DNA of 64,000 bases, taken from contig WOVA01000003.1 in assembly GCA_009773155.1 (NCBI GenBank), positions 62,001 through 126,000 on the forward strand, in the 5' to 3' direction. The DNA is from Elusimicrobiota bacterium. Its GTDB lineage: Bacteria > Elusimicrobiota > Elusimicrobia > Elusimicrobiales > UBA9959. The notes beneath the pieces are model-generated. The model was not told the origin of the DNA, did no database searches, and saw nothing but the letters and a program-made list of their open reading frames with translations. Positions 1-64,000 of the stretch are shown in pieces. A program made the position numbers and the translations under genes. Positions within the stretch are counted from its first letter, which is position 1; every line of letters begins with the position of its first letter.

Positions 1-1
1 C

Positions 2-832
2 GAATGGCCGGGCATGAAGGGTCCCAACTACGACGAAGGGCAGGGCGAGAGGGGCTGCCGCGACCTGGACCACAACAGCGCGCTGGTGCGCGAGGACGCC
101 AAGGTCTTCCTGCGCTGGCTGCGCTACACGATAGGCTTCGACGGCTGGCGCTACGACATGGTCAAAGGCTTCCAGCCGCACAGGATCAAGGATTACAACC
201 GCGCCTCAGCCCCCGGCTTTTCGGTAGGGGAATACTACGACACCAACCGGCAGCTGCTGGTCAATTGGGCGGACGGCACGGCCGACGGCGACAAGTCTGA
301 AGCCTCCACCGTCTTCGATTTCACCACCCGCTACAGCCTGGTCGCCGCGGTCGAGAGCGAACGCTACGATATGCTCAACGATCACGGCCGTCCCTCCGGC
401 TCCATCGGCTGGTGGCCCGGCAAGTCGGTCACCTTCGTGGAGAACCACGACACCTCTCCGCGGGACCCCAAGTTCCTGCAAAACGCCTCACGCGAATACC
501 GCGTGCAGCGCCAGATGGGCTACGCCTATATCCTGACCCATCCGGGCACGCCCAGCGTTTACTGGCCCCATTTCTTCGACTGGGGCTCGGAGTACAGGGC
601 CAAGCTGCAGGGGCTCATAAATCTCCGCAAGTCGGCCGGCATAACCGCCGTCAGCCCGGTGCAGATACTGGCCGCCTATAACGAGCTCTACGCCGCGATG
701 ATAACCGGCCAGAACAAGTATGTCGTACTGAAAATGGGCAAGAACTGGGGCTGGCAGCCCGGTCACGACTGGCGGCTGGAAGCCAGCGGCGAGCGCTGGG
801 CGGTCTGGACCCAGCCCATAACCAGACCCTGA
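2..832 (+). CDS. Alpha-amylase, GH13 family (5' truncated by window edge)
   Basis: Protein with GFDGWRYDMVKGF, FSVGEYYD, FVENHDTSPRD motifs typical of the GH13 barrel; open at the left edge. Confidence 0.9.
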   Translation, partial: EWPGMKGPNYDEGQGERGCRDLDHNSALVREDAKVFLRWLRYTIGFDGWRYDMVKGFQPHRIKDYNRASAPGFSVGEYYDTNRQLLVNWADGTADGDKSEASTVFDFTTRYSLVAAVESERYDMLNDHGRPSGSIGWWPGKSVTFVENHDTSPRDPKFLQNASREYRVQRQMGYAYILTHPGTPSVYWPHFFDWGSEYRAKLQGLINLRKSAGITAVSPVQILAAYNELYAAMITGQNKYVVLKMGKNWGWQPGHDWRLEASGERWAVWTQPITRP

Positions 833-838
833 CTGATA

Positions 839-900
839 GGGGACGCTGATTACTAAATGCCTAATTACGCACAATTAGGCATTTAGTAATCAGCGTCCCC
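839..900. repeat. Perfect 28-bp inverted repeat (6-nt loop acgcac)
   Basis: GGGGACGCTGATTACTAAATGCCTAATT (839-866) / AATTAGGCATTTAGTAATCAGCGTCCCC (873-900). Confidence 0.95.
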
Positions 901-1816
901 TTCTATATCTACCGCCTTTCATCCCCTCCAGGTAATCCCTATCCCCCTTCGTAAGAAAGCGGGGCGTCCAGCCCAGCGTGTCCGCGCAGTCGAGTATGTA
1001 AAAAATGGCCGTCAGCACCTCGTTGACCGCGGCCATATCCTTACCGGAACCGTCCAGTTCCGCGGGGCCGCAGTACAGAGCCTGGTCGGGGGAAAGGACA
1101 TTGTCGAGCATGAAGGCCTTTCCCCTGCGTTCCAGCCGCGCCTTGTTATGCGCCGATAGTCCGGCGGCGGGATAGTCCGCGGAAGGATATAGCGGCAGGC
1201 GCAGCGCCGAACGTATCTCCGCGTTGACCCGCAGGGCACGCTCAAGCGCGGCCTCGGACCCCGGCGCGCTGACCACCAGCCCGTGATTGGCGAGAAAAAG
1301 GACCTGCGTGCCGGTGGCCCGCCCGGGCCCGTCCACGGCGCAACAGAGCCGCGCGCCGGGAGGCACGTAATCTATCCAGGCCGCGCCCGGGAAAAGCCGC
1401 GCGGCGGCGGCCCGGCCTTCGGCGGTCATATTCAGGACATTTGCGCAGGCGGAATGAATATGGACCACGGCGGTATTGAGCAGGGCGTGGAAACCGGTCT
1501 CGACTGAAGGTTTCGCTGCGGAGGAGCCCTTTACCGGCAGCGACTGGGCGCAGAGATACTCCAGCAGTTCCCCGTCGTCCATCCGGCAGCCGGCCAGCTG
1601 CCGCTTGATATTGCCGTGATTGACCAGCGCATAGCCGGAAATACCGGTCATCTCCGCCAGGCGCGAACCCGAAGCCTTTATCAGCATGCGCTCGGGACCG
1701 ATCTTTAGCGAGACATTGCCGCCGCCGCCCTGCGTCAGGTCAGGCCCGGCGCCGGCGGCGCGGGCCATGGCGGCCAGGCGGGCGGCGGAATTATCCAGAG
1801 ACGGGTCGAAAGTCAT
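890..1816 (-). CDS. Class II aldolase/adducin family protein
   Basis: TQGGGGNVSLKI...LIKASGSRL...HIHS...LFLANHGLVVSA motifs. Confidence 0.85.
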   Translation of the reverse strand: MTFDPSLDNSAARLAAMARAAGAGPDLTQGGGGNVSLKIGPERMLIKASGSRLAEMTGISGYALVNHGNIKRQLAGCRMDDGELLEYLCAQSLPVKGSSAAKPSVETGFHALLNTAVVHIHSACANVLNMTAEGRAAAARLFPGAAWIDYVPPGARLCCAVDGPGRATGTQVLFLANHGLVVSAPGSEAALERALRVNAEIRSALRLPLYPSADYPAAGLSAHNKARLERRGKAFMLDNVLSPDQALYCGPAELDGSGKDMAAVNEVLTAIFYILDCADTLGWTPRFLTKGDRDYLEGMKGGRYRRGR

Positions 1817-2736
1817 CAGCCTCCCCTCTTCTTGGGAGAGCGGGGATGGGCCTTTTCGTAGACCTCTTTCAGGCGCTCCAGCGAGACATGGGTGTAGATC
1901 TGCGTGGTTTCCAGGTTCTTATGTCCCAGCATCTCCTGCACCGAACGCAGGTCGCAGCCGTGGTCGAGCAGGTGCGTCGCAAAGGAGTGGCGCAGCGCGT
2001 GCGGGTTGAGGCTGCGGGCGAAGCGGGCCTGCCGCGCCATCTTCTTAATTATCAGCGCCAGGCCATGGCCCGAAAGCCTCCCACCGCGGGCGTTGAGGAA
2101 CAGCGGCCGTGCCGGAGCGCGGACTTCGGGCCGGGACGCCAGGTAGGCGCGCAGGGCCTCCAGCGCCTTATCCCCGACGGGAACCAGGCGCTCTTTGGAT
2201 CCTTTCCCCATGACGCGGGCGAAGCCCGAATAGAAATCCACGTCGCCGATATTGAGCCCGGAGACCTCCGAGCGGCGCAGGCCGGCCGAATAGAGGAGAG
2301 TCAGTAACGCGTAGTCGCGCGGCGCGAGAGGAGTCTTCTTCGACGCCGGGACCGCGCCGGGGGCGTTATAGTCGTAGAGCTTGCGCACCTCTCCCTCGGT
2401 AAGAAAGCGCGGCAGCCGCTTCTCTTTTTTCGGGGCGCGCAACAGCGCGAAAGGGTCGGACTCCAGCTTCCCCTCGGCGATCAGCCAGCGGATGAGAGAA
2501 CGGGCCGAGGAGACCTTCCGGATGATGGTATTGCGCGAGTTCTTCCTGTCCTCCTGCAGCATGGCCATATAAGCGCGCATCAGGTGGCGGTCGAAGCCGG
2601 CGGGAAATTCGGCTCCCTCGGCCTCGGCGTAGGCGGCGAATTCGGCGAGGTCGGAAGCGTAGGCCCGCACCGTATGGCGCGAGAAATTAAGCTGCGACTT
2701 TATGTGGAGCAGGAACCGTTCGATGAGGACCCTCAT
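1816..2736 (-). CDS. xerC/xerD-like: Tyrosine recombinase XerC/XerD-like
   Basis: C-terminal LNPHALRHSFATHLLDHGCDLRSVQEMLGHKNLETTQIYTHVS; ATG at 2736 overlaps the yaeQ stop (ATGA). Confidence 0.92.
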   Translation of the reverse strand: MRVLIERFLLHIKSQLNFSRHTVRAYASDLAEFAAYAEAEGAEFPAGFDRHLMRAYMAMLQEDRKNSRNTIIRKVSSARSLIRWLIAEGKLESDPFALLRAPKKEKRLPRFLTEGEVRKLYDYNAPGAVPASKKTPLAPRDYALLTLLYSAGLRRSEVSGLNIGDVDFYSGFARVMGKGSKERLVPVGDKALEALRAYLASRPEVRAPARPLFLNARGGRLSGHGLALIIKKMARQARFARSLNPHALRHSFATHLLDHGCDLRSVQEMLGHKNLETTQIYTHVSLERLKEVYEKAHPRSPKKRGG

Positions 2737-3260
2737 CAGAAGATCTCCAGCGTGACGTCGAAGGGGGTCTCGTTGAGGACGGCGTTTATAGAGCGGCCCG
2801 ACGCTTCGCCTATCAGCGAGTTGGCTTCCTTCAGGGCGGCCGTCCATTCGCGGAACTTCCCCGGAGGCCAGCCCCAGATTTCTATCTTTTCGCTTTTGGG
2901 GACGTCGCGCGCCAGGAGCTTGCGGAAGCGGCGGGCCTCCTCGTACCCCTCGCGCACCACTATGACGCGCGCCCGGCTGAACTTGCGGATGACCTTGGTC
3001 AGTTTGTTGGTGGCGGTATTGCCGCACTCTACCCAGAGTTCGGGGTAGCCGTCGGGCTCGGTGACCAGCAGGTCGGGGTAGTATTCGAAGCCTTCGGCGG
3101 CGGGCTTTTTGGGTCCGACTTCCAGGACCGGCTCGCGGTCGAAGAACAGCGCCGCGGCCGAGAGGCGCAGGGCCAGGTGGTCCGGCGTCTCCTCGTCGCG
3201 GGCGGCTATCAGCACGCGCCTGTTGCCGCCGTTCAAGTGGAGGTCGCAGCGCAGGTTCAT
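2736..3260 (-). CDS. YaeQ family protein
   Basis: YaeQ-like PD-(D/E)XK fold sequence (ELWVECGNTATNKLTKVIRK). Confidence 0.8.
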   Translation of the reverse strand: MNLRCDLHLNGGNRRVLIAARDEETPDHLALRLSAAALFFDREPVLEVGPKKPAAEGFEYYPDLLVTEPDGYPELWVECGNTATNKLTKVIRKFSRARVIVVREGYEEARRFRKLLARDVPKSEKIEIWGWPPGKFREWTAALKEANSLIGEASGRSINAVLNETPFDVTLEIF

Positions 3261-3300
3261 AAGTCCGTATTTTTCCCGGCGCCGCCGGGCAGCCCCATTT

Positions 3301-5505
3301 CTACCCGGGCTTGTTGGAGGCGATCAGCCGCTCGACTTCTTCGGGCGTGACCGGGTCTATGCTCCGGCACTTGGGAAAGCCGGAGCAGGCCAGGAAGTGT
3401 CCGCGCGCGCTACGCCGCAGCAGCATGGCGTTCTTGCCGCACTTGGAGCAGATCTTCTCGGTCTTGATCGGCGCGAAGTATTCCTGTTTGTTGCCGTCCT
3501 TGTCGAGCGGGATCTTGCCCTTGCACTTGGGGAAGCGCGAGCAGGAGAGGTACTTGCCGAAACGGCTCTCGCGCTGCACCATGGGGCTGAGGCAGAGCGG
3601 GCACTTCTCGCTGGTCTTGACCACGCCGGGGCGCGTGCGCGTCATGTCGGTCTGGGCCTTGGCCAGGCTGGCGGAGAAAGGCCCGTAGAACTCCGTGATG
3701 ACCTCTTTCCACTTGAGAGCGCCATCGGCCACATCGTCGAGCTTATCCTCGATCGAGGCCGTGTAGGAGAGCTCCATGATCTCATGGAAGAAGTCCTTGA
3801 GCTTCTCGGTGACCACCGAGCCGAGCTCGGTTATCAGCAGGCGCTTGTCCTTCTCCCGGTTGATGTAGCCGCGCTCTATGATGGTCTTGATGATGACGGC
3901 GTAGGTGGACGGGCGGCCGATGCCGTGCTTTTCCAGCGTCTTGATGATGCTGGCTTCGTTGTAGTTCGGCGGCGGGCTGGTGCGGTGCGGCCTGGGCGCC
4001 GCCTCCTTAAGCGAGACGATCTCGCCTTCCTTGAGCGGCGGCAGCACGGCCGAATCGTCCTCGTCCTCGTCGCCGGCGACCTCCTGCTCCTTCTCGGCCA
4101 TGTAGACCTTCAGGTAGCCCTCGAACTTCATCGTGCGGCCGGTGGCGCGCAGTACGGCCTGCTGATCCGGGTCGGACACCTCGACTGTGACCGAATCGAA
4201 AACCGCGTCCGCCATCTGGCTGGCGACGAAGCGGTTCCAGATGAGCTCGTAAAGCTTCGCCTGCTCGGCGGTAAGGAACCTGGCGACTTCCGCCGGGCGC
4301 TTGTAGACCGAAGTCGGGTGTATGGCCTCGTGCGCTTCCTGCGCGCCCTTGACCTTCTTAAGGTAAACCGGCGGCTTCTCCGGGGCGAAGTCCTTGCCGT
4401 AGATCTCGGCCACGAATTTGGCGGTCTCGGCCTGCATGTCGGCGGAGACGTTGAACGAGTCCGTGCGCATATAGGTGATAAGACCGGCGCGGTCGCCTTC
4501 CATGTCTACGCCTTCGTAGAGGCTCTGCGCTATGCGCATCGTCCTATCCGACGAGTAGCCGAGCTTATTGTAAGCGTCCTGTTGCAGCGAGCTGGTGATG
4601 AACGGCGGCTTTGGCTTCTGGCGCGCCGTTTTGGCCTCGTGCTTTGAGACTTTCAGCTCGGAGCCGCGCAGCAGCGTGGCGGCCTCGGCGGTATCCTCGA
4701 GCTTCTTGAAAGGCGTGGTGCGGTAGCGGTAGTCCTCGGCGAAGAGCTTGAGCGTTATCGTCTGCTCCACCGGCTGGCCCTTCCAGCGGACCAGGCGGGC
4801 GTCGAAGGACTTTCCGCCCTCCTTCCCCAGGCTGGCGAAGAGCGTGTAATAATCCTCTTCCGTGAAAGCGGCTATTTCCCTGGCGCGCTCGGCCACCAGG
4901 CGCACGGCGACCGACTGCACTCGGCCGGCCGAAAGGCCGCTCTTGACCTTGTCCCAGAGCAGCGGGGAGATCTTATAGCCGACCAGCCGGTCTATGACGC
5001 GGCGGGCCTGCTGGGCGTGTACCAGGTTCATGTCCAGGTCGCGCGGGCTCTTGAGCGCCGCGGCGATGGCGGTCTTGGTGATCTCGTGGAACGAGATGCG
5101 CTTGAACCTGTCCGGCGCGGCGGCTATGACCTTGCTGAGATGCCAGCTGATCGCCTCTCCTTCGCGGTCCGGGTCGGTGGCGAGATAGATGTACTCGGAA
5201 TTTTTAGCGAGCGAGCTGAGCTCCTGGCTGATGCGCTTGGCGCGCTCTATCAGCACGTACTTGGGCTCGAAACCTTTCTCCGGCTCCACGCCCAGTTCGT
5301 CCTTGGGCAGGTCGCGCACGTGGCCGAACGAACTCTTGACGACGTAATTGGCGTCGAGGAAGCGGCCGATGGTCTTCTCCTTGGTTGGAGACTCGACTAT
5401 CACGAGGTATTTGCCGGGGCCTATCCTGGCCTTGGCGGAAGTCTTGGGGGCGGCTTTGGGCTCCGCCTTCGCTGCTTTGGTTTTGTCTTTTTTTTCCTGT
5501 GCCAT
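3301..5505 (-). CDS. topA: DNA topoisomerase I with C-terminal zinc ribbons
   Basis: YLVIVESPTKEKTIGRFL, DPDREGEAISWH, LITYMRTDS; start ATG 5505. Confidence 0.97.
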   Translation of the reverse strand: MAQEKKDKTKAAKAEPKAAPKTSAKARIGPGKYLVIVESPTKEKTIGRFLDANYVVKSSFGHVRDLPKDELGVEPEKGFEPKYVLIERAKRISQELSSLAKNSEYIYLATDPDREGEAISWHLSKVIAAAPDRFKRISFHEITKTAIAAALKSPRDLDMNLVHAQQARRVIDRLVGYKISPLLWDKVKSGLSAGRVQSVAVRLVAERAREIAAFTEEDYYTLFASLGKEGGKSFDARLVRWKGQPVEQTITLKLFAEDYRYRTTPFKKLEDTAEAATLLRGSELKVSKHEAKTARQKPKPPFITSSLQQDAYNKLGYSSDRTMRIAQSLYEGVDMEGDRAGLITYMRTDSFNVSADMQAETAKFVAEIYGKDFAPEKPPVYLKKVKGAQEAHEAIHPTSVYKRPAEVARFLTAEQAKLYELIWNRFVASQMADAVFDSVTVEVSDPDQQAVLRATGRTMKFEGYLKVYMAEKEQEVAGDEDEDDSAVLPPLKEGEIVSLKEAAPRPHRTSPPPNYNEASIIKTLEKHGIGRPSTYAVIIKTIIERGYINREKDKRLLITELGSVVTEKLKDFFHEIMELSYTASIEDKLDDVADGALKWKEVITEFYGPFSASLAKAQTDMTRTRPGVVKTSEKCPLCLSPMVQRESRFGKYLSCSRFPKCKGKIPLDKDGNKQEYFAPIKTEKICSKCGKNAMLLRRSARGHFLACSGFPKCRSIDPVTPEEVERLIASNKPG

Positions 5506-5596
5506 AATATAGTTATGTATTGTATCCTTATTATCCCTTATATAGCAAAATCCCGCGGGGCCATTCTGCAACTATGCGGGGAGCCCGGGGCGTTAT

Positions 5597-6721
5597 CTAT
5601 TCCTGCGGGAAGTATTTGCCGGCGGTCTGGGAGATGAAGCCGAGGGCTTCGAGTTCGAAGATGGCGGCAGCGGCGCGGGGCACGGTCCAGCCCAGCCGCT
5701 CCACCAGCGCGTCCGCCGTGACGCCCTCGTCTTTTGCGGCGGTAACGGTAGCGAAGACCTCGCCGGGGTCGCCGTCCGGCCCGCGGGCCTTGCGGGCGGC
5801 CCGGCGGCGCGCGGTTTTCAGGCCGACCAGGATCTCCGGCGACAGCGCGGCCAGCACGTCGGCGGCGCCCTCCACCGGCGCGGCGCCGTCCTTGAGCAGT
5901 TTGTTAGGCCCGCGGCTCATATCGGAATCGGCCGGACCGGGCAGGGCCAGCACCTCGCGCCCGTATTCCAGGGCGAAGCGGGCGGTTATCAAAGCGCCCG
6001 AGGCAAAGCCTCCCTCTATGACCACGGTAGCCAGCGAGAGCCCGGCAATGATCCTGTTGCGGCGCGGGAAATGGGCGGACATAGGGCCGGAGCCCAGCGG
6101 TAGTTCGCTCAGCACGGCGCCGCCGGTCTCCACGATCTTATCGGCGAGCCCGCGGTTCTCCAGCGGGTAGCAGGAATCGAGTCCCGTACCGACTACGGCC
6201 CAGGTCCGGGCTTCCGCCTTTACCGCGGCCTCATGGCAGATGGTGTCTACTCCCCTGGCCAGGCCGCTGACGACGGTAGCGCCGGCGCCGGCCAGGTCGG
6301 AGGCGATGCGGGTCGCCATGCGGCGGCCGTAAGGCGTGGGAAGGCGGGTGCCGACCATGCCCACGGGGGCGCGGCCCTCGAGTTTTCCCCGCATGTATAT
6401 GACGAGCGGCCTGTCGGCGAGATCTTTGAGCGCGGCCGGGTATTCAGGGGTACCGTCGAAAACCACCGCTATCCCCATGGACGAGCAGCGGGAGAGTTCC
6501 TTTTCGGGGTCGTGCGCGGCGGCCTCCTTCAGGGCGCGCTGAGCGCCGGTGAAGGTGAGCCCGCCTTCCGCCGCCAGGTCCCAGGGCGAGACACGCAGCG
6601 CCTCCTGCGCGCTGCCGTAGAGGCTTATCAGGCGCATCGCCCAATCCCCCCTCAGGCAGGCCGCGGCGTTGAGACGCAGCCTGGCGGCTTTCTCGGCGTC
6701 GGTAATGGTCTCTATGGGCAC
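5597..6721 (-). CDS. dprA: DNA-processing protein DprA
   Basis: VGTRLPTPYGRRMA, VSGLARGVDTICHEAA, FPRRNRIIAGLS. Confidence 0.95.
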   Translation of the reverse strand: MPIETITDAEKAARLRLNAAACLRGDWAMRLISLYGSAQEALRVSPWDLAAEGGLTFTGAQRALKEAAAHDPEKELSRCSSMGIAVVFDGTPEYPAALKDLADRPLVIYMRGKLEGRAPVGMVGTRLPTPYGRRMATRIASDLAGAGATVVSGLARGVDTICHEAAVKAEARTWAVVGTGLDSCYPLENRGLADKIVETGGAVLSELPLGSGPMSAHFPRRNRIIAGLSLATVVIEGGFASGALITARFALEYGREVLALPGPADSDMSRGPNKLLKDGAAPVEGAADVLAALSPEILVGLKTARRRAARKARGPDGDPGEVFATVTAAKDEGVTADALVERLGWTVPRAAAAIFELEALGFISQTAGKYFPQE

Positions 6722-6731
6722 GGTAAGACCC

Positions 6732-7577
6732 TTATTTCTTCTTTACGGCCAGACCCTTGTAGACGGAGCTGTTAGCGTCCAGGACGCGCGCCTTCAGGTC
6801 GCGGCCGCCGGAAGAAAGAACTTCCAGCAGGGCGACGCGCTGTATCTCGGTGCCGGCGATCTTGCCGTCGCGGGTCACGGTGGAGCCGATTTTGTAGGCC
6901 TCCAGGTAATCGCCGGCCTTGCACATCACGCCGGAACGCATCATGACCGAGACCGTCGCGCCGGTGAAAGAAAGCCCGTCATCGTCGGAGTCCCCGTTCT
7001 CGAGGCCGGCGATCTCCCCGTCCGCTCTCCAGTCCGGCCCGGCCAGTTTTGTCGGCAGGAAGGAACCCCACTCTTTCTGGTCCTCGGGCATCTCCTCGGA
7101 GAGGTCCGGCAGTTTCTGATAGGAACCTGAGGGGACACCATTCTGCATGGTGTCCCTGGCGGGCCGGACGGCGGGTGCCGGAGCGGCCGCGGGCGGGGCG
7201 GCGGGTGCAGCGGTGACACTATGCGGCATGGTGTCACCGGCCTCGGCGGGAGGAGCCGTTATCTCCTCCACCTGTTCGGGTATAACAGGCGCCGCGGCCC
7301 TGATCTCGTCGGTCAGGCCCGGTATGACCAGCTCCCACTGCGGCAGTATGAGGTCCGGATTGGAGACCAGTCCCATGTTCGCGTTGTATATCCGCCCCCA
7401 CTTGAAAGGGTCGGCGTAATACCTGGAGGACAGGTCCCAGAGAGTGTCGCCATCCACCACCTGATGCCGCTTGGTGACTTTCAGCACCCCGGCGCCCTGC
7501 CGGGCCGCCTCCTGCGCGGCCGCGAAAACCGGCGCCAGCGCCAGCACCGCGGAAATTATCATTATCTTCATCTTCAT
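6732..7577 (-). CDS. LysM domain protein (exported), with two copies of the palindromic repeat in its linker
   Basis: Signal peptide; HQVVDGDTLWDLSSRYYADPFKWGRIYNAN LysM motif; GDTMPHSVT and RDTMQNGVP peptides. Confidence 0.85.
   Translation of the reverse strand: MKMKIMIISAVLALAPVFAAAQEAARQGAGVLKVTKRHQVVDGDTLWDLSSRYYADPFKWGRIYNANMGLVSNPDLILPQWELVIPGLTDEIRAAAPVIPEQVEEITAPPAEAGDTMPHSVTAAPAAPPAAAPAPAVRPARDTMQNGVPSGSYQKLPDLSEEMPEDQKEWGSFLPTKLAGPDWRADGEIAGLENGDSDDDGLSFTGATVSVMMRSGVMCKAGDYLEAYKIGSTVTRDGKIAGTEIQRVALLEVLSSGGRDLKARVLDANSSVYKGLAVKKK
7131..7156. repeat. 27-bp palindrome family, copy in LysM gene (a)
   Basis: ggggacaccattctgcatggtgtccc. Confidence 0.9.
7212..7238. repeat. 27-bp palindrome family, copy in LysM gene (b)
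   Basis: ggtgacactatgcggcatggtgtcacc; paired change in both arms (GGTGAC/GTCACC). Confidence 0.92.
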
Positions 7578-7601
7578 TTCCTCCGGACTCCGTTATTTTG
7601 C

Positions 7602-9131
7602 CTAAACCGTCTCTACCGCGCGGTCCAGCGACCTGTACTGCACCGCCTCCATCACGTGTTCCTTCTTTATGTCCGCCGCGCCTTCCAGGTCGGCTATGGT
7701 CCTGGCCACCCGCATTATCTTATCCAGGCTGCGCGCGGAAAACCCCATCTTATCCATGGCTTTCTCGAGCAGTTCCGAAGCGCCCGACGGCAGCCGGCAA
7801 TGCTCGCGTATATGCCTCACCGTCATCAGCGCGTTGGGCACGGCACGGCCGTCCTTGAACCGCTCGCGCTGGCGGCGCGCCGCCGAGAGCACCCTTTCCC
7901 TTACGGCGGCGGAACTTTCCCCCTCCGGCAGAGCCGACCAGTCCGCGTACTTAAGGGCCGCGAGCTGTACGTGCAGATCGATGCGGTCCAGCACAGGTCC
8001 GGAGATCCGGCCGCGGTACTTCTGCACCTGCAGCGGCGTGCAGGAGCATTGCCGGGAAGAATGTCCCAGGTAGCCGCAGGGGCACGGATTCATCGCCGCC
8101 ACCAGCGCGAAGCGCGCCGGGTAGGTGACGGTATCGCGCACCCGGGCCACCGTCACCCTGCGCGATTCCAGCGGCTCACGCAGCGACTCGATGGAGGCCC
8201 GGGAGAACTCGGGGAATTCGTCCAGGAAAAGAACGCCGTTATGCGCCAGTGAAACCTCTCCCGGTTTAGGGCTGGAGCCGCCGCCGATCAGCGCGGCGTC
8301 GGAGATGGTGTGATGCGGCTCCCTGAAAGGCCGCTCCGTGATCAGTTTAGCCCGGGACAACAGCCCGCATACCGAATAGATCTTGGTGGTCTCCAGCGAC
8401 TGCTCGTCATTGAGCGGGGGCAGTATCGAGGAGAACCTCTTGGCCAGCATGCTCTTGCCCGAGCCGGGCGGGCCGACCATTATTATATTGTGAAAGCCGG
8501 CCGCGGCTATCTCCAGCGCGCGCTTGGCGAAGGCCTGGCTCTTCACCTCGGACATGTCACCCACCGAACCGGAATTTTCCGGCGGCGCGGCGTGCAGGCA
8601 GCGGCGCAGTTCCCCTTTGCCCGACAGCCAGGCGGCCGCCTCCGACAGCGTGGCGGCGGAGAAAGCGTCGAGGCCGGAAAGCGAAGCCTCTCCCGCATTG
8701 CCGGCAGGCACCACCACCGGCCCGGAGTGGCCCGCAGCCTTGAGGCTGAGCAGCATCGGCAGCACGCCGATGACGGGCTTGAGCGCCCCGTCGAGAGCCA
8801 GCTCGCCCAGGAAGAAGGCCTCCGCGGCTTTTTCGCCCCGGCCTTCCAGCGCTTCGGCGGCCGAGAGCATACCCAGGGCTATGGGCAGGTCGAAATGGGT
8901 ACCGGCCTTGCGGATCTCGGCCGGGGCCAGGTTGACCGTGACCCTGCGCGACGGCAGCTCGAAGCCCGAATTGCGTATGGCGGCGACGACGCGGTCCTTG
9001 GACTCCTTGACCGCGGCGTCGGGCAGGCCTACGACGGAATACGAGGGCAGCCCGGGGGCGATGTCCACTTCCACCCCCACGGCGTAACCCTCTATCCCCT
9101 TCAGACCCAGACTGTTGAGCTTGGCCAGCAT
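7602..9131 (-). CDS. comM: YifB/ComM-type Mg-chelatase-like AAA+ ATPase
   Basis: GVEVDIAPGLPSYSVVGLPDAAVKESKDRV, MVGPPGSGKSMLAKR, NPCPCGYLGH. Confidence 0.95.
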   Translation of the reverse strand: MLAKLNSLGLKGIEGYAVGVEVDIAPGLPSYSVVGLPDAAVKESKDRVVAAIRNSGFELPSRRVTVNLAPAEIRKAGTHFDLPIALGMLSAAEALEGRGEKAAEAFFLGELALDGALKPVIGVLPMLLSLKAAGHSGPVVVPAGNAGEASLSGLDAFSAATLSEAAAWLSGKGELRRCLHAAPPENSGSVGDMSEVKSQAFAKRALEIAAAGFHNIIMVGPPGSGKSMLAKRFSSILPPLNDEQSLETTKIYSVCGLLSRAKLITERPFREPHHTISDAALIGGGSSPKPGEVSLAHNGVLFLDEFPEFSRASIESLREPLESRRVTVARVRDTVTYPARFALVAAMNPCPCGYLGHSSRQCSCTPLQVQKYRGRISGPVLDRIDLHVQLAALKYADWSALPEGESSAAVRERVLSAARRQRERFKDGRAVPNALMTVRHIREHCRLPSGASELLEKAMDKMGFSARSLDKIMRVARTIADLEGAADIKKEHVMEAVQYRSLDRAVETV

Positions 9132-9148
9132 AAGAAACCCGGTTTCCG

Positions 9149-9175
9149 GGGGACACCATGCGGCATGGTGTCCCC
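9149..9175. repeat. 27-bp palindrome family, intergenic copy
   Basis: ggggacaccatgcggcatggtgtcccc, between comM and the CsgG gene. Confidence 0.95.
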
Positions 9176-9183
9176 CCGCGCCA

Positions 9184-10116
9184 TCACTTCGCCAGCCGGC
9201 AGATGTCCCCGGCCTTCGGGGAAGCTGAACCGCGCTTGACCAGCTTCGCCACGGAGCAGTCGCCGGACTCGCCGCACCAGCGGTCTATCTCCACGTCGCC
9301 CAGGTAGGCCTCCCTGTGCCCTATGACCAGGTTGGAGCGCGGGTCGCGTATCTCGGCGCCCTGGCTGAAGCAGGACAGCGTCATGCCGGTCTTCATGCCC
9401 GACTCCTGCCCGGCGTTGAGGTAGATGTCCTGGTCGTAGGCGTCGGCTATGCGGCAGGACCAGGGTTTGGAGTTCATCTGGTTGGCGATATTGTCCACGA
9501 ATTTTACGATGGCGCCGCGCAGCGCTTCGCCCTCGAGCGTCTCGTCGTAACCGCCCTTGGTGCCCATTCCCAGGAAGCTGCCGGACTTGGACTTGGCCTG
9601 GCCTTTACCCGAGTCGGCCATCAATACCTGGCCGCTCTGCACGTCGATAAGGCGGATGTCCACGGTAACGTCGGCCACCTGCTGTTTGGTCTGGCGTATG
9701 AGGTAGTCGGAGCCCTGCTTGTTGACGCCGAACTGCGAGACCGCGCCTACGACGATGGCCTCCAGTCCCATTATGCGGCCCAGCCTGACGGCGGTCTGCG
9801 GGTCCACCGTGCCCTGCGACTGCATCTTCTGCTCCGCCATTATCTTTTCCATGCGGTCGCGCTCGACCACTATGAACTTGCCGGATTTGACCAGCTCGGT
9901 GATCAGTATGTCCGAGGCGGCGCCGCCCAGGCGGCCCTGGCCGTAGGCGGACTTATTCTCGAACTCCACCACGCCGATGCGGCGCTTCGGGCCCGTGTAG
10001 GCCGACTTCACCTTCTCGGTCTCCTTGACGGTCAGCGCGTGGTCCATCTTCACGGACCTCGAAGGCGCGCAGGCCGCGGCCAGCAGCAGCGGCAGTATCA
10101 TCCACATTTTTTTCAT
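9184..10116 (-). CDS. CsgG/curli assembly family lipoprotein
   Basis: Lipobox LLAAACAPS; RIGVVEFENKS...ITELVKSGKFIVVERDRMEKIMAEQ. Confidence 0.85.
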   Translation of the reverse strand: MKKMWMILPLLLAAACAPSRSVKMDHALTVKETEKVKSAYTGPKRRIGVVEFENKSAYGQGRLGGAASDILITELVKSGKFIVVERDRMEKIMAEQKMQSQGTVDPQTAVRLGRIMGLEAIVVGAVSQFGVNKQGSDYLIRQTKQQVADVTVDIRLIDVQSGQVLMADSGKGQAKSKSGSFLGMGTKGGYDETLEGEALRGAIVKFVDNIANQMNSKPWSCRIADAYDQDIYLNAGQESGMKTGMTLSCFSQGAEIRDPRSNLVIGHREAYLGDVEIDRWCGESGDCSVAKLVKRGSASPKAGDICRLAK

Positions 10117-10157
10117 AAGACCCCTCCTGAATATGAACTGAAAAACGATCCCGCGCC

Positions 10158-10760
10158 TCAGCGCGCGGGAAGGCCGGCCACCGCGTCGGCAGCCGCGCGC
10201 TCGGCCTCTTTGGCGAGCGGGGACTTGAGCATGTTCTGGACCAGCTTGACGGCCATCTGCTCCACGAAGGCCTTCCGGGCCTCGTCCCTGTCGAGGTAGA
10301 CCTTTACGTCGCGGCCGGTCCCCTCCCCCTCGTAAAGCACCTCGCCGTCGGCGGCCGAGACCAGCTTAAGACGCAGCTTGACGCTCTTGCGTACGACGAA
10401 ACCGAGGTTCTGAAAAGTGAAATCCTCAATGACGCCGTAGCAGAGCAGACCCGAACCCACGGCACGGCCGATTATCTCCGGCGTGGCCGAGGCCATCTGG
10501 CCCGCGTCGGTTATCCCTATCCCCTTGAGCCCCTCCATGACCGGCTCCCCCTGGATCAGGGAATAGCCCCTGGCGGCTATGCGCTCGGCGGCCAGCTTGT
10601 AGAGATAATCCTCGGCAGCCAGATCAACGGTCTCGTTCTCGAAAGGCAGCAGCGCCACGGGCTCGGCCGGCGGAGCGAAGCCGGGGGCGACGAAATAGGT
10701 CGGCTTCACCACGCAGGCGGCCAGCAGGAACGGGATAAGCAGGGCTTGGCGGAACCTCAT
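10158..10760 (-). CDS. DUF799/GNA1162-like lipoprotein
   Basis: Lipobox LLAACVV; VALLPFENETVDLAAEDYLY...LAAERIAARGY. Confidence 0.65.
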   Translation of the reverse strand: MRFRQALLIPFLLAACVVKPTYFVAPGFAPPAEPVALLPFENETVDLAAEDYLYKLAAERIAARGYSLIQGEPVMEGLKGIGITDAGQMASATPEIIGRAVGSGLLCYGVIEDFTFQNLGFVVRKSVKLRLKLVSAADGEVLYEGEGTGRDVKVYLDRDEARKAFVEQMAVKLVQNMLKSPLAKEAERAAADAVAGLPAR

Positions 10761-11812
10761 CTTATATATCTGAAAGCGACCTCTGAAGCTTCTATCCCGT
10801 CTATGACCAGCGAATCTCCGGCGGCGCGCAGTACCAGGCTGGCGAATTCCTCGGGGCTCATCTTGTCCGAATAGACGGCCAGTTCAGCCTCGCCTTCGGC
10901 GTAGGAGACCACCGCCACCCTCCGCACGGTGGATATGCCCTCCACGGCGGCGGCGAGCGAAGAAATAATGTCTATGCCGGGAGCGCCCGAAAACCTCAAT
11001 GTAAAGCCCCGGTCCTCTCCTTTAAGCCGGCCGCCCAGACGGGCGCCCAGTTCGCGGCCCAGCGCGGCGCCCGCCTCAGCCAGGGCTTTCGCCGCGGCGG
11101 CGTCGCGGTCCTGCCCCATCCCGGCGGCCGCTACGGAAAATTCGGCCAGATTACCGCCGCCGCGCGCGTCTATCACCACGGCGGAAGCCTCCGCGGAGGC
11201 CTGGGCCAGTCCCCCTCCCACGGCCGCATCGAGGGGGCGGATGGAGAACCTGACGCTGACGGCGGCCCTGGCGCCGGAAGCCGCGGCGCGGCCCGTGAGC
11301 GCGGCCGTGTCCTCGCCGGCCTGCGCCGGCACGAAAGAAGCGCCCATCGACGACAGCGCGGCGGCCCTGAAAGCCGTCTCGCCGCCCGCCCCGGAGTCGC
11401 CGGAGACCGCGAGCACCAGCCTCGGTCCCGCCGAGGAAGCAACGGAAGGGGCGACCGCGTGCCGCACCCTGTCTATATAGATCCAGACCCTGGCGCGCAG
11501 GGAGAGAAAGTTATCCATCCTCTTTTCGGAAAGTATCTTGCTCTTCCGGACATAGTAGGAATGCCTGGAGAGGACGGCGTCGACCGCGGCGGGGTCGTCG
11601 GAAAAAAGGGCGGCGGCTTTTTTAAGAGCCGCGCGCTCGGCCGCGGCCAGGGCCGGCGGCCGCGCGGAAGAGGGGTCCTTGCCGCCCGTGTCCGCGTAGC
11701 CCTCGGCCTCCACGGCCTCCAGGGGCCCGGCACCGCCGGAACGGCCGGCACCCGCGCAGGCGGCCAGCGCCGCCGCCATCGCCAGCGAAATAAATATCGG
11801 GGTTATTCTCAT
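10757..11812 (-). CDS. Putative lipoprotein (unknown; CsgG-associated)
   Basis: Lipobox AALAACAG; overlaps the next gene by 4 nt. Confidence 0.7.
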   Translation of the reverse strand: MRITPIFISLAMAAALAACAGAGRSGGAGPLEAVEAEGYADTGGKDPSSARPPALAAAERAALKKAAALFSDDPAAVDAVLSRHSYYVRKSKILSEKRMDNFLSLRARVWIYIDRVRHAVAPSVASSAGPRLVLAVSGDSGAGGETAFRAAALSSMGASFVPAQAGEDTAALTGRAAASGARAAVSVRFSIRPLDAAVGGGLAQASAEASAVVIDARGGGNLAEFSVAAAGMGQDRDAAAAKALAEAGAALGRELGARLGGRLKGEDRGFTLRFSGAPGIDIISSLAAAVEGISTVRRVAVVSYAEGEAELAVYSDKMSPEEFASLVLRAAGDSLVIDGIEASEVAFRYIR

Positions 11813-11829
11813 ATTCTTTGACCCTCCGG

Positions 11830-13749
11830 TTACAGTTGCGCCTTGACCTTATGCACGGGCAGGGCGAAATTGAAGCGGGCACCGTTGCCGGAAGGGGATT
11901 CCAGCCAGATCCTGCCCCCGTGCTTCTCTATGACCGACTTGGATATAGCCAGGCCGAGCCCGGTGCCGGGGACCTGGTTGACGCTGTTCTTGCCGCGGTA
12001 GAACTTCTCGAAAACGAGTTTCCTCTCCTCTTCCGGGATGCCGGGGCCGTCGTCCTCGATGGAAATGACGACGGCCTCACCCTTGTCCTGCCCGGTCACC
12101 TTGACGGTACAGCCCCGGCGCGAGAACTTTATGGCGTTTATCAGCAGGTTGTCTATGACCTGGGTTATCCAGCGGCTGTCGGCGTAGACGTCGGGAAGCT
12201 TACCCGCGAAACGGGATTCTATCTCGATCTCCTTCTCGCGCGCCTTGAGCAGCATATTGCCGATCGAATGCGAGACCAACTCCCGGATATTCACGGGCTG
12301 GAACTCCATCTCCACCTTGCCGTTGAGACGGGAGAAGTCGAGCAGGTTTGAGATCAGGTGCGTCAGGCGGTTGGCCGACTGGTCCACCACCGAGAGGAAA
12401 TTGGACTGCTGCTCGTTGAGGGAGCCCACCTCGCCGCTGAGTATGACGGAAACGAAGCCCTTTATGGTGGTAAGCGGCGTCTTCAGCTCGTGACTGACCG
12501 TGGAGAGGAACTCGTCCTTGAGCTTGTTGAGCTGGGCCAGTTCCTGTGCGGTGCGCGTGGCGTTCTCGTAGAGCGTGGTCATCTCTATTATCATCGCCAG
12601 CTCGTCGGCTATTATGGTAAGGAACTCCAGCTGGTCCGGCGTGAAGAAGTCGGGCTTGAGGCTGCCGACGCGCAGCACTCCTATCACGCGCTCGCCCAGG
12701 ACTATGGGGACGATCATGAGGGAGCGGATGTTCCAGAGCTTCGCGTGGTGGCCGATGACATCAGGGTCGTTCTGCGCGTCCGGGCTCATGAAAGGCTCCC
12801 GGTTGATGAAAGCGCGCACGGAGGCGGAGGAGGTGTTGGTTATCGGTATGCTGTAGAGGAGACGGTCGTCGTCGGGGATCCCGTAGGAGCCCGGGTGGGC
12901 TACCAGCTCGTTGCGGGAATCGTCGTAGAGCAGTACGGCCGCCACGTCGGCCTCGGCTATCTTGGCTACGATGTTGAGCACGGCCGAGCAGCCCAGGCTC
13001 ATGTCCTTCTCCACGCCGGTCGCCTTGGTGACCACCTCGTAGAGCGCCTTGCGCTCCTTGGCCCGCTGTATCAGCCTGGAGCCGGCGGCGTCGAGTTCCT
13101 GCAGTACCGCGGAAAGTTCTCCCTTGAGCTGCTCGGTCTCTTTCTTGAGCGCGAAATTCTTCTCGGCCATGCGCCACACGGAGTTAAGATAGGGCATCAG
13201 GAAGCGGAGATAAGGAAGGGCCTCCTCCACTTTCCGGGGGCTGGCATGGGCTAAGACCACGACGCGCCTGTACCCGCCGTGCGTGGGCATGAAAGGGCAG
13301 AGCAGGGCGGAGCCCATGCCGGCGAACAGGTCACCGGGCGGCGCCGGGTCCAGGGGCGCCTGGAAGAGGAACTCACCCTCGTTCACGCAGCGGTCCAGGG
13401 GCTCCCAGGCAAAGACGGCTCCCGCCGACTGGCCGCTGCGCTGTTCGCTGTAAAGGCCGGCCACGCGCCAACCCCCGCCGGACCGCTCGAAAGCGGCCAG
13501 GACGCCGCCGGCGAAAATGGCGTGCAGTTTTATGAAGTAGTATTCGGCTATATCGAGGTAGTGTTCCTGCGAGTCCGGGACCGAGGAATGCTCCAGCGAC
13601 TCGCGCGCGAACTCGGCGAAGCCGGAAAGTTCCTTTTCGGCCCGCCTTAGGCGGCGCTCGGCCGGCAGCAGGTAGCGGAATTTCAGGTACCACCAGGCGG
13701 CGAAAGCCAGGACGGCGCCGAGTGTCACTGAAGCGAGGAGGTCGTGCAT
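11830..13749 (-). CDS. Membrane-anchored GAF-domain sensor histidine kinase
   Basis: DEFLSTVSHELKTPLTTIKGF (H box), DDGPGIPEEERKLVFEKFYRG, GTGLGLAISKSVIEKHGG. Confidence 0.93.
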   Translation of the reverse strand: MHDLLASVTLGAVLAFAAWWYLKFRYLLPAERRLRRAEKELSGFAEFARESLEHSSVPDSQEHYLDIAEYYFIKLHAIFAGGVLAAFERSGGGWRVAGLYSEQRSGQSAGAVFAWEPLDRCVNEGEFLFQAPLDPAPPGDLFAGMGSALLCPFMPTHGGYRRVVVLAHASPRKVEEALPYLRFLMPYLNSVWRMAEKNFALKKETEQLKGELSAVLQELDAAGSRLIQRAKERKALYEVVTKATGVEKDMSLGCSAVLNIVAKIAEADVAAVLLYDDSRNELVAHPGSYGIPDDDRLLYSIPITNTSSASVRAFINREPFMSPDAQNDPDVIGHHAKLWNIRSLMIVPIVLGERVIGVLRVGSLKPDFFTPDQLEFLTIIADELAMIIEMTTLYENATRTAQELAQLNKLKDEFLSTVSHELKTPLTTIKGFVSVILSGEVGSLNEQQSNFLSVVDQSANRLTHLISNLLDFSRLNGKVEMEFQPVNIRELVSHSIGNMLLKAREKEIEIESRFAGKLPDVYADSRWITQVIDNLLINAIKFSRRGCTVKVTGQDKGEAVVISIEDDGPGIPEEERKLVFEKFYRGKNSVNQVPGTGLGLAISKSVIEKHGGRIWLESPSGNGARFNFALPVHKVKAQL

Positions 13750-13764
13750 GTGATCACTGTATCC

Positions 13765-15558
13765 CTACATCAGGTCCATCAGGAGCCGCACATAGGCGGA
13801 CGGGGACTTGAGGCTGTTGCTGCTCAGCCAGGCGTTCTTGACGGAGTAACTGCGCAGTATCTTCTCGGTTATATGCCTGAACTCGTTCTCTTGCGCGCCC
13901 AGAGCCGAGGAGGGCTGCGGGCCCAGTATTATCAGGCCGTTGACGGTCTTATCGGCCGTAAAATTGCCTATCCGGAAAGGCGTGCCGTAAAGTTCGTCCG
14001 GATCGTAGGATTCGGTGAAGACCTGGCTCCAGGCTACTGAGATGCCGAGTTCTTTGGCCCGGGCGGAGGCGCTGTAAAGTGCGAACTTGGCCTCCTTCTC
14101 GCAGCCCTTGGGGTAGAAGAGGCCCCATTTGAACCACTGGTTCTCTGCGGGCCGCCAGCCCATCGCCGAGCCGTAGTCCGCTTCGGAGACGGCGCCCGCG
14201 ATCGCGGTCTCGGAAATGCCGAGCAGCATATCCAGCAACTCCCTCTTGCCCGGCGAGGACATCGCGCTGCTCGCGTATTTCTCCAGCTTGCGCAGCTGCT
14301 CCAGCGTACGGGTCACGTCCCCGAAAGCCATCATCCTGTCCACGAAGATGCGGTTCAGTTCCTCGTCCGACAGACTGAAGCCCATCGAGGTCACCAGGCC
14401 CGAAAGGATGGTTTTATAGGCCGAGGCAGGCGGGACCTTGACGTCGACCATCCAGCCCTGCGAAAGCTGGAAGCCGAGCGAGTCCTCGAGCCCGGCCAGC
14501 GCCTTGGGCGGGAAGACGGAGGATACCACGATCTGCTTGTTGGCGGCCATGAACTCATTGAGCCACTTGGAGATATACTTCTTATTCTCCCCGGTGAGCA
14601 TCAGGAGATGAACGTCGTCGATGACGAGTCCCTTGATGTAGGAGAACATCTTGTCCAGTTTTTCTATGGAGCCGTCCTGGAGCGCCAGCTCAACCCCTTT
14701 GGAAAAGCGGATGCCGTCGGTGACGAACAGTTTGTCCTGGCCCAGTGCCGCCGAGAGCCCATAGGCGACGGAGTGCATAAAATGCGTCTTGCCGGTGCCC
14801 GGCACGCCAAAGACCAGCAGCGGGTTGTACATCGTGCCGGGACTCTCCACCACGGCCATGGCGGCCGCGTGGGCGAAGCGGTTATAGGAACCCGACTGCA
14901 GGTTCTCGAAGGTATAGGTCGGGATCAGGGGCATCTCGACCCCCCACTTGAGCCGGGTCCGGGAGGAGACCCCGGGCGGGGTCATGGGAACCGGGGCCTT
15001 GGCGGGCTCCGCCGGCTTCTCCTCTTTCTTCTCCTCCGGCGGCGGCGCGGCCGCCGGCGGCTTTATCCTGCCGCTGACCGTGGGCGGCGGACCGAAAGGC
15101 GCGGAAAATTTGGGCTTGTCGGCCGGCGGGGGCGCCGCAGGGGCCGCCTGAGGAGGCGGGGCCTGCACGGGAGGCTGCTGCGCGGCCGGAGCCGGAGCGG
15201 GCGCGGGAGCGGGAGCGGGAGCGGGAGCCAAAGGCGCCGATGCGGCGGCCGGCGCAGGCGCCGTCTGGGCCGCCGCCTGCGGGTTGAAAGTCCTGGCCGG
15301 CGCGGAAGAGCGCCTGGAAGTATCCTCTTTCTCCAGCTCCGCCACGACCTCCTTAAGCTTGGACATCGTGTCCGTCTCGAGCTTGGAGAGGTAGATAGTG
15401 AAGTTGAAGTCTCCGGAGGATTTCTCGGGACGCGAACAAACGCTGCCCAGTTTCTTGACGATGAAGAAGATGTCCTTCATCTCCCCCTTGATCATCAGCT
15501 TATGGCGGTCCTTGTTCTTGTCTATAGGCGCCGGCGCGACTTCCCACTTCTTTATCAT
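13765..15558 (-). CDS. DnaA-like AAA+ ATPase with Pro/Ala linker and novel C-terminal region
   Basis: TFENLQSGSYNRFAHAAAMAV...NPLLVFGVPGTGKTHFMHSVAY...GLVIDDVHLL; no DnaA domain IV recognised. Confidence 0.8.
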   Translation of the reverse strand: MIKKWEVAPAPIDKNKDRHKLMIKGEMKDIFFIVKKLGSVCSRPEKSSGDFNFTIYLSKLETDTMSKLKEVVAELEKEDTSRRSSAPARTFNPQAAAQTAPAPAAASAPLAPAPAPAPAPAPAPAAQQPPVQAPPPQAAPAAPPPADKPKFSAPFGPPPTVSGRIKPPAAAPPPEEKKEEKPAEPAKAPVPMTPPGVSSRTRLKWGVEMPLIPTYTFENLQSGSYNRFAHAAAMAVVESPGTMYNPLLVFGVPGTGKTHFMHSVAYGLSAALGQDKLFVTDGIRFSKGVELALQDGSIEKLDKMFSYIKGLVIDDVHLLMLTGENKKYISKWLNEFMAANKQIVVSSVFPPKALAGLEDSLGFQLSQGWMVDVKVPPASAYKTILSGLVTSMGFSLSDEELNRIFVDRMMAFGDVTRTLEQLRKLEKYASSAMSSPGKRELLDMLLGISETAIAGAVSEADYGSAMGWRPAENQWFKWGLFYPKGCEKEAKFALYSASARAKELGISVAWSQVFTESYDPDELYGTPFRIGNFTADKTVNGLIILGPQPSSALGAQENEFRHITEKILRSYSVKNAWLSSNSLKSPSAYVRLLMDLM

Positions 15559-15566
15559 GTCTTGTC

Positions 15567-17306
15567 TCAAGGCTTAAGTATCAGGTCGAGCACCGAATCA
15601 AGCGCGGACGTCAGGTTGAAATTGTCCTGCGAGAAATGGCGGAAGAACGAACCCGACGAGCCGAAAGCGTTCTCTATATCGTAAAGGGCCTCCTGCGCGA
15701 CGGAGCCCACGCATATCAGCCCGGCCGCGCCCGCTTCGGAGACCAGCCGCTGGGCAACGGCGCCGCGCATATCGTCCCCGCAGGGCTTTACGAAGGCCCG
15801 TTTTATGAACATGGGCCGGCTCTCGGATTTAAGACAGATGGCGTCCAGCGTGGCTAGTACGTCCGCGCAGAATTTATCCTCCCCTGACGCGTACATGAAG
15901 GCCAGCGTCTTGACCCGGGATTTGTCCACCGTGTCCGGGGGTTCCATGGCGGCCAGTTCGGGCAGCGAAGCCCCGGCCTTCGTTCTTGAGGTGGCGGAGG
16001 GATCGCCGCCCTGGTAGACCAGGGTCTCCTCCCCGCCGGGCGTCCCCGGGCCCTGCCCGGGGCCGAAGACCACCGTTTTCTCCCCGGCTGTTTCGCCGGA
16101 GGAGGCTGCCGTAATGGCTTCTATCGGCGACTCGAAAGGGGTGTCGGACCTGGGCCCGGGCGAAAGGCCGCCGGGCTGCTGGTCAGGGGCGCCGACGCTC
16201 AGTTGGGGCTCTCCGACGCTCAACTGAGGGTCTTCGACAACCGCGGCCTGCTCCGCCGGCTGCTCCGCGGCAGGGGCCGACTGCTCTTCCGGCATGGAGA
16301 ACTGGGGCTCAAGGCTTATCCCGCCAGACTGGAACTCGGCGGCCGGCGCCGCCGTCTCCTGAATGGCCGGTTCGGGCTGTTCCACGGGCTCCGGGGCCGG
16401 GAATGGTGGTGCCATTGCCTCCGGCGCTTCGACGGAAGGAGTTTCCGGTTCCTGCGCGTCATCGGTGCCGGGGATCACGAAAGCGCTCTCGAACGCTTTA
16501 AGGTCGTCGCCTGAAGGGAGGGCTTCCTGCGCGTCAGGGGTTTTGGCCTCCGGCTCGGGCTGTTCCGCGGCCGGCTCCGGGAATTCGAAAGGCGAATCCA
16601 TCTTTACCGTGGCATCGAAAGCCGGCGGCTGTTCCGGAACGGCGTCCCCGGCCGGCAGGGATCCGGGAGTCTCCTCCGCGGGTTTCACCTGGTCATCCTG
16701 ACGTTTTTCTTCCATCTCTCCCCCTTGATCTTTGATTTTTTGGGCGGACGGTACTGGGACACCATGCCGCATGGTGTCCCCCGCTGATACACCATTCAGC
16801 ACGATGTCCCCGGCGGACAGCTGCAGAAGTGCGTCTATGTCCGGCACCCCGAAATCCCCGCTCTGATCGAAATAATCCCGCGGCTTATCGGCGGCTTCAG
16901 GCGCGGGAACGGGAGCGGGAACAGTCTCCGGGGCCGGCACGGCCGCGGCCGGCGGCTCCGGGGCAAACTCGAAATTATATTCCTCGCCGGAAAGGTCCGG
17001 CTCGGGGTCTGGCTGCGGTTCGGACTCCGGCAGCACATAGGCCGAAGCCGCTATGCCGGCCATTTCCTCCGGCTCCAGCCGTATCGTCTCGTCCTGACGG
17101 ACCTGCTCCGCCTGGGGAGCGGGTTGATCCTCGGCCTCCCGCCTTATCCTGGAAAAATCCACGGGGCGGGTCTCGGGCATCTTTATGTCCGAGAGAATGG
17201 CCGGCATCCTGTTGAGCAGGCCGTTGAGGTCCGAGAGTATCTCCTCGATGGATTCTTTCTCGCCGTCTTTGTCGGGTTTATCCATAGTAAAGACCCCGCC
17301 CGCCAT
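15567..17306 (-). CDS. Pro/Glu-rich protein of unknown function with conserved-looking C-terminal domain
   Basis: Long uninterrupted ORF, low-complexity acidic linker, globular C-terminus; ends 8 nt before the DnaA-like gene. Alternative start at 17285. Confidence 0.75.
   Translation of the reverse strand: MAGGVFTMDKPDKDGEKESIEEILSDLNGLLNRMPAILSDIKMPETRPVDFSRIRREAEDQPAPQAEQVRQDETIRLEPEEMAGIAASAYVLPESEPQPDPEPDLSGEEYNFEFAPEPPAAAVPAPETVPAPVPAPEAADKPRDYFDQSGDFGVPDIDALLQLSAGDIVLNGVSAGDTMRHGVPVPSAQKIKDQGGEMEEKRQDDQVKPAEETPGSLPAGDAVPEQPPAFDATVKMDSPFEFPEPAAEQPEPEAKTPDAQEALPSGDDLKAFESAFVIPGTDDAQEPETPSVEAPEAMAPPFPAPEPVEQPEPAIQETAAPAAEFQSGGISLEPQFSMPEEQSAPAAEQPAEQAAVVEDPQLSVGEPQLSVGAPDQQPGGLSPGPRSDTPFESPIEAITAASSGETAGEKTVVFGPGQGPGTPGGEETLVYQGGDPSATSRTKAGASLPELAAMEPPDTVDKSRVKTLAFMYASGEDKFCADVLATLDAICLKSESRPMFIKRAFVKPCGDDMRGAVAQRLVSEAGAAGLICVGSVAQEALYDIENAFGSSGSFFRHFSQDNFNLTSALDSVLDLILKP
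16756..16780. repeat. 27-bp palindrome family, copy in Pro/Glu-rich protein gene
   Basis: gggacaccatgccgcatggtgtccc; encodes GDTMRHGVP. Confidence 0.93.
16785..16811. repeat. Degenerate adjacent copy of the palindrome family
   Basis: gatacaccattcagcacgatgtcccc; encodes GDIVLNGVS directly before GDTMRHGVP. Confidence 0.7.
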
Positions 17307-17404
17307 GGGCGGACGCGCTTAATCCTATTATTCTAATAATAATTACAGATCAATGCAAAGGCCAGGCTTTCCGGCGCGGCAGGGGACCGGAGAACAACGG
17401 CGGC

Positions 17405-18643
17405 TCAAAGCGCTTCCCCGGAGCAGGCGCCGCCCCGGGCGGCGGTAACCCGGCAGCGCAGCAGCCGGCCAACAGGCGCGGCGGGGATATCCACCTCCAG
17501 GAAATTGGACGCCAGTGCCCGGGAACGCCCTGCCTTGGACGAGAGGGACAGCACCTCCAGCTCCCGGCCCAGCATGGAAGCGGCGAAAGCGGAGCGCAGC
17601 TCCAGGTCCAGGGCCCGCAGCGCGGCCGAGCGCCTTTTGACCGTCGCCGGGGGCAGCGGCTTCAGCGCGGCCGCGCGGGTGCCGGGCCGGGCCGAGAAAC
17701 TAAAGACGTGCAGTCCCGAGAGGCCGCATGAGCGGACGAATTCCAGAGACTCTCCGAACTCCTTCTCCGTTTCGGAGGGATAGCCGGCTATGATATCGGC
17801 GTAAAGGCCCGCCGAAGGGAAGAAAGAGCGTATCTCCTCCAGCCGGCCCCGGTAATAAGTCGTATCGTAGTTGCGGCCCATCGCCCGCAGGACGGCGTCG
17901 GAGCCCGACTGCAGCGGGATATGGAAATAATCGCAGAAACGGCCGCCGGCAGCGGCCAGAGCGCGCAGCAGCGGCGCGTTTATCTCGCCCGGTTCTATCG
18001 ACGAGAAACGGACGCGGAAAGAGCCGGGCAGGGCGAAGAGTTCCGAAACGAGGGCCGCCAGGTCCGCGCCGGTCTCGGGGCAGCGGTAGATGCCCAGCCG
18101 CGTGCCGCATAGAACGATCTCGGCGAAACCGGCCGAAACCAGCTTCTCTATTTCGGACACGGCGGACTTGAGCGGCTTGGAAGACATCTTATTGCGGGCG
18201 AGATTCACAAGGCAGTAGGAGCATTTGAGGTCGCAGCCCTCCTGCACCTTCACGAAGGCGCGGGCCCGGCCCTTGAATCCTTCGACGGAGAAGAAGTCCT
18301 CCTTCGGAGGCGCGCCGCAGACCAGCGAGGGGATCTTCTCCTTGTCGGCGTTGGTGAAAACCGAGGCTTTCGGGACGGCGGCGAGGATCTTCTTCGGCTC
18401 GAGCGTGGCCAGGCAGCCCGTCACGGCGATGGCGGCGGCGGGATTGGCGGCGGCGGTCTTTTTCAGGAAAGCGAGACAGTCCCGGTCGGCCCTGGCCGTT
18501 ACCGAGCAGGTGTTGACCACTACGAGGTCCGCCTCTTCCGGCGTCGCCGCCGCGCAATGGCCCAGCGCGGCGAACCTGGCGCGGAGGCTCTCGCTCTCCA
18601 CCTGGTTCACCCTGCATCCCACCGTCTTGAAATATACTTTCAC
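17405..18643 (-). CDS. mtaB: tRNA (t6A37) methylthiotransferase MtaB-like radical SAM protein
   Basis: TVGCRVNQVESE, VKVQEGCDLKCSYCLVNLARN, GYPSETEKEF. Confidence 0.9.
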   Translation of the reverse strand: MKVYFKTVGCRVNQVESESLRARFAALGHCAAATPEEADLVVVNTCSVTARADRDCLAFLKKTAAANPAAAIAVTGCLATLEPKKILAAVPKASVFTNADKEKIPSLVCGAPPKEDFFSVEGFKGRARAFVKVQEGCDLKCSYCLVNLARNKMSSKPLKSAVSEIEKLVSAGFAEIVLCGTRLGIYRCPETGADLAALVSELFALPGSFRVRFSSIEPGEINAPLLRALAAAGGRFCDYFHIPLQSGSDAVLRAMGRNYDTTYYRGRLEEIRSFFPSAGLYADIIAGYPSETEKEFGESLEFVRSCGLSGLHVFSFSARPGTRAAALKPLPPATVKRRSAALRALDLELRSAFAASMLGRELEVLSLSSKAGRSRALASNFLEVDIPAAPVGRLLRCRVTAARGGACSGEAL

Positions 18644-19464
18644 TTCAGCGACTCGCCGGCGCAGGCGAGGACGGCCGCGGCGGAGGCGGCGGCGGTCTCG
18701 GCGCGCAGCACCGTCGGTCCCAGCGTGAAGAACTCCGCGCCCTTGCGCTTCGCCAGGTCCAGTTCGTCCGGAGAAAAACCGCCTTCAGGACCTATAAAGA
18801 CCAGGACTTCCGCGCCCTTCTCAAGCCCCGCCGCTATCGCGGTCAGCGGCTTCGCGTCTTTTCCCGGAGCGCCGATCAGCTTACGGCCGGGCAGTTCCAG
18901 CAGCTCGTGAAAATGCGCCGGCGGCAGCACCGCCGGCAGGTCGCCGCGCTCGCACTGCTCGGCGGCGGAAAGTATTATGCCCTCGTAGCGCTCGCGCCGC
19001 CGCTCCCATTCCTCGTCGAGCCGGCCGGTCGCAGAGCTCGGAACAGCGGCACTGCCGCCACAGGTGTCGGAGGCTATGCCGACGACCCCGGCACCGACAG
19101 CGGGCAATGCCGCCCTGATCCGGCCGGCCTGCGCCCGCTCGGAGAAGAAGGGCCTGAACTCCGCGGCGCCGGCTTCCGTGGCGTGGCGCAGCGTCTCCTC
19201 CAGCGCGGCCCGGGCGGCGAGCGCGTGGCAGATGACGGTCCTGAACGCCGGCGGCGACCAGGGCAGCGGACCCGTCACGCGGCCCGAGACCGAGCGGCCC
19301 ACCGCCTCCAGTTCGGCCAGGAAGCGGCCGCCCGCGCCGTCGAAGACCTTTATCGTATCGCCGGGCCTGGCGCGCAGGGCGCGCGAAAGATGCTCGGCCG
19401 CGTCCCCCCCGAGGAGGAAGCGGCCGTTATTAATGGAGCCGGGCGGCAGGTAATGCTGGCTCAT
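18640..19464 (-). CDS. rsmE: 16S rRNA (uracil1498-N3)-methyltransferase RsmE-like
   Basis: [40 protein letters not shown]. Confidence 0.9.
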
Positions 19465-20579
19465 TTGAATATTTTCTTAAAGAAACCGTTCTCCGGCTCC
19501 CGCTCGTCGGGCCGGTGGCCTTCCTCCCGGAAACTGCGGCCGAGCTCTTCGAAAAGCTCCCTCTGCTTGGGAGTGAGGTCGGTCGGGATATCCACCCGGA
19601 CGCGCACCAGCAGGTCGCCGCGCTTGCGGCCGCCGGGCTCAGGCATTCCCTTGCCGGACACGCGGAACAACCGGCCGTGCTGGGTGCCGTGCGGCACTTC
19701 AAGAGGAGTCTTGCCGCCCTCTATGACCGGTACCTCGACGGAAGAGCCCAGCGCCGCCTGGTCCACGCTAAGCCCGCAGGTGTATATCAGGTCCGCGCCG
19801 TCGCGCTCGAAATGGGAATGATGCTTGAAGGTTATCTGGACGTACAGGTCGCCGCCGGGGGCGCCGCGGCCGCCCGCGTCGCCGGCGCCGGCCACCCGCA
19901 GGGTGGCGCCCTCGCCCACGCCCGCCGGCACCTTTATGTGAAGCGTCACCTTCTTGCGGCCCTTCCCCGACCCGCCGCAGTCGCGGCACGGTACGGAGAT
20001 GACCTCGCCCTGGCCGCCGCAGTCGGGGCAGGTCTGGCTGAAAGAGAAGAACCCCTGCGCGTACTGGACGCGCCCGGCGCCGCGGCAAGTGGAACATTTT
20101 TTCGTTCCCGTCTTCGGCTTCGCGCCGGTGCCGCCGCAGGCGTCGCAGACCTCGCTGCGCTCAAAGGTGACGGGGACCTTCACGCCGCTGAAAGCCTCTT
20201 CCAGCGTGAGTTCGGCGGTGTACTTGAGGTCCGCGCCGCGCCTTGAGCGCTGCCGCCCCCCTCCGCCGCCCTGGAAGAAATTGTCGAAGATGTCGCCGAA
20301 GATATCGCCCAGGTCGGCGTTCTGGAAGCCACCGAAGCCGTGGCCTCCTCCGCCCTTAAGCCCCTCGGCGCCGAACTGGTCGTACACGCGCCGCTTGTCG
20401 GGCTTGGAGAGCACCTCGTAAGCCTCGCCTATCTCTTTGAAACTGGCCTCGGACTCCTTGTTGTCCGGGTTCCGGTCCGGATGGTACTTGAGCGCCAGCT
20501 TGCGGAAAGCGGTCTTTATTTCCTCGTCGGAGGCGTTGCGGGCCACGCCCAGCGTGCGGTAATAATCTTGTGATGCCAT
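19461..20579 (-). CDS. dnaJ: Chaperone DnaJ
   Basis: J domain [10 protein letters not shown]; four CxxCxGxG-type zinc motifs. Confidence 0.97.
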
Positions 20580-20621
20580 AATGAGCGGCTAAGTCCCGGA
20601 TATCCTTCAAAGGGGAAGGGG

Positions 20622-20659
20622 ACGGCGGGGGCATTGAAGCCCCGCGCCGCCCCCGCCGT
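20622..20659 (-). other. GC-rich stem-loop in the dnaK-dnaJ intergenic region
   Basis: ACGGCGGGGGC (20622-20632) / GCCCCCGCCGT (20649-20659), 11-bp perfect stem. Confidence 0.8.
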
Positions 20660-20667
20660 GAAACGCC

Positions 20668-22530
20668 TTACTTCTTCTGCTCGTCCACTACCTCGGCGTC
20701 CACCACGTCTTCCTTGCCGCCGGGCGCGGCCTGCGGGCCGCCCTGGGGCTGTTCCGCGCCGCCGGGGCCGGCCTTGGGCTGGGAGGCCTTGTAGACGGCC
20801 TCGCCGAGCTTCTGCGAGTTCTTCACCAGTTCGTCCTTGGCCTTCTTTATCTTCTCCAGGTCGTCGCCCTTGAGCGCGTCCTTGAGCTCGTTGAGGGAGC
20901 GGTCCACGGTCAGGCGCTCCTCCTGGCTTATCTTGTCGCCGTGGTCTTTCAGCGCCTTCTCGGTCATGTAGAGCACGCTGTCGGCCTCGTTCTTGGCCTC
21001 GATCTTCGACTTATACTCCTTGTCCTTATCGGCGAACTGCTCGGCCTGCTTTATGAACTTGTCTATCTCTTCCTTGGAGAGCTTGCTGGAGGCGCTTATC
21101 GTGATGTGCTGCGCCTTGCCGGTGCCCAGGTCCCTGGCGGAGACGTGCAGGATGCCGTTGGCGTCGATGTCGAAGGTCACCTCTATCTGCGGCACGCCGC
21201 GGGGCGCCGGCGGGATGCCGTCGAGGTCGAACTTGCCCAGCGAGACATTGTCGCCGGCCATGGCGCGCTCGCCCTGCAGCACGTGTATGGTGACGGCGGG
21301 CTGGCTGTCGGCGGCGGTGGAGAAGACCTGCGTCTTCTTGACGGGTATCGTGGTGTTCTTGTCGATGAGCCGCGTCATGACCGAGCCCAGCGTCTCTATG
21401 CCCAGCGACAGCGGGGTCACGTCGAGCAGCAGCACGTCTTTCACGTCGCCGGTCAGCACGGCCGCCTGCACGGCGGCGCCGCTGGCCACGCATTCCATCG
21501 GGTCCACGCCGCGCTCTATCTTCTTGCCGACGAAGTCCTCGACGAACTTCTGCACTATCGGCATGCGGGTGGGGCCGCCGACGAGGATGATGCGGTGGAT
21601 GTCGGAGCTCTTGAGCTTGGCGTCGGCCAGCGCCGTGTCTATGGACTTCTGGCAGCGCTTGACGATGGACTCCACCAGCGACTCCAGGCGCGCGCGGCCC
21701 AGCTTGAGGGCCATGTGCTTGGGCCCGGAGGCGTCGGCCGAGATGAACGGCAGGTTTATCTCGGTCTCCATCGTGGTGGAGAGTTCGATCTTGGCCTTCT
21801 CGGCCGCTTCCTTGATGCGCTGCATCGCGGTCGCGTCCTTGGTCAGGTCTATGCCCGTGTCCTTGCGGAACTCGCCGGCGATGAATTCGATCAGGGCGCT
21901 GTCCATGTCGGTGCCGCCCAGCTGGGTATCGCCGGAGGTGGAGATCACGTCGAAAGTCCCCTCCTTGCCGAGCTCCATTATGGTCACGTCCAGCGTGCCG
22001 CCGCCCAGGTCGAAGACCATGATCTTCTGGTCGCGGCCTTCCTTGTCTATGCCGTAGGCCAGCGCGGCCGCGGTGGGCTCGTTGACCAGGCGCACCACTT
22101 CGAGGCCGGCTATGGTGCCGGCGTCCTTGGTGGCCTGGCGCTGGTTGTCGTTGAAGTAGGCCGGCACCGTGATGACGGCCTTCTCCACCTTGTCGCCGAG
22201 GAAGGCCTCGGCGTCGCGCTTGACCTTCTGCAGCAGGAAGGCGCTGAGCTGCTGCGGGGTGAATTCCTTGCCGGACACCTGGTACTTGTGTTCGCCGCCC
22301 ATCTTGCGCTTGAAGGCGCTGACGGTGCCGGCGGGGTTGGCCACGGCCTGCCTGCGGGCCGGCTCGCCGACCAGCATCTGGCCGTCCCTGGCGAAGGCCA
22401 CGTAGGACGGGAAAGCTTTCCCGCCCAGGCTGGTGCCTTCGGCCGAGGGTATGATAGTGACTTTTCCGCCTTCCATTACCGCCGCGGCGGTGTTGGAAGT
22501 TCCAAGGTCGATCCCGATTATTCTTGCCAT
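20668..22530 (-). CDS. dnaK: Chaperone DnaK (Hsp70)
   Basis: [18 protein letters not shown]; complete Hsp70 signatures. Confidence 0.99.
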
Positions 22531-22599
22531 ATAGTTTCCTCCGTTGCTAGGCTATGCCTGTGCCGTGACAGACGCTATGCGTCTCAGACGGCCTAAACT

Positions 22600-23259
22600 T
22601 TACTTGTCCTCGCCCCGCGGGGACTCTTGCCCACCCTGCGGGGGCCTGTCCTCCCCCTGCGGGAGCCCGCCTTCGGCGGTCTCTTCCGCCGGCGGCTGGG
22701 CTTCCGCTTTCTTCCTGCCTATCCTCACCCTGGCGGGGCGCAGCACCTTCTCCCCGTAGTAAAATCCTTTCTGCAGCTCGTCCACCACCAGGCCGTCCCG
22801 CTCCTCCCCCGTCTCCACTATGCCCATTATCTCGGCCGCCATCGGGTCGTAAGGCTTGCCGGCGGTCTCCATGGGCCTTATGCCCTCGTTCTCGAAGGTC
22901 TTCGAGAACTCCCTGAAGATCATCTCCAGCCCCTTCATCAGCTCGCCGGCCTGGGCCGGGGATAGGCCTTCCGGGCTTTCCTGCACCTTCGCTATGTGCA
23001 GGTGCGCCTGCAGCAGCAGGTCGTAGAGCGGCAGCAGCTTCGAAAGCAGCTCCGCCTTCCCCCATTTTATCAGGTCCGGCCTCTCCTTCTCCACCCGCTT
23101 GCGGTAATTCTCGAAATCGGCCTTGAGGCGCAGGAGCTGGTCGTAATACTCCCTCTCTTTGGACGCCGGCTCCGCGGGAACGCCCTGCGGCACGGTGTCC
23201 TCCGTTGACGCGGACCCATCGGCCCCGTCTTCGTGCTTCTTATCCTTGCCGTGCTTCAT
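22600..23259 (-). CDS. grpE: Nucleotide exchange factor GrpE with palindromic-repeat peptide in N-terminal tail
   Basis: LRLKADFENYRKRVEKER, LLPLYDLLLQAH; N-terminus contains EDTVPQGVP. Confidence 0.93.
   Translation of the reverse strand: MKHGKDKKHEDGADGSASTEDTVPQGVPAEPASKEREYYDQLLRLKADFENYRKRVEKERPDLIKWGKAELLSKLLPLYDLLLQAHLHIAKVQESPEGLSPAQAGELMKGLEMIFREFSKTFENEGIRPMETAGKPYDPMAAEIMGIVETGEERDGLVVDELQKGFYYGEKVLRPARVRIGRKKAEAQPPAEETAEGGLPQGEDRPPQGGQESPRGEDK
23177..23201. repeat. 27-bp palindrome family, diverged copy in grpE
   Basis: gggaacgccctgcggcacggtgtcc. Confidence 0.7.
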
Positions 23260-23263
23260 CCTC

Positions 23264-24388
23264 TCAATCCTCTTCGGCCAGGGCTTCCCATTCGGACAGG
23301 ATGTCCGAAACCATGGAGCTGACCGAATCCACTATCGTGATCATCTTCGGATATTCCATCCGCTTGTGGCCCAGTATGCCGACCAGCCCGACCGCCTTGT
23401 CCTTAAGGCAGTAGGACGAGGAGACCAGGCTGAAATTATTGAATTCCCTGATATGGTTCTCGGAGCCGATGGTGATGTCAACGCTGTGGGCCAGGCCTTT
23501 CCCGGAGCCGGCCGCGGGCAGTTTGCGCCGCTTCTCCACACAGCCGCGCAGGCGCTCGCGCAGCATATGGGAAAAGCGGTCCCTCTCTTCCAGCAGGCGG
23601 GCGACGCCGCGTATATCTTCGAGGCCGCCCTCTTCCATGCTGTCGAAGATGCGGCTGACGCCTTCCAGGTAGAACGGGTCCCCCTCCTTGTTCATGGAGG
23701 AGAAATAATCGTAGATCTTCTTGAGCAGGTCCTTCTGCGCCCTGGGGGCGTCCCCCCTGTTGAGGAAATCCTTCCAGATTATGCCGGTGACGTCCTTGAC
23801 GGGCGCGTCGCGCAGGGCCTTGTTGAGCCTGTCGGAGAGCGATTTGAGCGCGGCCTTGTCCAGCGGCGTCTCCGTGCCGAAGGGAACGTGCTTGAGTATG
23901 CCCGAGTGCACGAAGACGATCATCAGCACGCTCTTGCCCGAAAGCCGGACCAGGTCCAGCCGCTTGACGGCGTCGTCCTCTATGTCGGCCGGGATCACGA
24001 AGCCGGCCCACTTGGACATGTCGGCTATGGTCCTGGAGGTATGGCGCAGGAAAGCGTCGAGCTGTTCGTTGCGGCGCTCGTACTCCTGCTCCAGCCGGTC
24101 CTTCTCGCCGGCGGCCAGGCGCTGCAGGCGGAGTATGTGGTCGACGTAGGAACGGTAGCCCTTGTCGGACGGTATGCGTCCGCCCGAGGTATGCGCCTGG
24201 TAGAGAAAGCCGGTGTCTTCCAGCTCTTTTAATATGTTCCTTACGGTGGCGCTGGAGACATTGAAGCCGCCGTGGGAGGCGATGAGGTCGGAGCTGACCG
24301 GCTTGCCGGTGCTGACATAGTTGTAGACCACCCAGTTAAGGATCTTGTCCCTGCGGTCCTGCGCTACTTCGGGCTTTAACACCCTCAT
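23264..24388 (-). CDS. hrcA: Heat-inducible transcription repressor HrcA
   Basis: ILNWVVYNYVSTGKPVSSDLIA...VSSATVRNILKELEDTGFLYQAHTSGGRIPSDKGYRSYVD. Confidence 0.96.
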   Translation of the reverse strand: MRVLKPEVAQDRRDKILNWVVYNYVSTGKPVSSDLIASHGGFNVSSATVRNILKELEDTGFLYQAHTSGGRIPSDKGYRSYVDHILRLQRLAAGEKDRLEQEYERRNEQLDAFLRHTSRTIADMSKWAGFVIPADIEDDAVKRLDLVRLSGKSVLMIVFVHSGILKHVPFGTETPLDKAALKSLSDRLNKALRDAPVKDVTGIIWKDFLNRGDAPRAQKDLLKKIYDYFSSMNKEGDPFYLEGVSRIFDSMEEGGLEDIRGVARLLEERDRFSHMLRERLRGCVEKRRKLPAAGSGKGLAHSVDITIGSENHIREFNNFSLVSSSYCLKDKAVGLVGILGHKRMEYPKMITIVDSVSSMVSDILSEWEALAEED

Positions 24389-24420
24389 GGTACGGTCTCC
24401 GGTATCGAAGCTGGGTAAAA

Positions 24421-24447
24421 TTAGCAATCAAAGCATCCGACTGCTAA
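24421..24447. promoter_or_regulatory. CIRCE operator (HrcA binding site)
   Basis: TTAGCAATC-N9-GACTGCTAA, one mismatch between arms, immediately upstream of hrcA. Confidence 0.92.
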
Positions 24448-24496
24448 ATTATACACCTTGCGGCTTTAATCGTCAATAGCCGGAAGTGACTGCTGA

Positions 24497-25321
24497 TTAT
24501 TGGCGGGGATTGAGAAGACGGTCGAGGAGGAAGTCCGAGAGGCGGTCGGGGAGAAGGCGCAGCGCCGACACCATCAGGGCCGCCTTGAAAGGCACGATAT
24601 AGCGCGGCGCGGGACTGCCCGCTTCGGCGCCCTTAAGTATCGCGGCGGCCACCGCCTCCGGGCCGGGCGCGCCTTCACGATAGCCGGAACGAAACCTGCC
24701 CGTCAGCCTCTCCACCAGCGGCGCGTAGGAGCCGGAACCGGAATACTTTTTGAGATTGACCAGCGCGGTGTCGTCCCATTCGGTCCTTATGGGACCGGGC
24801 TCTATCAGAACGACCTTCACCCCGAAAGGCTTCACCTCTATCCGCAGCGCGTCGGACCAGGCCTCGAGGGCGTACTTGCTGGCGTGGTACCAGCCGGCGG
24901 CGGGCAGGCTTATCCGCCCGGCTATCGAAGAGATGTTTATTATCCGGCCGGAGCGCCGTTCGCGCATGGACGGCAGGAAAAGCTGCGCCAGCCGCGCCGG
25001 GGCGAAGACGTTCACCTCGAACTGGCGGCGGGCCTCGTCCAGCGGCACGTCCTCGATGGCGCCGTGCGCGCCGTAGCCGGCGTTATTGACCAGGATGTCG
25101 AGCGAGCCTTCCTTGTCCAGTACCCGGGAGGCGGCGGCCCGCAGCGAGGCCTCGTCGGCCACGTCGAGCGGGAAGATCTCCGCGCCCTTATCGCGCAGCG
25201 GGGCCATTTTCTCGGAGCGGCGCGCGCCGGCGTAGACCTTATAGCCTTTTTTCAGGAAAAGCTCCGCCGCGGCGCAGCCTATGCCCGCCGAGGCGCCGGT
25301 AACAAGAACGGTCCTCTGCAT
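24497..25321 (-). CDS. Short-chain dehydrogenase/reductase
   Basis: VTGASAGIG, NNAGYG, YHASKYALE. Confidence 0.92.
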   Translation of the reverse strand: MQRTVLVTGASAGIGCAAAELFLKKGYKVYAGARRSEKMAPLRDKGAEIFPLDVADEASLRAAASRVLDKEGSLDILVNNAGYGAHGAIEDVPLDEARRQFEVNVFAPARLAQLFLPSMRERRSGRIINISSIAGRISLPAAGWYHASKYALEAWSDALRIEVKPFGVKVVLIEPGPIRTEWDDTALVNLKKYSGSGSYAPLVERLTGRFRSGYREGAPGPEAVAAAILKGAEAGSPAPRYIVPFKAALMVSALRLLPDRLSDFLLDRLLNPRQ

Positions 25322-25963
25322 TTACCTGAAATGATCGCGCAGCATGCGCACCAGCCCCTCGGTGGCCTTGCCCGGGATCTCCTCCCCCTCCCAGTTGATG
25401 GAGAAGTGGGCCTCGCGCTGCGTCGGCTTTACGTAGGTCTCGTACATCGGCATGACGGTGGCCAGTATCTGGTGGCGTATGCCCTCTATGTCGCGGCCGC
25501 GCTCGCTGATGTCGCGCTGGACGCGGCGCAGGACGGCGGTGACCATGCCGGTGGAGACGAAGATCTTGTAGTCGCACATGGCGGCTATCTTGGGGAAGTA
25601 CAGCGCGTAAAGCCCTTCGACCACTATCAGCGGCGTGGACTTGAGCGGGATGCTTTCCTTCTCGCGGGTATGCAGCTTGAAGTCATAGACGGGCTGCTCT
25701 ATGGGCTTGCCGGAGCAGAGCTCGCCCAGCTGCTTGGCCGCCAAGGCCGCGTCTATGGCGTCGGGGTGGTCGAAATTATAGTTCTTGCGCGCCTCGAAGC
25801 TCAGGTGCGTCAGGGGCCGGTAGTAGTTGTCCAGCGAGAAGAGCTCACCCTCTATGCCTATCCTGCGGCATTCGTCTATCAGCCTCCTGGCCAGCGTGGT
25901 CTTGCCCGACCCGGAGCCGCCGGCTATGGCGAGGATGAAACGGGATTTCCTGGTGTTATACAC
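25322..25963 (-). CDS. Uridine kinase-like P-loop kinase
   Basis: AIAGGSGSGKTTLARRL, NFDHPDAID. Confidence 0.85.
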   Translation of the reverse strand: MYNTRKSRFILAIAGGSGSGKTTLARRLIDECRRIGIEGELFSLDNYYRPLTHLSFEARKNYNFDHPDAIDAALAAKQLGELCSGKPIEQPVYDFKLHTREKESIPLKSTPLIVVEGLYALYFPKIAAMCDYKIFVSTGMVTAVLRRVQRDISERGRDIEGIRHQILATVMPMYETYVKPTQREAHFSINWEGEEIPGKATEGLVRMLRDHFR

Positions 25964-26858
25964 TGTTTACCTTGCTTTTCCGGATTTTTTTCCGCCCCGG
26001 CTTCGACTTCGGCTTCGGCCGGAGCCCTTTTGACCCGGCCGCTTTGGAACGGGAAGTTTTTGTCTTTTTCCCGCAGGCCGGGCGGACGGAGGAGGCTCGC
26101 CGCACCGGGGCATCAGCCGCCGCTACGGCGGTTTCCGGTTCAATCCCGAATATCTCTCCGGCTTCAGCCGATGACAGCGTGGCGTGGGCCGCGCCGGTTT
26201 TTGCCCCCGTAAGGGCGGCTACCGCGGAGGAATCGCTTACCAGGTCCTGGTGGTTCACATGCCGCAGCAGGAACAGAAGTTCCGGTTTCCCGTCAAGCCG
26301 CGCGCCTACCCCGTAAAGCGCCGCCGCCACGTGCTTGCACATCTCCGCCCAGTCCGGACATGAGCATTCCAGCTTGATCTCCTTGGGAGAGGGAAACAAA
26401 CCGCTGTCCCGGCGCGTCATAATTCCCATCACCCGCTCCGAAAGCTTTCCCTCAAGCAGTTCCATCAGGGAGCCGATGCCGCCGGCGCATTCGCGGCATA
26501 AAGCTTTCCACCGGTCTCCCCTCACCGGCGCGACCGTCACTTTTACCTTGTATAAAGACGAGCCGCTGACCAGCGCTTCAACTTCCCCACGGCGGATATC
26601 CAGGTGAACCACCGACCCGTTGCGCACGTACGAGCGGCCGCGCGGCATTCTGTTCGAGTAGTCGCTGTAGGATTCCAGGTTGGCGCACCATGCTTTGCCC
26701 CAGAAAGAGCCGGCGATGGTTCTCCCGTCCAGCCTGACCGGCGCCTGAGTTCCCCCGCTTTTAAATAATTTCGCGGCGGCCTTTTCGGCGCGGCGCCGTT
26801 TCTCCGCAACGCTCACATATGGCTTGTAAAAGTAACTCGAACGTCTCCACCAGCCCAT
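25956..26858 (-). CDS. SWIM zinc-finger protein
   Basis: LECSCPDWAEMCKHVAAALY (CxCx8CxH). Confidence 0.88.
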   Translation of the reverse strand: MGWWRRSSYFYKPYVSVAEKRRRAEKAAAKLFKSGGTQAPVRLDGRTIAGSFWGKAWCANLESYSDYSNRMPRGRSYVRNGSVVHLDIRRGEVEALVSGSSLYKVKVTVAPVRGDRWKALCRECAGGIGSLMELLEGKLSERVMGIMTRRDSGLFPSPKEIKLECSCPDWAEMCKHVAAALYGVGARLDGKPELLFLLRHVNHQDLVSDSSAVAALTGAKTGAAHATLSSAEAGEIFGIEPETAVAAADAPVRRASSVRPACGKKTKTSRSKAAGSKGLRPKPKSKPGRKKIRKSKVNSV

Positions 26859-26870
26859 AGCCGTTCCCCT

Positions 26871-29603
26871 TTATTGCGCCCCGGAGGCGCGGTTGATATC
26901 AAGCGACACGAACTTCAGCAGTTCCTTGTTGTCCATTTCCGTAAGCAGCTTTTCCCCGCCGCCGCCGATTACGCTGTCGGCCAGCCGCGTCTTACTTTCT
27001 ATCATTTCGTCTATGCGCTCCTCAAGTGTCCCCCGGCAGACGAACTTGTGCACCAGCACGTTGCGCTTCTGCCCTATCCGGAAGGCCCGGTCCGTGGCCT
27101 GGTTTTCCACCGCCGGATTCCACCAGCGGTCGAAGTGTATCACGTGCGACGCTTCAGTAAGATTCAGGCCTGACCCGCCGGCTTTGGCGGTAAGCACAAA
27201 GAACGGCGGGCCGTTCTCGGCCTGGAAAGCGTCCACAAGGCCCCGGCGGGCTTTTACCGGGGTTCCGCCGTGCAGCGCCAGCCCCGGCCGCCCGAATATC
27301 CCCGCCAGGAATTCAAGCAGCGGCCCGGTCATCTCCTGGTACTGCGTGAACACCAGCGCCTTTTCCTGGCGGGAGGCTATCTCCTCGGTTATCTGCCGCA
27401 GGCGCTGGAACTTGCCGCTTTCGGCCTCCGCGTAGGCCCCGTCGCGCAGCCAGTGCGACGGGTGGTTGCAGATCTGCTTGAAGCGCGTCAGGTAAGCCAG
27501 CACCAGGCCGCGGCGCTGTATTCCTTCCGCCTCTTCCACCTTTTCGGCCAGTTCGCGGACGGCAACCCCGTAGAGCGCGGCCTGTTTGGGCGCCAGGCCG
27601 CAATAAGCCTTCACTTCCGTTTTCTCCGGCAGGTCCGCGATCACGTTTTTATCCGTCTTCATCCGCCGCAGGATATAGGGTTTAACCAGCGCGCGCAGCG
27701 CTCCCGGCGCGCCGCCGTCCCCGGCGCCGCCTTTTATGAACTCGCCGAATTTTCCGGCGGAGCCCAGCAGGCCGGGGTTGAGAAAATCGAAGATAGACCA
27801 CAGATCGCCAAGGCGGTTTTCCACCGGGGTGCCGGTAAGTACAAGGCGTTGCGCGCACTTGAGTTCTTTAACCGCCCGGGTCTGGCGGGCCGCGGGATTC
27901 TTTATGGCCTGCGCCTCGTCCAGCGCCACCACGTCCCAGTTGTTTTTGCGCAGACTTTCCAGCCTTGCCACAAGCCCGTAGGTCGTCAGGATCAGGTCAT
28001 AACCGGCCGCGGCCCCGCCGAAATCCTTCTGCGCGGCCTTCCAGTCTTCCGGGGATAATTCGGAGGGGTGCAGGATACGGTATTTAAGCGCCGGAGCGAA
28101 ACGCAGGATTTCCGCCCGCCAGTTGGCCAGCAAAGACGCCGGCGCCACCAGCAGGCTGGGGCGGGCGGATTTACCCGCGCGGCCCCGGGGTTTGCGCGCC
28201 AGCAGCAGCGCCAGCACCTGCACGGTTTTCCCCAGCCCCATATCGTCGGCCAGGCAGGCGCCAAGCCCAAGTTCCGTCATAAACCGCAGCCAGCCCACTC
28301 CGGTTTTCTGGTAAGGCCGCAGTTCGGCCAGCAGTCCCGGCGTCGCGGAATGCCCGCCGTTTTTGCCAGGCTCGCGCAGTTCTGCCAGCGTAGCCTCCAG
28401 CCAGGCGCCGGCCTTGAGCCCGCTCCATTCCCGCACCGCCGCATTCCCCGCGCCGCTTTCGGACGCGCCGCCGATATCCGCGCCGGAGAGCAGGCGCATG
28501 GCGTCGGCTAAAGTAACGCCTTCGCCGGCCGACCGTTTCATGCTCTCCCAGTGCTCAAGCGCGGCCTTGAGCTTTTCAGGGTCGGCTTCCACCCAGCGCC
28601 CGCGTATCAGCGCCAGCCCGCCGGACGCTTTCATCAGCGCTTCCCAGTCCGCGTCCGTCAGCGGCTCGCCGTCCAGGCTCTTTTCCACCCTGAAATCCAG
28701 CAGGGTATTAAGCCCCAGCGCCGCGCCCGCCGCGTTGCCCAGCCTGACGCTTACCCGCGCCCTGGGCGCCTGGCCGGCGCGCCACCAGTCGGGCAGGCGC
28801 ACCACCACCCCGCCCTCCGCCAGAATGGGCGCTTCCTTAAGAAAACGGTAAGCCTGGGGCGGAGTCCACGCCAAAGGCTTGAAAAGCGCCCCGGTTTCCA
28901 GCAGTTCGCGGGCCAGCGCGCTTTTTTCCGACGCCAGGCGCACCGGGGACAACAGGCGCAGCAGGGCCGCTTTATTGCCTTCCCCGGCGTATTCCTTAAG
29001 CGCCTCGGCCAACGGCTGGTATTTCAGCCGGCCATGCCCTGACATTCCCGCGGCGTAGGTGGCCATAAAGGCGAACGGGTAATTTTCGTTTTTGCGGTTC
29101 TCCGCCAGGTGGAAAACCACCCGGCCCACGGAATGCCAGGCGGGGTTCAGGGATTTTATAAATTCCGCCGGCCCGCCCGGGTGGGCGGCGGCCAGGGCCC
29201 GCGCGTGCGCGTCCAATAAGACCCAGACAGCCGTCAGGGCTTCTCTGGTGAGATACTCGCCGCCTTTCATCGGGGGCAGGCGCTCAAGCCAGGCCCGGAT
29301 TTCGGCCTCCGGCGCGGGTAAAGGAGCGGGAATTTGCGCGGCGCCGGGCGTGACGCCCTGGCAGAACAGGGAAAGATAACGGCGCCCCAGTTCCCGCCAG
29401 AACGAAACATGCGCCGGCAGGGGCGTCTCCAGTTCGCGCGCAACCAGGTGCAGCAGCCCCTGCGCGCTTCCCTGAGAAAAAGCCTTTCCGGTGCGCTCCG
29501 CGGCCGGGGCCTCCGGCCAGGCCTCCTCCCCGCCGGCGGGATCCCAATATAAATGCCCGCGCGGATTGACCGCGATGGCGGGGTTTAAGAGAAGATCAGC
29601 CAT
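26871..29603 (-). CDS. SNF2-family DEAD/DEAH helicase
   Basis: GLGACLADDMGLGKTVQVLALL, DEAQAIKN, HFDRWWNPAVENQATDRAFRIGQ. Confidence 0.95.
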   Translation of the reverse strand: MADLLLNPAIAVNPRGHLYWDPAGGEEAWPEAPAAERTGKAFSQGSAQGLLHLVARELETPLPAHVSFWRELGRRYLSLFCQGVTPGAAQIPAPLPAPEAEIRAWLERLPPMKGGEYLTREALTAVWVLLDAHARALAAAHPGGPAEFIKSLNPAWHSVGRVVFHLAENRKNENYPFAFMATYAAGMSGHGRLKYQPLAEALKEYAGEGNKAALLRLLSPVRLASEKSALARELLETGALFKPLAWTPPQAYRFLKEAPILAEGGVVVRLPDWWRAGQAPRARVSVRLGNAAGAALGLNTLLDFRVEKSLDGEPLTDADWEALMKASGGLALIRGRWVEADPEKLKAALEHWESMKRSAGEGVTLADAMRLLSGADIGGASESGAGNAAVREWSGLKAGAWLEATLAELREPGKNGGHSATPGLLAELRPYQKTGVGWLRFMTELGLGACLADDMGLGKTVQVLALLLARKPRGRAGKSARPSLLVAPASLLANWRAEILRFAPALKYRILHPSELSPEDWKAAQKDFGGAAAGYDLILTTYGLVARLESLRKNNWDVVALDEAQAIKNPAARQTRAVKELKCAQRLVLTGTPVENRLGDLWSIFDFLNPGLLGSAGKFGEFIKGGAGDGGAPGALRALVKPYILRRMKTDKNVIADLPEKTEVKAYCGLAPKQAALYGVAVRELAEKVEEAEGIQRRGLVLAYLTRFKQICNHPSHWLRDGAYAEAESGKFQRLRQITEEIASRQEKALVFTQYQEMTGPLLEFLAGIFGRPGLALHGGTPVKARRGLVDAFQAENGPPFFVLTAKAGGSGLNLTEASHVIHFDRWWNPAVENQATDRAFRIGQKRNVLVHKFVCRGTLEERIDEMIESKTRLADSVIGGGGEKLLTEMDNKELLKFVSLDINRASGAQ

Positions 29604-29613
29604 ATGTACTACC

Positions 29614-29838
29614 TTAAAACCCCATTTCTATGGTGGAGGTCCGGCCGGCCAGACTGTCGGAACCGGCTTCAAGTTTTAACGCGGAACTGCCGGTAACCAG
29701 CACCTTGACCGGATTGATGTCGACCAGTTGTTTAAGCTGCGGCCCCCAGTCCGGAAGGTTCTGGACCTCGTCAAGGAAGATATAGGCCTGCTCGCCGTCG
29801 TTGGCGGCCTGGTTGACGGTCGCTGTATCTGCGATCAT
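29614..29838 (-). pseudogene. Fragment of AAA_14/DUF4143-type ATPase
   Basis: IFLDEVQNLPDWGPQLKQLVDINPVKVLVTGSSALKLEAGSDSLAGRTSTIEM; lacks Walker A and C-terminal domain. Confidence 0.75.
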
Positions 29839-30879
29839 TTCCTTGACCCCAGTTCTTTTTCTATTTCTTTGATGCTCGGCAGGCTGGATTTAATGCTCCT
29901 GGGCAGCGACTGCGTTAATTTATACTCGGAAACGCCTATGGGTTTGCGGATGTCGCTTAAGGCGTATTCGGCGACGATTCCATCTTTCTTCTTGCATATA
30001 AGTAGGCCTATTGTAGGGTTATCCTGTCCGGAGCGGACCTGCCTGTCTACCGCTGTAAGATAAAAGTTGAGCTTGCCGGCGAATTCCGGTTCGAACGCAG
30101 TTGTTTTTAACTCGATAACCACATAACTGCGGAGTTTCACTTTCCCCGACCCGTAAGGGGACCTGCCTGCCGACATAAGCGAAACCGGCTCCCAATTCCA
30201 GAAGGAACTTCGTTATGTGTTCAACAAGAGCGTTTTCCAGCTCTCTCTCGTCATGTTCCCGTGTAAGGTTCAGGAAATCGAATATGTAAGGGTCTTTCAG
30301 CGTCTGTTTCGCCAGATCGGACTGCGGCTTAGGCAGAACTGCGGCGAAATTATTTGGCGATCTTCCTTCCCGGTTATAAAGTCCGCTTTCCATCTGGTGG
30401 ACGAGAACGCTCCTGCTCCAGTTATACTTAACGGTGTTACGAATATAAAAAAGCGCTTCTTTCACGCTCTTGCAACTGGTAATTATTTCCCTGTTATGCC
30501 CCCACGGAATTTGAAAAATCGCGGCCAAGGAAGCCCCGCCAATTTGTCCCACAGGCTGTGGGACAATTAGATTGCCGCCGCTATAGAACAAACACCACTT
30601 TTTCATGTATAGAAGATTGGTACGCGAAAACCCTTTCATCCCGGGAAATTCCGACATTAAATCCCTGCTCAACTGTTCTATCAGCCCGTCGCCCCATTTA
30701 GAGTTTTTCTGTTTTTCAATCAGGTCCGCGCCAAGCTCCCAATAGAATTCAAGAAGCTGGGTGTTTACGGCTACGGCGGCCTTAAGCTGGGCGTTAAGGA
30801 TTTTCCCCTTTAACTCCGCAAGCCAGGCCTTGTAGGTTTTATCGCGTATAAGGCTGTATTTCACAACTATCGTCCATGA
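29835..30879 (-). pseudogene. YhcG/DUF1016 PD-(D/E)XK nuclease, frameshifted with loss of the catalytic segment
   Basis: N-terminal part in ORF 30019-31038 and C-terminal part in ORF 29835-30176 lie in different frames; the (F)IDLLFYH segment present in the neighbouring paralog is missing at the junction. Confidence 0.8.
30544..30566. repeat. Palindrome in variable region of YhcG pseudogene
   Basis: TTGTCCCACAG g CTGTGGGACAA. Confidence 0.85.
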
Positions 30880-30997
30880 ATTTATGAATGAGGGCGATGG
30901 TGATCTGCTCAACCTGACTTTTAGGGTCGGGCATCTTGTCCACAAGGATATCGCGGGCGGTATCAATGCGGCGTTTGGTGTCGGTGTCAAGCATTGT

Positions 30998-32203
30998 TCA
31001 TCCTTGTTTTCCCGTCGGCAGGATGGGGCGGACGACATCCAGCAGTTGTCTGGCGGTAGGCAGTTTGCCTTTAAGCTCAGGCGGGAGCTTAGAGTGCAGG
31101 TGGTATTCAGCCACGCCGATGGGATTGGTCTTGCTCTTTAGGGCAAATTCTACTTCCAGATTATCCTTCTCCGCGCAAAGGATGATGCCTATTGAGGGGC
31201 GATCATCGGGCGCGCGTTCTTTTTCATTCAGCAGGTTGAGATAGAAATCCATCTTGCCGGCACACTCGGGTTCAAAAGGGCCTACCTTTAATTCAAAAGC
31301 CACCAGCGCTTTAATAAACCGGTGGTAGAAGAGCAGGTCAATGAAATACTCCTTCTGCCCCAGCGCCAGGCGGTGCTGGCGGCCCACAAAGCAAAAACCG
31401 TAACCAAGCTCAAGAATGAATTCGCGCAATCGCGCAAGAAGCCGGTCTTCCAGTTGCCGCTCCCTGATCTCGCGGCGGATGCCGAGGAATTCCAGGTTGT
31501 AACTGCTCTTGAGCGCCTCTTCGGCCTGCTCGGCAAGATACTCCGGCAAGGCGAGCGGAAAGTTGTGCGTCTTCTTTTCCAGCGCCGCCCGTTCATACGC
31601 GCCGGCTTTGATCTGATTCAACAGGACATTGCGGGACCAGCCGAAGCGCGCAACGGCCCTGAGGTAATAAAGGCGGCCGGCCGGCTCAGTCAATTTGTTC
31701 AGGATTAGCAGGTTGTGCCCCCAGGGAATTTCTGCGACAAGCTGTCGCAGAAATCCCAGAATCTGTTCCTCGTTCATTTTGGCTGCGGACTGCAGCCGAA
31801 TTGTCTCATCTTTTGCCCCTTTGTCCAATTTGGCGACAGCTTGTCGCCAAATTGCCTCATCAGCGTAGGTAAGATAAAAACGCTTCATATCCCGCAGATT
31901 ACGCGGAGAAAAACCAGTCATTGCAGGGAACTCCCTCTGCAAATCTTTCGCCGCCATTTCAACCACCGAATCGCCCCAGTTTAATAACTCCTGTTTTTTT
32001 ACAATAGCGTGTCCGATATCCCAGTAGAGCAAGATTAGGTCGCGATTGACCGCGCGGGCGGCGGAAAGACGGGCCGTTTGAATGCGTTTTTTGAGGGCTG
32101 ACAGGAACTGCTCGTAATCGGAACCCGCAATAACGGCGTTTTTTATGACGGTATGTTTTGGAAATTTAAATGTTTTGCGTTTAGTCATGATGTCATGCCG
32201 CAA
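30998..32203 (-). CDS. YhcG/DUF1016 family PD-(D/E)XK nuclease domain protein
   Basis: GFSPRNLRDMKRFY, EIPWGHNLLIL, KEYFIDLLFYHRFIKALVAFELKVGPFEPECAGKMDFYL. Confidence 0.88.
   Translation of the reverse strand: MRHDIMTKRKTFKFPKHTVIKNAVIAGSDYEQFLSALKKRIQTARLSAARAVNRDLILLYWDIGHAIVKKQELLNWGDSVVEMAAKDLQREFPAMTGFSPRNLRDMKRFYLTYADEAIWRQAVAKLDKGAKDETIRLQSAAKMNEEQILGFLRQLVAEIPWGHNLLILNKLTEPAGRLYYLRAVARFGWSRNVLLNQIKAGAYERAALEKKTHNFPLALPEYLAEQAEEALKSSYNLEFLGIRREIRERQLEDRLLARLREFILELGYGFCFVGRQHRLALGQKEYFIDLLFYHRFIKALVAFELKVGPFEPECAGKMDFYLNLLNEKERAPDDRPSIGIILCAEKDNLEVEFALKSKTNPIGVAEYHLHSKLPPELKGKLPTARQLLDVVRPILPTGKQG
31728..31754. repeat. Palindrome 1 in YhcG variable region
   Basis: ATTTCTGCGACA agc TGTCGCAGAAAT. 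Confidence 0.9.
31826..31854. repeat. Palindrome 2 in YhcG variable region
   Basis: CAATTTGGCGACA gct TGTCGCCAAATTG, 13-bp perfect arms. Confidence 0.92.
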
Positions 32204-32618
32204 ACTGGTTCAGGGAGACATAGTCCTTAAACAGGACGCGCCGTGCATTGCCGGAGCGGAGGAAGAGCTTGATGACGGCTGCGGCGGTGAGCGTTTTGCC
32301 GGTGCCGGTCGCCATTTCAAACAGAAAGCGGTCATTACCGTCCCTTACGGCCTTGCCGATAAGCGGTTTCTTGTCCTCGGATTTGGCCTCAAGGACGATA
32401 AACGGGAAACCCTTGGCGTCCAGCAGCAGGAAGTCGATGGAGCCTTTGCGCGTTTTCTCGAAGTTCCCGCCAAGCGCGTCCAGATCGGATGACTTGAGTG
32501 TTACACTTGGCTCAAGGCAGATATTGGCGGGTGCGCTTCCTTCCGCAAAGAAACGCCAGCCCGCCGCTTCCAGCAGTTTGTTGATTTTAATGCGGGCCGC
32601 AGCTTCTTTATTTTCCAT
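32193..32618 (-). pseudogene. Type I restriction HsdR remnant (internal deletion, truncated)
   Basis: HsdR N-terminus (FIVLEAKSEDKKPLIGK) fused directly to helicase motif I (FEMATGTGKTLTAAAVIKLFLRSGNARRVLF), then stops. Confidence 0.8.
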
Positions 32619-32629
32619 TCAGAACTTCC

Positions 32630-33721
32630 CTATTGGATCAGGAAAAGATCTTTGGTGACGGTGTAACGGCCGTCGAGCCAGTCGATTATCTCGCGCGCGG
32701 CGGAGGCGGTTTCCCCCTCCTCCGATGCCAGGAACGGGGCGTAGGCCGTTTTAAGCGCCGTCTTTTCGGCCTCGCTCAGCGCGTCGAGCCCCTTATCCAT
32801 GAAAGTGGGCGTGTCCGCCGCCAGGCGGGCGGCCATCTCCGCGCAGGTGACGGCGGCGGCGGCTTCCAGGAAGGCCTTATCGGGGTCGTAAGCCGGGCCG
32901 TTCTCGTAGGAGGCCTTCAGCGTAAGGGCCGATATTTTGGAAAGCGTGACCTGGTTCATGGGATTGACGGCGTGGCCGGCCAGCCGCGCGCCCATCGCGG
33001 CCGGGCGGCCCGTGAAAGGCCGCAGGTGGAGGAACTTGCACATGCGCGGCCCGTCGTTGACCGGGTAATTGTCCCAGAGGAAGGGCTTGCGCCCCAGCGT
33101 CGCGGCCACCCCGGCCAGATGCTCCGCGGAATACGACTTGGAGCAGACCAGCTCGCCGGTCCAGAAGACGCTGACTTTTTTATCCAGGCCGCGGCCGAGC
33201 TGCTCGAGGTAGCCTTCCGGCATCTTCCCGAAAAGCTTTTCCAGCACCGGGTCGCAGGAGTAGTAAGTGGGACAGAACACGATCTGCTCCGCCGTCGAAA
33301 GGCCGGCGGCCCAGTTGACTATCTCCATCTGGCGTTCGGCGAGGTTCGAAAGGTCCCCTTTCATGTCGTCCATGAGCAGGCAGAGTTGATCTACGCCCGC
33401 GCGGTTGAAGAGTTCTATGCGCGCCTGCAACAGTTCTTTATTGGCCGCGTCGAAAGGCGAGAGGTACATCTCGTAAGGGCTCAGGCCCACGCCGAACTTT
33501 ATACCGGCGCGGCGGCCGGCCGTAGCCAGTTCCGCGAGCTCCCGCTCGCGCGCCGCGGGCATGGGCTCGCGCCACTTCTTGCGCAGGTAAGGGTCGCCCT
33601 TGGGGGCGTAGATATAGAAGGAGAAACCGTGTTCTTTGAGGAAGTCTATGAGGCGCAGGCGGGCGGCGGGGCCCCAGGGCTCGCCGTAAAAGCCTTCGAT
33701 AATGCCGAGTTCGGTATTCAC
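32630..33721 (-). CDS. GH84-type beta-N-acetylglucosaminidase (O-GlcNAcase/hyaluronidase-like)
   Basis: GIIEGFYGEPWGPAARLRLIDFLKEHGFSFYIYAPKGDPYLRKKWREP; LLMDDMKGD; WDNYPVNDGPRM. Confidence 0.9.
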   Translation of the reverse strand: MNTELGIIEGFYGEPWGPAARLRLIDFLKEHGFSFYIYAPKGDPYLRKKWREPMPAARERELAELATAGRRAGIKFGVGLSPYEMYLSPFDAANKELLQARIELFNRAGVDQLCLLMDDMKGDLSNLAERQMEIVNWAAGLSTAEQIVFCPTYYSCDPVLEKLFGKMPEGYLEQLGRGLDKKVSVFWTGELVCSKSYSAEHLAGVAATLGRKPFLWDNYPVNDGPRMCKFLHLRPFTGRPAAMGARLAGHAVNPMNQVTLSKISALTLKASYENGPAYDPDKAFLEAAAAVTCAEMAARLAADTPTFMDKGLDALSEAEKTALKTAYAPFLASEEGETASAAREIIDWLDGRYTVTKDLFLIQ

Positions 33722-33728
33722 CGGTCGT

Positions 33729-33998
33729 TTATTCCCTGACTATCTCCACCCCGTTATAATCCAGCCAGTCCAGCGAGAGCGGGCTGACTATCGCGTTGGC
33801 CGGCACGGCCAGCCGCTTCTGGCCCGGCTTGACCATCCGCCGGAGCTCCCAGTCGCTGAGGAAGACTTTTCGCGCCGGTGGGACCTTGGGGCCGCCATAC
33901 GGTATGGTGTCCCCGGCCGGACACGAGGATGCCCCTTCCGGGCGATCCCGGAAAAGGCGCTCGTAAAGCGCGTCGGCAATGTCGCCACGGGTAAGCAT
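33729..33998 (-). CDS. Small BMC-associated protein with embedded palindromic repeat
   Basis: C-terminal LRRMVKPGQKRLAVPANAIVSPLSLDWLDYNGVEIVRE resembles the 'VPxxAIVTPLA' segment of small EutQ/EutT-associated BMC proteins; contains GDTIPYGGP. Confidence 0.55.
   Translation of the reverse strand: MLTRGDIADALYERLFRDRPEGASSCPAGDTIPYGGPKVPPARKVFLSDWELRRMVKPGQKRLAVPANAIVSPLSLDWLDYNGVEIVRE
33888..33914. repeat. 27-bp palindrome family, diverged copy
   Basis: ggggccgccatacggtatggtgtcccc. Confidence 0.75.
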
Positions 33999-34055
33999 AT
34001 TTCAAACCGCTCGTCTCCACGCGAGAAGAGCGCGCCGTCTCCGAAAAATGCTCTC

Positions 34056-34349
34056 TCAGGCCTTTACGGAGATCCGGGCCAGGTACTTGTCCAGGTCGTC
34101 GGCCGGGCGCGGTATCACGTGCACGGCGACCAGCTCGCCCACTTTCTGTGCGGCGGCCGAGCCGGCCTCCACGGCGGCGCGCACGGCGCCGACCTCGCCC
34201 ACGCAGAGCGTGGTCACGTAGCCGGAGCCGATCTTCTCATAGCCCAGCAGCCGCACCCTGGCGGCCTTGGCCATGGCGTCCGAGGCCTCTATCATGCCGA
34301 TAAAGCCCTTAGTCTCTATCATTCCCAGCGCTTCTTTAGGTTCAGACAT
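34056..34349 (-). CDS. BMC-H shell protein (EutM/PduA-like)
   Basis: [58 protein letters not shown]. Confidence 0.96.
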
Positions 34350-34519
34350 TTTCGCTCCTTGATCCATCAAAAACCAGCCGCCGGGAGGAGCCCGCCCTTC
34401 CGGCGCGCTCTCCCGCGGTCCCTGCGCAAAATTAACTATATAAAATTATGCGGCCGGCGTGAAATCAGGCTAGGCAAAACCAGGTTTCGCTCCGCATGCG
34501 GTAAAAACAGAGCTCATAG

Positions 34520-36079
34520 TCAGAACGCAAACACCTTCGCCAACTTCTTCAGGACGTTCTCGGAATCCGCCTCGTTCGCCCAGCGGCGCCATTTATGATA
34601 CTGCAGGGGGTTCCCCCATGCCGCCGGATCGTACCTGTCCCCTAAGCGGGCAAAAAGGCCCTTGGCTGTTTCTTTGTCTCCGGCGACGCAGGCGTACCAT
34701 GCGAATACATTAAGCATGATGACCGAGTCCGGATATCGTTTATCGGCGTCAATAAAGCCTTGCCGCATCCTGGGCCAGGACAGGGCCGTCTTTCTAAACA
34801 GGTCTATGCCTCTCTTCCCATACATCTCACCCATATTCCAGGCGATCCGCGCATAGAGGTCCATCCCGACCGAGTCTTTTACGGCCTCGGCTGAAGTTTC
34901 CGCGAACTTCTCCCATTCGCCAGTCTTCCCGTACCATTGCGGAAGCAAATAGAAAGCTTTCCGCGTATAATGATCCGTATACAATGGTTCAAGGGCAACG
35001 GCTTTCCTGAAGAGATTTTCATATTCCGCCCGCGCCCAGCCCTGCCCCTGCGCCACTAGGAGCAACGAGTTATAAAGAGCCGGACAACTCTCCGGCAGTT
35101 TTTCCGCCTCTTCCAGGATAGTACGCGCGCTGACAAGACGCCCTTCGAACAGCCTGCGGTTATCGGCGCTGACTTCGCTGGAATAACCGCCGCCGCGAGC
35201 TAACCAGGCGGCGCTCACCAAAATATCGGCTGCCGCCACCCGCGCGGTGACCGAGTCAGGCATCGCCGCAGCCCATTTTTGAAATAACTGAAGTCGTTGT
35301 TCCCACGTAGTCCCTTCCGGAAAATCCTTTAATGCCGAGTAAAACAACGGCAACTTCCATCTTCCTCTTTTAAAACGAGCCTTTGTCGCGCGCAGTTCCC
35401 GGGCTATAGCTTCCAGTTGCCCGAATTCTTCGCGGTCAAGATGGTATTTTGTCGCCGACACCAGACGATCTTCATCTCCTTTCTCCCTGACTAACTCTAT
35501 CGAAAGAGGTTCGCTTATGGAGATCCTGGACTCCGGGGAACCGTCGTAAAGCATGGCAGACAGGTCCTTCTCCAGTTTTCCCCTGTGGTCGGGCAAAAGC
35601 GCATACCCTTTCTTCATAACCCCGTTCCTGTCGATCAGGTACGCGTGAGGGATCGATTTCGGAACTACCTCGGCGGGAAGATATCCCCAGCCTTTATAGA
35701 CTGGATATGGGATATGGTGCTGCTCCGCGAAAGCTTTGAGTTTCGGGAGCGCGTCATCCCTTGCCGACTCATCCCGGTCTCTGGCAATGGGCAGAAAACA
35801 AAGCTGGGTGTACCTGTATTTTTCGTAAAGGACTTCTATCATGGCCAGATTCTCCAATGACGCGGGGCAGGTGGTGGTCCATATATACAACAACACGGGC
35901 CGGCCGCCGCAATTCGACAGTTCCACTCTACGCCCTGTGAGGTCGGCAATTTCGAAATTTTCCACCTTGAACGGCTTCTCAATGCCGATCTTGGCCAGGA
36001 GAGCCGGCGGCGCAATGTAATATGCGCCTCCGGCCGCGACCAGGCCCGCCAGCAGTTTAGCGTGCAGAGAGTTCAGCAT
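34520..36079 (-). CDS. TlpA-like thioredoxin-fold protein with helical/TPR-like C-terminus
   Basis: N-terminal membrane anchor; IADLTGRRVELSNCGGRPVLLYIWTTTCPASLENLAMIEVLYEKY; lone Cys in TTCPAS. Confidence 0.75.
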   Translation of the reverse strand: MLNSLHAKLLAGLVAAGGAYYIAPPALLAKIGIEKPFKVENFEIADLTGRRVELSNCGGRPVLLYIWTTTCPASLENLAMIEVLYEKYRYTQLCFLPIARDRDESARDDALPKLKAFAEQHHIPYPVYKGWGYLPAEVVPKSIPHAYLIDRNGVMKKGYALLPDHRGKLEKDLSAMLYDGSPESRISISEPLSIELVREKGDEDRLVSATKYHLDREEFGQLEAIARELRATKARFKRGRWKLPLFYSALKDFPEGTTWEQRLQLFQKWAAAMPDSVTARVAAADILVSAAWLARGGGYSSEVSADNRRLFEGRLVSARTILEEAEKLPESCPALYNSLLLVAQGQGWARAEYENLFRKAVALEPLYTDHYTRKAFYLLPQWYGKTGEWEKFAETSAEAVKDSVGMDLYARIAWNMGEMYGKRGIDLFRKTALSWPRMRQGFIDADKRYPDSVIMLNVFAWYACVAGDKETAKGLFARLGDRYDPAAWGNPLQYHKWRRWANEADSENVLKKLAKVFAF

Positions 36080-36093
36080 ATTCCCCCCAATGT

Positions 36094-37176
36094 CTACCGG
36101 TGAATGAACGACAAATGATAATAGAAATCCCCTTCGGCGACCAGTTTCCTGGTTATCAACTGCATCGGCCCGGTGCCGGTATCTTTTACCTTCGTCGAGA
36201 CACCGGAGGCGCGCGTTCCGCCTATCCCCATGGTACGTATAGCCTCTTCCACGACCACGCCCGTCGCGGTCCTGAGGTTCTCCAGTTCCGGTGCGGGCGC
36301 CCTGGTGGCGAAAATGAACAATTCCTCCCGGCCGGGGTTGTGATCCAGGTAGAAAAATTCTTTTTCATTAGGGAGCCAGTGTTCCCTCCCCCCTTCCACG
36401 GGATTCGGGGCTGTTTTGAATTCCTCGTTAGGGAAGAGCCGGACCGCTTTGTTCGCCGAATCCACCTGTATAATGTAGACGTAAGATCTGCGTTTTGGCT
36501 TGAAGTAGATGCAGTAATTGTCGCTCGAGGTCAGCACCATGCCTTCCCTCACCGGATAAAGTTTCCCGTCTCCGCCTTCGTGATATACGCCGGTTTCCAG
36601 CTCTCCCGTGTCTCCAGCCGCTGAAATGGTCGCGGCGGCCTGCGGCGCCGGAGCGCCCAACTGCCGGTATCTGCGCAGCATCATTTTTTCGATGTCCGGG
36701 GTCTTCTTTATGATCACGGATGCCGAAGCGATGATCCTTCCGCTTTTAGCCTCTACGGCTTTCACTGAAATAACTACGTCCGACGCCTGGCTGGAGTAAT
36801 CCCCGGAGACAAGGACATCCATGCCGGCATCCCTGGTAAGCCGGTCGATAGTGTCCGGATCGCCGAAGATAACGGAATCCCTCATTATCTTGACCAGGTC
36901 ATAACGACTGAGCAGTCTGAACTTCTTCGTTTTTTTTGCGGACAGACGGCTGGAAAGGAGGTTGGCTATCACCTGGCCGAATTCCGAGGTGTCCAGCGCG
37001 TTGCCGTTCTCCGAGAAATCCGTCACGCATATCTTGCCGTCGAGTTTGGCGGCAATCCGCTTTGCCGGCTTGTTAAGCGCCTTGTTGAGGCGGTTTATTC
37101 CGGAAGTATCCTTCGCCCAGGAGGCCGAAGACGGAAGCAGTCCTATTAACGCGATCGTCATGATGGCTTTTGTCAT
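36094..37176 (-). CDS. CsgG-like N-terminus plus DUF4384 domain protein
   Basis: Signal peptide; ICVTDFSENG...SRYDLVKIM; C-terminal GMVLTSSDNYCIYFKPKRRSYVYIIQVDSANKAVRLFPNEEF. Confidence 0.75.
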   Translation of the reverse strand: MTKAIMTIALIGLLPSSASWAKDTSGINRLNKALNKPAKRIAAKLDGKICVTDFSENGNALDTSEFGQVIANLLSSRLSAKKTKKFRLLSRYDLVKIMRDSVIFGDPDTIDRLTRDAGMDVLVSGDYSSQASDVVISVKAVEAKSGRIIASASVIIKKTPDIEKMMLRRYRQLGAPAPQAAATISAAGDTGELETGVYHEGGDGKLYPVREGMVLTSSDNYCIYFKPKRRSYVYIIQVDSANKAVRLFPNEEFKTAPNPVEGGREHWLPNEKEFFYLDHNPGREELFIFATRAPAPELENLRTATGVVVEEAIRTMGIGGTRASGVSTKVKDTGTGPMQLITRKLVAEGDFYYHLSFIHR

Positions 37177-37217
37177 TTATTCTCTCCTGTCCGCGCGGTC
37201 GTTCCCCTCCGCCGCGA

Positions 37218-40200
37218 TCACTCGCCTATTAGGATGAAGGGCGCCCAATAGAACGGGTGTTCGTACCCCGCCCGGCGCACGTCCCCGCGCGCCAGGCGCA
37301 ACGCCTGGCGCATGGTCTTACCTTGTTTAAGATGGGCGAAGAAACGTTCCGCCAGCTGGGTGGTGGAGCCTTCCGATACGTTCCAGAGCGACACCAGCAC
37401 GTTGCGGGCGCCGGCGTACTGGAACGCCCTGCCGAGACCCATAACGCCCTCGCCGGTCAGATGAGCGCCCATGCCCGTCTGGCAGGCGGTCAGCGCTACC
37501 ACATCGGCGTTCAGGCGCAGGCGCATTGCCTCGCTCATTGTGAGCAGCCCATTGTCCCCGGCGGGGTTTCCGAGCTGGTTTAAGACCAGGGCGGGCTCGC
37601 GCACGCCGGGCAGCACATTATCAAGAATGCCATGAGTTGCTATGACCAGATAGCGGTAAGCGGAAAGGTCGCGGCCGAGGAGTCCGGTCTTGGAGGCGGC
37701 TGAGCCGATGAGCACGTCCGAAGGTTGGCCGCGGAATACCTGGTCGCGCAGCGCGCTGGCCAGCAAGCCGGTCTTGTCGAGCCGGGGAAAGAGGAAATCC
37801 TCTTTCCCTATCTTCTTCTCTCCCGTAGTTCCCCGCCTCTTGCCCCCCGGTCCCATGGTGGCGGCGATCCCGCCCATGGTTTTAATCCGGCCTTTGGTCA
37901 ATGTTCGTCCGCCTGCGGCGAAGTTCCGCAGGCGGCTGTCCGCCTGGTTGAAAATGGGGTCGGCCAGCACCAGCAGTTCCCGCGACGGGGAGGTCTTAGC
38001 CTTGAGCCGGCGCTGCACCGTGAGCGCTGTAGCCGAATGAGCGTAGGCGATATCGTAAACGTCCGCGGCGTACTTTACACCGACCGGAGCCGGACCATAC
38101 CGTCCCGAGGGCGACTGCAGGCGGGCAGGCAAGGAAACAACCAGGCTTTCAAACGGCAGAATGCTCAGTATTTCATCCGGCACCACGATTATCCGCGCGT
38201 CAGAAGGGACCAGCGGCTTGCCGTCTTCCTCCGCCTCCAGCGCGCGCTTCAGGAGCAGCTCATAAAGCCGCTTCCCCAGCTTGGGATCGTAGGCCGCAAG
38301 TTTGGAGGTGCCGGCAACTTCCTCAAAATATGCGCGGTATTCCCGCACAAGCCCGGTGAGTTCCTCACGGGAAAGCGGCACGTTATAGCTTAAAACGATC
38401 TTCCCGCTCTTTACCAGGAAGGCCTTGGTGTACGGGGCGGTAACTTCGAACTCGAGAACCACCTCATCGGATCGCAGCGCGAATTCTTCTACGTGCAGCG
38501 GGGTCGGATAGCGTACGGCCGCGTATAAGGGATGGGCACGGCGCAGTTCTTCCGCAAGTCGAGTCTGTTTCGTTTTCAGGACGGCTAATTCTGCGTCCAA
38601 TCGGTGATACGCGCCCTTATCCGTGGAACGCCGGGCGGCTTCTGTCAGCGCGGCCGCTGAAGCGATCGCTGTATCCAGCTTCTCTTCGCGGTCAGCCAGT
38701 TCAGCGGGGAGGGCCTTATCCGGCGAGCCGTAACTGCGGGCGGCGGATTCCGTGAAAAGGCGTCCCCGGGTATATTCCGCGTGATAAAGGGATTGCCTCA
38801 GGCCGCCAGGCAGGAACTCGGAGATGCGGACCATGCCTTCGTAGGGTTCCAGGTGCGGCATCATCCAGTCGGTCACCCCCATGAAACGAAGGCGGTGTTC
38901 AAGTGAAAGCGAGTCCCGTTGACGTTCGAGCAGTTTCTGGGCCTCTTTGTAATGGTAGGAGGCTTTAAAATAATCCCGCAGCCCTTCATATGCCAGGCCA
39001 AGGCCGGTACGTCCTGCGAATACTTCGCCAACCGGTTTCGTGAACCCCAGAAAATCCCTGGAGCGAGCCTCCGTGTCGCCGAGGAATCTACCCATGTAAA
39101 GTTCTCTCGCCTGTTGATAATCGCCTTTACGCAGATGATAATATCCCAGGTCGATATGGTTGTGGCTTATAGTCCGCAGAAGATCGGCCGCCTTTTCCAG
39201 GTCTCCCTTGAATAGCAGCGCCTCCGCCAGGTTTACATAGCCTCCTCCCCACTCCCGGATGGTAAGGGACTTCCTGAACGCGCTGATAGCGCCGTCCAGA
39301 TCCCCCATGTTCATAAGGGCGATGCCGTACCCGTTGAGCTGCTGGGCCATCAGGTCGGAATTGCCAAGCTGCTCGGCGAGCTCAAGCGCCAGGCCGTAAT
39401 GTTCAACGGCAGTCCGACTGTCACCTATTTCTCCGTAAAACCTGCCGATATTGTTTTCGGCAGTAAGCATATCGCGTTTACGGCCGGTGCGCCGCGCTAT
39501 ATCCAATATCCGCGCATTTACGTCCAGTATCTTTTGAAAATCGCCAAGCGCGGAATATACCAGGCGCAGCCCATGAAGCGACGCTATTTCATTCTCGGCC
39601 ATGCCTATTCCGGCGCTAAGCTTCCGGGCTTCCTCCAGGCGGGACAGCCCGGTGGCAAAGTCGCGCAGATTCACATATAGAATACCGAGCTCCCCCAGGA
39701 CCGCGCCTTCGTTGATTTCGTCCTTATCATCGCGGGCCAAACCCGCGGCCTCCTCCATTTTCAGCAGGGCTTCTTTCTGGCGTCCTTCATTGAAATCCGC
39801 GGCAGCGAGCATACGCAATGCGGTCACCATGCCGTTCTTGAAGCCGCGCTTGCGGGCTTCCGCCAGCATGGCTTCGTAGGCTTTGTAGGCTCCCGCGCTA
39901 TCCCCCTGGCCTGCTTTTCGCGAAGCCTCGAAAAAACGCTGATCGACAGCGGGGTCCCCGTTGCGCTTCCGGACATCGAGCGCCCTTTTCCGCTGAAGAT
40001 CCTGGCCTCTCCCGCGATACTCCCCTGCTTCGCTTCTTTTTCCCTGCCTTTCATGGATTCCGGCTAAGCCAAAACAGCATTCGCCCTGGCCGAACAAATC
40101 CCCTTTCGCTTCCATTTCGCGCAGCAGCTTCCGCCAGACCTCTAAAGCTCCGGGGACGTCCCCGGCTTTCTCCAGCATTCGCGCCAGGTTCTTACTGTCC

Positions 40201-40817
40201 TCCAGCCGTTTCTGGTCGTCTTCCCCTTCTTCGTCGAGCGCGACGGCCAGCCGGTAATTTTCCGCCGCCGCGCTGAATTCCCCCAGGTGCTCCTTGATAG
40301 AACCGATATTCACCAGGCAGTCTCTCTGCAGATTTTTAGAATTGACGCGCTTGAACCGGGCTAAAGCGGCCGCGTGGTGCTCAACGGCTTTTTGCGTATC
40401 GCCGATCTCGCGGTACGCGCCGCCAAGATAGGAATGACAACTGCCGGCCAGGTAGTCGTCGCTCTGGACTTCGGGCATGGCCAGATTGGTGCGCAACAGG
40501 GCGATCACGCTCTTATAGTCGTTCTGCGCCCACTTCTCACGAGCCTGGTTAAGCCGCTCTGTTGCGTTCTTTTCATGAATTTGTGCTGTGTCGTTTTCAT
40601 CGCCGCGGGTTGATGCGGTCTGAGCCGGCCCGGGCGGGACAGCCTCGGCGCCGGCGTTGCCGGCCAACGATAGAGAGAAAAACAGGGCGCCCCCTATGGC
40701 AACAAGGAGGCATACACCCCGTCGGGGTTGGCGCGCATAGTAGTCGGTGCCGGATAAGATTATCACGCTGGGAGCTCCGTGTGTGCTGTCTGCCTGACCC
40801 TGGACCGCCGGGATCAC
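37218..40817 (-). CDS. TPR repeat CHAT-domain (caspase-like) protein with N-terminal signal/anchor
   Basis: Multiple TPRs; YRYLVIATHGILDN (His) and ADVVALTACQTGMG (Cys); LGRAFQYAGARNVLVSLWNV; predicted GTG start, alternative starts possible. Confidence 0.92.
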   Translation of the reverse strand: MIPAVQGQADSTHGAPSVIILSGTDYYARQPRRGVCLLVAIGGALFFSLSLAGNAGAEAVPPGPAQTASTRGDENDTAQIHEKNATERLNQAREKWAQNDYKSVIALLRTNLAMPEVQSDDYLAGSCHSYLGGAYREIGDTQKAVEHHAAALARFKRVNSKNLQRDCLVNIGSIKEHLGEFSAAAENYRLAVALDEEGEDDQKRLEDSKNLARMLEKAGDVPGALEVWRKLLREMEAKGDLFGQGECCFGLAGIHERQGKRSEAGEYRGRGQDLQRKRALDVRKRNGDPAVDQRFFEASRKAGQGDSAGAYKAYEAMLAEARKRGFKNGMVTALRMLAAADFNEGRQKEALLKMEEAAGLARDDKDEINEGAVLGELGILYVNLRDFATGLSRLEEARKLSAGIGMAENEIASLHGLRLVYSALGDFQKILDVNARILDIARRTGRKRDMLTAENNIGRFYGEIGDSRTAVEHYGLALELAEQLGNSDLMAQQLNGYGIALMNMGDLDGAISAFRKSLTIREWGGGYVNLAEALLFKGDLEKAADLLRTISHNHIDLGYYHLRKGDYQQARELYMGRFLGDTEARSRDFLGFTKPVGEVFAGRTGLGLAYEGLRDYFKASYHYKEAQKLLERQRDSLSLEHRLRFMGVTDWMMPHLEPYEGMVRISEFLPGGLRQSLYHAEYTRGRLFTESAARSYGSPDKALPAELADREEKLDTAIASAAALTEAARRSTDKGAYHRLDAELAVLKTKQTRLAEELRRAHPLYAAVRYPTPLHVEEFALRSDEVVLEFEVTAPYTKAFLVKSGKIVLSYNVPLSREELTGLVREYRAYFEEVAGTSKLAAYDPKLGKRLYELLLKRALEAEEDGKPLVPSDARIIVVPDEILSILPFESLVVSLPARLQSPSGRYGPAPVGVKYAADVYDIAYAHSATALTVQRRLKAKTSPSRELLVLADPIFNQADSRLRNFAAGGRTLTKGRIKTMGGIAATMGPGGKRRGTTGEKKIGKEDFLFPRLDKTGLLASALRDQVFRGQPSDVLIGSAASKTGLLGRDLSAYRYLVIATHGILDNVLPGVREPALVLNQLGNPAGDNGLLTMSEAMRLRLNADVVALTACQTGMGAHLTGEGVMGLGRAFQYAGARNVLVSLWNVSEGSTTQLAERFFAHLKQGKTMRQALRLARGDVRRAGYEHPFYWAPFILIGE

Positions 40818-41164
40818 TCTATGTCGATCCCCAGGGCGCTCAGAGCGGCGTCCGCAAGGTCCTCCAGGGCCGGAGGAGTCAGACGGCCTAAGCGCCGGCG
40901 AAGGCGTGAAACGTCAAGAGCCCGCATCTGGAAGGCCAGCGCTATACTGTCCGTCGAGAGTCCGCTGGCGCCGCATTTTATAAGGCAGGTTCCAGGCAGC
41001 CCCAGGCGTTTAAGATTGGAAGTCAGAGGGATACAGAGCGCCGTGGTCGTGAACCGCGACAGATCCGGGTTCTGGAGAATCGCGACCGGCCGCATTTTAC
41101 CCTGCTCAGAGCCCCGGACAGGCTCGAGGTCCGCGCTGTAAATTTCTCCGGAGAGGAATTTCAT
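40814..41164 (-). CDS. MazF/PemK-type endoribonuclease toxin
   Basis: GEIYSADLEPVRGSEQGKMRPVAILQN...IPLTSNLK...DSIALAFQMRALDVSRLRRRLGRL. Confidence 0.92.
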   Translation of the reverse strand: MKFLSGEIYSADLEPVRGSEQGKMRPVAILQNPDLSRFTTTALCIPLTSNLKRLGLPGTCLIKCGASGLSTDSIALAFQMRALDVSRLRRRLGRLTPPALEDLADAALSALGIDIE

Positions 41165-41649
41165 GACCCGAGGTCCTCCCGGTCAAGCGAGCCGGCCCAC
41201 TCGCCCAGGCCGGCGTCGCGCCAGGCAGTATCCTCTTTTGCCGGTTTATACGCCGCCGGCCTCAGCAGATCCGCCGCCTCCAGGCTGAGCGCCTGTGCCA
41301 CGCGGGCGACGGTCGCGAGCCGCGGAGCGAGCCGGCCGGCCTCCAGCCGGGCGACATTCGCCCTGGCTATGCCGGTAAGGCCGGCCAGATCTTCCTGTGT
41401 CAGCCCCATTTTCTCCCGCGCGGCCCGGATCCGCTGGGCTACGGCCCAGGCCAGGGAGCCGCCCCGGCTCTCGCGTGTCCGTACGCGGATTTTCCCGCGC
41501 CGTGATACCGTCGCGCCGGAGGGAGCGAGAATGATCCGGGACAGACGCTGGAGGACCTGCGGATTGAACGCTTTATCCAGGGTTCCGATGATACGTTCGG
41601 AACTCCGGAACAGGAGTTTCTCATACGCCGACAGCGTGGCGGGATTCAT
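41161..41649 (-). CDS. XRE-family HTH protein, likely antitoxin/regulator
   Basis: RIRAAREKMGLTQEDLAGLTGIARANVARLEAGRLAPRLATVARVAQAL; 4-nt overlap with mazF-like gene. Confidence 0.9.
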   Translation of the reverse strand: MNPATLSAYEKLLFRSSERIIGTLDKAFNPQVLQRLSRIILAPSGATVSRRGKIRVRTRESRGGSLAWAVAQRIRAAREKMGLTQEDLAGLTGIARANVARLEAGRLAPRLATVARVAQALSLEAADLLRPAAYKPAKEDTAWRDAGLGEWAGSLDREDLGS

Positions 41650-41650
41650 T

Positions 41651-41929
41651 TTATCTGGCCGTCTTCTTTGCCGCGATCTGATTATGCAGGCGGCTGTTTT
41701 CGGTGCGCAGAACGAGGACTTCCGACTGGAGCTGCCTGTTGACGCGCCGGAAGGCTTCGTACTCGCGGTAAAGCGTCTTGTAGTGGCCCACCAGATTGTT
41801 ATACATGGCGGCCAGCCGGCCGAGCTGCGCCTTGACGGACTTCATCTCCCCGGCCTGGGCCAGGTTGCCGATAATACTGCCGAAGGCCACGATACCCAGG
41901 AGATCGTTCTTGATGGGAATGGTTTTCAT
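41651..41929 (-). CDS. Small coiled-coil protein, first gene of the XRE/MazF convoy
   Basis: Heptad-rich ORF with AGGAGG upstream of ATG 41929; 1 nt before XRE start. Confidence 0.7.
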   Translation of the reverse strand: MKTIPIKNDLLGIVAFGSIIGNLAQAGEMKSVKAQLGRLAAMYNNLVGHYKTLYREYEAFRRVNRQLQSEVLVLRTENSRLHNQIAAKKTAR

Positions 41930-41945
41930 GGCTGCCTCCTGCTAT

Positions 41946-41973
41946 ATTGTATCACAAATGATACATCTGTCAA
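41946..41973 (-). promoter_or_regulatory. Sigma70-like promoter with internal palindromic operator
   Basis: Minus strand TTGACA-N16-TACAAT; operator TGTATCA-caaa-TGATACA at 41948-41965 between and over the -10. Confidence 0.8.
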
Positions 41974-42002
41974 GGGGCGCGGGACGGAACGCCGGCGTCG
42001 GC

Positions 42003-43002
<1,000 letters not shown>

Positions 43003-43010
<8 letters not shown>

Positions 43011-43302
43011 ATTTCTTTACCCCTTTGATGCAGCTTACCTGGTCCACGATGCCGCAGATGACGGTGCGGACCGGCGATGCCGGGTTCCTGAGTATCTTCC
43101 TGGCCCCGCCGCCCTCGTCCATGACCAGCACGACGTCGCCCGGGCCAGCGCCCACGCCGCCGTCGACCGCCAGCGTGGCCTCGCCGGTGAAGGAGCCAGA
43201 ACCCGCGGAATCCACGGGCCGCACCAGCAGCAGCGTAGAGCCTTCCAGCCCCTTGTGCTTGCGGGTCGCCCAGACATTGCCTATGACTTTTCCTACGAAC
43301 AT
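43003..43302 (-). CDS. BMC-P pentameric vertex protein (EutN/CcmL)
   Basis: [31 protein letters not shown]. Confidence 0.95.
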
Positions 43303-43334
43303 ATTTCAATCCACGCCCCGTACGACGGGCGACT

Positions 43335-43631
43335 TCAGATGAGCTTCTTGCCGTCTATGATGCCGACTATCGCCGCGTCCACCGGCGGCGGGTCCGACTT
43401 GGCCGCCGTCTCTCCCTCCCAGCCCTCGAAGGCCACTATGGCCTCGCGGGAGGCTACGAAGAAGACGGTCTCGCCGGCGCCGGCGCCTACGGTGTCGGCG
43501 GCCACCAGCGGGTCGCCGGACGGGGCGTCGGTGACCCAGTCGAGCGGCTGCACCAGCAGCAGCGTCTTCTGCGCCATGCCGCAGCACTGTTGCGCGCAGA
43601 ACACCCTTCCTATGACCCTGGCCTGCTTCAT
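43335..43631 (-). CDS. BMC-P pentameric vertex protein (EutN/CcmL), second paralog
   Basis: RVIGRVFCAQQCCGMAQKTLLLVQPLDW...VGAGAGETVFFVASREAI. Confidence 0.92.
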   Translation of the reverse strand: MKQARVIGRVFCAQQCCGMAQKTLLLVQPLDWVTDAPSGDPLVAADTVGAGAGETVFFVASREAIVAFEGWEGETAAKSDPPPVDAAIVGIIDGKKLI

Positions 43632-43638
43632 TTCAGTC

Positions 43639-44085
43639 CTAGCAGCACCTTTGCTCTATCGCCGTGATCTTGTCCAGCCGTTTCTGGTACTTGCCGCCTT
43701 CGAAAGGGGTGGTCAGCCAGGTCCGCAGCATCTCAGTCAGCGCCAGCTCGCCGTGCGTCTTGCCGCCCAGGCAGAGCACGTTGCAGTCCTCGTGCGCCGC
43801 GGCGAAGCGGGCGGAGATGACGTCGTAGGCGCCCACGGCCCGGATGCCGCGGATCTTGTTGGCGGCCAGCGGCATGGCGCCGTTGAAGCCGTCCACCAGC
43901 ACGCCGCGCTCGAACTCGCGCTTGCGCACGGCGTCGCCGACCAGCATGGCTATATCGGGAAAATCGACGGGCTCGGCGGAATAGCAGCCGAAATCGGTCA
44001 CCTCGTGGCCGAGGGTCTGGAGATATTTCTTGAGCTTCTCCTTGGCCTCGAAGCCGGCGTGATCGGCGCCTATAACGATCTTCAT
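43639..44085 (-). CDS. rpiB: Ribose 5-phosphate isomerase B
   Basis: MKIVIGADHAGFEAKEKLKKYL...DFPDIA. Confidence 0.95.
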   Translation of the reverse strand: MKIVIGADHAGFEAKEKLKKYLQTLGHEVTDFGCYSAEPVDFPDIAMLVGDAVRKREFERGVLVDGFNGAMPLAANKIRGIRAVGAYDVISARFAAAHEDCNVLCLGGKTHGELALTEMLRTWLTTPFEGGKYQKRLDKITAIEQRCC

Positions 44086-44093
44086 AAGGTCTC

Positions 44094-44642
44094 CTAGATG
44101 ACCGCGCCGAGATGCTCGTGCGCGTTCGGGATGACTATGCGGCTCACGACGGCGTCCTCGCCGATGGCCTTCACGCCGGCGGAGACGGCGGTGCGGACGG
44201 CGCCGACCTCTCCGGTCACGGTGAAGTAGCCTTTGCCGCCTATACCCTTGCCGGTATTGACCTCGGCCACGTGGACGAAGGCCGCCTTGGCGGCGGCGTC
44301 GGCGGCGAACAGGGCCGGCAGGGCCTCTTTGGTCTCCACTATGCCGACGGCTTCCAGTTTGGCGGGCTTCACTTTTTTATTCAGCGCCGCCAGCGCGCCG
44401 GCGTGGACATTGCGGATGATGTGGCGCGCGATGAGCGTATTGCCGGCTATCTCGGCGCCTTTGGACAGCGAGGACTCGACCTCGCCGACGGGGCCCGCTA
44501 TGACGATTATATATTTGCCTTTGGAGATGGCCTGGTGGACCCGCGGCTCCACGCCGGCGGCCTTGCACATGGCGTCCAGCGACTCGACGCCTTTGGCTAT
44601 CGAGGAGGTTTCCATCATACCGATCGAAATATTGGCCTGCAT
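44094..44642 (-). CDS. BMC-T tandem-domain shell protein
   Basis: Two BMC domains (IGMMETSSIAKGVESLDAM..., VGIVETKEALPALFAADAAAKAA...). Confidence 0.93.
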   Translation of the reverse strand: MQANISIGMMETSSIAKGVESLDAMCKAAGVEPRVHQAISKGKYIIVIAGPVGEVESSLSKGAEIAGNTLIARHIIRNVHAGALAALNKKVKPAKLEAVGIVETKEALPALFAADAAAKAAFVHVAEVNTGKGIGGKGYFTVTGEVGAVRTAVSAGVKAIGEDAVVSRIVIPNAHEHLGAVI

Positions 44643-44652
44643 TGGGTTCTCC

Positions 44653-46095
44653 TTACGCTATCCTGAGGTCGCCGACCACGCTGCACTGCAGCGGGCGGAC
44701 GAAATGGCTGGTCTTGGTGATGCCGTCGCCGGTCGGCGTGCCGATGGACATGGAGGCGTAGCCCTCGCCCAGGCCCAGGCCGTGCAGCGTGCAGCCGTTC
44801 TTGACGAAGATGGAGCAGGCCATGCGCCTCCCCATCTTGGTCATGTTCTTCACGTTGGTCGAGTACATCCCGGCGCTGTGATGGTTGTTCCCCTCCGCGC
44901 GGCGTGCCAGTTCTATGGCGGCGTCGATGTCGCGGGCCACGGTCACCGGCAGCACGGGCATGAGCTGCTCGGTGTGCACGAATACGTGGTCGTTGGGCAC
45001 TTCCGCCCAGAGCACCCTGATATCGTCCGAGAGGTTCAAACCTATCGCTTTAGCTATGACGGAAGGGTTCTTTCCGATGAAATCGCGGTTGACCTTGGGC
45101 TCCGGGCCGGGCTCGGGGATGGCCAGCTTCGAGAGCTGGTCCATCTGCGCGCCGGTGAGCTCGTAGGCGCGATGGTCCTTGCGCATGGCCTCGAGGAAGC
45201 GGGTCCGCGCGGCCTCGGTGACTATCACTTCCTTCTCGGCTATGCAGAGGACGTTATTGTCGAAACCGCAGCCGGTTATTATCTGCTCGGCGCAGTCGGG
45301 GAAAACGGCGGTCTCGTCGACGACCACCGGCGGATTGCCGGGGCCGGCGGCTATGGTCTTGCAGGCTTTGCCGGCGGTCATGGCGACTTTGACTATGGCC
45401 GGACCGCCGGTGACGATGTTCAGCTGCGTGTCCGGGTGGCAAAGGAGCTGCCTGGTGGCTTCCTGCGTGGGCTTGGCTATGGTGGTGACCAGGTTGGCGG
45501 GGCCGCCCGCCGCGACGATGGCATCGTTAAGGACGCGCACGGCGTCGGCCACGCAGCCCTTGGCCGCGGGATGGGGCGAGAAGACGACGGCGTTGCCGGC
45601 GGCCAGTATGCCGATGGCGTTGGAGATGATGGTGGCCACCGCGTTGGTGGAAGGGGTGATGGCGGCGACGACGCCGAAGGGCGCGTACTCGACGAGGGCC
45701 AGCCCCTTGTCGCCGGTATAGGCGACGGCGCGCAGGTCCTCTACGCCGGGGGTCTTGTCGGCGCAGACCAGGTTCTTGAGGACCTTGTCGGCCACGCGGC
45801 CCATGCCGGTCTCGGCCACGGCCAGTTCGGCCCAGCGGCGCGCGTTGGCGCGCGAGACTTCGCGCATGGCGGAAATTATCTTTTCGCGGGCCTCGAGGCC
45901 CATATCCTGAAAGCCGGGCTGGGCCCGGTTGGCGGCGGCCACGGCCTCGTCGACGGTGTCGAAGACCGGGCCGGCGGACGAGGACACGGGGGACACCATG
46001 CGGAATGGTGTCCCCAATGGCGTACCCTCGGCGGTCTCGAGGTTCTTCACGACCTCGGCGACTATCTTCCTGAGTTCTTCCTCGTTTATGGACAT
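44653..46095 (-). CDS. eutE/pduP-like: CoA-acylating aldehyde dehydrogenase (EutE/PduP-like) with encapsulation-like N-terminus
   Basis: GVVAAITPSTNAVATI, CGFDNNVLCIAEKEVI; N-terminus NEEELRKIVAEVVKNLE. Confidence 0.95.
   Translation of the reverse strand: MSINEEELRKIVAEVVKNLETAEGTPLGTPFRMVSPVSSSAGPVFDTVDEAVAAANRAQPGFQDMGLEAREKIISAMREVSRANARRWAELAVAETGMGRVADKVLKNLVCADKTPGVEDLRAVAYTGDKGLALVEYAPFGVVAAITPSTNAVATIISNAIGILAAGNAVVFSPHPAAKGCVADAVRVLNDAIVAAGGPANLVTTIAKPTQEATRQLLCHPDTQLNIVTGGPAIVKVAMTAGKACKTIAAGPGNPPVVVDETAVFPDCAEQIITGCGFDNNVLCIAEKEVIVTEAARTRFLEAMRKDHRAYELTGAQMDQLSKLAIPEPGPEPKVNRDFIGKNPSVIAKAIGLNLSDDIRVLWAEVPNDHVFVHTEQLMPVLPVTVARDIDAAIELARRAEGNNHHSAGMYSTNVKNMTKMGRRMACSIFVKNGCTLHGLGLGEGYASMSIGTPTGDGITKTSHFVRPLQCSVVGDLRIA
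45989..46015. repeat. 27-bp palindrome family, copy in aldehyde dehydrogenase linker
   Basis: ggggacaccatgcggaatggtgtcccc; read in an alternative phase (GTPFRMVSP). Confidence 0.95.
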
Positions 46096-46105
46096 AAGGC
46101 CCCCG

Positions 46106-46411
46106 TTACTGCATCTTGTTCACGGATTTTTTGAAGACGACCTTGCCCTCTTTCTCTATGGTGTCCACGATGGCGAAGATGGTGCAGTCGACCGGGGCGC
46201 TCTCGGTCTTGGAGGTCTGCCGGGCCGAGGAACCCTGCACCAGCAGGACCAGTTCTCCCTCGCCGGCGCCGACAGCGTCTACGGAGACGAGGGGGTTGCC
46301 CCTGGGCTTGTCGTCCAGGCCGACGGGCTGCACCATCAGGAGCTTGGTGCCCACGAGTTTGTCGTCCTTGCGGGTGCAGACGACGTTGCCTACCACTCTG
46401 GCGAATAACAT
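46106..46411 (-). CDS. BMC-P pentameric vertex protein (EutN/CcmL), third paralog
   Basis: MLFARVVGNVVCTRKDDKLVGTKLLMVQPVG. Confidence 0.95.
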   Translation of the reverse strand: MLFARVVGNVVCTRKDDKLVGTKLLMVQPVGLDDKPRGNPLVSVDAVGAGEGELVLLVQGSSARQTSKTESAPVDCTIFAIVDTIEKEGKVVFKKSVNKMQ

Positions 46412-46480
46412 GTGTCCTCCGTTAAAACGGCGGGAAGGCGCGGGACCCGCGGGTCCGCGCGCCCTCTCCCCTGGCGGGAA

Positions 46481-46765
46481 TTACTTCTTCCTGTTGTCGG
46501 TTATCGGGAGCCTGCCTTCCAGGTCGCCGTGCGGCTGCGGTATGACGTGCACGCTGACCAGCTCGCCCACCTTCTGGGCGGCGGCGGCGCCGGAATCGCA
46601 GGCGGCGCGGCAGGCGGCGACTTCGCCCCTGAAAAGGATGGTGACCAGGCCGGAGCCGATCTTCTCGTAAGCGACCAGCTTGACGTTGGCGGCCTTGACG
46701 GCGGCGTCGGCCGCTTCCACGCAGGCTATGAGGCCCTTGGTCTCTATCATGCCGAGTGCTTCCAT
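46481..46765 (-). CDS. BMC-H shell protein
   Basis: [57 protein letters not shown]. Confidence 0.96.
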
Positions 46766-46856
46766 TGTGTCCTCCTGTAACGGGTACCGCAAGATCGGGA
46801 TACCGCTCTATTGAATCATTATATATTTTTGAGGCCGGTTCAAGAACCCGGGCGGC

Positions 46857-47948
46857 TCAGGGCCTGCCGTTCCTGACCGCTTCCGTGAGCCGGCGCCAGA
46901 TCTTCTCGATATCGTAGCGCTCCCGGGCGTCCGCCAGGGCGGCGCCGGCCAGACGCTCGTAGAGGTCCGGATCGGAGAGCAGCAGCCTGGTCTTCTCCGC
47001 CAGGTCCGCGGCGTCCTTCGTCCTGAACAGCAGTCCGGTGCGGCCGTCCTCTATTATATCCGGCACGCCGCCGGCATTGGATGCGACGACCGGCACACCC
47101 GAAGCCATGGCCTCGGGTATGCAGCGGCCGAAGGTCTCCTTCCAGGACGGCATCCAGACCACGGCGAGCTCACGGAGCCTTTTGGAAAGGTCTTTGAAGA
47201 AACCGTCGTAGACGACACTGTCCTCCACCCCCAGCTCGCGCGCCAGCTTGTCCAGCACGGGGCGCATGGGAGTCTCGCCCGGGGTATTGGCGCCGATGAA
47301 ATGAAGGCGGACCGGCCTGGGGAAATCCTTCTTCAGCAGGGCCAGCGCCCTTATGGCCAGGTCCTGCCCCTTCTGCGGGTCCAGCCGGGCGACGATGCCG
47401 ATCTGCAGGGGACCGGCTTCCGGACCGGGTGATTTCAGCGACTCGCGGGGAGAGAAGCGCGACAGGTCCACCCCGTTGGGGATAATAGCGACCCTGCCGG
47501 GATCGACGGGAGACGTGTCCAGAAGGTTCTCTCTCTGGGCGGGAGTGAGGACGATCCAGAGATCGGCCCTGGAGAAGATGAAGCGGTGAAAAAGATCCTT
47601 TTTATTCACCCCGTAAAAGGTGTGATTAAGCACCGTGACTTTCCCGGAAGGCTTGTAAAAGAGAAGGCTTTTGAGGTCCTGGTGGCGGTGTATCAGGAAA
47701 GCGGCGCGGTCCCGGTCCAGTTCCTTCATGGCCGCCGCCGCGGCGCGGTAGCGCAGGAAAGACCGGCCGACCGATACGGTGCTGTCGCGGTAGCCCCGGG
47801 AAAGGAGGTTCCTCTCCAGCGGGGTTCCGGCGGCGACTATGATCCTGGCGGGGACGCCGTTGCGCAGCAGCCACTCGTGGAACTCGAGAGCTATGAGCTC
47901 CAGGCCGCCGTAACCTATCGCGAGCGTCGCCTGTACTATTTCGTTCAT
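46857..47948 (-). CDS. Glycosyltransferase (GT4-like)
   Basis: IGIVARLDPQKGQDLAIRAL; EAMASGVPVVASNAGGVPDIIEDGRTGLLF. Confidence 0.92.
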   Translation of the reverse strand: MNEIVQATLAIGYGGLELIALEFHEWLLRNGVPARIIVAAGTPLERNLLSRGYRDSTVSVGRSFLRYRAAAAAMKELDRDRAAFLIHRHQDLKSLLFYKPSGKVTVLNHTFYGVNKKDLFHRFIFSRADLWIVLTPAQRENLLDTSPVDPGRVAIIPNGVDLSRFSPRESLKSPGPEAGPLQIGIVARLDPQKGQDLAIRALALLKKDFPRPVRLHFIGANTPGETPMRPVLDKLARELGVEDSVVYDGFFKDLSKRLRELAVVWMPSWKETFGRCIPEAMASGVPVVASNAGGVPDIIEDGRTGLLFRTKDAADLAEKTRLLLSDPDLYERLAGAALADARERYDIEKIWRRLTEAVRNGRP

Positions 47949-47979
47949 TTCAAAGTCCGGGGAACAGCATTGAATTCCA

Positions 47980-49032
47980 TCAGATACCCGCGGGGGCCGC
48001 GCTGAAAATGGCGGCGGTGGCTTTTACGAACGCCTCGCGCGAAAAGTCGCGGGCCGCGCGCTCGCGGGCGGCCCTGCCCAGCGCTTCCGCGCGCAGCGGG
48101 TCGGCGGCAAGGCCGGCCAGCTTGCCGGCCATGGCCGCGTGATCGCCGGGCGCCACCAGCAGGTCCGGCTCCGTGAATTCGGGCAGGCTGCCCGCCGAGG
48201 TGGCGACCAGCGGCCGGCCCGCGGCCATCCACTCCAGCGCCGCGCGCGAGACCGCCTCGCTGCCCAGCGAGGCCGACACTCCCGCATGGCAGGAACGCAT
48301 GAAGGCGAGAGTGTCCGGCAGCCGGCCGTGGAAAACGACCTTCTCCGCTATGCCGAGCTCCGCCGCCAGCCTCTCCAGGTCCGCCCGTTTAACATTGCAG
48401 TCCTCGCCGGCGATGTGGAATTCGGCGCCGGGGCCGGCCTTCAGTGATAAAGCCGCGGCCCTGAGGAAAACCTCGTGCCCTTTCACCGGGTCCAGCCGCC
48501 CCAGTATGCCGACGCGGAAAGGCGCGGGCGCGGGAGGCGGTTCGTAAGGCGGCACCTCGATGGCCTGGCGTATAAGGACGGACAGCGCCGGCTCCAGGCC
48601 GGCGTCGAGGTACATCTTCTCTATGTGCGCGGAAGCGGAAATAACCTTGTTCACGCCGGCGAAGGTCGGCCCGATGGCCGGGGGCCTGGCGTCGGCCTTC
48701 ACGCGCACCAGGGCGAGGCGGGGACTGAAAAGGCGGAACAGCCAGCCCACGGTCTGCGCCAGGCCGGTATGCGCCACTATCGCGTCCACTCCCTCGCGGC
48801 GGACGAAGAAGAAAAGGCGGCCGAAGCCCGACGGGAAGCGTCCGAAATGCTTATGGTCCGGCACGTTCACGTGCCGGAAGTTGCTGGCGGCGGCGAATTT
48901 ATCGGCGGCGCTGCCGGCGGGAGAACCGATTATCACTTCGTGACCGGCTGCGCGCAGCGCCAGCGCCTGGTCGAAGGCGTAGGCGGCCAGGCCGCTGTTC
49001 CACGGTATGATGACAAGACTTAGCATCTTCAT
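47980..49032 (-). CDS. Glycosyltransferase (GT4-like)
   Basis: VGILGRLDPVKGHEVFLRAAAL; ALEWMAAGRPLVATSAGSLPEF. Confidence 0.92.
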   Translation of the reverse strand: MKMLSLVIIPWNSGLAAYAFDQALALRAAGHEVIIGSPAGSAADKFAAASNFRHVNVPDHKHFGRFPSGFGRLFFFVRREGVDAIVAHTGLAQTVGWLFRLFSPRLALVRVKADARPPAIGPTFAGVNKVISASAHIEKMYLDAGLEPALSVLIRQAIEVPPYEPPPAPAPFRVGILGRLDPVKGHEVFLRAAALSLKAGPGAEFHIAGEDCNVKRADLERLAAELGIAEKVVFHGRLPDTLAFMRSCHAGVSASLGSEAVSRAALEWMAAGRPLVATSAGSLPEFTEPDLLVAPGDHAAMAGKLAGLAADPLRAEALGRAARERAARDFSREAFVKATAAIFSAAPAGI

Positions 49033-50072
49033 GCGTGACCATCCGGGGCCGAAGGCCGACCCAGGCTGGCGAGTATTTCAGCCGCCGCGGCGTAAGCGGC
49101 CTCTACGGTTATTTCAGCCATGCAATTGTAGCGCTCGCACTTGTCGCGGGAGCAATCCCGGCATTCGGGGCCGGAGGGCGTCAGCACCTTGTTCACCCCC
49201 CCGCCGTAGGGGCCCCAGCGGCGCGGCGAGCAGACTTTTATAGGCGGGAAGAACGAAAGGGTCGGCACATTCTGGGCCACGGCGAGATGCAGGGGACCCG
49301 TGCTATTGGTGACGAACAGCAAGCAGCGGCCGACCAGCGCCATGAAGTGCCGCAGGTCGAGGGGCTCGCGCAGGACGACGGGCCTCTCCGGCATGGAGGC
49401 CGCCATTTCCTCGAGCAGCGGGGTCTCGGCGGCGGAGCCGGTCAGCAGCACCTTTACCCCGTGATCGCGCATGAGCCGCGAGGCCAGCGCCGCGAAGTTC
49501 TCCGGCGGCCAGTTCATCGCCGAGCCGCGGCTGCCGGGATGCACGCCGACCATGAAATCGCCCGGCTTCAGCCCCGCCCGCTCCAGGGCGCGGTCGGCGG
49601 CCTCTTTCTCTTCGGGAGTTACGGTCACGGACGTCGGCGCGGGCGTAACGGGAAGTCCGAGCCCGGCCAGCAGGTCCCGGTTATAGTCGGCCTCGTGCTT
49701 CTCTATCCGTGAACGATTCTGGGATATCCGGCGGTTGAGAAAAAGCGACCAGACCTTGGAAGCCGGGCCGACGCGCAGCGGGATGCCGGCCAGCAGCGGC
49801 AGCAGCGCGGAGCGGAAGTCCACGAAGAAGACCACCGCCGCGTCGTAATTCTCACGGCGCAGTTCCCGCAGCGTTCCGAAGAAGCCCCCCAGCGTCATTA
49901 TCTTTTCGAGCGCCGGGTTCTTCTCCAGCACGGGCCGGGCGTAGGCGCCGGCCAGGAAATGCAGACGCGCCCCGGGCAGAGCCGACTTCAGCGCCGCCGC
50001 GGCCGGAGTGGTCAGCGTGACGTCTCCTATCCGGTCCGTCCTCACCAGCAGTATCTTGGGGTTCTCTCGCAT
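49029..50072 (-). CDS. Glycosyltransferase family 9 / heptosyltransferase-like
   Basis: ILLVRTDRIGDVTLTTPAAAALKSALPGARL; VGVHPGSRGSAMNWP; FVTNSTGPLHLAVA. Confidence 0.92.
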   Translation of the reverse strand: MRENPKILLVRTDRIGDVTLTTPAAAALKSALPGARLHFLAGAYARPVLEKNPALEKIMTLGGFFGTLRELRRENYDAAVVFFVDFRSALLPLLAGIPLRVGPASKVWSLFLNRRISQNRSRIEKHEADYNRDLLAGLGLPVTPAPTSVTVTPEEKEAADRALERAGLKPGDFMVGVHPGSRGSAMNWPPENFAALASRLMRDHGVKVLLTGSAAETPLLEEMAASMPERPVVLREPLDLRHFMALVGRCLLFVTNSTGPLHLAVAQNVPTLSFFPPIKVCSPRRWGPYGGGVNKVLTPSGPECRDCSRDKCERYNCMAEITVEAAYAAAAEILASLGRPSAPDGHA

Positions 50073-50090
50073 TTAGGTCCGCAAAAAGAT

Positions 50091-50720
50091 TCAGACGATA
50101 TACGCGGGGTCGTTGTTGCGCAGGCCGGCGGCGTTGGCTTCCTCGGTGTCTAGGTGCAACTCCAACGCGTATTTTTCGGAGACGCGGCAGAGGACGCCTT
50201 CGTAGACGGCGGCGCGGTCGCCGCGGCCGCAGCGCACGCGCACCTCCATGCCGTCCTTTATCTTCATGCGTTCGGCGTCCTTCGGATGAAAATGTATGTG
50301 GCGCTTTGAAAGTATGACGCCGCGGTCGAGGGTCACGGAGCCTTTCGGGCCGGTCAGCTTAACTCCCGGCGAGTTATCGAGCTTGCCGGAATCGCGTATG
50401 GGCGGGTCTATGCCCAGCGTCCTGGCGTCGGCCAGCGAGACCTCTATCTGGGTGTAGGGGCGGTAGGGACCTATCAGCCGGACGTTCTTGAGCGCGCCCT
50501 TGGGTCCCTCGACGGTTATGAGTTCGTCGCAGGCGTAGAAGCCCGGCTGGCGGAGCCGGCGGAACCGGCAGGGCTCGGCGTCGGCGCCGAAGAGCGCCTT
50601 GAAATGCTCTTTGGTGATGTGGAAGTGGCGGTTGGAGATGCCGACGGGCACCGGCATGGAGCTGCGCTCCTGCCTGAGCTTGAGGTCCTCCACTATTTCC
50701 CTTACCAGTTTCTCGTCCAT
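50091..50720 (-). CDS. pduL: PduL-type phosphate acyltransferase
   Basis: VPVGISNRHFHITKEHFKALFG; VILSKRHIHFHPKDAERM; N-terminal helix MDEKLVREIVEDLKL. Confidence 0.95.
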   Translation of the reverse strand: MDEKLVREIVEDLKLRQERSSMPVPVGISNRHFHITKEHFKALFGADAEPCRFRRLRQPGFYACDELITVEGPKGALKNVRLIGPYRPYTQIEVSLADARTLGIDPPIRDSGKLDNSPGVKLTGPKGSVTLDRGVILSKRHIHFHPKDAERMKIKDGMEVRVRCGRGDRAAVYEGVLCRVSEKYALELHLDTEEANAAGLRNNDPAYIV

Positions 50721-50770
50721 AATTGGAATCCCCTGTCCGGTGCCTTTTTAAGGAGACAGCCGGGGGAGGC

Positions 50771-50885
50771 GGCGTGTCAGCTTAGCAGGACCGCCTCGGA
50801 GCTCCGAGCATCGTAAGCGCGAGGAGCGAGAGCCGAGGACCGACGCGCTATGCGCGCGAGTCCGTGTCCTGCGTGCTGACACGCC
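50771..50885. repeat. Complex nested inverted-repeat element covering the tpiA 3' end
   Basis: Outer arms GGCGTGTCAGC (50771-50781)/GCTGACACGCC (50875-50885); second arms GCAGGAC/GTCCTGC; inner palindrome CTCGGAGCTCCGAG. Confidence 0.88.
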
Positions 50886-51640
50886 GAATGTATCACGCGC
50901 AGGAACTTATCGGCCTTGAGGCTCTCGCCCCCGACCAGCGCCCCGTCTATGTCCGGCTGCGCCATCAGTTCGTCCACGTTGTCGGCCTTGACCGAACCGC
51001 CGTAGAGTATCCGCACGGCCGCCGCGAAATCCCTGCCGTAGAGCCGCTCCATCTGCTTGCGCACGAAGGTGTGGGCGTCCTGCGCCTGTTCGGGCGTGGC
51101 CGTCTTGCCGGTGCCGATGGCCCAGACGGGCTCGTAGGCGATCACGCACTTCGCCGCGTCGGCCGCGGGTATGCCCGCGTAGGCGCCGGTCAACTGCGTC
51201 TCGAGCACGCGGTAAGTCTTCTGCGACTCGCGCTCTTCGAGCGTCTCGCCGATGCAGAGCACGGGCAGCAGGCCGGCCTTGAGGGCGGCCTTCACCTTCT
51301 TGTTTATCACCTCGTCGGTCTCCAGGAAGATCTTGCGGCGCTCGCTGTGGCCGATGATGGCGTGGGAACAGCCCGCGTCGAGCAGCTGCGACGGGGCGAC
51401 GGCGCCGGTGAAAGCGCCTTTCTCCTCCCAGGCCACGTCCTGCGACGAGAGGAAGATCTTCGAGCCGGAGAGCGCGGCCCTGACGGCGTGCAGGCCGGTG
51501 AACGACGGGGCCAGCAGCACGTCGTGTTTGAGGTCCGGGTCCAGGCCCTTGTTTATGGCGGCGGCGAGATCCGCGGCTTCCCTGGCGGTCATGTGCATTT
51601 TCCAGTTGCCGGCGATAAGAGGTTTGCGGTTCGGGTCCAT
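50777..51640 (-). CDS. tpiA: Triosephosphate isomerase with element-derived C-terminal extension
   Basis: AGNWKMH; AIIGHSERRKIF; VIAYEPVWAIGTGKTAT; ILYGGSVKADN. Confidence 0.95.
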   Translation of the reverse strand: MDPNRKPLIAGNWKMHMTAREAADLAAAINKGLDPDLKHDVLLAPSFTGLHAVRAALSGSKIFLSSQDVAWEEKGAFTGAVAPSQLLDAGCSHAIIGHSERRKIFLETDEVINKKVKAALKAGLLPVLCIGETLEERESQKTYRVLETQLTGAYAGIPAADAAKCVIAYEPVWAIGTGKTATPEQAQDAHTFVRKQMERLYGRDFAAAVRILYGGSVKADNVDELMAQPDIDGALVGGESLKADKFLRVIHSACQHAGHGLARIARRSSALAPRAYDARSSEAVLLS

Positions 51641-51657
51641 GTATTTTCTCCCTGTTT

Positions 51658-52221
51658 CTAGATCAGTTCGTCCAAAAGTTCTTTGCGCGGCTGCGGTATC
51701 ACCACTTTCTCCACGAGCAGCCCCCGCCGGGCCACCACGGCCGCGCCGGCCCCCACGGCCGTCTCGGCCGCGGCCACGCTGCCGGTCAGCGTCACGAAAG
51801 CCTTGCCGCCCAGCGCCATCGCCAGGCGTATCTCGATCAGGCGCACGTCGGCGGCCTTGACCGCGGCGTCGGCGGCCTCGATGAGGGCGGAGACCGAGAA
51901 GGACTCTATCACTCCCAGCGACTCCAGCTCGCCGGCCGGGCCGGTGCCCTCGATGGCCGGGAAGACCTGCGGGTGTATGTTGGGAATGACGAACTGGTCC
52001 ACCAGCGCGTGAGCGGCCTTCGAAGAGCCCGCATCGACGGCGGCGTTGACCGCGCCGACATCGCCAGAGACCAGTATCACGTACTTGCCGGGACAGACGG
52101 AGCGAGAGACCAGCATCCGCACGTCTGAGGTTTTAAGCATCGCGTCGGCGGTCTCGAGGCCCTTCGCCACGCTGGAAAGTTCCACGCCGCCTATGGCGCT
52201 AAGGTTGTTTGCCATTTTCAA
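51658..52221 (-). CDS. BMC-T tandem-domain shell protein
   Basis: Two BMC domains (GGVELSSVAKGLETADAML..., [25 protein letters not shown]...). Confidence 0.93.
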   Translation of the reverse strand: MKMANNLSAIGGVELSSVAKGLETADAMLKTSDVRMLVSRSVCPGKYVILVSGDVGAVNAAVDAGSSKAAHALVDQFVIPNIHPQVFPAIEGTGPAGELESLGVIESFSVSALIEAADAAVKAADVRLIEIRLAMALGGKAFVTLTGSVAAAETAVGAGAAVVARRGLLVEKVVIPQPRKELLDELI

Positions 52222-53564
52222 TCCGCCTTAATCTCGACATAAAGATGATTGACGCGCGTCACGACTCCGTCGACGCTGGCGTGCACGGGGCAGCCCAGCT
52301 TATCGGCGGGCAGGTCTCCCACGACCTCGCCCCGGCGCACGCGCCGCCCCTCTTTCACGGTCGGCGAGCAGGGCGCGCCGATATGCTGCGACAGCTGTAT
52401 GCGCACCGAACCCGGCCTGTATCTGAAATCCTCGTAAGGCGCGTCCTTCAGGTAGTCCTCCAGGCCCAGCTTTTTTACCAGCCGCGAGACCGGGACCTTG
52501 CGGAAATCGCGCAGCGGATGAGCTTTATTGGACGAGCGGCCGGCCAGCGATGAATTCTTAAGCCCGGTCTTCAGCTCCCGCAGGTCGCCCTTGGCCGCCA
52601 CGCAGGCCTCGCGCGGATGCAGCCCCTCGGGGCAGGCGTAGAGGCTGCAGAGCGAGCATTCGCAGCAGGCCAGCGCGTACTCGCTGTGCAGCTTCTTGTC
52701 CGGACCGCCGGCGAAGAGAAGGCTGCGCATGACGCGGTGGGGCTGCACCTGGTGGCCCAGCAGGTAGCGCGGGCAGAACTCGGTGCAGAAAGAGCACTGA
52801 TCGCAGGCGGACTTGCCTATGCGCGAGAATACCGCCCTGGACTGGGACTTCTTCTGTATGAGGGGATGTTCGCGGGGCAGGACTATCAGACCGCCCGAAG
52901 CCCTGTTTATTATGGTCGAGAGATCGGGTATGACCTTGCCCATCATGGGGCCGCCGTCTATGCCGACCGCGTCCTTCACCGTCGCGCCGCCGCACAGCTC
53001 AACTGCTTCCGCGTAGGTCACTCCCACGGGAACCTTGAACGTGGCGGGCTTCTTAACTGCGCCGGCCACCGTTATCCACTTCTCGACCACCGGGGTCTCG
53101 CCGGCGCGGGCCGCGTTGTAGAGCGTCTCCACGTTGCAGACCACGCAGCCTACGTCGAGCGGTATGCCGCCGGCGGGCACGATCCTGCCGGTCAGTTCGG
53201 CGACCAGGCACTGCTCGTCGCCGGCCGGGTAATAATCGCCCATCGGGCCGACGGAGATATCGCGGCGGGTCCGGGCTATCTCCTCCAGTCGCTTTATTAC
53301 CTTCTCGTGTTTTTTCTTGATGCCGAAGATCCCGGACGAAGCACCCACGGACTTCATCATAAGCGCGAGACCGTCGAAGACCTTTTCCGCGTAGAGCTCC
53401 AGCAGCTTCTGGTCTTTTTTCAGCAGCGGCTCGCATTCGGCCGCGTTGACCAGCACGAATTCAGCCCGCCCCCCCGCCTTTACGTAGGCGGGAAAGCCGG
53501 CGCCGCCGGCCCCTACCACTCCGGCGGCGCGCAGACCCGCGGCGAATTCCTGCTGGAAGGACAT
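52218..53564 (-). CDS. pduS: PduS/RnfC-like flavin and Fe-S electron-transfer protein
   Basis: GVVGAGGAGFPAYVK; CDQCSFCTEFCPRYLLGH and CCECSLCSLYACPEGLHPREAC. Confidence 0.93.
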   Translation of the reverse strand: MSFQQEFAAGLRAAGVVGAGGAGFPAYVKAGGRAEFVLVNAAECEPLLKKDQKLLELYAEKVFDGLALMMKSVGASSGIFGIKKKHEKVIKRLEEIARTRRDISVGPMGDYYPAGDEQCLVAELTGRIVPAGGIPLDVGCVVCNVETLYNAARAGETPVVEKWITVAGAVKKPATFKVPVGVTYAEAVELCGGATVKDAVGIDGGPMMGKVIPDLSTIINRASGGLIVLPREHPLIQKKSQSRAVFSRIGKSACDQCSFCTEFCPRYLLGHQVQPHRVMRSLLFAGGPDKKLHSEYALACCECSLCSLYACPEGLHPREACVAAKGDLRELKTGLKNSSLAGRSSNKAHPLRDFRKVPVSRLVKKLGLEDYLKDAPYEDFRYRPGSVRIQLSQHIGAPCSPTVKEGRRVRRGEVVGDLPADKLGCPVHASVDGVVTRVNHLYVEIKAD

Positions 53565-53572
53565 CGGCGGCG

Positions 53573-54802
53573 TTAGCTGGAGGCCACGAGGCGCTTCTTC
53601 ACCGCGGAGGCGAGGCGCTTTACACCCTCGTCTATCTGTTCCGGCGAGGCGAAAGAGAAGTTCAGGCGCATCGTGTTCTTACCCGAGCCGTCCGAATGAA
53701 AAGCCGAGCCTATCACGTAGGCCACGTTCTCCCTGAGCGCGTCCTGGAACATATCGTCGGCGCTCATGTGCTCCGGCAGGCGGACCCACAGGAAGAGGCC
53801 TCCCTCGGGGTTGGTCCAGGTGACTCCCTCGGGCATGTTCCTCTCCAGCGCGGCCACCATCGTGTTCTTCTTGATCCGGTAATCCTTCTTGATGACCTCG
53901 ATATGCTTCTCGAAGAAGCCGGTGCGCAGGAACTCCGCCGCGATGAGCTGGTTGAGGCTGGAGGTGCAGAGGTCCAGCGACTGCTTCAGGATCTCCAGTT
54001 TCTTTACGATCTGCTCATGGGCCAGTATTATACCCAGGCGCAGCCCCGGGGCGAAGGTCTTGGACATGGTGAACAGCGAGATGATATTGTCGGTCTTGCG
54101 CGTCTCCTTGTCGAGCCGGTAGAGCATCTTGGGCTCCTTGCCCTCGAAGCGGATCTGGCGGTAGGGAGAGTCCTCTATAACGGCGACATTATATTTCTCG
54201 GAAAGCTCTACGACCTTCTCGCGCTTCTCCCCGGACAGGGTCACGCCGCTGGGGTTCTGGAAGTCAGGTACCAGGTAGACGAACTTGTAATGCTCGTCCT
54301 GGGCTTTCAGCCAGGCCAGCTTCTCCTCCAGCTCGTCCACGGCTATGCCGTCGTCCTCCAGCTTGACGCCGATGAACTCGGCGCCGTAGGAGCGGAAAAC
54401 CTGCAGGGCGCCCATGTAGCTGGGCTTCTCCACTATGACCGGGTCGGAGGCGTCGATGAAGAGGCGGCCGACCATGTCCAGCGCCTGCTGGCTGGCCGTG
54501 GTTATGATGAGGTTCTCGGGTTTGGCGTCTATGTTCTCGTACTTTTTGAGGAATTTCAGGAACTCCTCTTTGAATTCCGGCAGGCCGTCCGTCGGGCCGT
54601 ACTGGAGCGCTACCCGGCCTTTCTTGGCCATGATCTCTTTGACGGTGTCGGCCACGAAATCGTAGGGGAAGTGGTCGGGGGCCGGAAGGCCGCCGGCGAA
54701 AGAGATTATCCCGGGCTGGTTGGTGGTCTTGAGCAGTTCTCGTATAACGGACGCTTTGGTGCGGCGGGGTGTTGTTGCGATGTTCTTTGTTATGTCAATC
54801 AT
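53573..54802 (-). CDS. PLP-dependent class I/II aminotransferase (2-aminoadipate/LysN-like)
   Basis: ISFAGGLPAPDHFP; LVPDFQNPSG; TMSKTFAPGLRLGI. Confidence 0.92.
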   Translation of the reverse strand: MIDITKNIATTPRRTKASVIRELLKTTNQPGIISFAGGLPAPDHFPYDFVADTVKEIMAKKGRVALQYGPTDGLPEFKEEFLKFLKKYENIDAKPENLIITTASQQALDMVGRLFIDASDPVIVEKPSYMGALQVFRSYGAEFIGVKLEDDGIAVDELEEKLAWLKAQDEHYKFVYLVPDFQNPSGVTLSGEKREKVVELSEKYNVAVIEDSPYRQIRFEGKEPKMLYRLDKETRKTDNIISLFTMSKTFAPGLRLGIILAHEQIVKKLEILKQSLDLCTSSLNQLIAAEFLRTGFFEKHIEVIKKDYRIKKNTMVAALERNMPEGVTWTNPEGGLFLWVRLPEHMSADDMFQDALRENVAYVIGSAFHSDGSGKNTMRLNFSFASPEQIDEGVKRLASAVKKRLVASS

Positions 54803-54886
54803 TGCGGCCTCCGGCGTTTTATTCGGCGGCCCGGGCTGGGCGTCCGCCGCACGACTCAAATAATTTACCTATTTAATCCCGTCAGT

Positions 54887-56179
54887 TCAAGGAGAATCTG
54901 CAGCCGCGGCGGGACCGCCCAGGGCGGATAAAAAATAGTCGGCGTTCTCGCGGTAAAAAGCCTTTTTTTCCGGCTCTTTTTCCGACGAGGCGCGCCGGGA
55001 GAAGCTTTTGAGCGCCTTCAGGTAGGCGGAGCGCCTTACGGGGATCAGGTCGGCGGGGAAAGGCCTGCCCGTCCTGGCCGAGGCCTCCTCCAGCGACCGG
55101 AGCAGCACGGCCAGGTCGCCGGCCGGCATCTTCCCTCCCCCGTCCCTGACACGCGCGGCGGCCTGCAGGATAGCCAGGGCTCCCCTGGTGCGCAGTTCGC
55201 GCGCGGCGGGAGTTTTCTCCCCGGGCGGCAGTTTTTCTTCGGCCTGTGCAAGACAATCCAGGGCCAGCTTGTAGTTGCCGGCCTCCAGGCCGGCCGAGCC
55301 CAGCAGCAGCAGCGCCTCGGCGCTGAAAGCCGGCCAGCGGGAGGTATAGAAGTCTTCCAGGAACGCGTCATAGGCGGCCTTCTCGGCGTCCGCCGCGGCG
55401 GCCGCGGCTTTTTCCGCCTCGTAGTCCGAGGCGTCGCCCGTGGCGTAGGCGGTTATGCGCTCATCGGCGGCGCGGGCACGCGCCAGCCTGCCCGACTCCT
55501 CCAGCTCGGTGTAGCCGAGGGCCTCGTCGCGCAGGTAGCGGGAACGGATATACTCGCGGTACCTGTCCGCGTCCAGCGAGAGTTCGATGTACCCCGCCAG
55601 GGAATGGCTGGTGTAGACGTCCTGCTCCTTTCCGGCCAGGAAATCCGCCAGCAGTTCGGGGGAGTCGGCCAGCTTCTCGTGAAAATACAGGTCCTCGGTG
55701 AAATAAGCCTCGTACTCGAACTCCACGGGGTTGCCGTCCGCCTCGCCGGCGCGGTAGCGCGGGTAGAGGCAGGACTGCAGCGCGTGGACCAGCTCGTGCA
55801 GGAACAGCGCGTCGGCGCGCTTCACGAATTCGGCCCGGGCCTCCTTCCCCACGTTAAGGATCTCGATTATGCGGGAATCGCGGTACCCCTTGATATCGAA
55901 GAATTCCTGTACGTGGCGCGTATTGAAATATACCGTGTTCCCGGCCAGGTCGTACCAGGCCACCCGCCCGGCCGGCGCCCGCCGCAGGAGTATGCGCAGC
56001 CCCGCCGACTCCGGCCGGGCGTCCAGCCGGGCGTAGAAATCGGCGCCCGTACGCCGGGAGGTTATCGCGGCGCGGAACTCCCCCAGCAGTTTCTCCCCCA
56101 GGCTGTCGTCGTGCTTATAGGCCAGGGCCGGGGAGAGCAAAGCGGGCAGGAGCAGGATGGCGGCGGCGAGCTGTCGCAT
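54887..56179 (-). CDS. Exported putative zinc metalloprotease-like protein of unknown function
   Basis: Signal peptide MRQLAAAILLLPALLSPALA; HELVH motif with downstream acidic residues; ATG at 56179. Confidence 0.7.
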   Translation of the reverse strand: MRQLAAAILLLPALLSPALAYKHDDSLGEKLLGEFRAAITSRRTGADFYARLDARPESAGLRILLRRAPAGRVAWYDLAGNTVYFNTRHVQEFFDIKGYRDSRIIEILNVGKEARAEFVKRADALFLHELVHALQSCLYPRYRAGEADGNPVEFEYEAYFTEDLYFHEKLADSPELLADFLAGKEQDVYTSHSLAGYIELSLDADRYREYIRSRYLRDEALGYTELEESGRLARARAADERITAYATGDASDYEAEKAAAAAADAEKAAYDAFLEDFYTSRWPAFSAEALLLLGSAGLEAGNYKLALDCLAQAEEKLPPGEKTPAARELRTRGALAILQAAARVRDGGGKMPAGDLAVLLRSLEEASARTGRPFPADLIPVRRSAYLKALKSFSRRASSEKEPEKKAFYRENADYFLSALGGPAAAADSP

Positions 56180-56282
56180 GGTTAAGGATATTATAGAATT
56201 TGACAATGCCGGGATAATAACATAAATTGGCTCTTGCGGCGCGAAAGGGCCGCGGGATCTGGAAGTCAACAGGGAGGCAGAT

Positions 56283-56495
56283 ATGTCAGACAGGAGCGGA
56301 GAAGTAGTTACCTCTTTCCTTCTCGGGGCGGTGCTGGGCGCCGTGGCCGGAGTGCTGCTGGCCCCGTCATCCGGCAAGGTCACGCGCGAGAAGGTCAACG
56401 ACTGGCTGGACGAGACGGCGGAGAACGCCAAGGAAAAGTTGTCGGACCTCGAGGACGAGATAAAGAAGCGCAAGGAGCAGCTGCTCAAGAGCTGA
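56283..56495 (+). CDS. YtxH domain protein
   Basis: SFLLGAVLGAVAGVLLAPSSGKVTREKV; preceded by agggaggcag SD-like sequence. Confidence 0.85.
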   Translation: MSDRSGEVVTSFLLGAVLGAVAGVLLAPSSGKVTREKVNDWLDETAENAKEKLSDLEDEIKKRKEQLLKS

Positions 56496-57975
56496 GCTTC
56501 GGTTTTTCTTTGTCCAGCAGGGGGCCGAGGAACCAGGCCAGGGCGAAGGTGGAGCAGGTCCCTATCACTACGATCCAGCTCCAGCCCAGCGCCAGCGTCC
56601 CCTTCTCCGAGAGAAAAAGCACGACGGCCGCCATCACGGAACTGAAGAGCATCGCCGCGACATTGCCCCGGTTGGAGCGGCGCGCCGTCAGCAGGCCCAG
56701 CAGGAACACCCCCAGCAGGCTGCCCGCCGTCACGCCGTTCATCTTGAAAGCCAGCCAGAGCATGCGGCCCGAGCCGGCGGAGCAGGCCCAGGCTATGACC
56801 GCCAGCAGCAGGCCGAAACAGACCACGCTCACCCGCGAGACGAAGAGATAATGCCGCTCGTCGCCGTCCTTTTTTATCAGCGGCCTGTAGATGTCGGTCA
56901 CGAAGGAGGACGACAGCGAGCTCAGCGGCGAGTCTATGCTCGCCAGCACCACCGCCGTCAGCACCAGTCCCTTTAGTCCCGACGGCAGCACGTGCACCGT
57001 GAAATGCGACAGTATCTTGTCGGCGTTCTCGGGCAGCGGCAGGCCGGAGTTCTGCCGGTAAAAGACATACAGCAGGGTGCCTATCCCCAGGTAAAGCCAG
57101 GTCAGCGGCACGCTGGTGAAGATGGTGTAGAGGATCGTCCGCTGGCTCTCCTTCCTGGTCTCCAGGGTCAGCAGCCTCTGCATCAGCTCCTGGTCGGTGC
57201 CGAAGGCCGCCATCGAGCCGAAGACGCCGTTGAGCAGAGCGGCCCACAGCAGGTTGGGGTTTTCCATGCCCCAGCCAAAGTTGAAGACCGACAGTTTTCC
57301 CGCTTCCGAGGCGACCTGCCAGGCCCCGGCCAGGCCGCCGTCGATATGCATGACCAGCCAGCCAGCCACGGCCGCCCCGGCGACGAAGAACATTATCGAC
57401 TCGAAGGTGCCGGTCCAGAGCACCGCCTTGATGCCGCCGAAGCCGATGAAGATCACGCTCACCGCGGTGAAGAATAATATCGAGTGCCACAGGTCCCACC
57501 CCATTATCACCGAGACCGCCAGCGAGGCCGCGTAGAGGCGGACGCCGGAGGCGAAAAGGCGCGTCACGAAAAAGAAGGAAGAGCCGGCGTACTGCGTGCC
57601 GGCGCCGAAACGGTGCCGGAGGAATTCGTAAATGGTAGTGCAGTTGAACTTATAAAAGGCCGGGATGAAGACGAAGGCGATCACTACGCGGGCCGCCGCC
57701 GAGCCGAGGAAGAACTGCAGGTACTGCCAGTTCTCCATGTAGCCTATCGGCGGTATGCCGACGATGGTCATAGCGCTTATCTCGGTGGCGACGAAGGAGA
57801 GCGTGCCGACCCAGACCGGCGTCTTGCGGCTGCCGAGGAAATAGTCGCGGGTGTCGCGCTCCTCGCGGCCCTTGAAATAAGAGATCAGGAAGAGCGCCGC
57901 CACCGCGGCGCCCAGCAGGCCGTAGTCCAGCGCGGACAGGCCCTGGAATTCTACGGCGGCGGAGACGGCGTCCAT
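56485..57975 (-). CDS. Sodium:solute symporter (SSS) family transporter
   Basis: DYFLGSRKTPVWVGTLSFVATEISAMTIVGIPPIGY; multiple TM segments. Confidence 0.92.
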   Translation of the reverse strand: MDAVSAAVEFQGLSALDYGLLGAAVAALFLISYFKGREERDTRDYFLGSRKTPVWVGTLSFVATEISAMTIVGIPPIGYMENWQYLQFFLGSAAARVVIAFVFIPAFYKFNCTTIYEFLRHRFGAGTQYAGSSFFFVTRLFASGVRLYAASLAVSVIMGWDLWHSILFFTAVSVIFIGFGGIKAVLWTGTFESIMFFVAGAAVAGWLVMHIDGGLAGAWQVASEAGKLSVFNFGWGMENPNLLWAALLNGVFGSMAAFGTDQELMQRLLTLETRKESQRTILYTIFTSVPLTWLYLGIGTLLYVFYRQNSGLPLPENADKILSHFTVHVLPSGLKGLVLTAVVLASIDSPLSSLSSSFVTDIYRPLIKKDGDERHYLFVSRVSVVCFGLLLAVIAWACSAGSGRMLWLAFKMNGVTAGSLLGVFLLGLLTARRSNRGNVAAMLFSSVMAAVVLFLSEKGTLALGWSWIVVIGTCSTFALAWFLGPLLDKEKPKLSS

Positions 57976-57979
57976 GGCG

Positions 57980-58420
57980 TCAGCGGCCCCGGCGGCCGGT
58001 CGCGGCCCGCTTCTCTTCTTTCTTTATGACGTTCCAGCGGGCCAGCACTTCGACGGAGGTGCGGAGCTTCTCGCCGCCTAAAACATGCGGGTGGCGGCGG
58101 ACCAGTTTGGCGTTTATGCCCCGGACCACGTCGCGCATGGAAAAGCGGCCCTTCGTCTCGGCCAGCGCGGCGTGGAAGACCACCTGCAGCAGCAGGTCGC
58201 CCAATTCCTCTTCCAGATTGTCCCAGTCGCGCGCCCGGACCGCTCGCTCCACTTCGCGCGTCTCCGAGCGCAGATGCTTCAGCAGCGAGCGGTGGGTCTG
58301 CTCCCTGTCCCAGGGGCAGCCCGCCGGTGACAAAAGTCGGCGCATTATACCGCAGAGGCCGGCGAGTTCCCTGCCGGCGGCGGCGTATCTGGGATGGGGT
58401 TTCACTGTCTTTTTGCCCAT
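57980..58420 (-). CDS. MazG-type nucleotide pyrophosphohydrolase
   Basis: CPWDREQTHRSLLKHLRSETREVERAV; EEELGDLLLQVVFHA. Confidence 0.92.
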   Translation of the reverse strand: MGKKTVKPHPRYAAAGRELAGLCGIMRRLLSPAGCPWDREQTHRSLLKHLRSETREVERAVRARDWDNLEEELGDLLLQVVFHAALAETKGRFSMRDVVRGINAKLVRRHPHVLGGEKLRTSVEVLARWNVIKKEEKRAATGRRGR

Positions 58421-58515
58421 AAATTAAGGTTCTCCGGAGCGGATAGACTGTAAAGTCGTATAAAGTATATAATTAAACGCGCGGACCGATAAAATCCAGT
58501 CCGCCCGGAGGGGTA

Positions 58516-59202
58516 ATGGCAGGCACTAAGATACAGGCGCCGGAAGGCGCGGCGGCGGTGCTCGACAAGGGCTTCGTGAAGCTGGTCGATTTTATGGGCG
58601 GGGATATGCGCGCGGTCGAATCGGCGCGCGTCTCGTTCGGTTCGGTCTCCAAGGGCGAGGACCGCGACCGCAAACTGCTCGAGTACCTGCTGGAGCACGG
58701 CCATTTCTCCCCCTTCGAACACTCCGTCTTCCAGCTCCACATCAAGTGCCCCATCTTCGTGGCCAGGCAGTGGTTTCGCCACAGAATTGCCTCTTACAGC
58801 GAGATCAGCGCGAGGTATACCGAGGTGCACGACGAGTTCTATATCCCCGAGGCTTTCAGGGCGCAGGACACGGTCAACCGCCAGGGCTCCGTGGAGGGCA
58901 AGCTCGACCAGAAGAAGCTCTCGGCGGAATACGCGGCGGCCATAGAAGCTTCCTACGCGGCCTACTCCGCGCTGCTCAAGGCCGGCGTCGCCCGTGAGAT
59001 GGCCCGCGGCGTGCTGCCGGTCTCGCAGTACACGCAGTTCTACTGGACCATAAACGCGCGCGCCCTGCTCAATTTCCTCGACCTGCGCCTGGACAAGCAC
59101 GCCCAGCTGGAGATACGCCGCTACGCCGAGGCCATAGCTGAAATTTTCCGGGAGAAGATGCCGTGGACCTGGGCGGCGCACCGGAGGCTGAATGACAAGT
59201 AG
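58516..59202 (+). CDS. thyX: Flavin-dependent thymidylate synthase
   Basis: HGHFSPFEHSVFQLHIKCPIFVARQWFRHRIASYSEISARY (RHRxxSxxxxSxR). Confidence 0.97.
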   Translation: MAGTKIQAPEGAAAVLDKGFVKLVDFMGGDMRAVESARVSFGSVSKGEDRDRKLLEYLLEHGHFSPFEHSVFQLHIKCPIFVARQWFRHRIASYSEISARYTEVHDEFYIPEAFRAQDTVNRQGSVEGKLDQKKLSAEYAAAIEASYAAYSALLKAGVAREMARGVLPVSQYTQFYWTINARALLNFLDLRLDKHAQLEIRRYAEAIAEIFREKMPWTWAAHRRLNDK

Positions 59203-60151
59203 GCCTGCCTTGTTCGCGGCGGCACTGCTGCTGGCCGGAACAGGGCGGCTATGCCCGCAGTCGGTGCCGGGAGCACTGCGACCGGCCGCCGCCCAGGCCT
59301 CCGCCCAGACGGTGGTTTTCAAGCCGCAGGAAGGAGGGATACGCCGCGGCGACATGGAGCTCTACGCCAAATTCTCCGGTATCGCCACCGCCCAGGACGT
59401 CTATGACGTCTACTCCCCCTTCGACGGGCGGATAGAGGAAGTAATCGGAGAGCTGTTCGACTTCATCACTCCCAAGACCTCGCTCGCCAGAATGGTCTCC
59501 AGCGAAATGGCGGCGATGATAGACTACACGGGCCAGGACAACAGGGCGCAGATGGAGAAGCGCTGGAAGGGCGTATACAAGATTTACGACGTCAACCCGG
59601 ACCAGACCGGGATAATCTCGGCCGTGCACACGGCGCCCAAGAAGACGGTGACCAACGGGGAAAGGCTTTTCTCGGTCGCCAGGAAGATACTGGTCATAGG
59701 CAGGAACACCGAGCGCCTTTACTATCCCCCCCGCGCGGGCATGACCGCCGCCGTCCGCTACGCCAGGGACCCCGCCGTCAGGCTGACGGCCAGGGTCACC
59801 GGCGTCGTCCCGCTGACCGAAGAACCGGGATTTTATCGCCTGTGGCTGGAGACCGACCAGATAAAGGAGAAGATCCGCATCGGCCACCAGTTCGACGGCG
59901 ACATCCTGCTGGGCAAGGCCTCCGGGGTCGAGATAGCCCCGAGGCAGGCTATCGTGGAAAAGAACGGCCGGAAATACCTGATGACGGAAATAGAGACCGG
60001 TCTGATGAATTTCGAAGAGGCGGAGATAACCCGCCGAGGCGACGTGATATTGCTGCCGGAGCTCCCCGCAGGGGACACCAGGCCGCGTGGTGTCCCCGCC
60101 AAGGACAAAGTACAGGAGAGAACGGATGGAAAAAGCAAAAAAAAGCCCTAA
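59192..60151 (+). CDS. Efflux periplasmic adaptor-like (HlyD/CusB-type) protein
   Basis: Signal peptide; YSPFDGRIEEVI; IVEKNGRKYLMTEIETGLMNFEEAEI. Confidence 0.65.
   Translation: MTSRPALFAAALLLAGTGRLCPQSVPGALRPAAAQASAQTVVFKPQEGGIRRGDMELYAKFSGIATAQDVYDVYSPFDGRIEEVIGELFDFITPKTSLARMVSSEMAAMIDYTGQDNRAQMEKRWKGVYKIYDVNPDQTGIISAVHTAPKKTVTNGERLFSVARKILVIGRNTERLYYPPRAGMTAAVRYARDPAVRLTARVTGVVPLTEEPGFYRLWLETDQIKEKIRIGHQFDGDILLGKASGVEIAPRQAIVEKNGRKYLMTEIETGLMNFEEAEITRRGDVILLPELPAGDTRPRGVPAKDKVQERTDGKSKKKP
60071..60097. repeat. 27-bp palindrome family, copy near 3' end of adaptor gene
   Basis: ggggacaccaggccgcgtggtgtcccc; encodes GDTRPRGVP. Confidence 0.92.
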
Positions 60152-60821
60152 CCTCGCCTATTCCAGTTTCATGTTCCTGAAGCTGGACCCGGCCTTCAGG
60201 CGCCTGATCTCCAACGAGAAGATCGCCGCCAAGCAGGAGTTCGAGAACCTGGTGGCCTCCTGCCAGGAGAAGATCTTCCTGCGCACCTACCTGGTCTCCG
60301 GCCTGCGCGCCGACTGCGACGTCCTCTTCTGGCGCATGTCCCAGGACCTCGATTTCCTGCAGGAGCTCTGCGCCAGGACGTTCTCCGCCGGCATAGGCCG
60401 CTACCTCACGCCGACGCACTCTTTCCTGGGCATACACTCCCTCCCCGAGGGCCAGCGCAAGGACCTGGATTTCGGCTTCCTGCCCAGGGACCTTTTCGGC
60501 CGGCACAAGTACATGCTGCTGCACCCGGTCATCAAGACCCACTCCTGGTACGACCTCTCGGAAGACGAGAGGACCTCGCTGCAGAACGAACGGCTCCGCG
60601 TGCTGGCAAAGCACTCCGACATACAGGAGAACATGTTCATGTCGTACGGCCTCGACGAGCAGGAGATGGTGGTGGTACGCGAGGCCCGCTCGCTCTCCGA
60701 CCTGGCCGCGGCCACCAAGGAACTGCGCGAGCAGCGCATCAAGCGCTATACCTCGCTGGACAGACCGGTATTCTTCTGCGTGGGCAGGGACCTGCGCGAC
60801 ATACTCGACGCTATAAACTGA
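60126..60821 (+). CDS. Chlorite dismutase/HemQ-family protein
   Basis: Cld-family pattern (ADCDVLFWRMSQDLDFLQEL; GRHKYMLLHPVIKTHSWYDLSEDERTSL). Confidence 0.82.
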   Translation: MEKAKKSPNLAYSSFMFLKLDPAFRRLISNEKIAAKQEFENLVASCQEKIFLRTYLVSGLRADCDVLFWRMSQDLDFLQELCARTFSAGIGRYLTPTHSFLGIHSLPEGQRKDLDFGFLPRDLFGRHKYMLLHPVIKTHSWYDLSEDERTSLQNERLRVLAKHSDIQENMFMSYGLDEQEMVVVREARSLSDLAAATKELREQRIKRYTSLDRPVFFCVGRDLRDILDAIN

Positions 60822-60868
60822 AGCGCCCGGGGGGACGCCGGGGGACTCGGCTGAAACAAGGAGCTGAT

Positions 60869-62077
60869 ATGAGAACACTGGGGATAATCATGGCGGGGGG
60901 AAAGGGAGAGCGGCTGTACCCGCTCACCAAGGAGCGGTCCAAGCCGGCCGTGCCTTTCGGCGGCAAATACCGCATAATCGACTTCGTGCTGTCCAACTTC
61001 ATCAATTCCGGCATCTACTCCAATTACGTGCTGGTGCAGTACCTCTCGCAGTCTCTGATAGAGTACCTGCGCAACACCTGGAACACGGGCGGCATGACCA
61101 AGGACCACTTCATCACGGTCGTCCCCCCGCAGATGCGCCTCGGCGAGGTCTGGTACCGCGGCACGGCCGACGCCGTCAAGCAGAACATGAACCTGGTCAA
61201 CGACTACAAGCCCGACCTCGTGGCCGTGTTCGGCGCGGACCACATCTACCGCATGGACATACGCAAGATGATAGACTTCCACGTCAAGAGCAACGCGGAT
61301 GTGACCATCTCGGCCATCACGGTCCCCCTGAAACAGGCCTCCCGCTTCGGCACTCTGCTGGTGGACGCCAAGAACCGGGTGACCGGCTTCGAGGAGAAGC
61401 CCAAGAACCCCAAGCACGTCCCGGGCGACCCCAACCACGCCTTCGCCTCGATGGGCAACTACATCTTCAGCTACGACGCGCTGGTGAAGATCCTGCACGA
61501 GGAATCCGGCGACAGCAAGGGCCTGGACTTCGGCAAGACGATACTGCCCAACATCCACAAGCGCTACCGCGTCTTCGCCTACAATTTCGCCTCCCAGTCC
61601 CTGGCGGGCGTGAAGGCCTACGAGGAGAAGAACTACTGGCGCGACGTGGGGACCATCGACGCCTTCTGGCAGTCGCACATGGACCTGCTCGGAGCCAGGC
61701 CGAAGCTGGACCTCAACAATCCCCAGTGGGCGATACAGGACGCGCGCAAGAACGCCGCGCCGGCCAAGATAATCGAATCCAACCTGCAGGACTGCATGAT
61801 CTCCGACGGCTGCGTCATCAACCAGTCCTCGCTCAAGCGCTGCATCCTCTCCAACCACGTGAAGATACACGAGAAATGCCACCTTGAGGACTGCATCATC
61901 ATGGACGGCTGCGAGATCAAGGCCGGCTCGCGCCTGCGCAAGGTCATCATGGACCGCTTCAATACCATCGAACCCAAAAGCGTCATCGGCTACGACGCGG
62001 AGAAGGACGCGCAGCGCCACTACATCGACCCCGACGGCATAGTCGTCATACCGCGCGGCATCTCCAAGTGGGACTGA
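60869..62077 (+). CDS. glgC: Glucose-1-phosphate adenylyltransferase
   Basis: IIMAGGKGERLYPLTKERSKPAVPFGGKYRIIDFVLSNFINSGI. Confidence 0.98.
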   Translation: MRTLGIIMAGGKGERLYPLTKERSKPAVPFGGKYRIIDFVLSNFINSGIYSNYVLVQYLSQSLIEYLRNTWNTGGMTKDHFITVVPPQMRLGEVWYRGTADAVKQNMNLVNDYKPDLVAVFGADHIYRMDIRKMIDFHVKSNADVTISAITVPLKQASRFGTLLVDAKNRVTGFEEKPKNPKHVPGDPNHAFASMGNYIFSYDALVKILHEESGDSKGLDFGKTILPNIHKRYRVFAYNFASQSLAGVKAYEEKNYWRDVGTIDAFWQSHMDLLGARPKLDLNNPQWAIQDARKNAAPAKIIESNLQDCMISDGCVINQSSLKRCILSNHVKIHEKCHLEDCIIMDGCEIKAGSRLRKVIMDRFNTIEPKSVIGYDAEKDAQRHYIDPDGIVVIPRGISKWD

Positions 62078-62090
62078 GCCTCGCGCAGCG

Positions 62091-64000
62091 ATGAAGAGCA
62101 AGTTCTTCTGTCTTCACGCCCACTTCCGGGGCCAGGCGGTCGAAAACCCCTGGACGGGCAACTGGGAGCGCGACCCTTCGGCCCGTCCCTGGCACGACCT
62201 GAACCACCGGTCGGCCGCCGCGCTCTTCCTCCCCTGCGTCAGCGGGGGATACCATGCCGCATGGTGTCCCCGTACCGGGCGCCGGGACCGCGCCGCCCTG
62301 GCGGAGAGCTTCATTGACTGCTACGAGCGCGTCAGCTTCGACATCTCCCCCCGCCTGCTGGACTGGCTCGACGCCTTCTTCCCCGAGCTGCCTTCCGCTT
62401 TCGCCGAGGCCGACCGGCGCTCCGCCAGGAACTTCGGCGAAGGCTCCGCTCTGGCCCACCCCTGGCCCCACGCGATACTGCCGCTGCTCTCGGCCCGCGA
62501 CAAGCGCGCGGCCATACGGTGGGGCCTGGACTATTTCGAGCACAAGTTCAAGCGGAAGGCCTCCGGCATGTGGCTGCCGGAGACCGCCGCCGACGGCGAT
62601 ACGCTCGCCGCGCTCTGCGCGGCCGGCGTCTCCTTCACCGTCCTGGCGCCGGCCCAGGCCCACGCCTTCCGCAAAGAGAGCATTGGCAAATGGGAACCCG
62701 CCAACGCGCACAGCCTGGACGTTTCAGTTCCTTACGAGTGGCGCGCGCCGGAAGGCGGCTCTCTGTCCGTATTCTTCTCAAGCCCCCGCCTGGCCGGCCT
62801 GCTGCACGACGGCATGGGAGCGCCCGGGGAATTCGCGGCGGCCGTTGACGCCGCCCTGCCGGCCGGCAAAGGTTCCGCCCTGGCGGCCTGCGCTTTCGAC
62901 TGGGAACGCCACTGCCGGCGCCATCCGGACGCCGGCGCCCGCTTAGCCGGGTTCCTGTCCTCCGTGCACAAGAGCGGCCGCTGGGCCCTCACAAACTTCG
63001 CCTCTTTCCTCAGGGACAACCTCCCCTCCTACGAGGTCTCGGTAGTATCCCCCTCCGCCTCCTCCTGCCCGCACGGCGTGGAGAGATGGGCCGGTGAATG
63101 TTCCTGCCGCGCCGGCTCGGACCCGCGGCGGCCGGTGAAATGGCGGTCCGCCCTGCGCGCCGCCGCCTCCCTGCTGGAGGAACGCGTCACCGGGATATAT
63201 GACCGTGAGGCCGCCGCGCTGTTCACGGACCCGGCCGGGGCCTTCGAGGCGGCCGGGCGCGCCCTGGCCTGCCCCGACCCGCACGAAGCCCGCAGGTTCC
63301 TTTCCGCCGCCTTCGGCAGGCAGCCGCGGCCCTCCGAGGCCAGGACCGCCATGAAATTACTTCACATGCAGCGCAGCCGCCTGCTTTCGCTCGACAGCGA
63401 CGCCTGGTTCTTCGACGATATGAACGGTCCCGCGGCCCGCGGCGCGCGCCTCTGGGCCGCCGCGGCCTGCGACGCCGCCGCCGGCTTCGGGGACAACCCG
63501 GCGGACGCTTTCGCGGCCGCGCTGGAAGCCGGGGAGAAAGGCGCGGGCGGGGATTTCCTGGCCGCGGCCGCCGATTTCAGGTTCGGCCCGGCGCAGGCGG
63601 CCTGCGAAAAAGCTATTTTTCTCGCCGCGGGGCTGCCACAGCCCCCCCGACCTGGCAGGTTCCATATACTGGTCAATTACGAGGACCGGTTCGAAAAGGA
63701 CGGCACCCGTTTCTACGCCGCCTGCCTCAGGGTGGAGAACCGGGACACGCTGGCGAACGGGGAGTTCGCGACGCTGGCCGTGATACCCGCCGGTGACGGC
63801 GCCTTCTGCCTTGCCGCGCCGGCGTCGGACCCGGCCTCCGCCGCCTCCCTGTTGTCAGGCCTGCCGGGCGCCGGCTCGGCCCGGGAGGTACTGGAACTGG
63901 CCGGAAAAAGATTTCCCGTGCGGCTCCCGGCCCGCGATCTGCCCGGCGACGCGGGCTGGCTGGCGGCCGCCGCCGGGCTGGCCGGCGGAGAGCCCTCCGC
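62091..64000 (+). CDS. GH57-like / DUF3536 family protein (3' truncated by window edge)
   Basis: My translation from ATG 62091: MKSKFFCLHAHFRGQAVENPWTGNWERDPSARPWHDLNHRS...YERVSFDISPRLLDWL...SLDSDAWFFDDM; sampled segments stay open (not every codon checked). Confidence 0.75.
   Translation, partial: MKSKFFCLHAHFRGQAVENPWTGNWERDPSARPWHDLNHRSAAALFLPCVSGGYHAAWCPRTGRRDRAALAESFIDCYERVSFDISPRLLDWLDAFFPELPSAFAEADRRSARNFGEGSALAHPWPHAILPLLSARDKRAAIRWGLDYFEHKFKRKASGMWLPETAADGDTLAALCAAGVSFTVLAPAQAHAFRKESIGKWEPANAHSLDVSVPYEWRAPEGGSLSVFFSSPRLAGLLHDGMGAPGEFAAAVDAALPAGKGSALAACAFDWERHCRRHPDAGARLAGFLSSVHKSGRWALTNFASFLRDNLPSYEVSVVSPSASSCPHGVERWAGECSCRAGSDPRRPVKWRSALRAAASLLEERVTGIYDREAAALFTDPAGAFEAAGRALACPDPHEARRFLSAAFGRQPRPSEARTAMKLLHMQRSRLLSLDSDAWFFDDMNGPAARGARLWAAAACDAAAGFGDNPADAFAAALEAGEKGAGGDFLAAAADFRFGPAQAACEKAIFLAAGLPQPPRPGRFHILVNYEDRFEKDGTRFYAACLRVENRDTLANGEFATLAVIPAGDGAFCLAAPASDPASAASLLSGLPGAGSAREVLELAGKRFPVRLPARDLPGDAGWLAAAAGLAGGEPS
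62245..62271. repeat. 27-bp palindrome family, copy inside GH57-like gene
   Basis: ggggataccatgccgcatggtgtcccc; read in the third phase (GYHAAWCP). Confidence 0.93.

What the first reader, a model, noticed from the sequence alone, without database searches (positions are those of the whole stretch)
7131..62271. A ~27-bp palindromic element repeatedly inserted in frame within protein-coding genes
About 12 copies of GGGGACACCATGCSGCATGGTGTCCCC lie at 7131, 7212, 9149, 16756, 16785, 23177, 33888, 42795, 45989, 60071 and 62245 (some diverged). Only 9149 is intergenic; the others lie inside ORFs that stay open (LysM protein, Pro/Glu-rich protein, GrpE, a BMC-associated protein, DeoC, aldehyde dehydrogenase, efflux adaptor, GH57-like). 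The unit is 9 codons long and stop-free in all frames on both strands (GDTMRHGVP / GTPCGMVSP / GHHAAWCP). This parallels Rickettsia palindromic elements (RPE) but the sequence is unrelated as far as I can tell. Hypothesis: a small selfish or REP-like palindrome that spreads through coding DNA because it is frame-preserving.
Basis: partly seen in the sequence, partly recalled or inferred. Interest (0 to 1): 0.92.

Follow-up and report, generated by a model that had tools for sequence, protein, structure and literature searches.

The report
Hairpin repeat inserted inside proteins
A 27-letter hairpin DNA repeat has spread to about 140 places in this Elusimicrobia genome, mostly inside genes where it adds nine harmless amino acids without breaking the reading frame, while the same hairpin in an unrelated bacterium carries extra arms with stop signals and stays mostly out of the longer genes.

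Summary
The window has 11 copies of GGGGACACCATGCSGCATGGTGTCCCC: 8 with up to 3 mismatches, none in shuffles. The genome has 137 copies with up to 3 mismatches, control 0. In 745 kb sampled, 54 of 70 copies lie in called genes, 39 of them in the frame reading GDTM[R/P]HGVP. Three congeners lack the element at most sites that could be compared, and 60 of 68 length differences there are multiples of 3. The family is nearly confined to one Elusimicrobia genus (11-15 copies in each congener) and one Poribacteria MAG (328 copies).

In Poribacteria the identical core carries 8-9 bp of AT-rich complementary arms, which covary strongly and often contain stops; only 26 of 108 copies lie in open frames of at least 150 codons. 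In Elusimicrobia the arms are missing and the 27-mer is stop-free in all six frames.

Three of the four Elusimicrobia species and the Poribacteria MAG share one clade of TIRYT-type Y1 transposase, flanked by related GGGGACA... repeats. Best reading: a non-autonomous TIR/REP-type hairpin, probably moved in trans by that transposase, retained inside genes because its armless form is frame- and stop-compatible. New variant of a known kind. Mobilisation by the transposase is inferred.

The parts
7131..7157 (.). 27-bp palindrome, in frame (phase 0, RDTMQNGVP) in LysM-domain protein gene 6732-7577(-)
   Evidence: 3 mismatches; frame; LysM
7212..7238 (.). 27-bp palindrome, second copy in the same LysM gene (GDTMPHSVT)
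   Evidence: 3 mismatches
9149..9175 (.). Exact 27-bp palindrome, intergenic between 9131 and 9184
   Evidence: 0 mismatches; no called gene
16749..16811 (.). Class A copy (GTAC flank, core 16755-16781, CGCTGA flank) followed by a tandem diverged 30-bp unit (16785-16811), both phase 0 in gene 15567-17306(-)
   Evidence: absent in G001 and G002 orthologs
23176..23202 (.). Diverged copy (5 mismatches) near the N terminus of GrpE gene 22600-23259(-), EDTVPQGVP
   Evidence: insertion not demonstrated
33888..33914 (.). Diverged copy (4 mismatches) in an 89-aa gene 33729-33998(-) next to BMC genes, AGDTIPYGGP
   Evidence: 24 bp longer than in all three congeners; frame
42795..42821 (.). Copy in the linker between the N-terminal peptide and the DeoC/LacD aldolase domain, gene 42003-43010(-), GDAMPHGVP
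   Evidence: the two mismatches to the consensus are a matched pair that keeps the palindrome; 15 bp net longer than three congeners
45989..46015 (.). Copy in the linker between the N-terminal peptide and the aldehyde dehydrogenase domain, gene 44653-46095(-), phase 2 GTPFRMVSP
   Evidence: 15 or 18 bp net longer than G001 and G002
60071..60097 (.).
62236..62277 (.). Class A copy (GCGTCAGCG and GTACCG flanks; core 62245-62271), phase 1 (GYHAAWCP) in a called plus-strand gene from 62091
   Evidence: 30 bp net longer than G001
839..900 (.). Intergenic 62-bp palindrome GGGGACGCTGATTAC...GTAATCAGCGTCCCC: another family of the same GGGGAC-ended type, with stops in all six frames

Best explanation
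The 27-mer is a non-autonomous hairpin element of the TIR/REP type: a single-strand hairpin with GGGGACAC/GTGTCCCC foot. It is probably multiplied in trans by the TIRYT-class Y1 (IS200-like) transposase whose own flanking repeats begin GGGGACA... The ancestral or alternative form, seen in Poribacteria, has extra AT-rich arms that often carry stop codons, and it is largely excluded from long open frames. The Elusimicrobia form has lost the arms. It is 9 codons long and stop-free in all six frames, so insertions into genes are often tolerated, several of them in interdomain linkers, and most in the frame reading GDTM[R/P]HGVP. Purifying selection removes most other outcomes. Shown: dispersion, high copy, absence at most comparable congener sites, frame preservation, phase bias, the shared core in two phyla, arm covariation, and the shared transposase clade. 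Inferred: that this transposase moves the 27-mer, that the arms were lost, and any direction of transfer.
For: Copies: 137 in G000, 11-15 in congeners, 328 in a Poribacteria MAG, controls 0. Exact 27-mers outside the window's own genome occur only in these Elusimicrobia, one CG08 Elusimicrobia MAG and the Poribacteria MAG in the species-level collection. Sites: 68 empty-site comparisons with congeners, 60 length differences multiples of 3; modal net gain 24 bp for bare copies and 30 bp for flanked ones. Phase 39:5:10, chi-square p 7e-9. Poribacteria arms: 95.3% of cells paired against 80.9% shuffled, 168 double changes against 56, slid structures no better than 44% paired. Open frames of at least 150 codons: 26 of 108 there against 62 of 70 here, Fisher p 4e-18; random positions give 87.5% and 95%. 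Inside G000, stop-bearing GGGGAC families are in genes in 2/22, 2/14 and 3/13 cases. Transposase: G000:C45, G002:C44 and G003:C68 are flanked by GGGGACACAATACCTATTTCG hairpins, and G065:C28 by TTATTCCGGGGACATAATACCTATTT. G000 and G065 proteins are 58% identical; the clade is supported 100/97. G001 has one Y1_Tnp, of another clade, and no exact copies. G003 holds an orthologous copy with AAT/ATT arms like those of the transposase hairpins.
Against: No transposase gene was found directly flanked by the 27-mer itself. Its inner sequence (CCATGC) differs from the transposase hairpins (AATACC). No target duplication or precise empty site was resolved, because congeners are only about 75-95% identical in the flanks and their linkers are rich in indels; net gains are often less than 27. 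GrpE (23176) and 60071 do not show simple insertion. The flanks of class A (GGTAC/CGCTGA) are unexplained. The G001 pattern rests on four genomes and is not significant (Fisher p 0.07).
Confidence: 0.66

Rival explanations
1. The palindromes multiply without a dedicated transposase, by replication template switching or gene conversion between hairpins, and are merely tolerated in genes.
For: Tandem 30-bp units gained or lost between orthologs (C34:36841 against G003:C6), an orthologous copy with matched changes on both arms (C18:3562 against G003:C53), and flanked copies at the same site in opposite orientation (C34:73760 against G001:C23) all look like hairpin-mediated repair.
Against: It does not explain dispersal to about 140 unrelated sites in one species against 11-15 in congeners, or the presence of the same core and transposase clade in another phylum.
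Confidence: 0.2
2. The 27-mer is a functional binding site (chromosome organisation, repair or uptake signal) spread by selection.
For: The GGGGACAC/GTGTCCCC ends are nearly invariant in both phyla, so some protein probably reads them; high copy number.
Against: Absent from nearly all other sampled genomes of the same family, order and phylum (7 of 248 genomes have any match at up to 2 mismatches), roughly 10-fold copy-number differences between congeners, no matches in viral contigs.
Confidence: 0.07
3. The encoded peptide (GDTM[R/P]HGVP) is the unit under positive selection, a modular linker peptide.
For: Strong bias to one reading phase (39 of 54) and location in several interdomain linkers (MetH, UvrA, aldolase, ALDH).
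Against: 16 of 70 copies are not inside called genes, 15 are read in other phases, hosts are functionally unrelated, and the Poribacteria copies are mostly outside long open frames.
Confidence: 0.05

Closest known systems
TIRYT terminal inverted repeat families (TIRtrons; Di Nocera 2013, PMC3733652; TnpAY1 subclass 2.1, PMC6006769)
   Same: GGGGWSAS-type ends; Y1_Tnp genes in this genome flanked by such repeats; self-complementary repeats forming dispersed families.
   Different: The 27-mer itself does not flank a transposase gene here, and most copies lie inside genes in frame; the sections read do not report those families as mainly intragenic.
REP/RAYT elements (GTAG-tagged)
   Same: Short hairpin, high copy, non-autonomous, Y1 transposase in the genome; intragenic REPs are known in some species, uvrA included (PMC3733652).
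   Different: No GTAG or GTGG tetranucleotide; about half the copies have GTAC or a variant beside the hairpin, the rest no conserved flank.
Rickettsia palindromic elements (RPE)
   Same: Palindrome inserted in frame in many unrelated proteins. PMC3733652 equates R. conorii intragenic repeats with RPE-4 and RPE-6 and mentions longer RPE-1.
   Different: Sequence appears unrelated (RPE-4/6 are CGTC-tagged with no associated transposase per PMC3733652); shorter; here a candidate transposase clade and a form largely outside long open frames are identified.

Membership tests
TIRYT-associated TIR repeats | GGGGWSAS motif at the element ends | tested here: met
   GGGGACAC / GTGTCCCC invariant in the 56 aligned Poribacteria copies and nearly so in G000
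TIRYT-associated TIR repeats | Y1 (HUH) transposase of the associated type in the genome, flanked by such repeats | tested here: met
   Three Y1_Tnp in G000 flanked by GGGGAC repeats; Pfam PF01797 above cut-off
TIRYT-associated TIR repeats | The repeat itself flanks the transposase gene | tested here: not met
   The C45-type genes are flanked by GGGGACACAATACC... not GGGGACACCATGC; so filed as related, not as a proven member
TIRYT-associated TIR repeats | Cut or moved by the transposase | not testable with these tools
   needs biochemistry
GTAG REP | GTAG/GTGG tetranucleotide at the hairpin foot | tested here: not met
   Flanks are GTAC or variants in 33 of 70 copies, unconserved in the others
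REP in general | Short dispersed palindrome, high copy, species- or genus-specific | tested here: met
REP in general | Mostly extragenic | tested here: not met
   54 of 70 inside called genes in G000; in Poribacteria only 26 of 108 in open frames of at least 150 codons
RPE | In-frame insertion in unrelated proteins, absent in orthologs | tested here: met
RPE | Sequence of a known RPE family (e.g. CGTC-tagged RPE-4/6) | not tested
   No alignment to RPE families was run; no CGTC tag is seen in the consensus

The most novel reading that the evidence does not exclude
A REP/TIR-type mobile hairpin shared by two phyla changed its niche by losing its stop-bearing arms: with arms it is largely kept out of long open frames, without them it is a stop-free nine-codon cassette that lives in frame inside proteins, mobilised in both hosts by one transposase clade. 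It would be the first in-gene palindromic element with a named candidate transposase and a matching armed counterpart.
Probability: 0.45. Interest if true: 0.82.

Novelty: new variant of a known kind. Interest (0 to 1): 0.74.

Why it matters
How short palindromes come to be inserted in frame in many proteins has been open since the Rickettsia elements, for which no transposase is known. Here the same core exists in an armed form largely outside long open frames and in a gene-adapted form, and both hosts carry the same candidate transposase clade. That makes the mobiliser, and the role of frame and stop compatibility, directly testable. It also shows a route by which mobile DNA supplies new linker sequence to proteins such as MetH, UvrA, a KsgA-type methylase and microcompartment enzymes.

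Tried and rejected
Tried to define insertion boundaries and target duplications from congener empty sites: sites are clearly empty but linkers are too indel-rich for exact junctions. First thought 33888 intergenic because the plus-strand ORF is spurious; corrected when an 89-aa minus-strand gene and a 24-bp difference in all congeners appeared. Extension of the hairpin into G000 flanks was rejected: flank pairing is not raised consistently. Looked for a transposase flanked by the 27-mer among the Y1_Tnp loci fetched from 41 genomes of the family (one or a few loci per genome, not every hit) and in the Poribacteria MAG: none. Viral contigs: no match. Literature on such repeats in Elusimicrobia: none found. 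First protein alignment of DeoC used wrong strands for the congeners and was replaced by DNA alignments. The second repeat family, first noticed as an inverted pair, was tested for hairpin potential and is not a simple hairpin.

Full report
Observation. The window contains 11 copies of the palindrome at the stated places: eight with up to 3 mismatches and three diverged. Shuffles give none. In the window's own genome (G000, 2.76 Mb, 93 contigs) there are 137 copies with up to 3 mismatches and none of the reversed pattern. In 745 kb of contigs read in full or in large part there are 70 with up to 5 mismatches, against none in the reversed sequence. As a single strand the 27-mer folds as a 12-bp hairpin, z = -4.9.

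Where the copies lie. With a simple hexamer gene caller, genes cover 91% of the sample and hold 54 of the 70 copies (77%). Frames are 39 GDTM[R/P]HGVP, 10 GTPCGMVSP and 5 GHHAAWCP, far from even, p 7e-9. Hosts include UvrA (between its interaction and DNA-binding domains), methionine synthase MetH (between pterin- and B12-binding domains), a KsgA-type rRNA dimethylase, an AMP-binding enzyme, a nucleotidyl transferase and a response regulator. In the window they include the aldolase and aldehyde dehydrogenase of the microcompartment, both in the linker behind the N-terminal peptide. So the sites look chosen by tolerance. Local composition is only mildly linker-like (Ala and Pro raised 1.2-1.3 fold).

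Insertions. Three congeners (G001-G003) lack the element at most sites that could be compared. Of 68 empty-site comparisons, 60 length differences are multiples of 3, with modal gains of 24 bp for bare copies and 30 bp for flanked ones. The comparisons are not independent: one site can be counted against two or three congeners. Some insertions are shared with G003, G001 or G002. Exact junctions cannot be read, because flanks are often only about 75-95% identical and linkers carry other indels.

Two forms in the genus. About half the copies (33 of 70) carry conserved asymmetric flanks, GGTAC-N-core-CGCTGATGC (class A, ASAGDTM[R/P]HGVPVP in protein). The others have no conserved flank. Tandem 30-bp doublings occur, and one is a clean gain or loss between G000 and G003. 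One orthologous copy has matched changes on both arms (C18:3562 against G003:C53), and one site carries a flanked copy in opposite orientation in G001.

Distribution. Among 248 genomes of the phylum only seven have any match at up to 2 mismatches, and only this genus has more than one. A scan of about 85,000 species genomes for the exact 27-mer found, besides congeners and one other Elusimicrobia MAG, more than 60 stretches in a single Candidatus Poribacteria groundwater MAG, which holds 328 copies with up to 3 mismatches. That list leaves out the window's own genome.

The armed form. In Poribacteria the core is nearly always the centre of a longer hairpin. Eight to nine extra AT-rich base pairs flank it, with many different but complementary sequences (TTATTC/GAATAA, TTAATTC/GAATTAA, AAAATC/GATTTT). 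Covariation is strong: 95.3% paired, 168 double changes against 56 expected, slid structures no better than 44% paired. With the arms, a mean 2.3 of 6 frames hold a stop, while the core has none in 85 of 88 copies. Only 26 of 108 copies lie in open frames of at least 150 codons, against 62 of 70 in G000; random positions give 87.5% and 95%. At a threshold of 100 codons the Poribacteria figure is 55 of 108, so the exclusion is clear for long frames and less so for short ones. Inside G000 the same rule appears: the stop-bearing GGGGAC families are in genes in 2/22, 2/14 and 3/13 cases, against 54/70 for the 27-mer. These facts fit retention in genes being governed by stop and frame compatibility. 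They do not show insertion preference.

Candidate mobiliser. G000 has three Y1_Tnp genes, all flanked by GGGGAC-type repeats. One, at C45, is flanked on both sides by 44-45-bp hairpins GGGGACACAATACCTATTTCG...; at least eight such hairpins lie on that 38-kb contig. The same gene with the same hairpins is in G002 and G003. The Poribacteria MAG carries a relative, 58% identical to the G000 protein, whose flanking repeat is TTATTCCGGGGACATAATACCTATTT, including the TTATTC outer stem of its 27-mer arms. In a tree of 37 Y1_Tnp proteins these four group together with 100/97 support. G001 has one Y1_Tnp gene, of another clade, and its 12 element copies include no exact one. G003 keeps a copy GGGGACACAATGC..., intermediate to the transposase hairpin. 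That this enzyme acts on the 27-mer is therefore likely but unproven; no transposase gene flanked directly by the 27-mer was found.

Comparison with the known. Di Nocera and colleagues described TIRYT genes with GGGGWSAS repeats, self-complementary repeat families, and intragenic REPs including uvrA (PMC3733652). Most TIRYTs fall in TnpAY1 subclass 2.1 (PMC6006769). Rickettsia palindromic elements are the functional parallel, but RPE-4/6 are CGTC-tagged with no associated transposase. The element works like an RPE, and by its ends it belongs near the TIRYT repeats. It fails two features when tested, a flanking position at a transposase and mostly extragenic location, so it is not filed as a plain member.

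Limits. The G000 sample is 27% of the genome and favours contigs known to hold copies. Gene calls are home-made. The Poribacteria name comes from the record title. Only one genome per species was available, so mobility was not seen directly.

Noticed in passing
window 19087-19128 and 59230-59271; C18:10242-10322 in G000 for the nested copy: A second dispersed family, about 51-55 bp (GGCCGGTCGCAGWGCTCCCGGCACCGACTGCGGGCAATGCCGCCCTGWTCCGGCC), 33 copies in 745 kb, 29 of them inside genes; one copy sits inside a 27-mer class A element as a 51-bp (17-codon) in-frame insert. It is not a simple hairpin.
   Followed up: partly
window 839-900: 62-bp intergenic palindrome GGGGACGCTGATTAC..., with further copies on other contigs of G000.
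   Followed up: partly
G000:C45 (L068-L069), for example 14843, 16959, 18175, 25536-35028: At least eight copies of the 44-45-bp transposase hairpin within about 20 kb around the TIRYT gene, suggesting local hopping.
   Followed up: partly
G000:C10, C27, C34, C15 (for example C27:42355 and 42434): Another GGGGAC family, GGGGACGTTGTTTAG and its complement about 78 bp apart, mostly outside genes.
   Followed up: no
G031:C37:664-690 (L023): A single class A copy in a genome of another genus, close to a contig end; transfer or misbinned contig.
   Followed up: no
L299:6-659 and 1744-2412: Two near-identical TIRYT genes lie next to each other in the Poribacteria MAG, separated by a leucine-rich-repeat-like gene, with the same repeat between them.
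   Followed up: no
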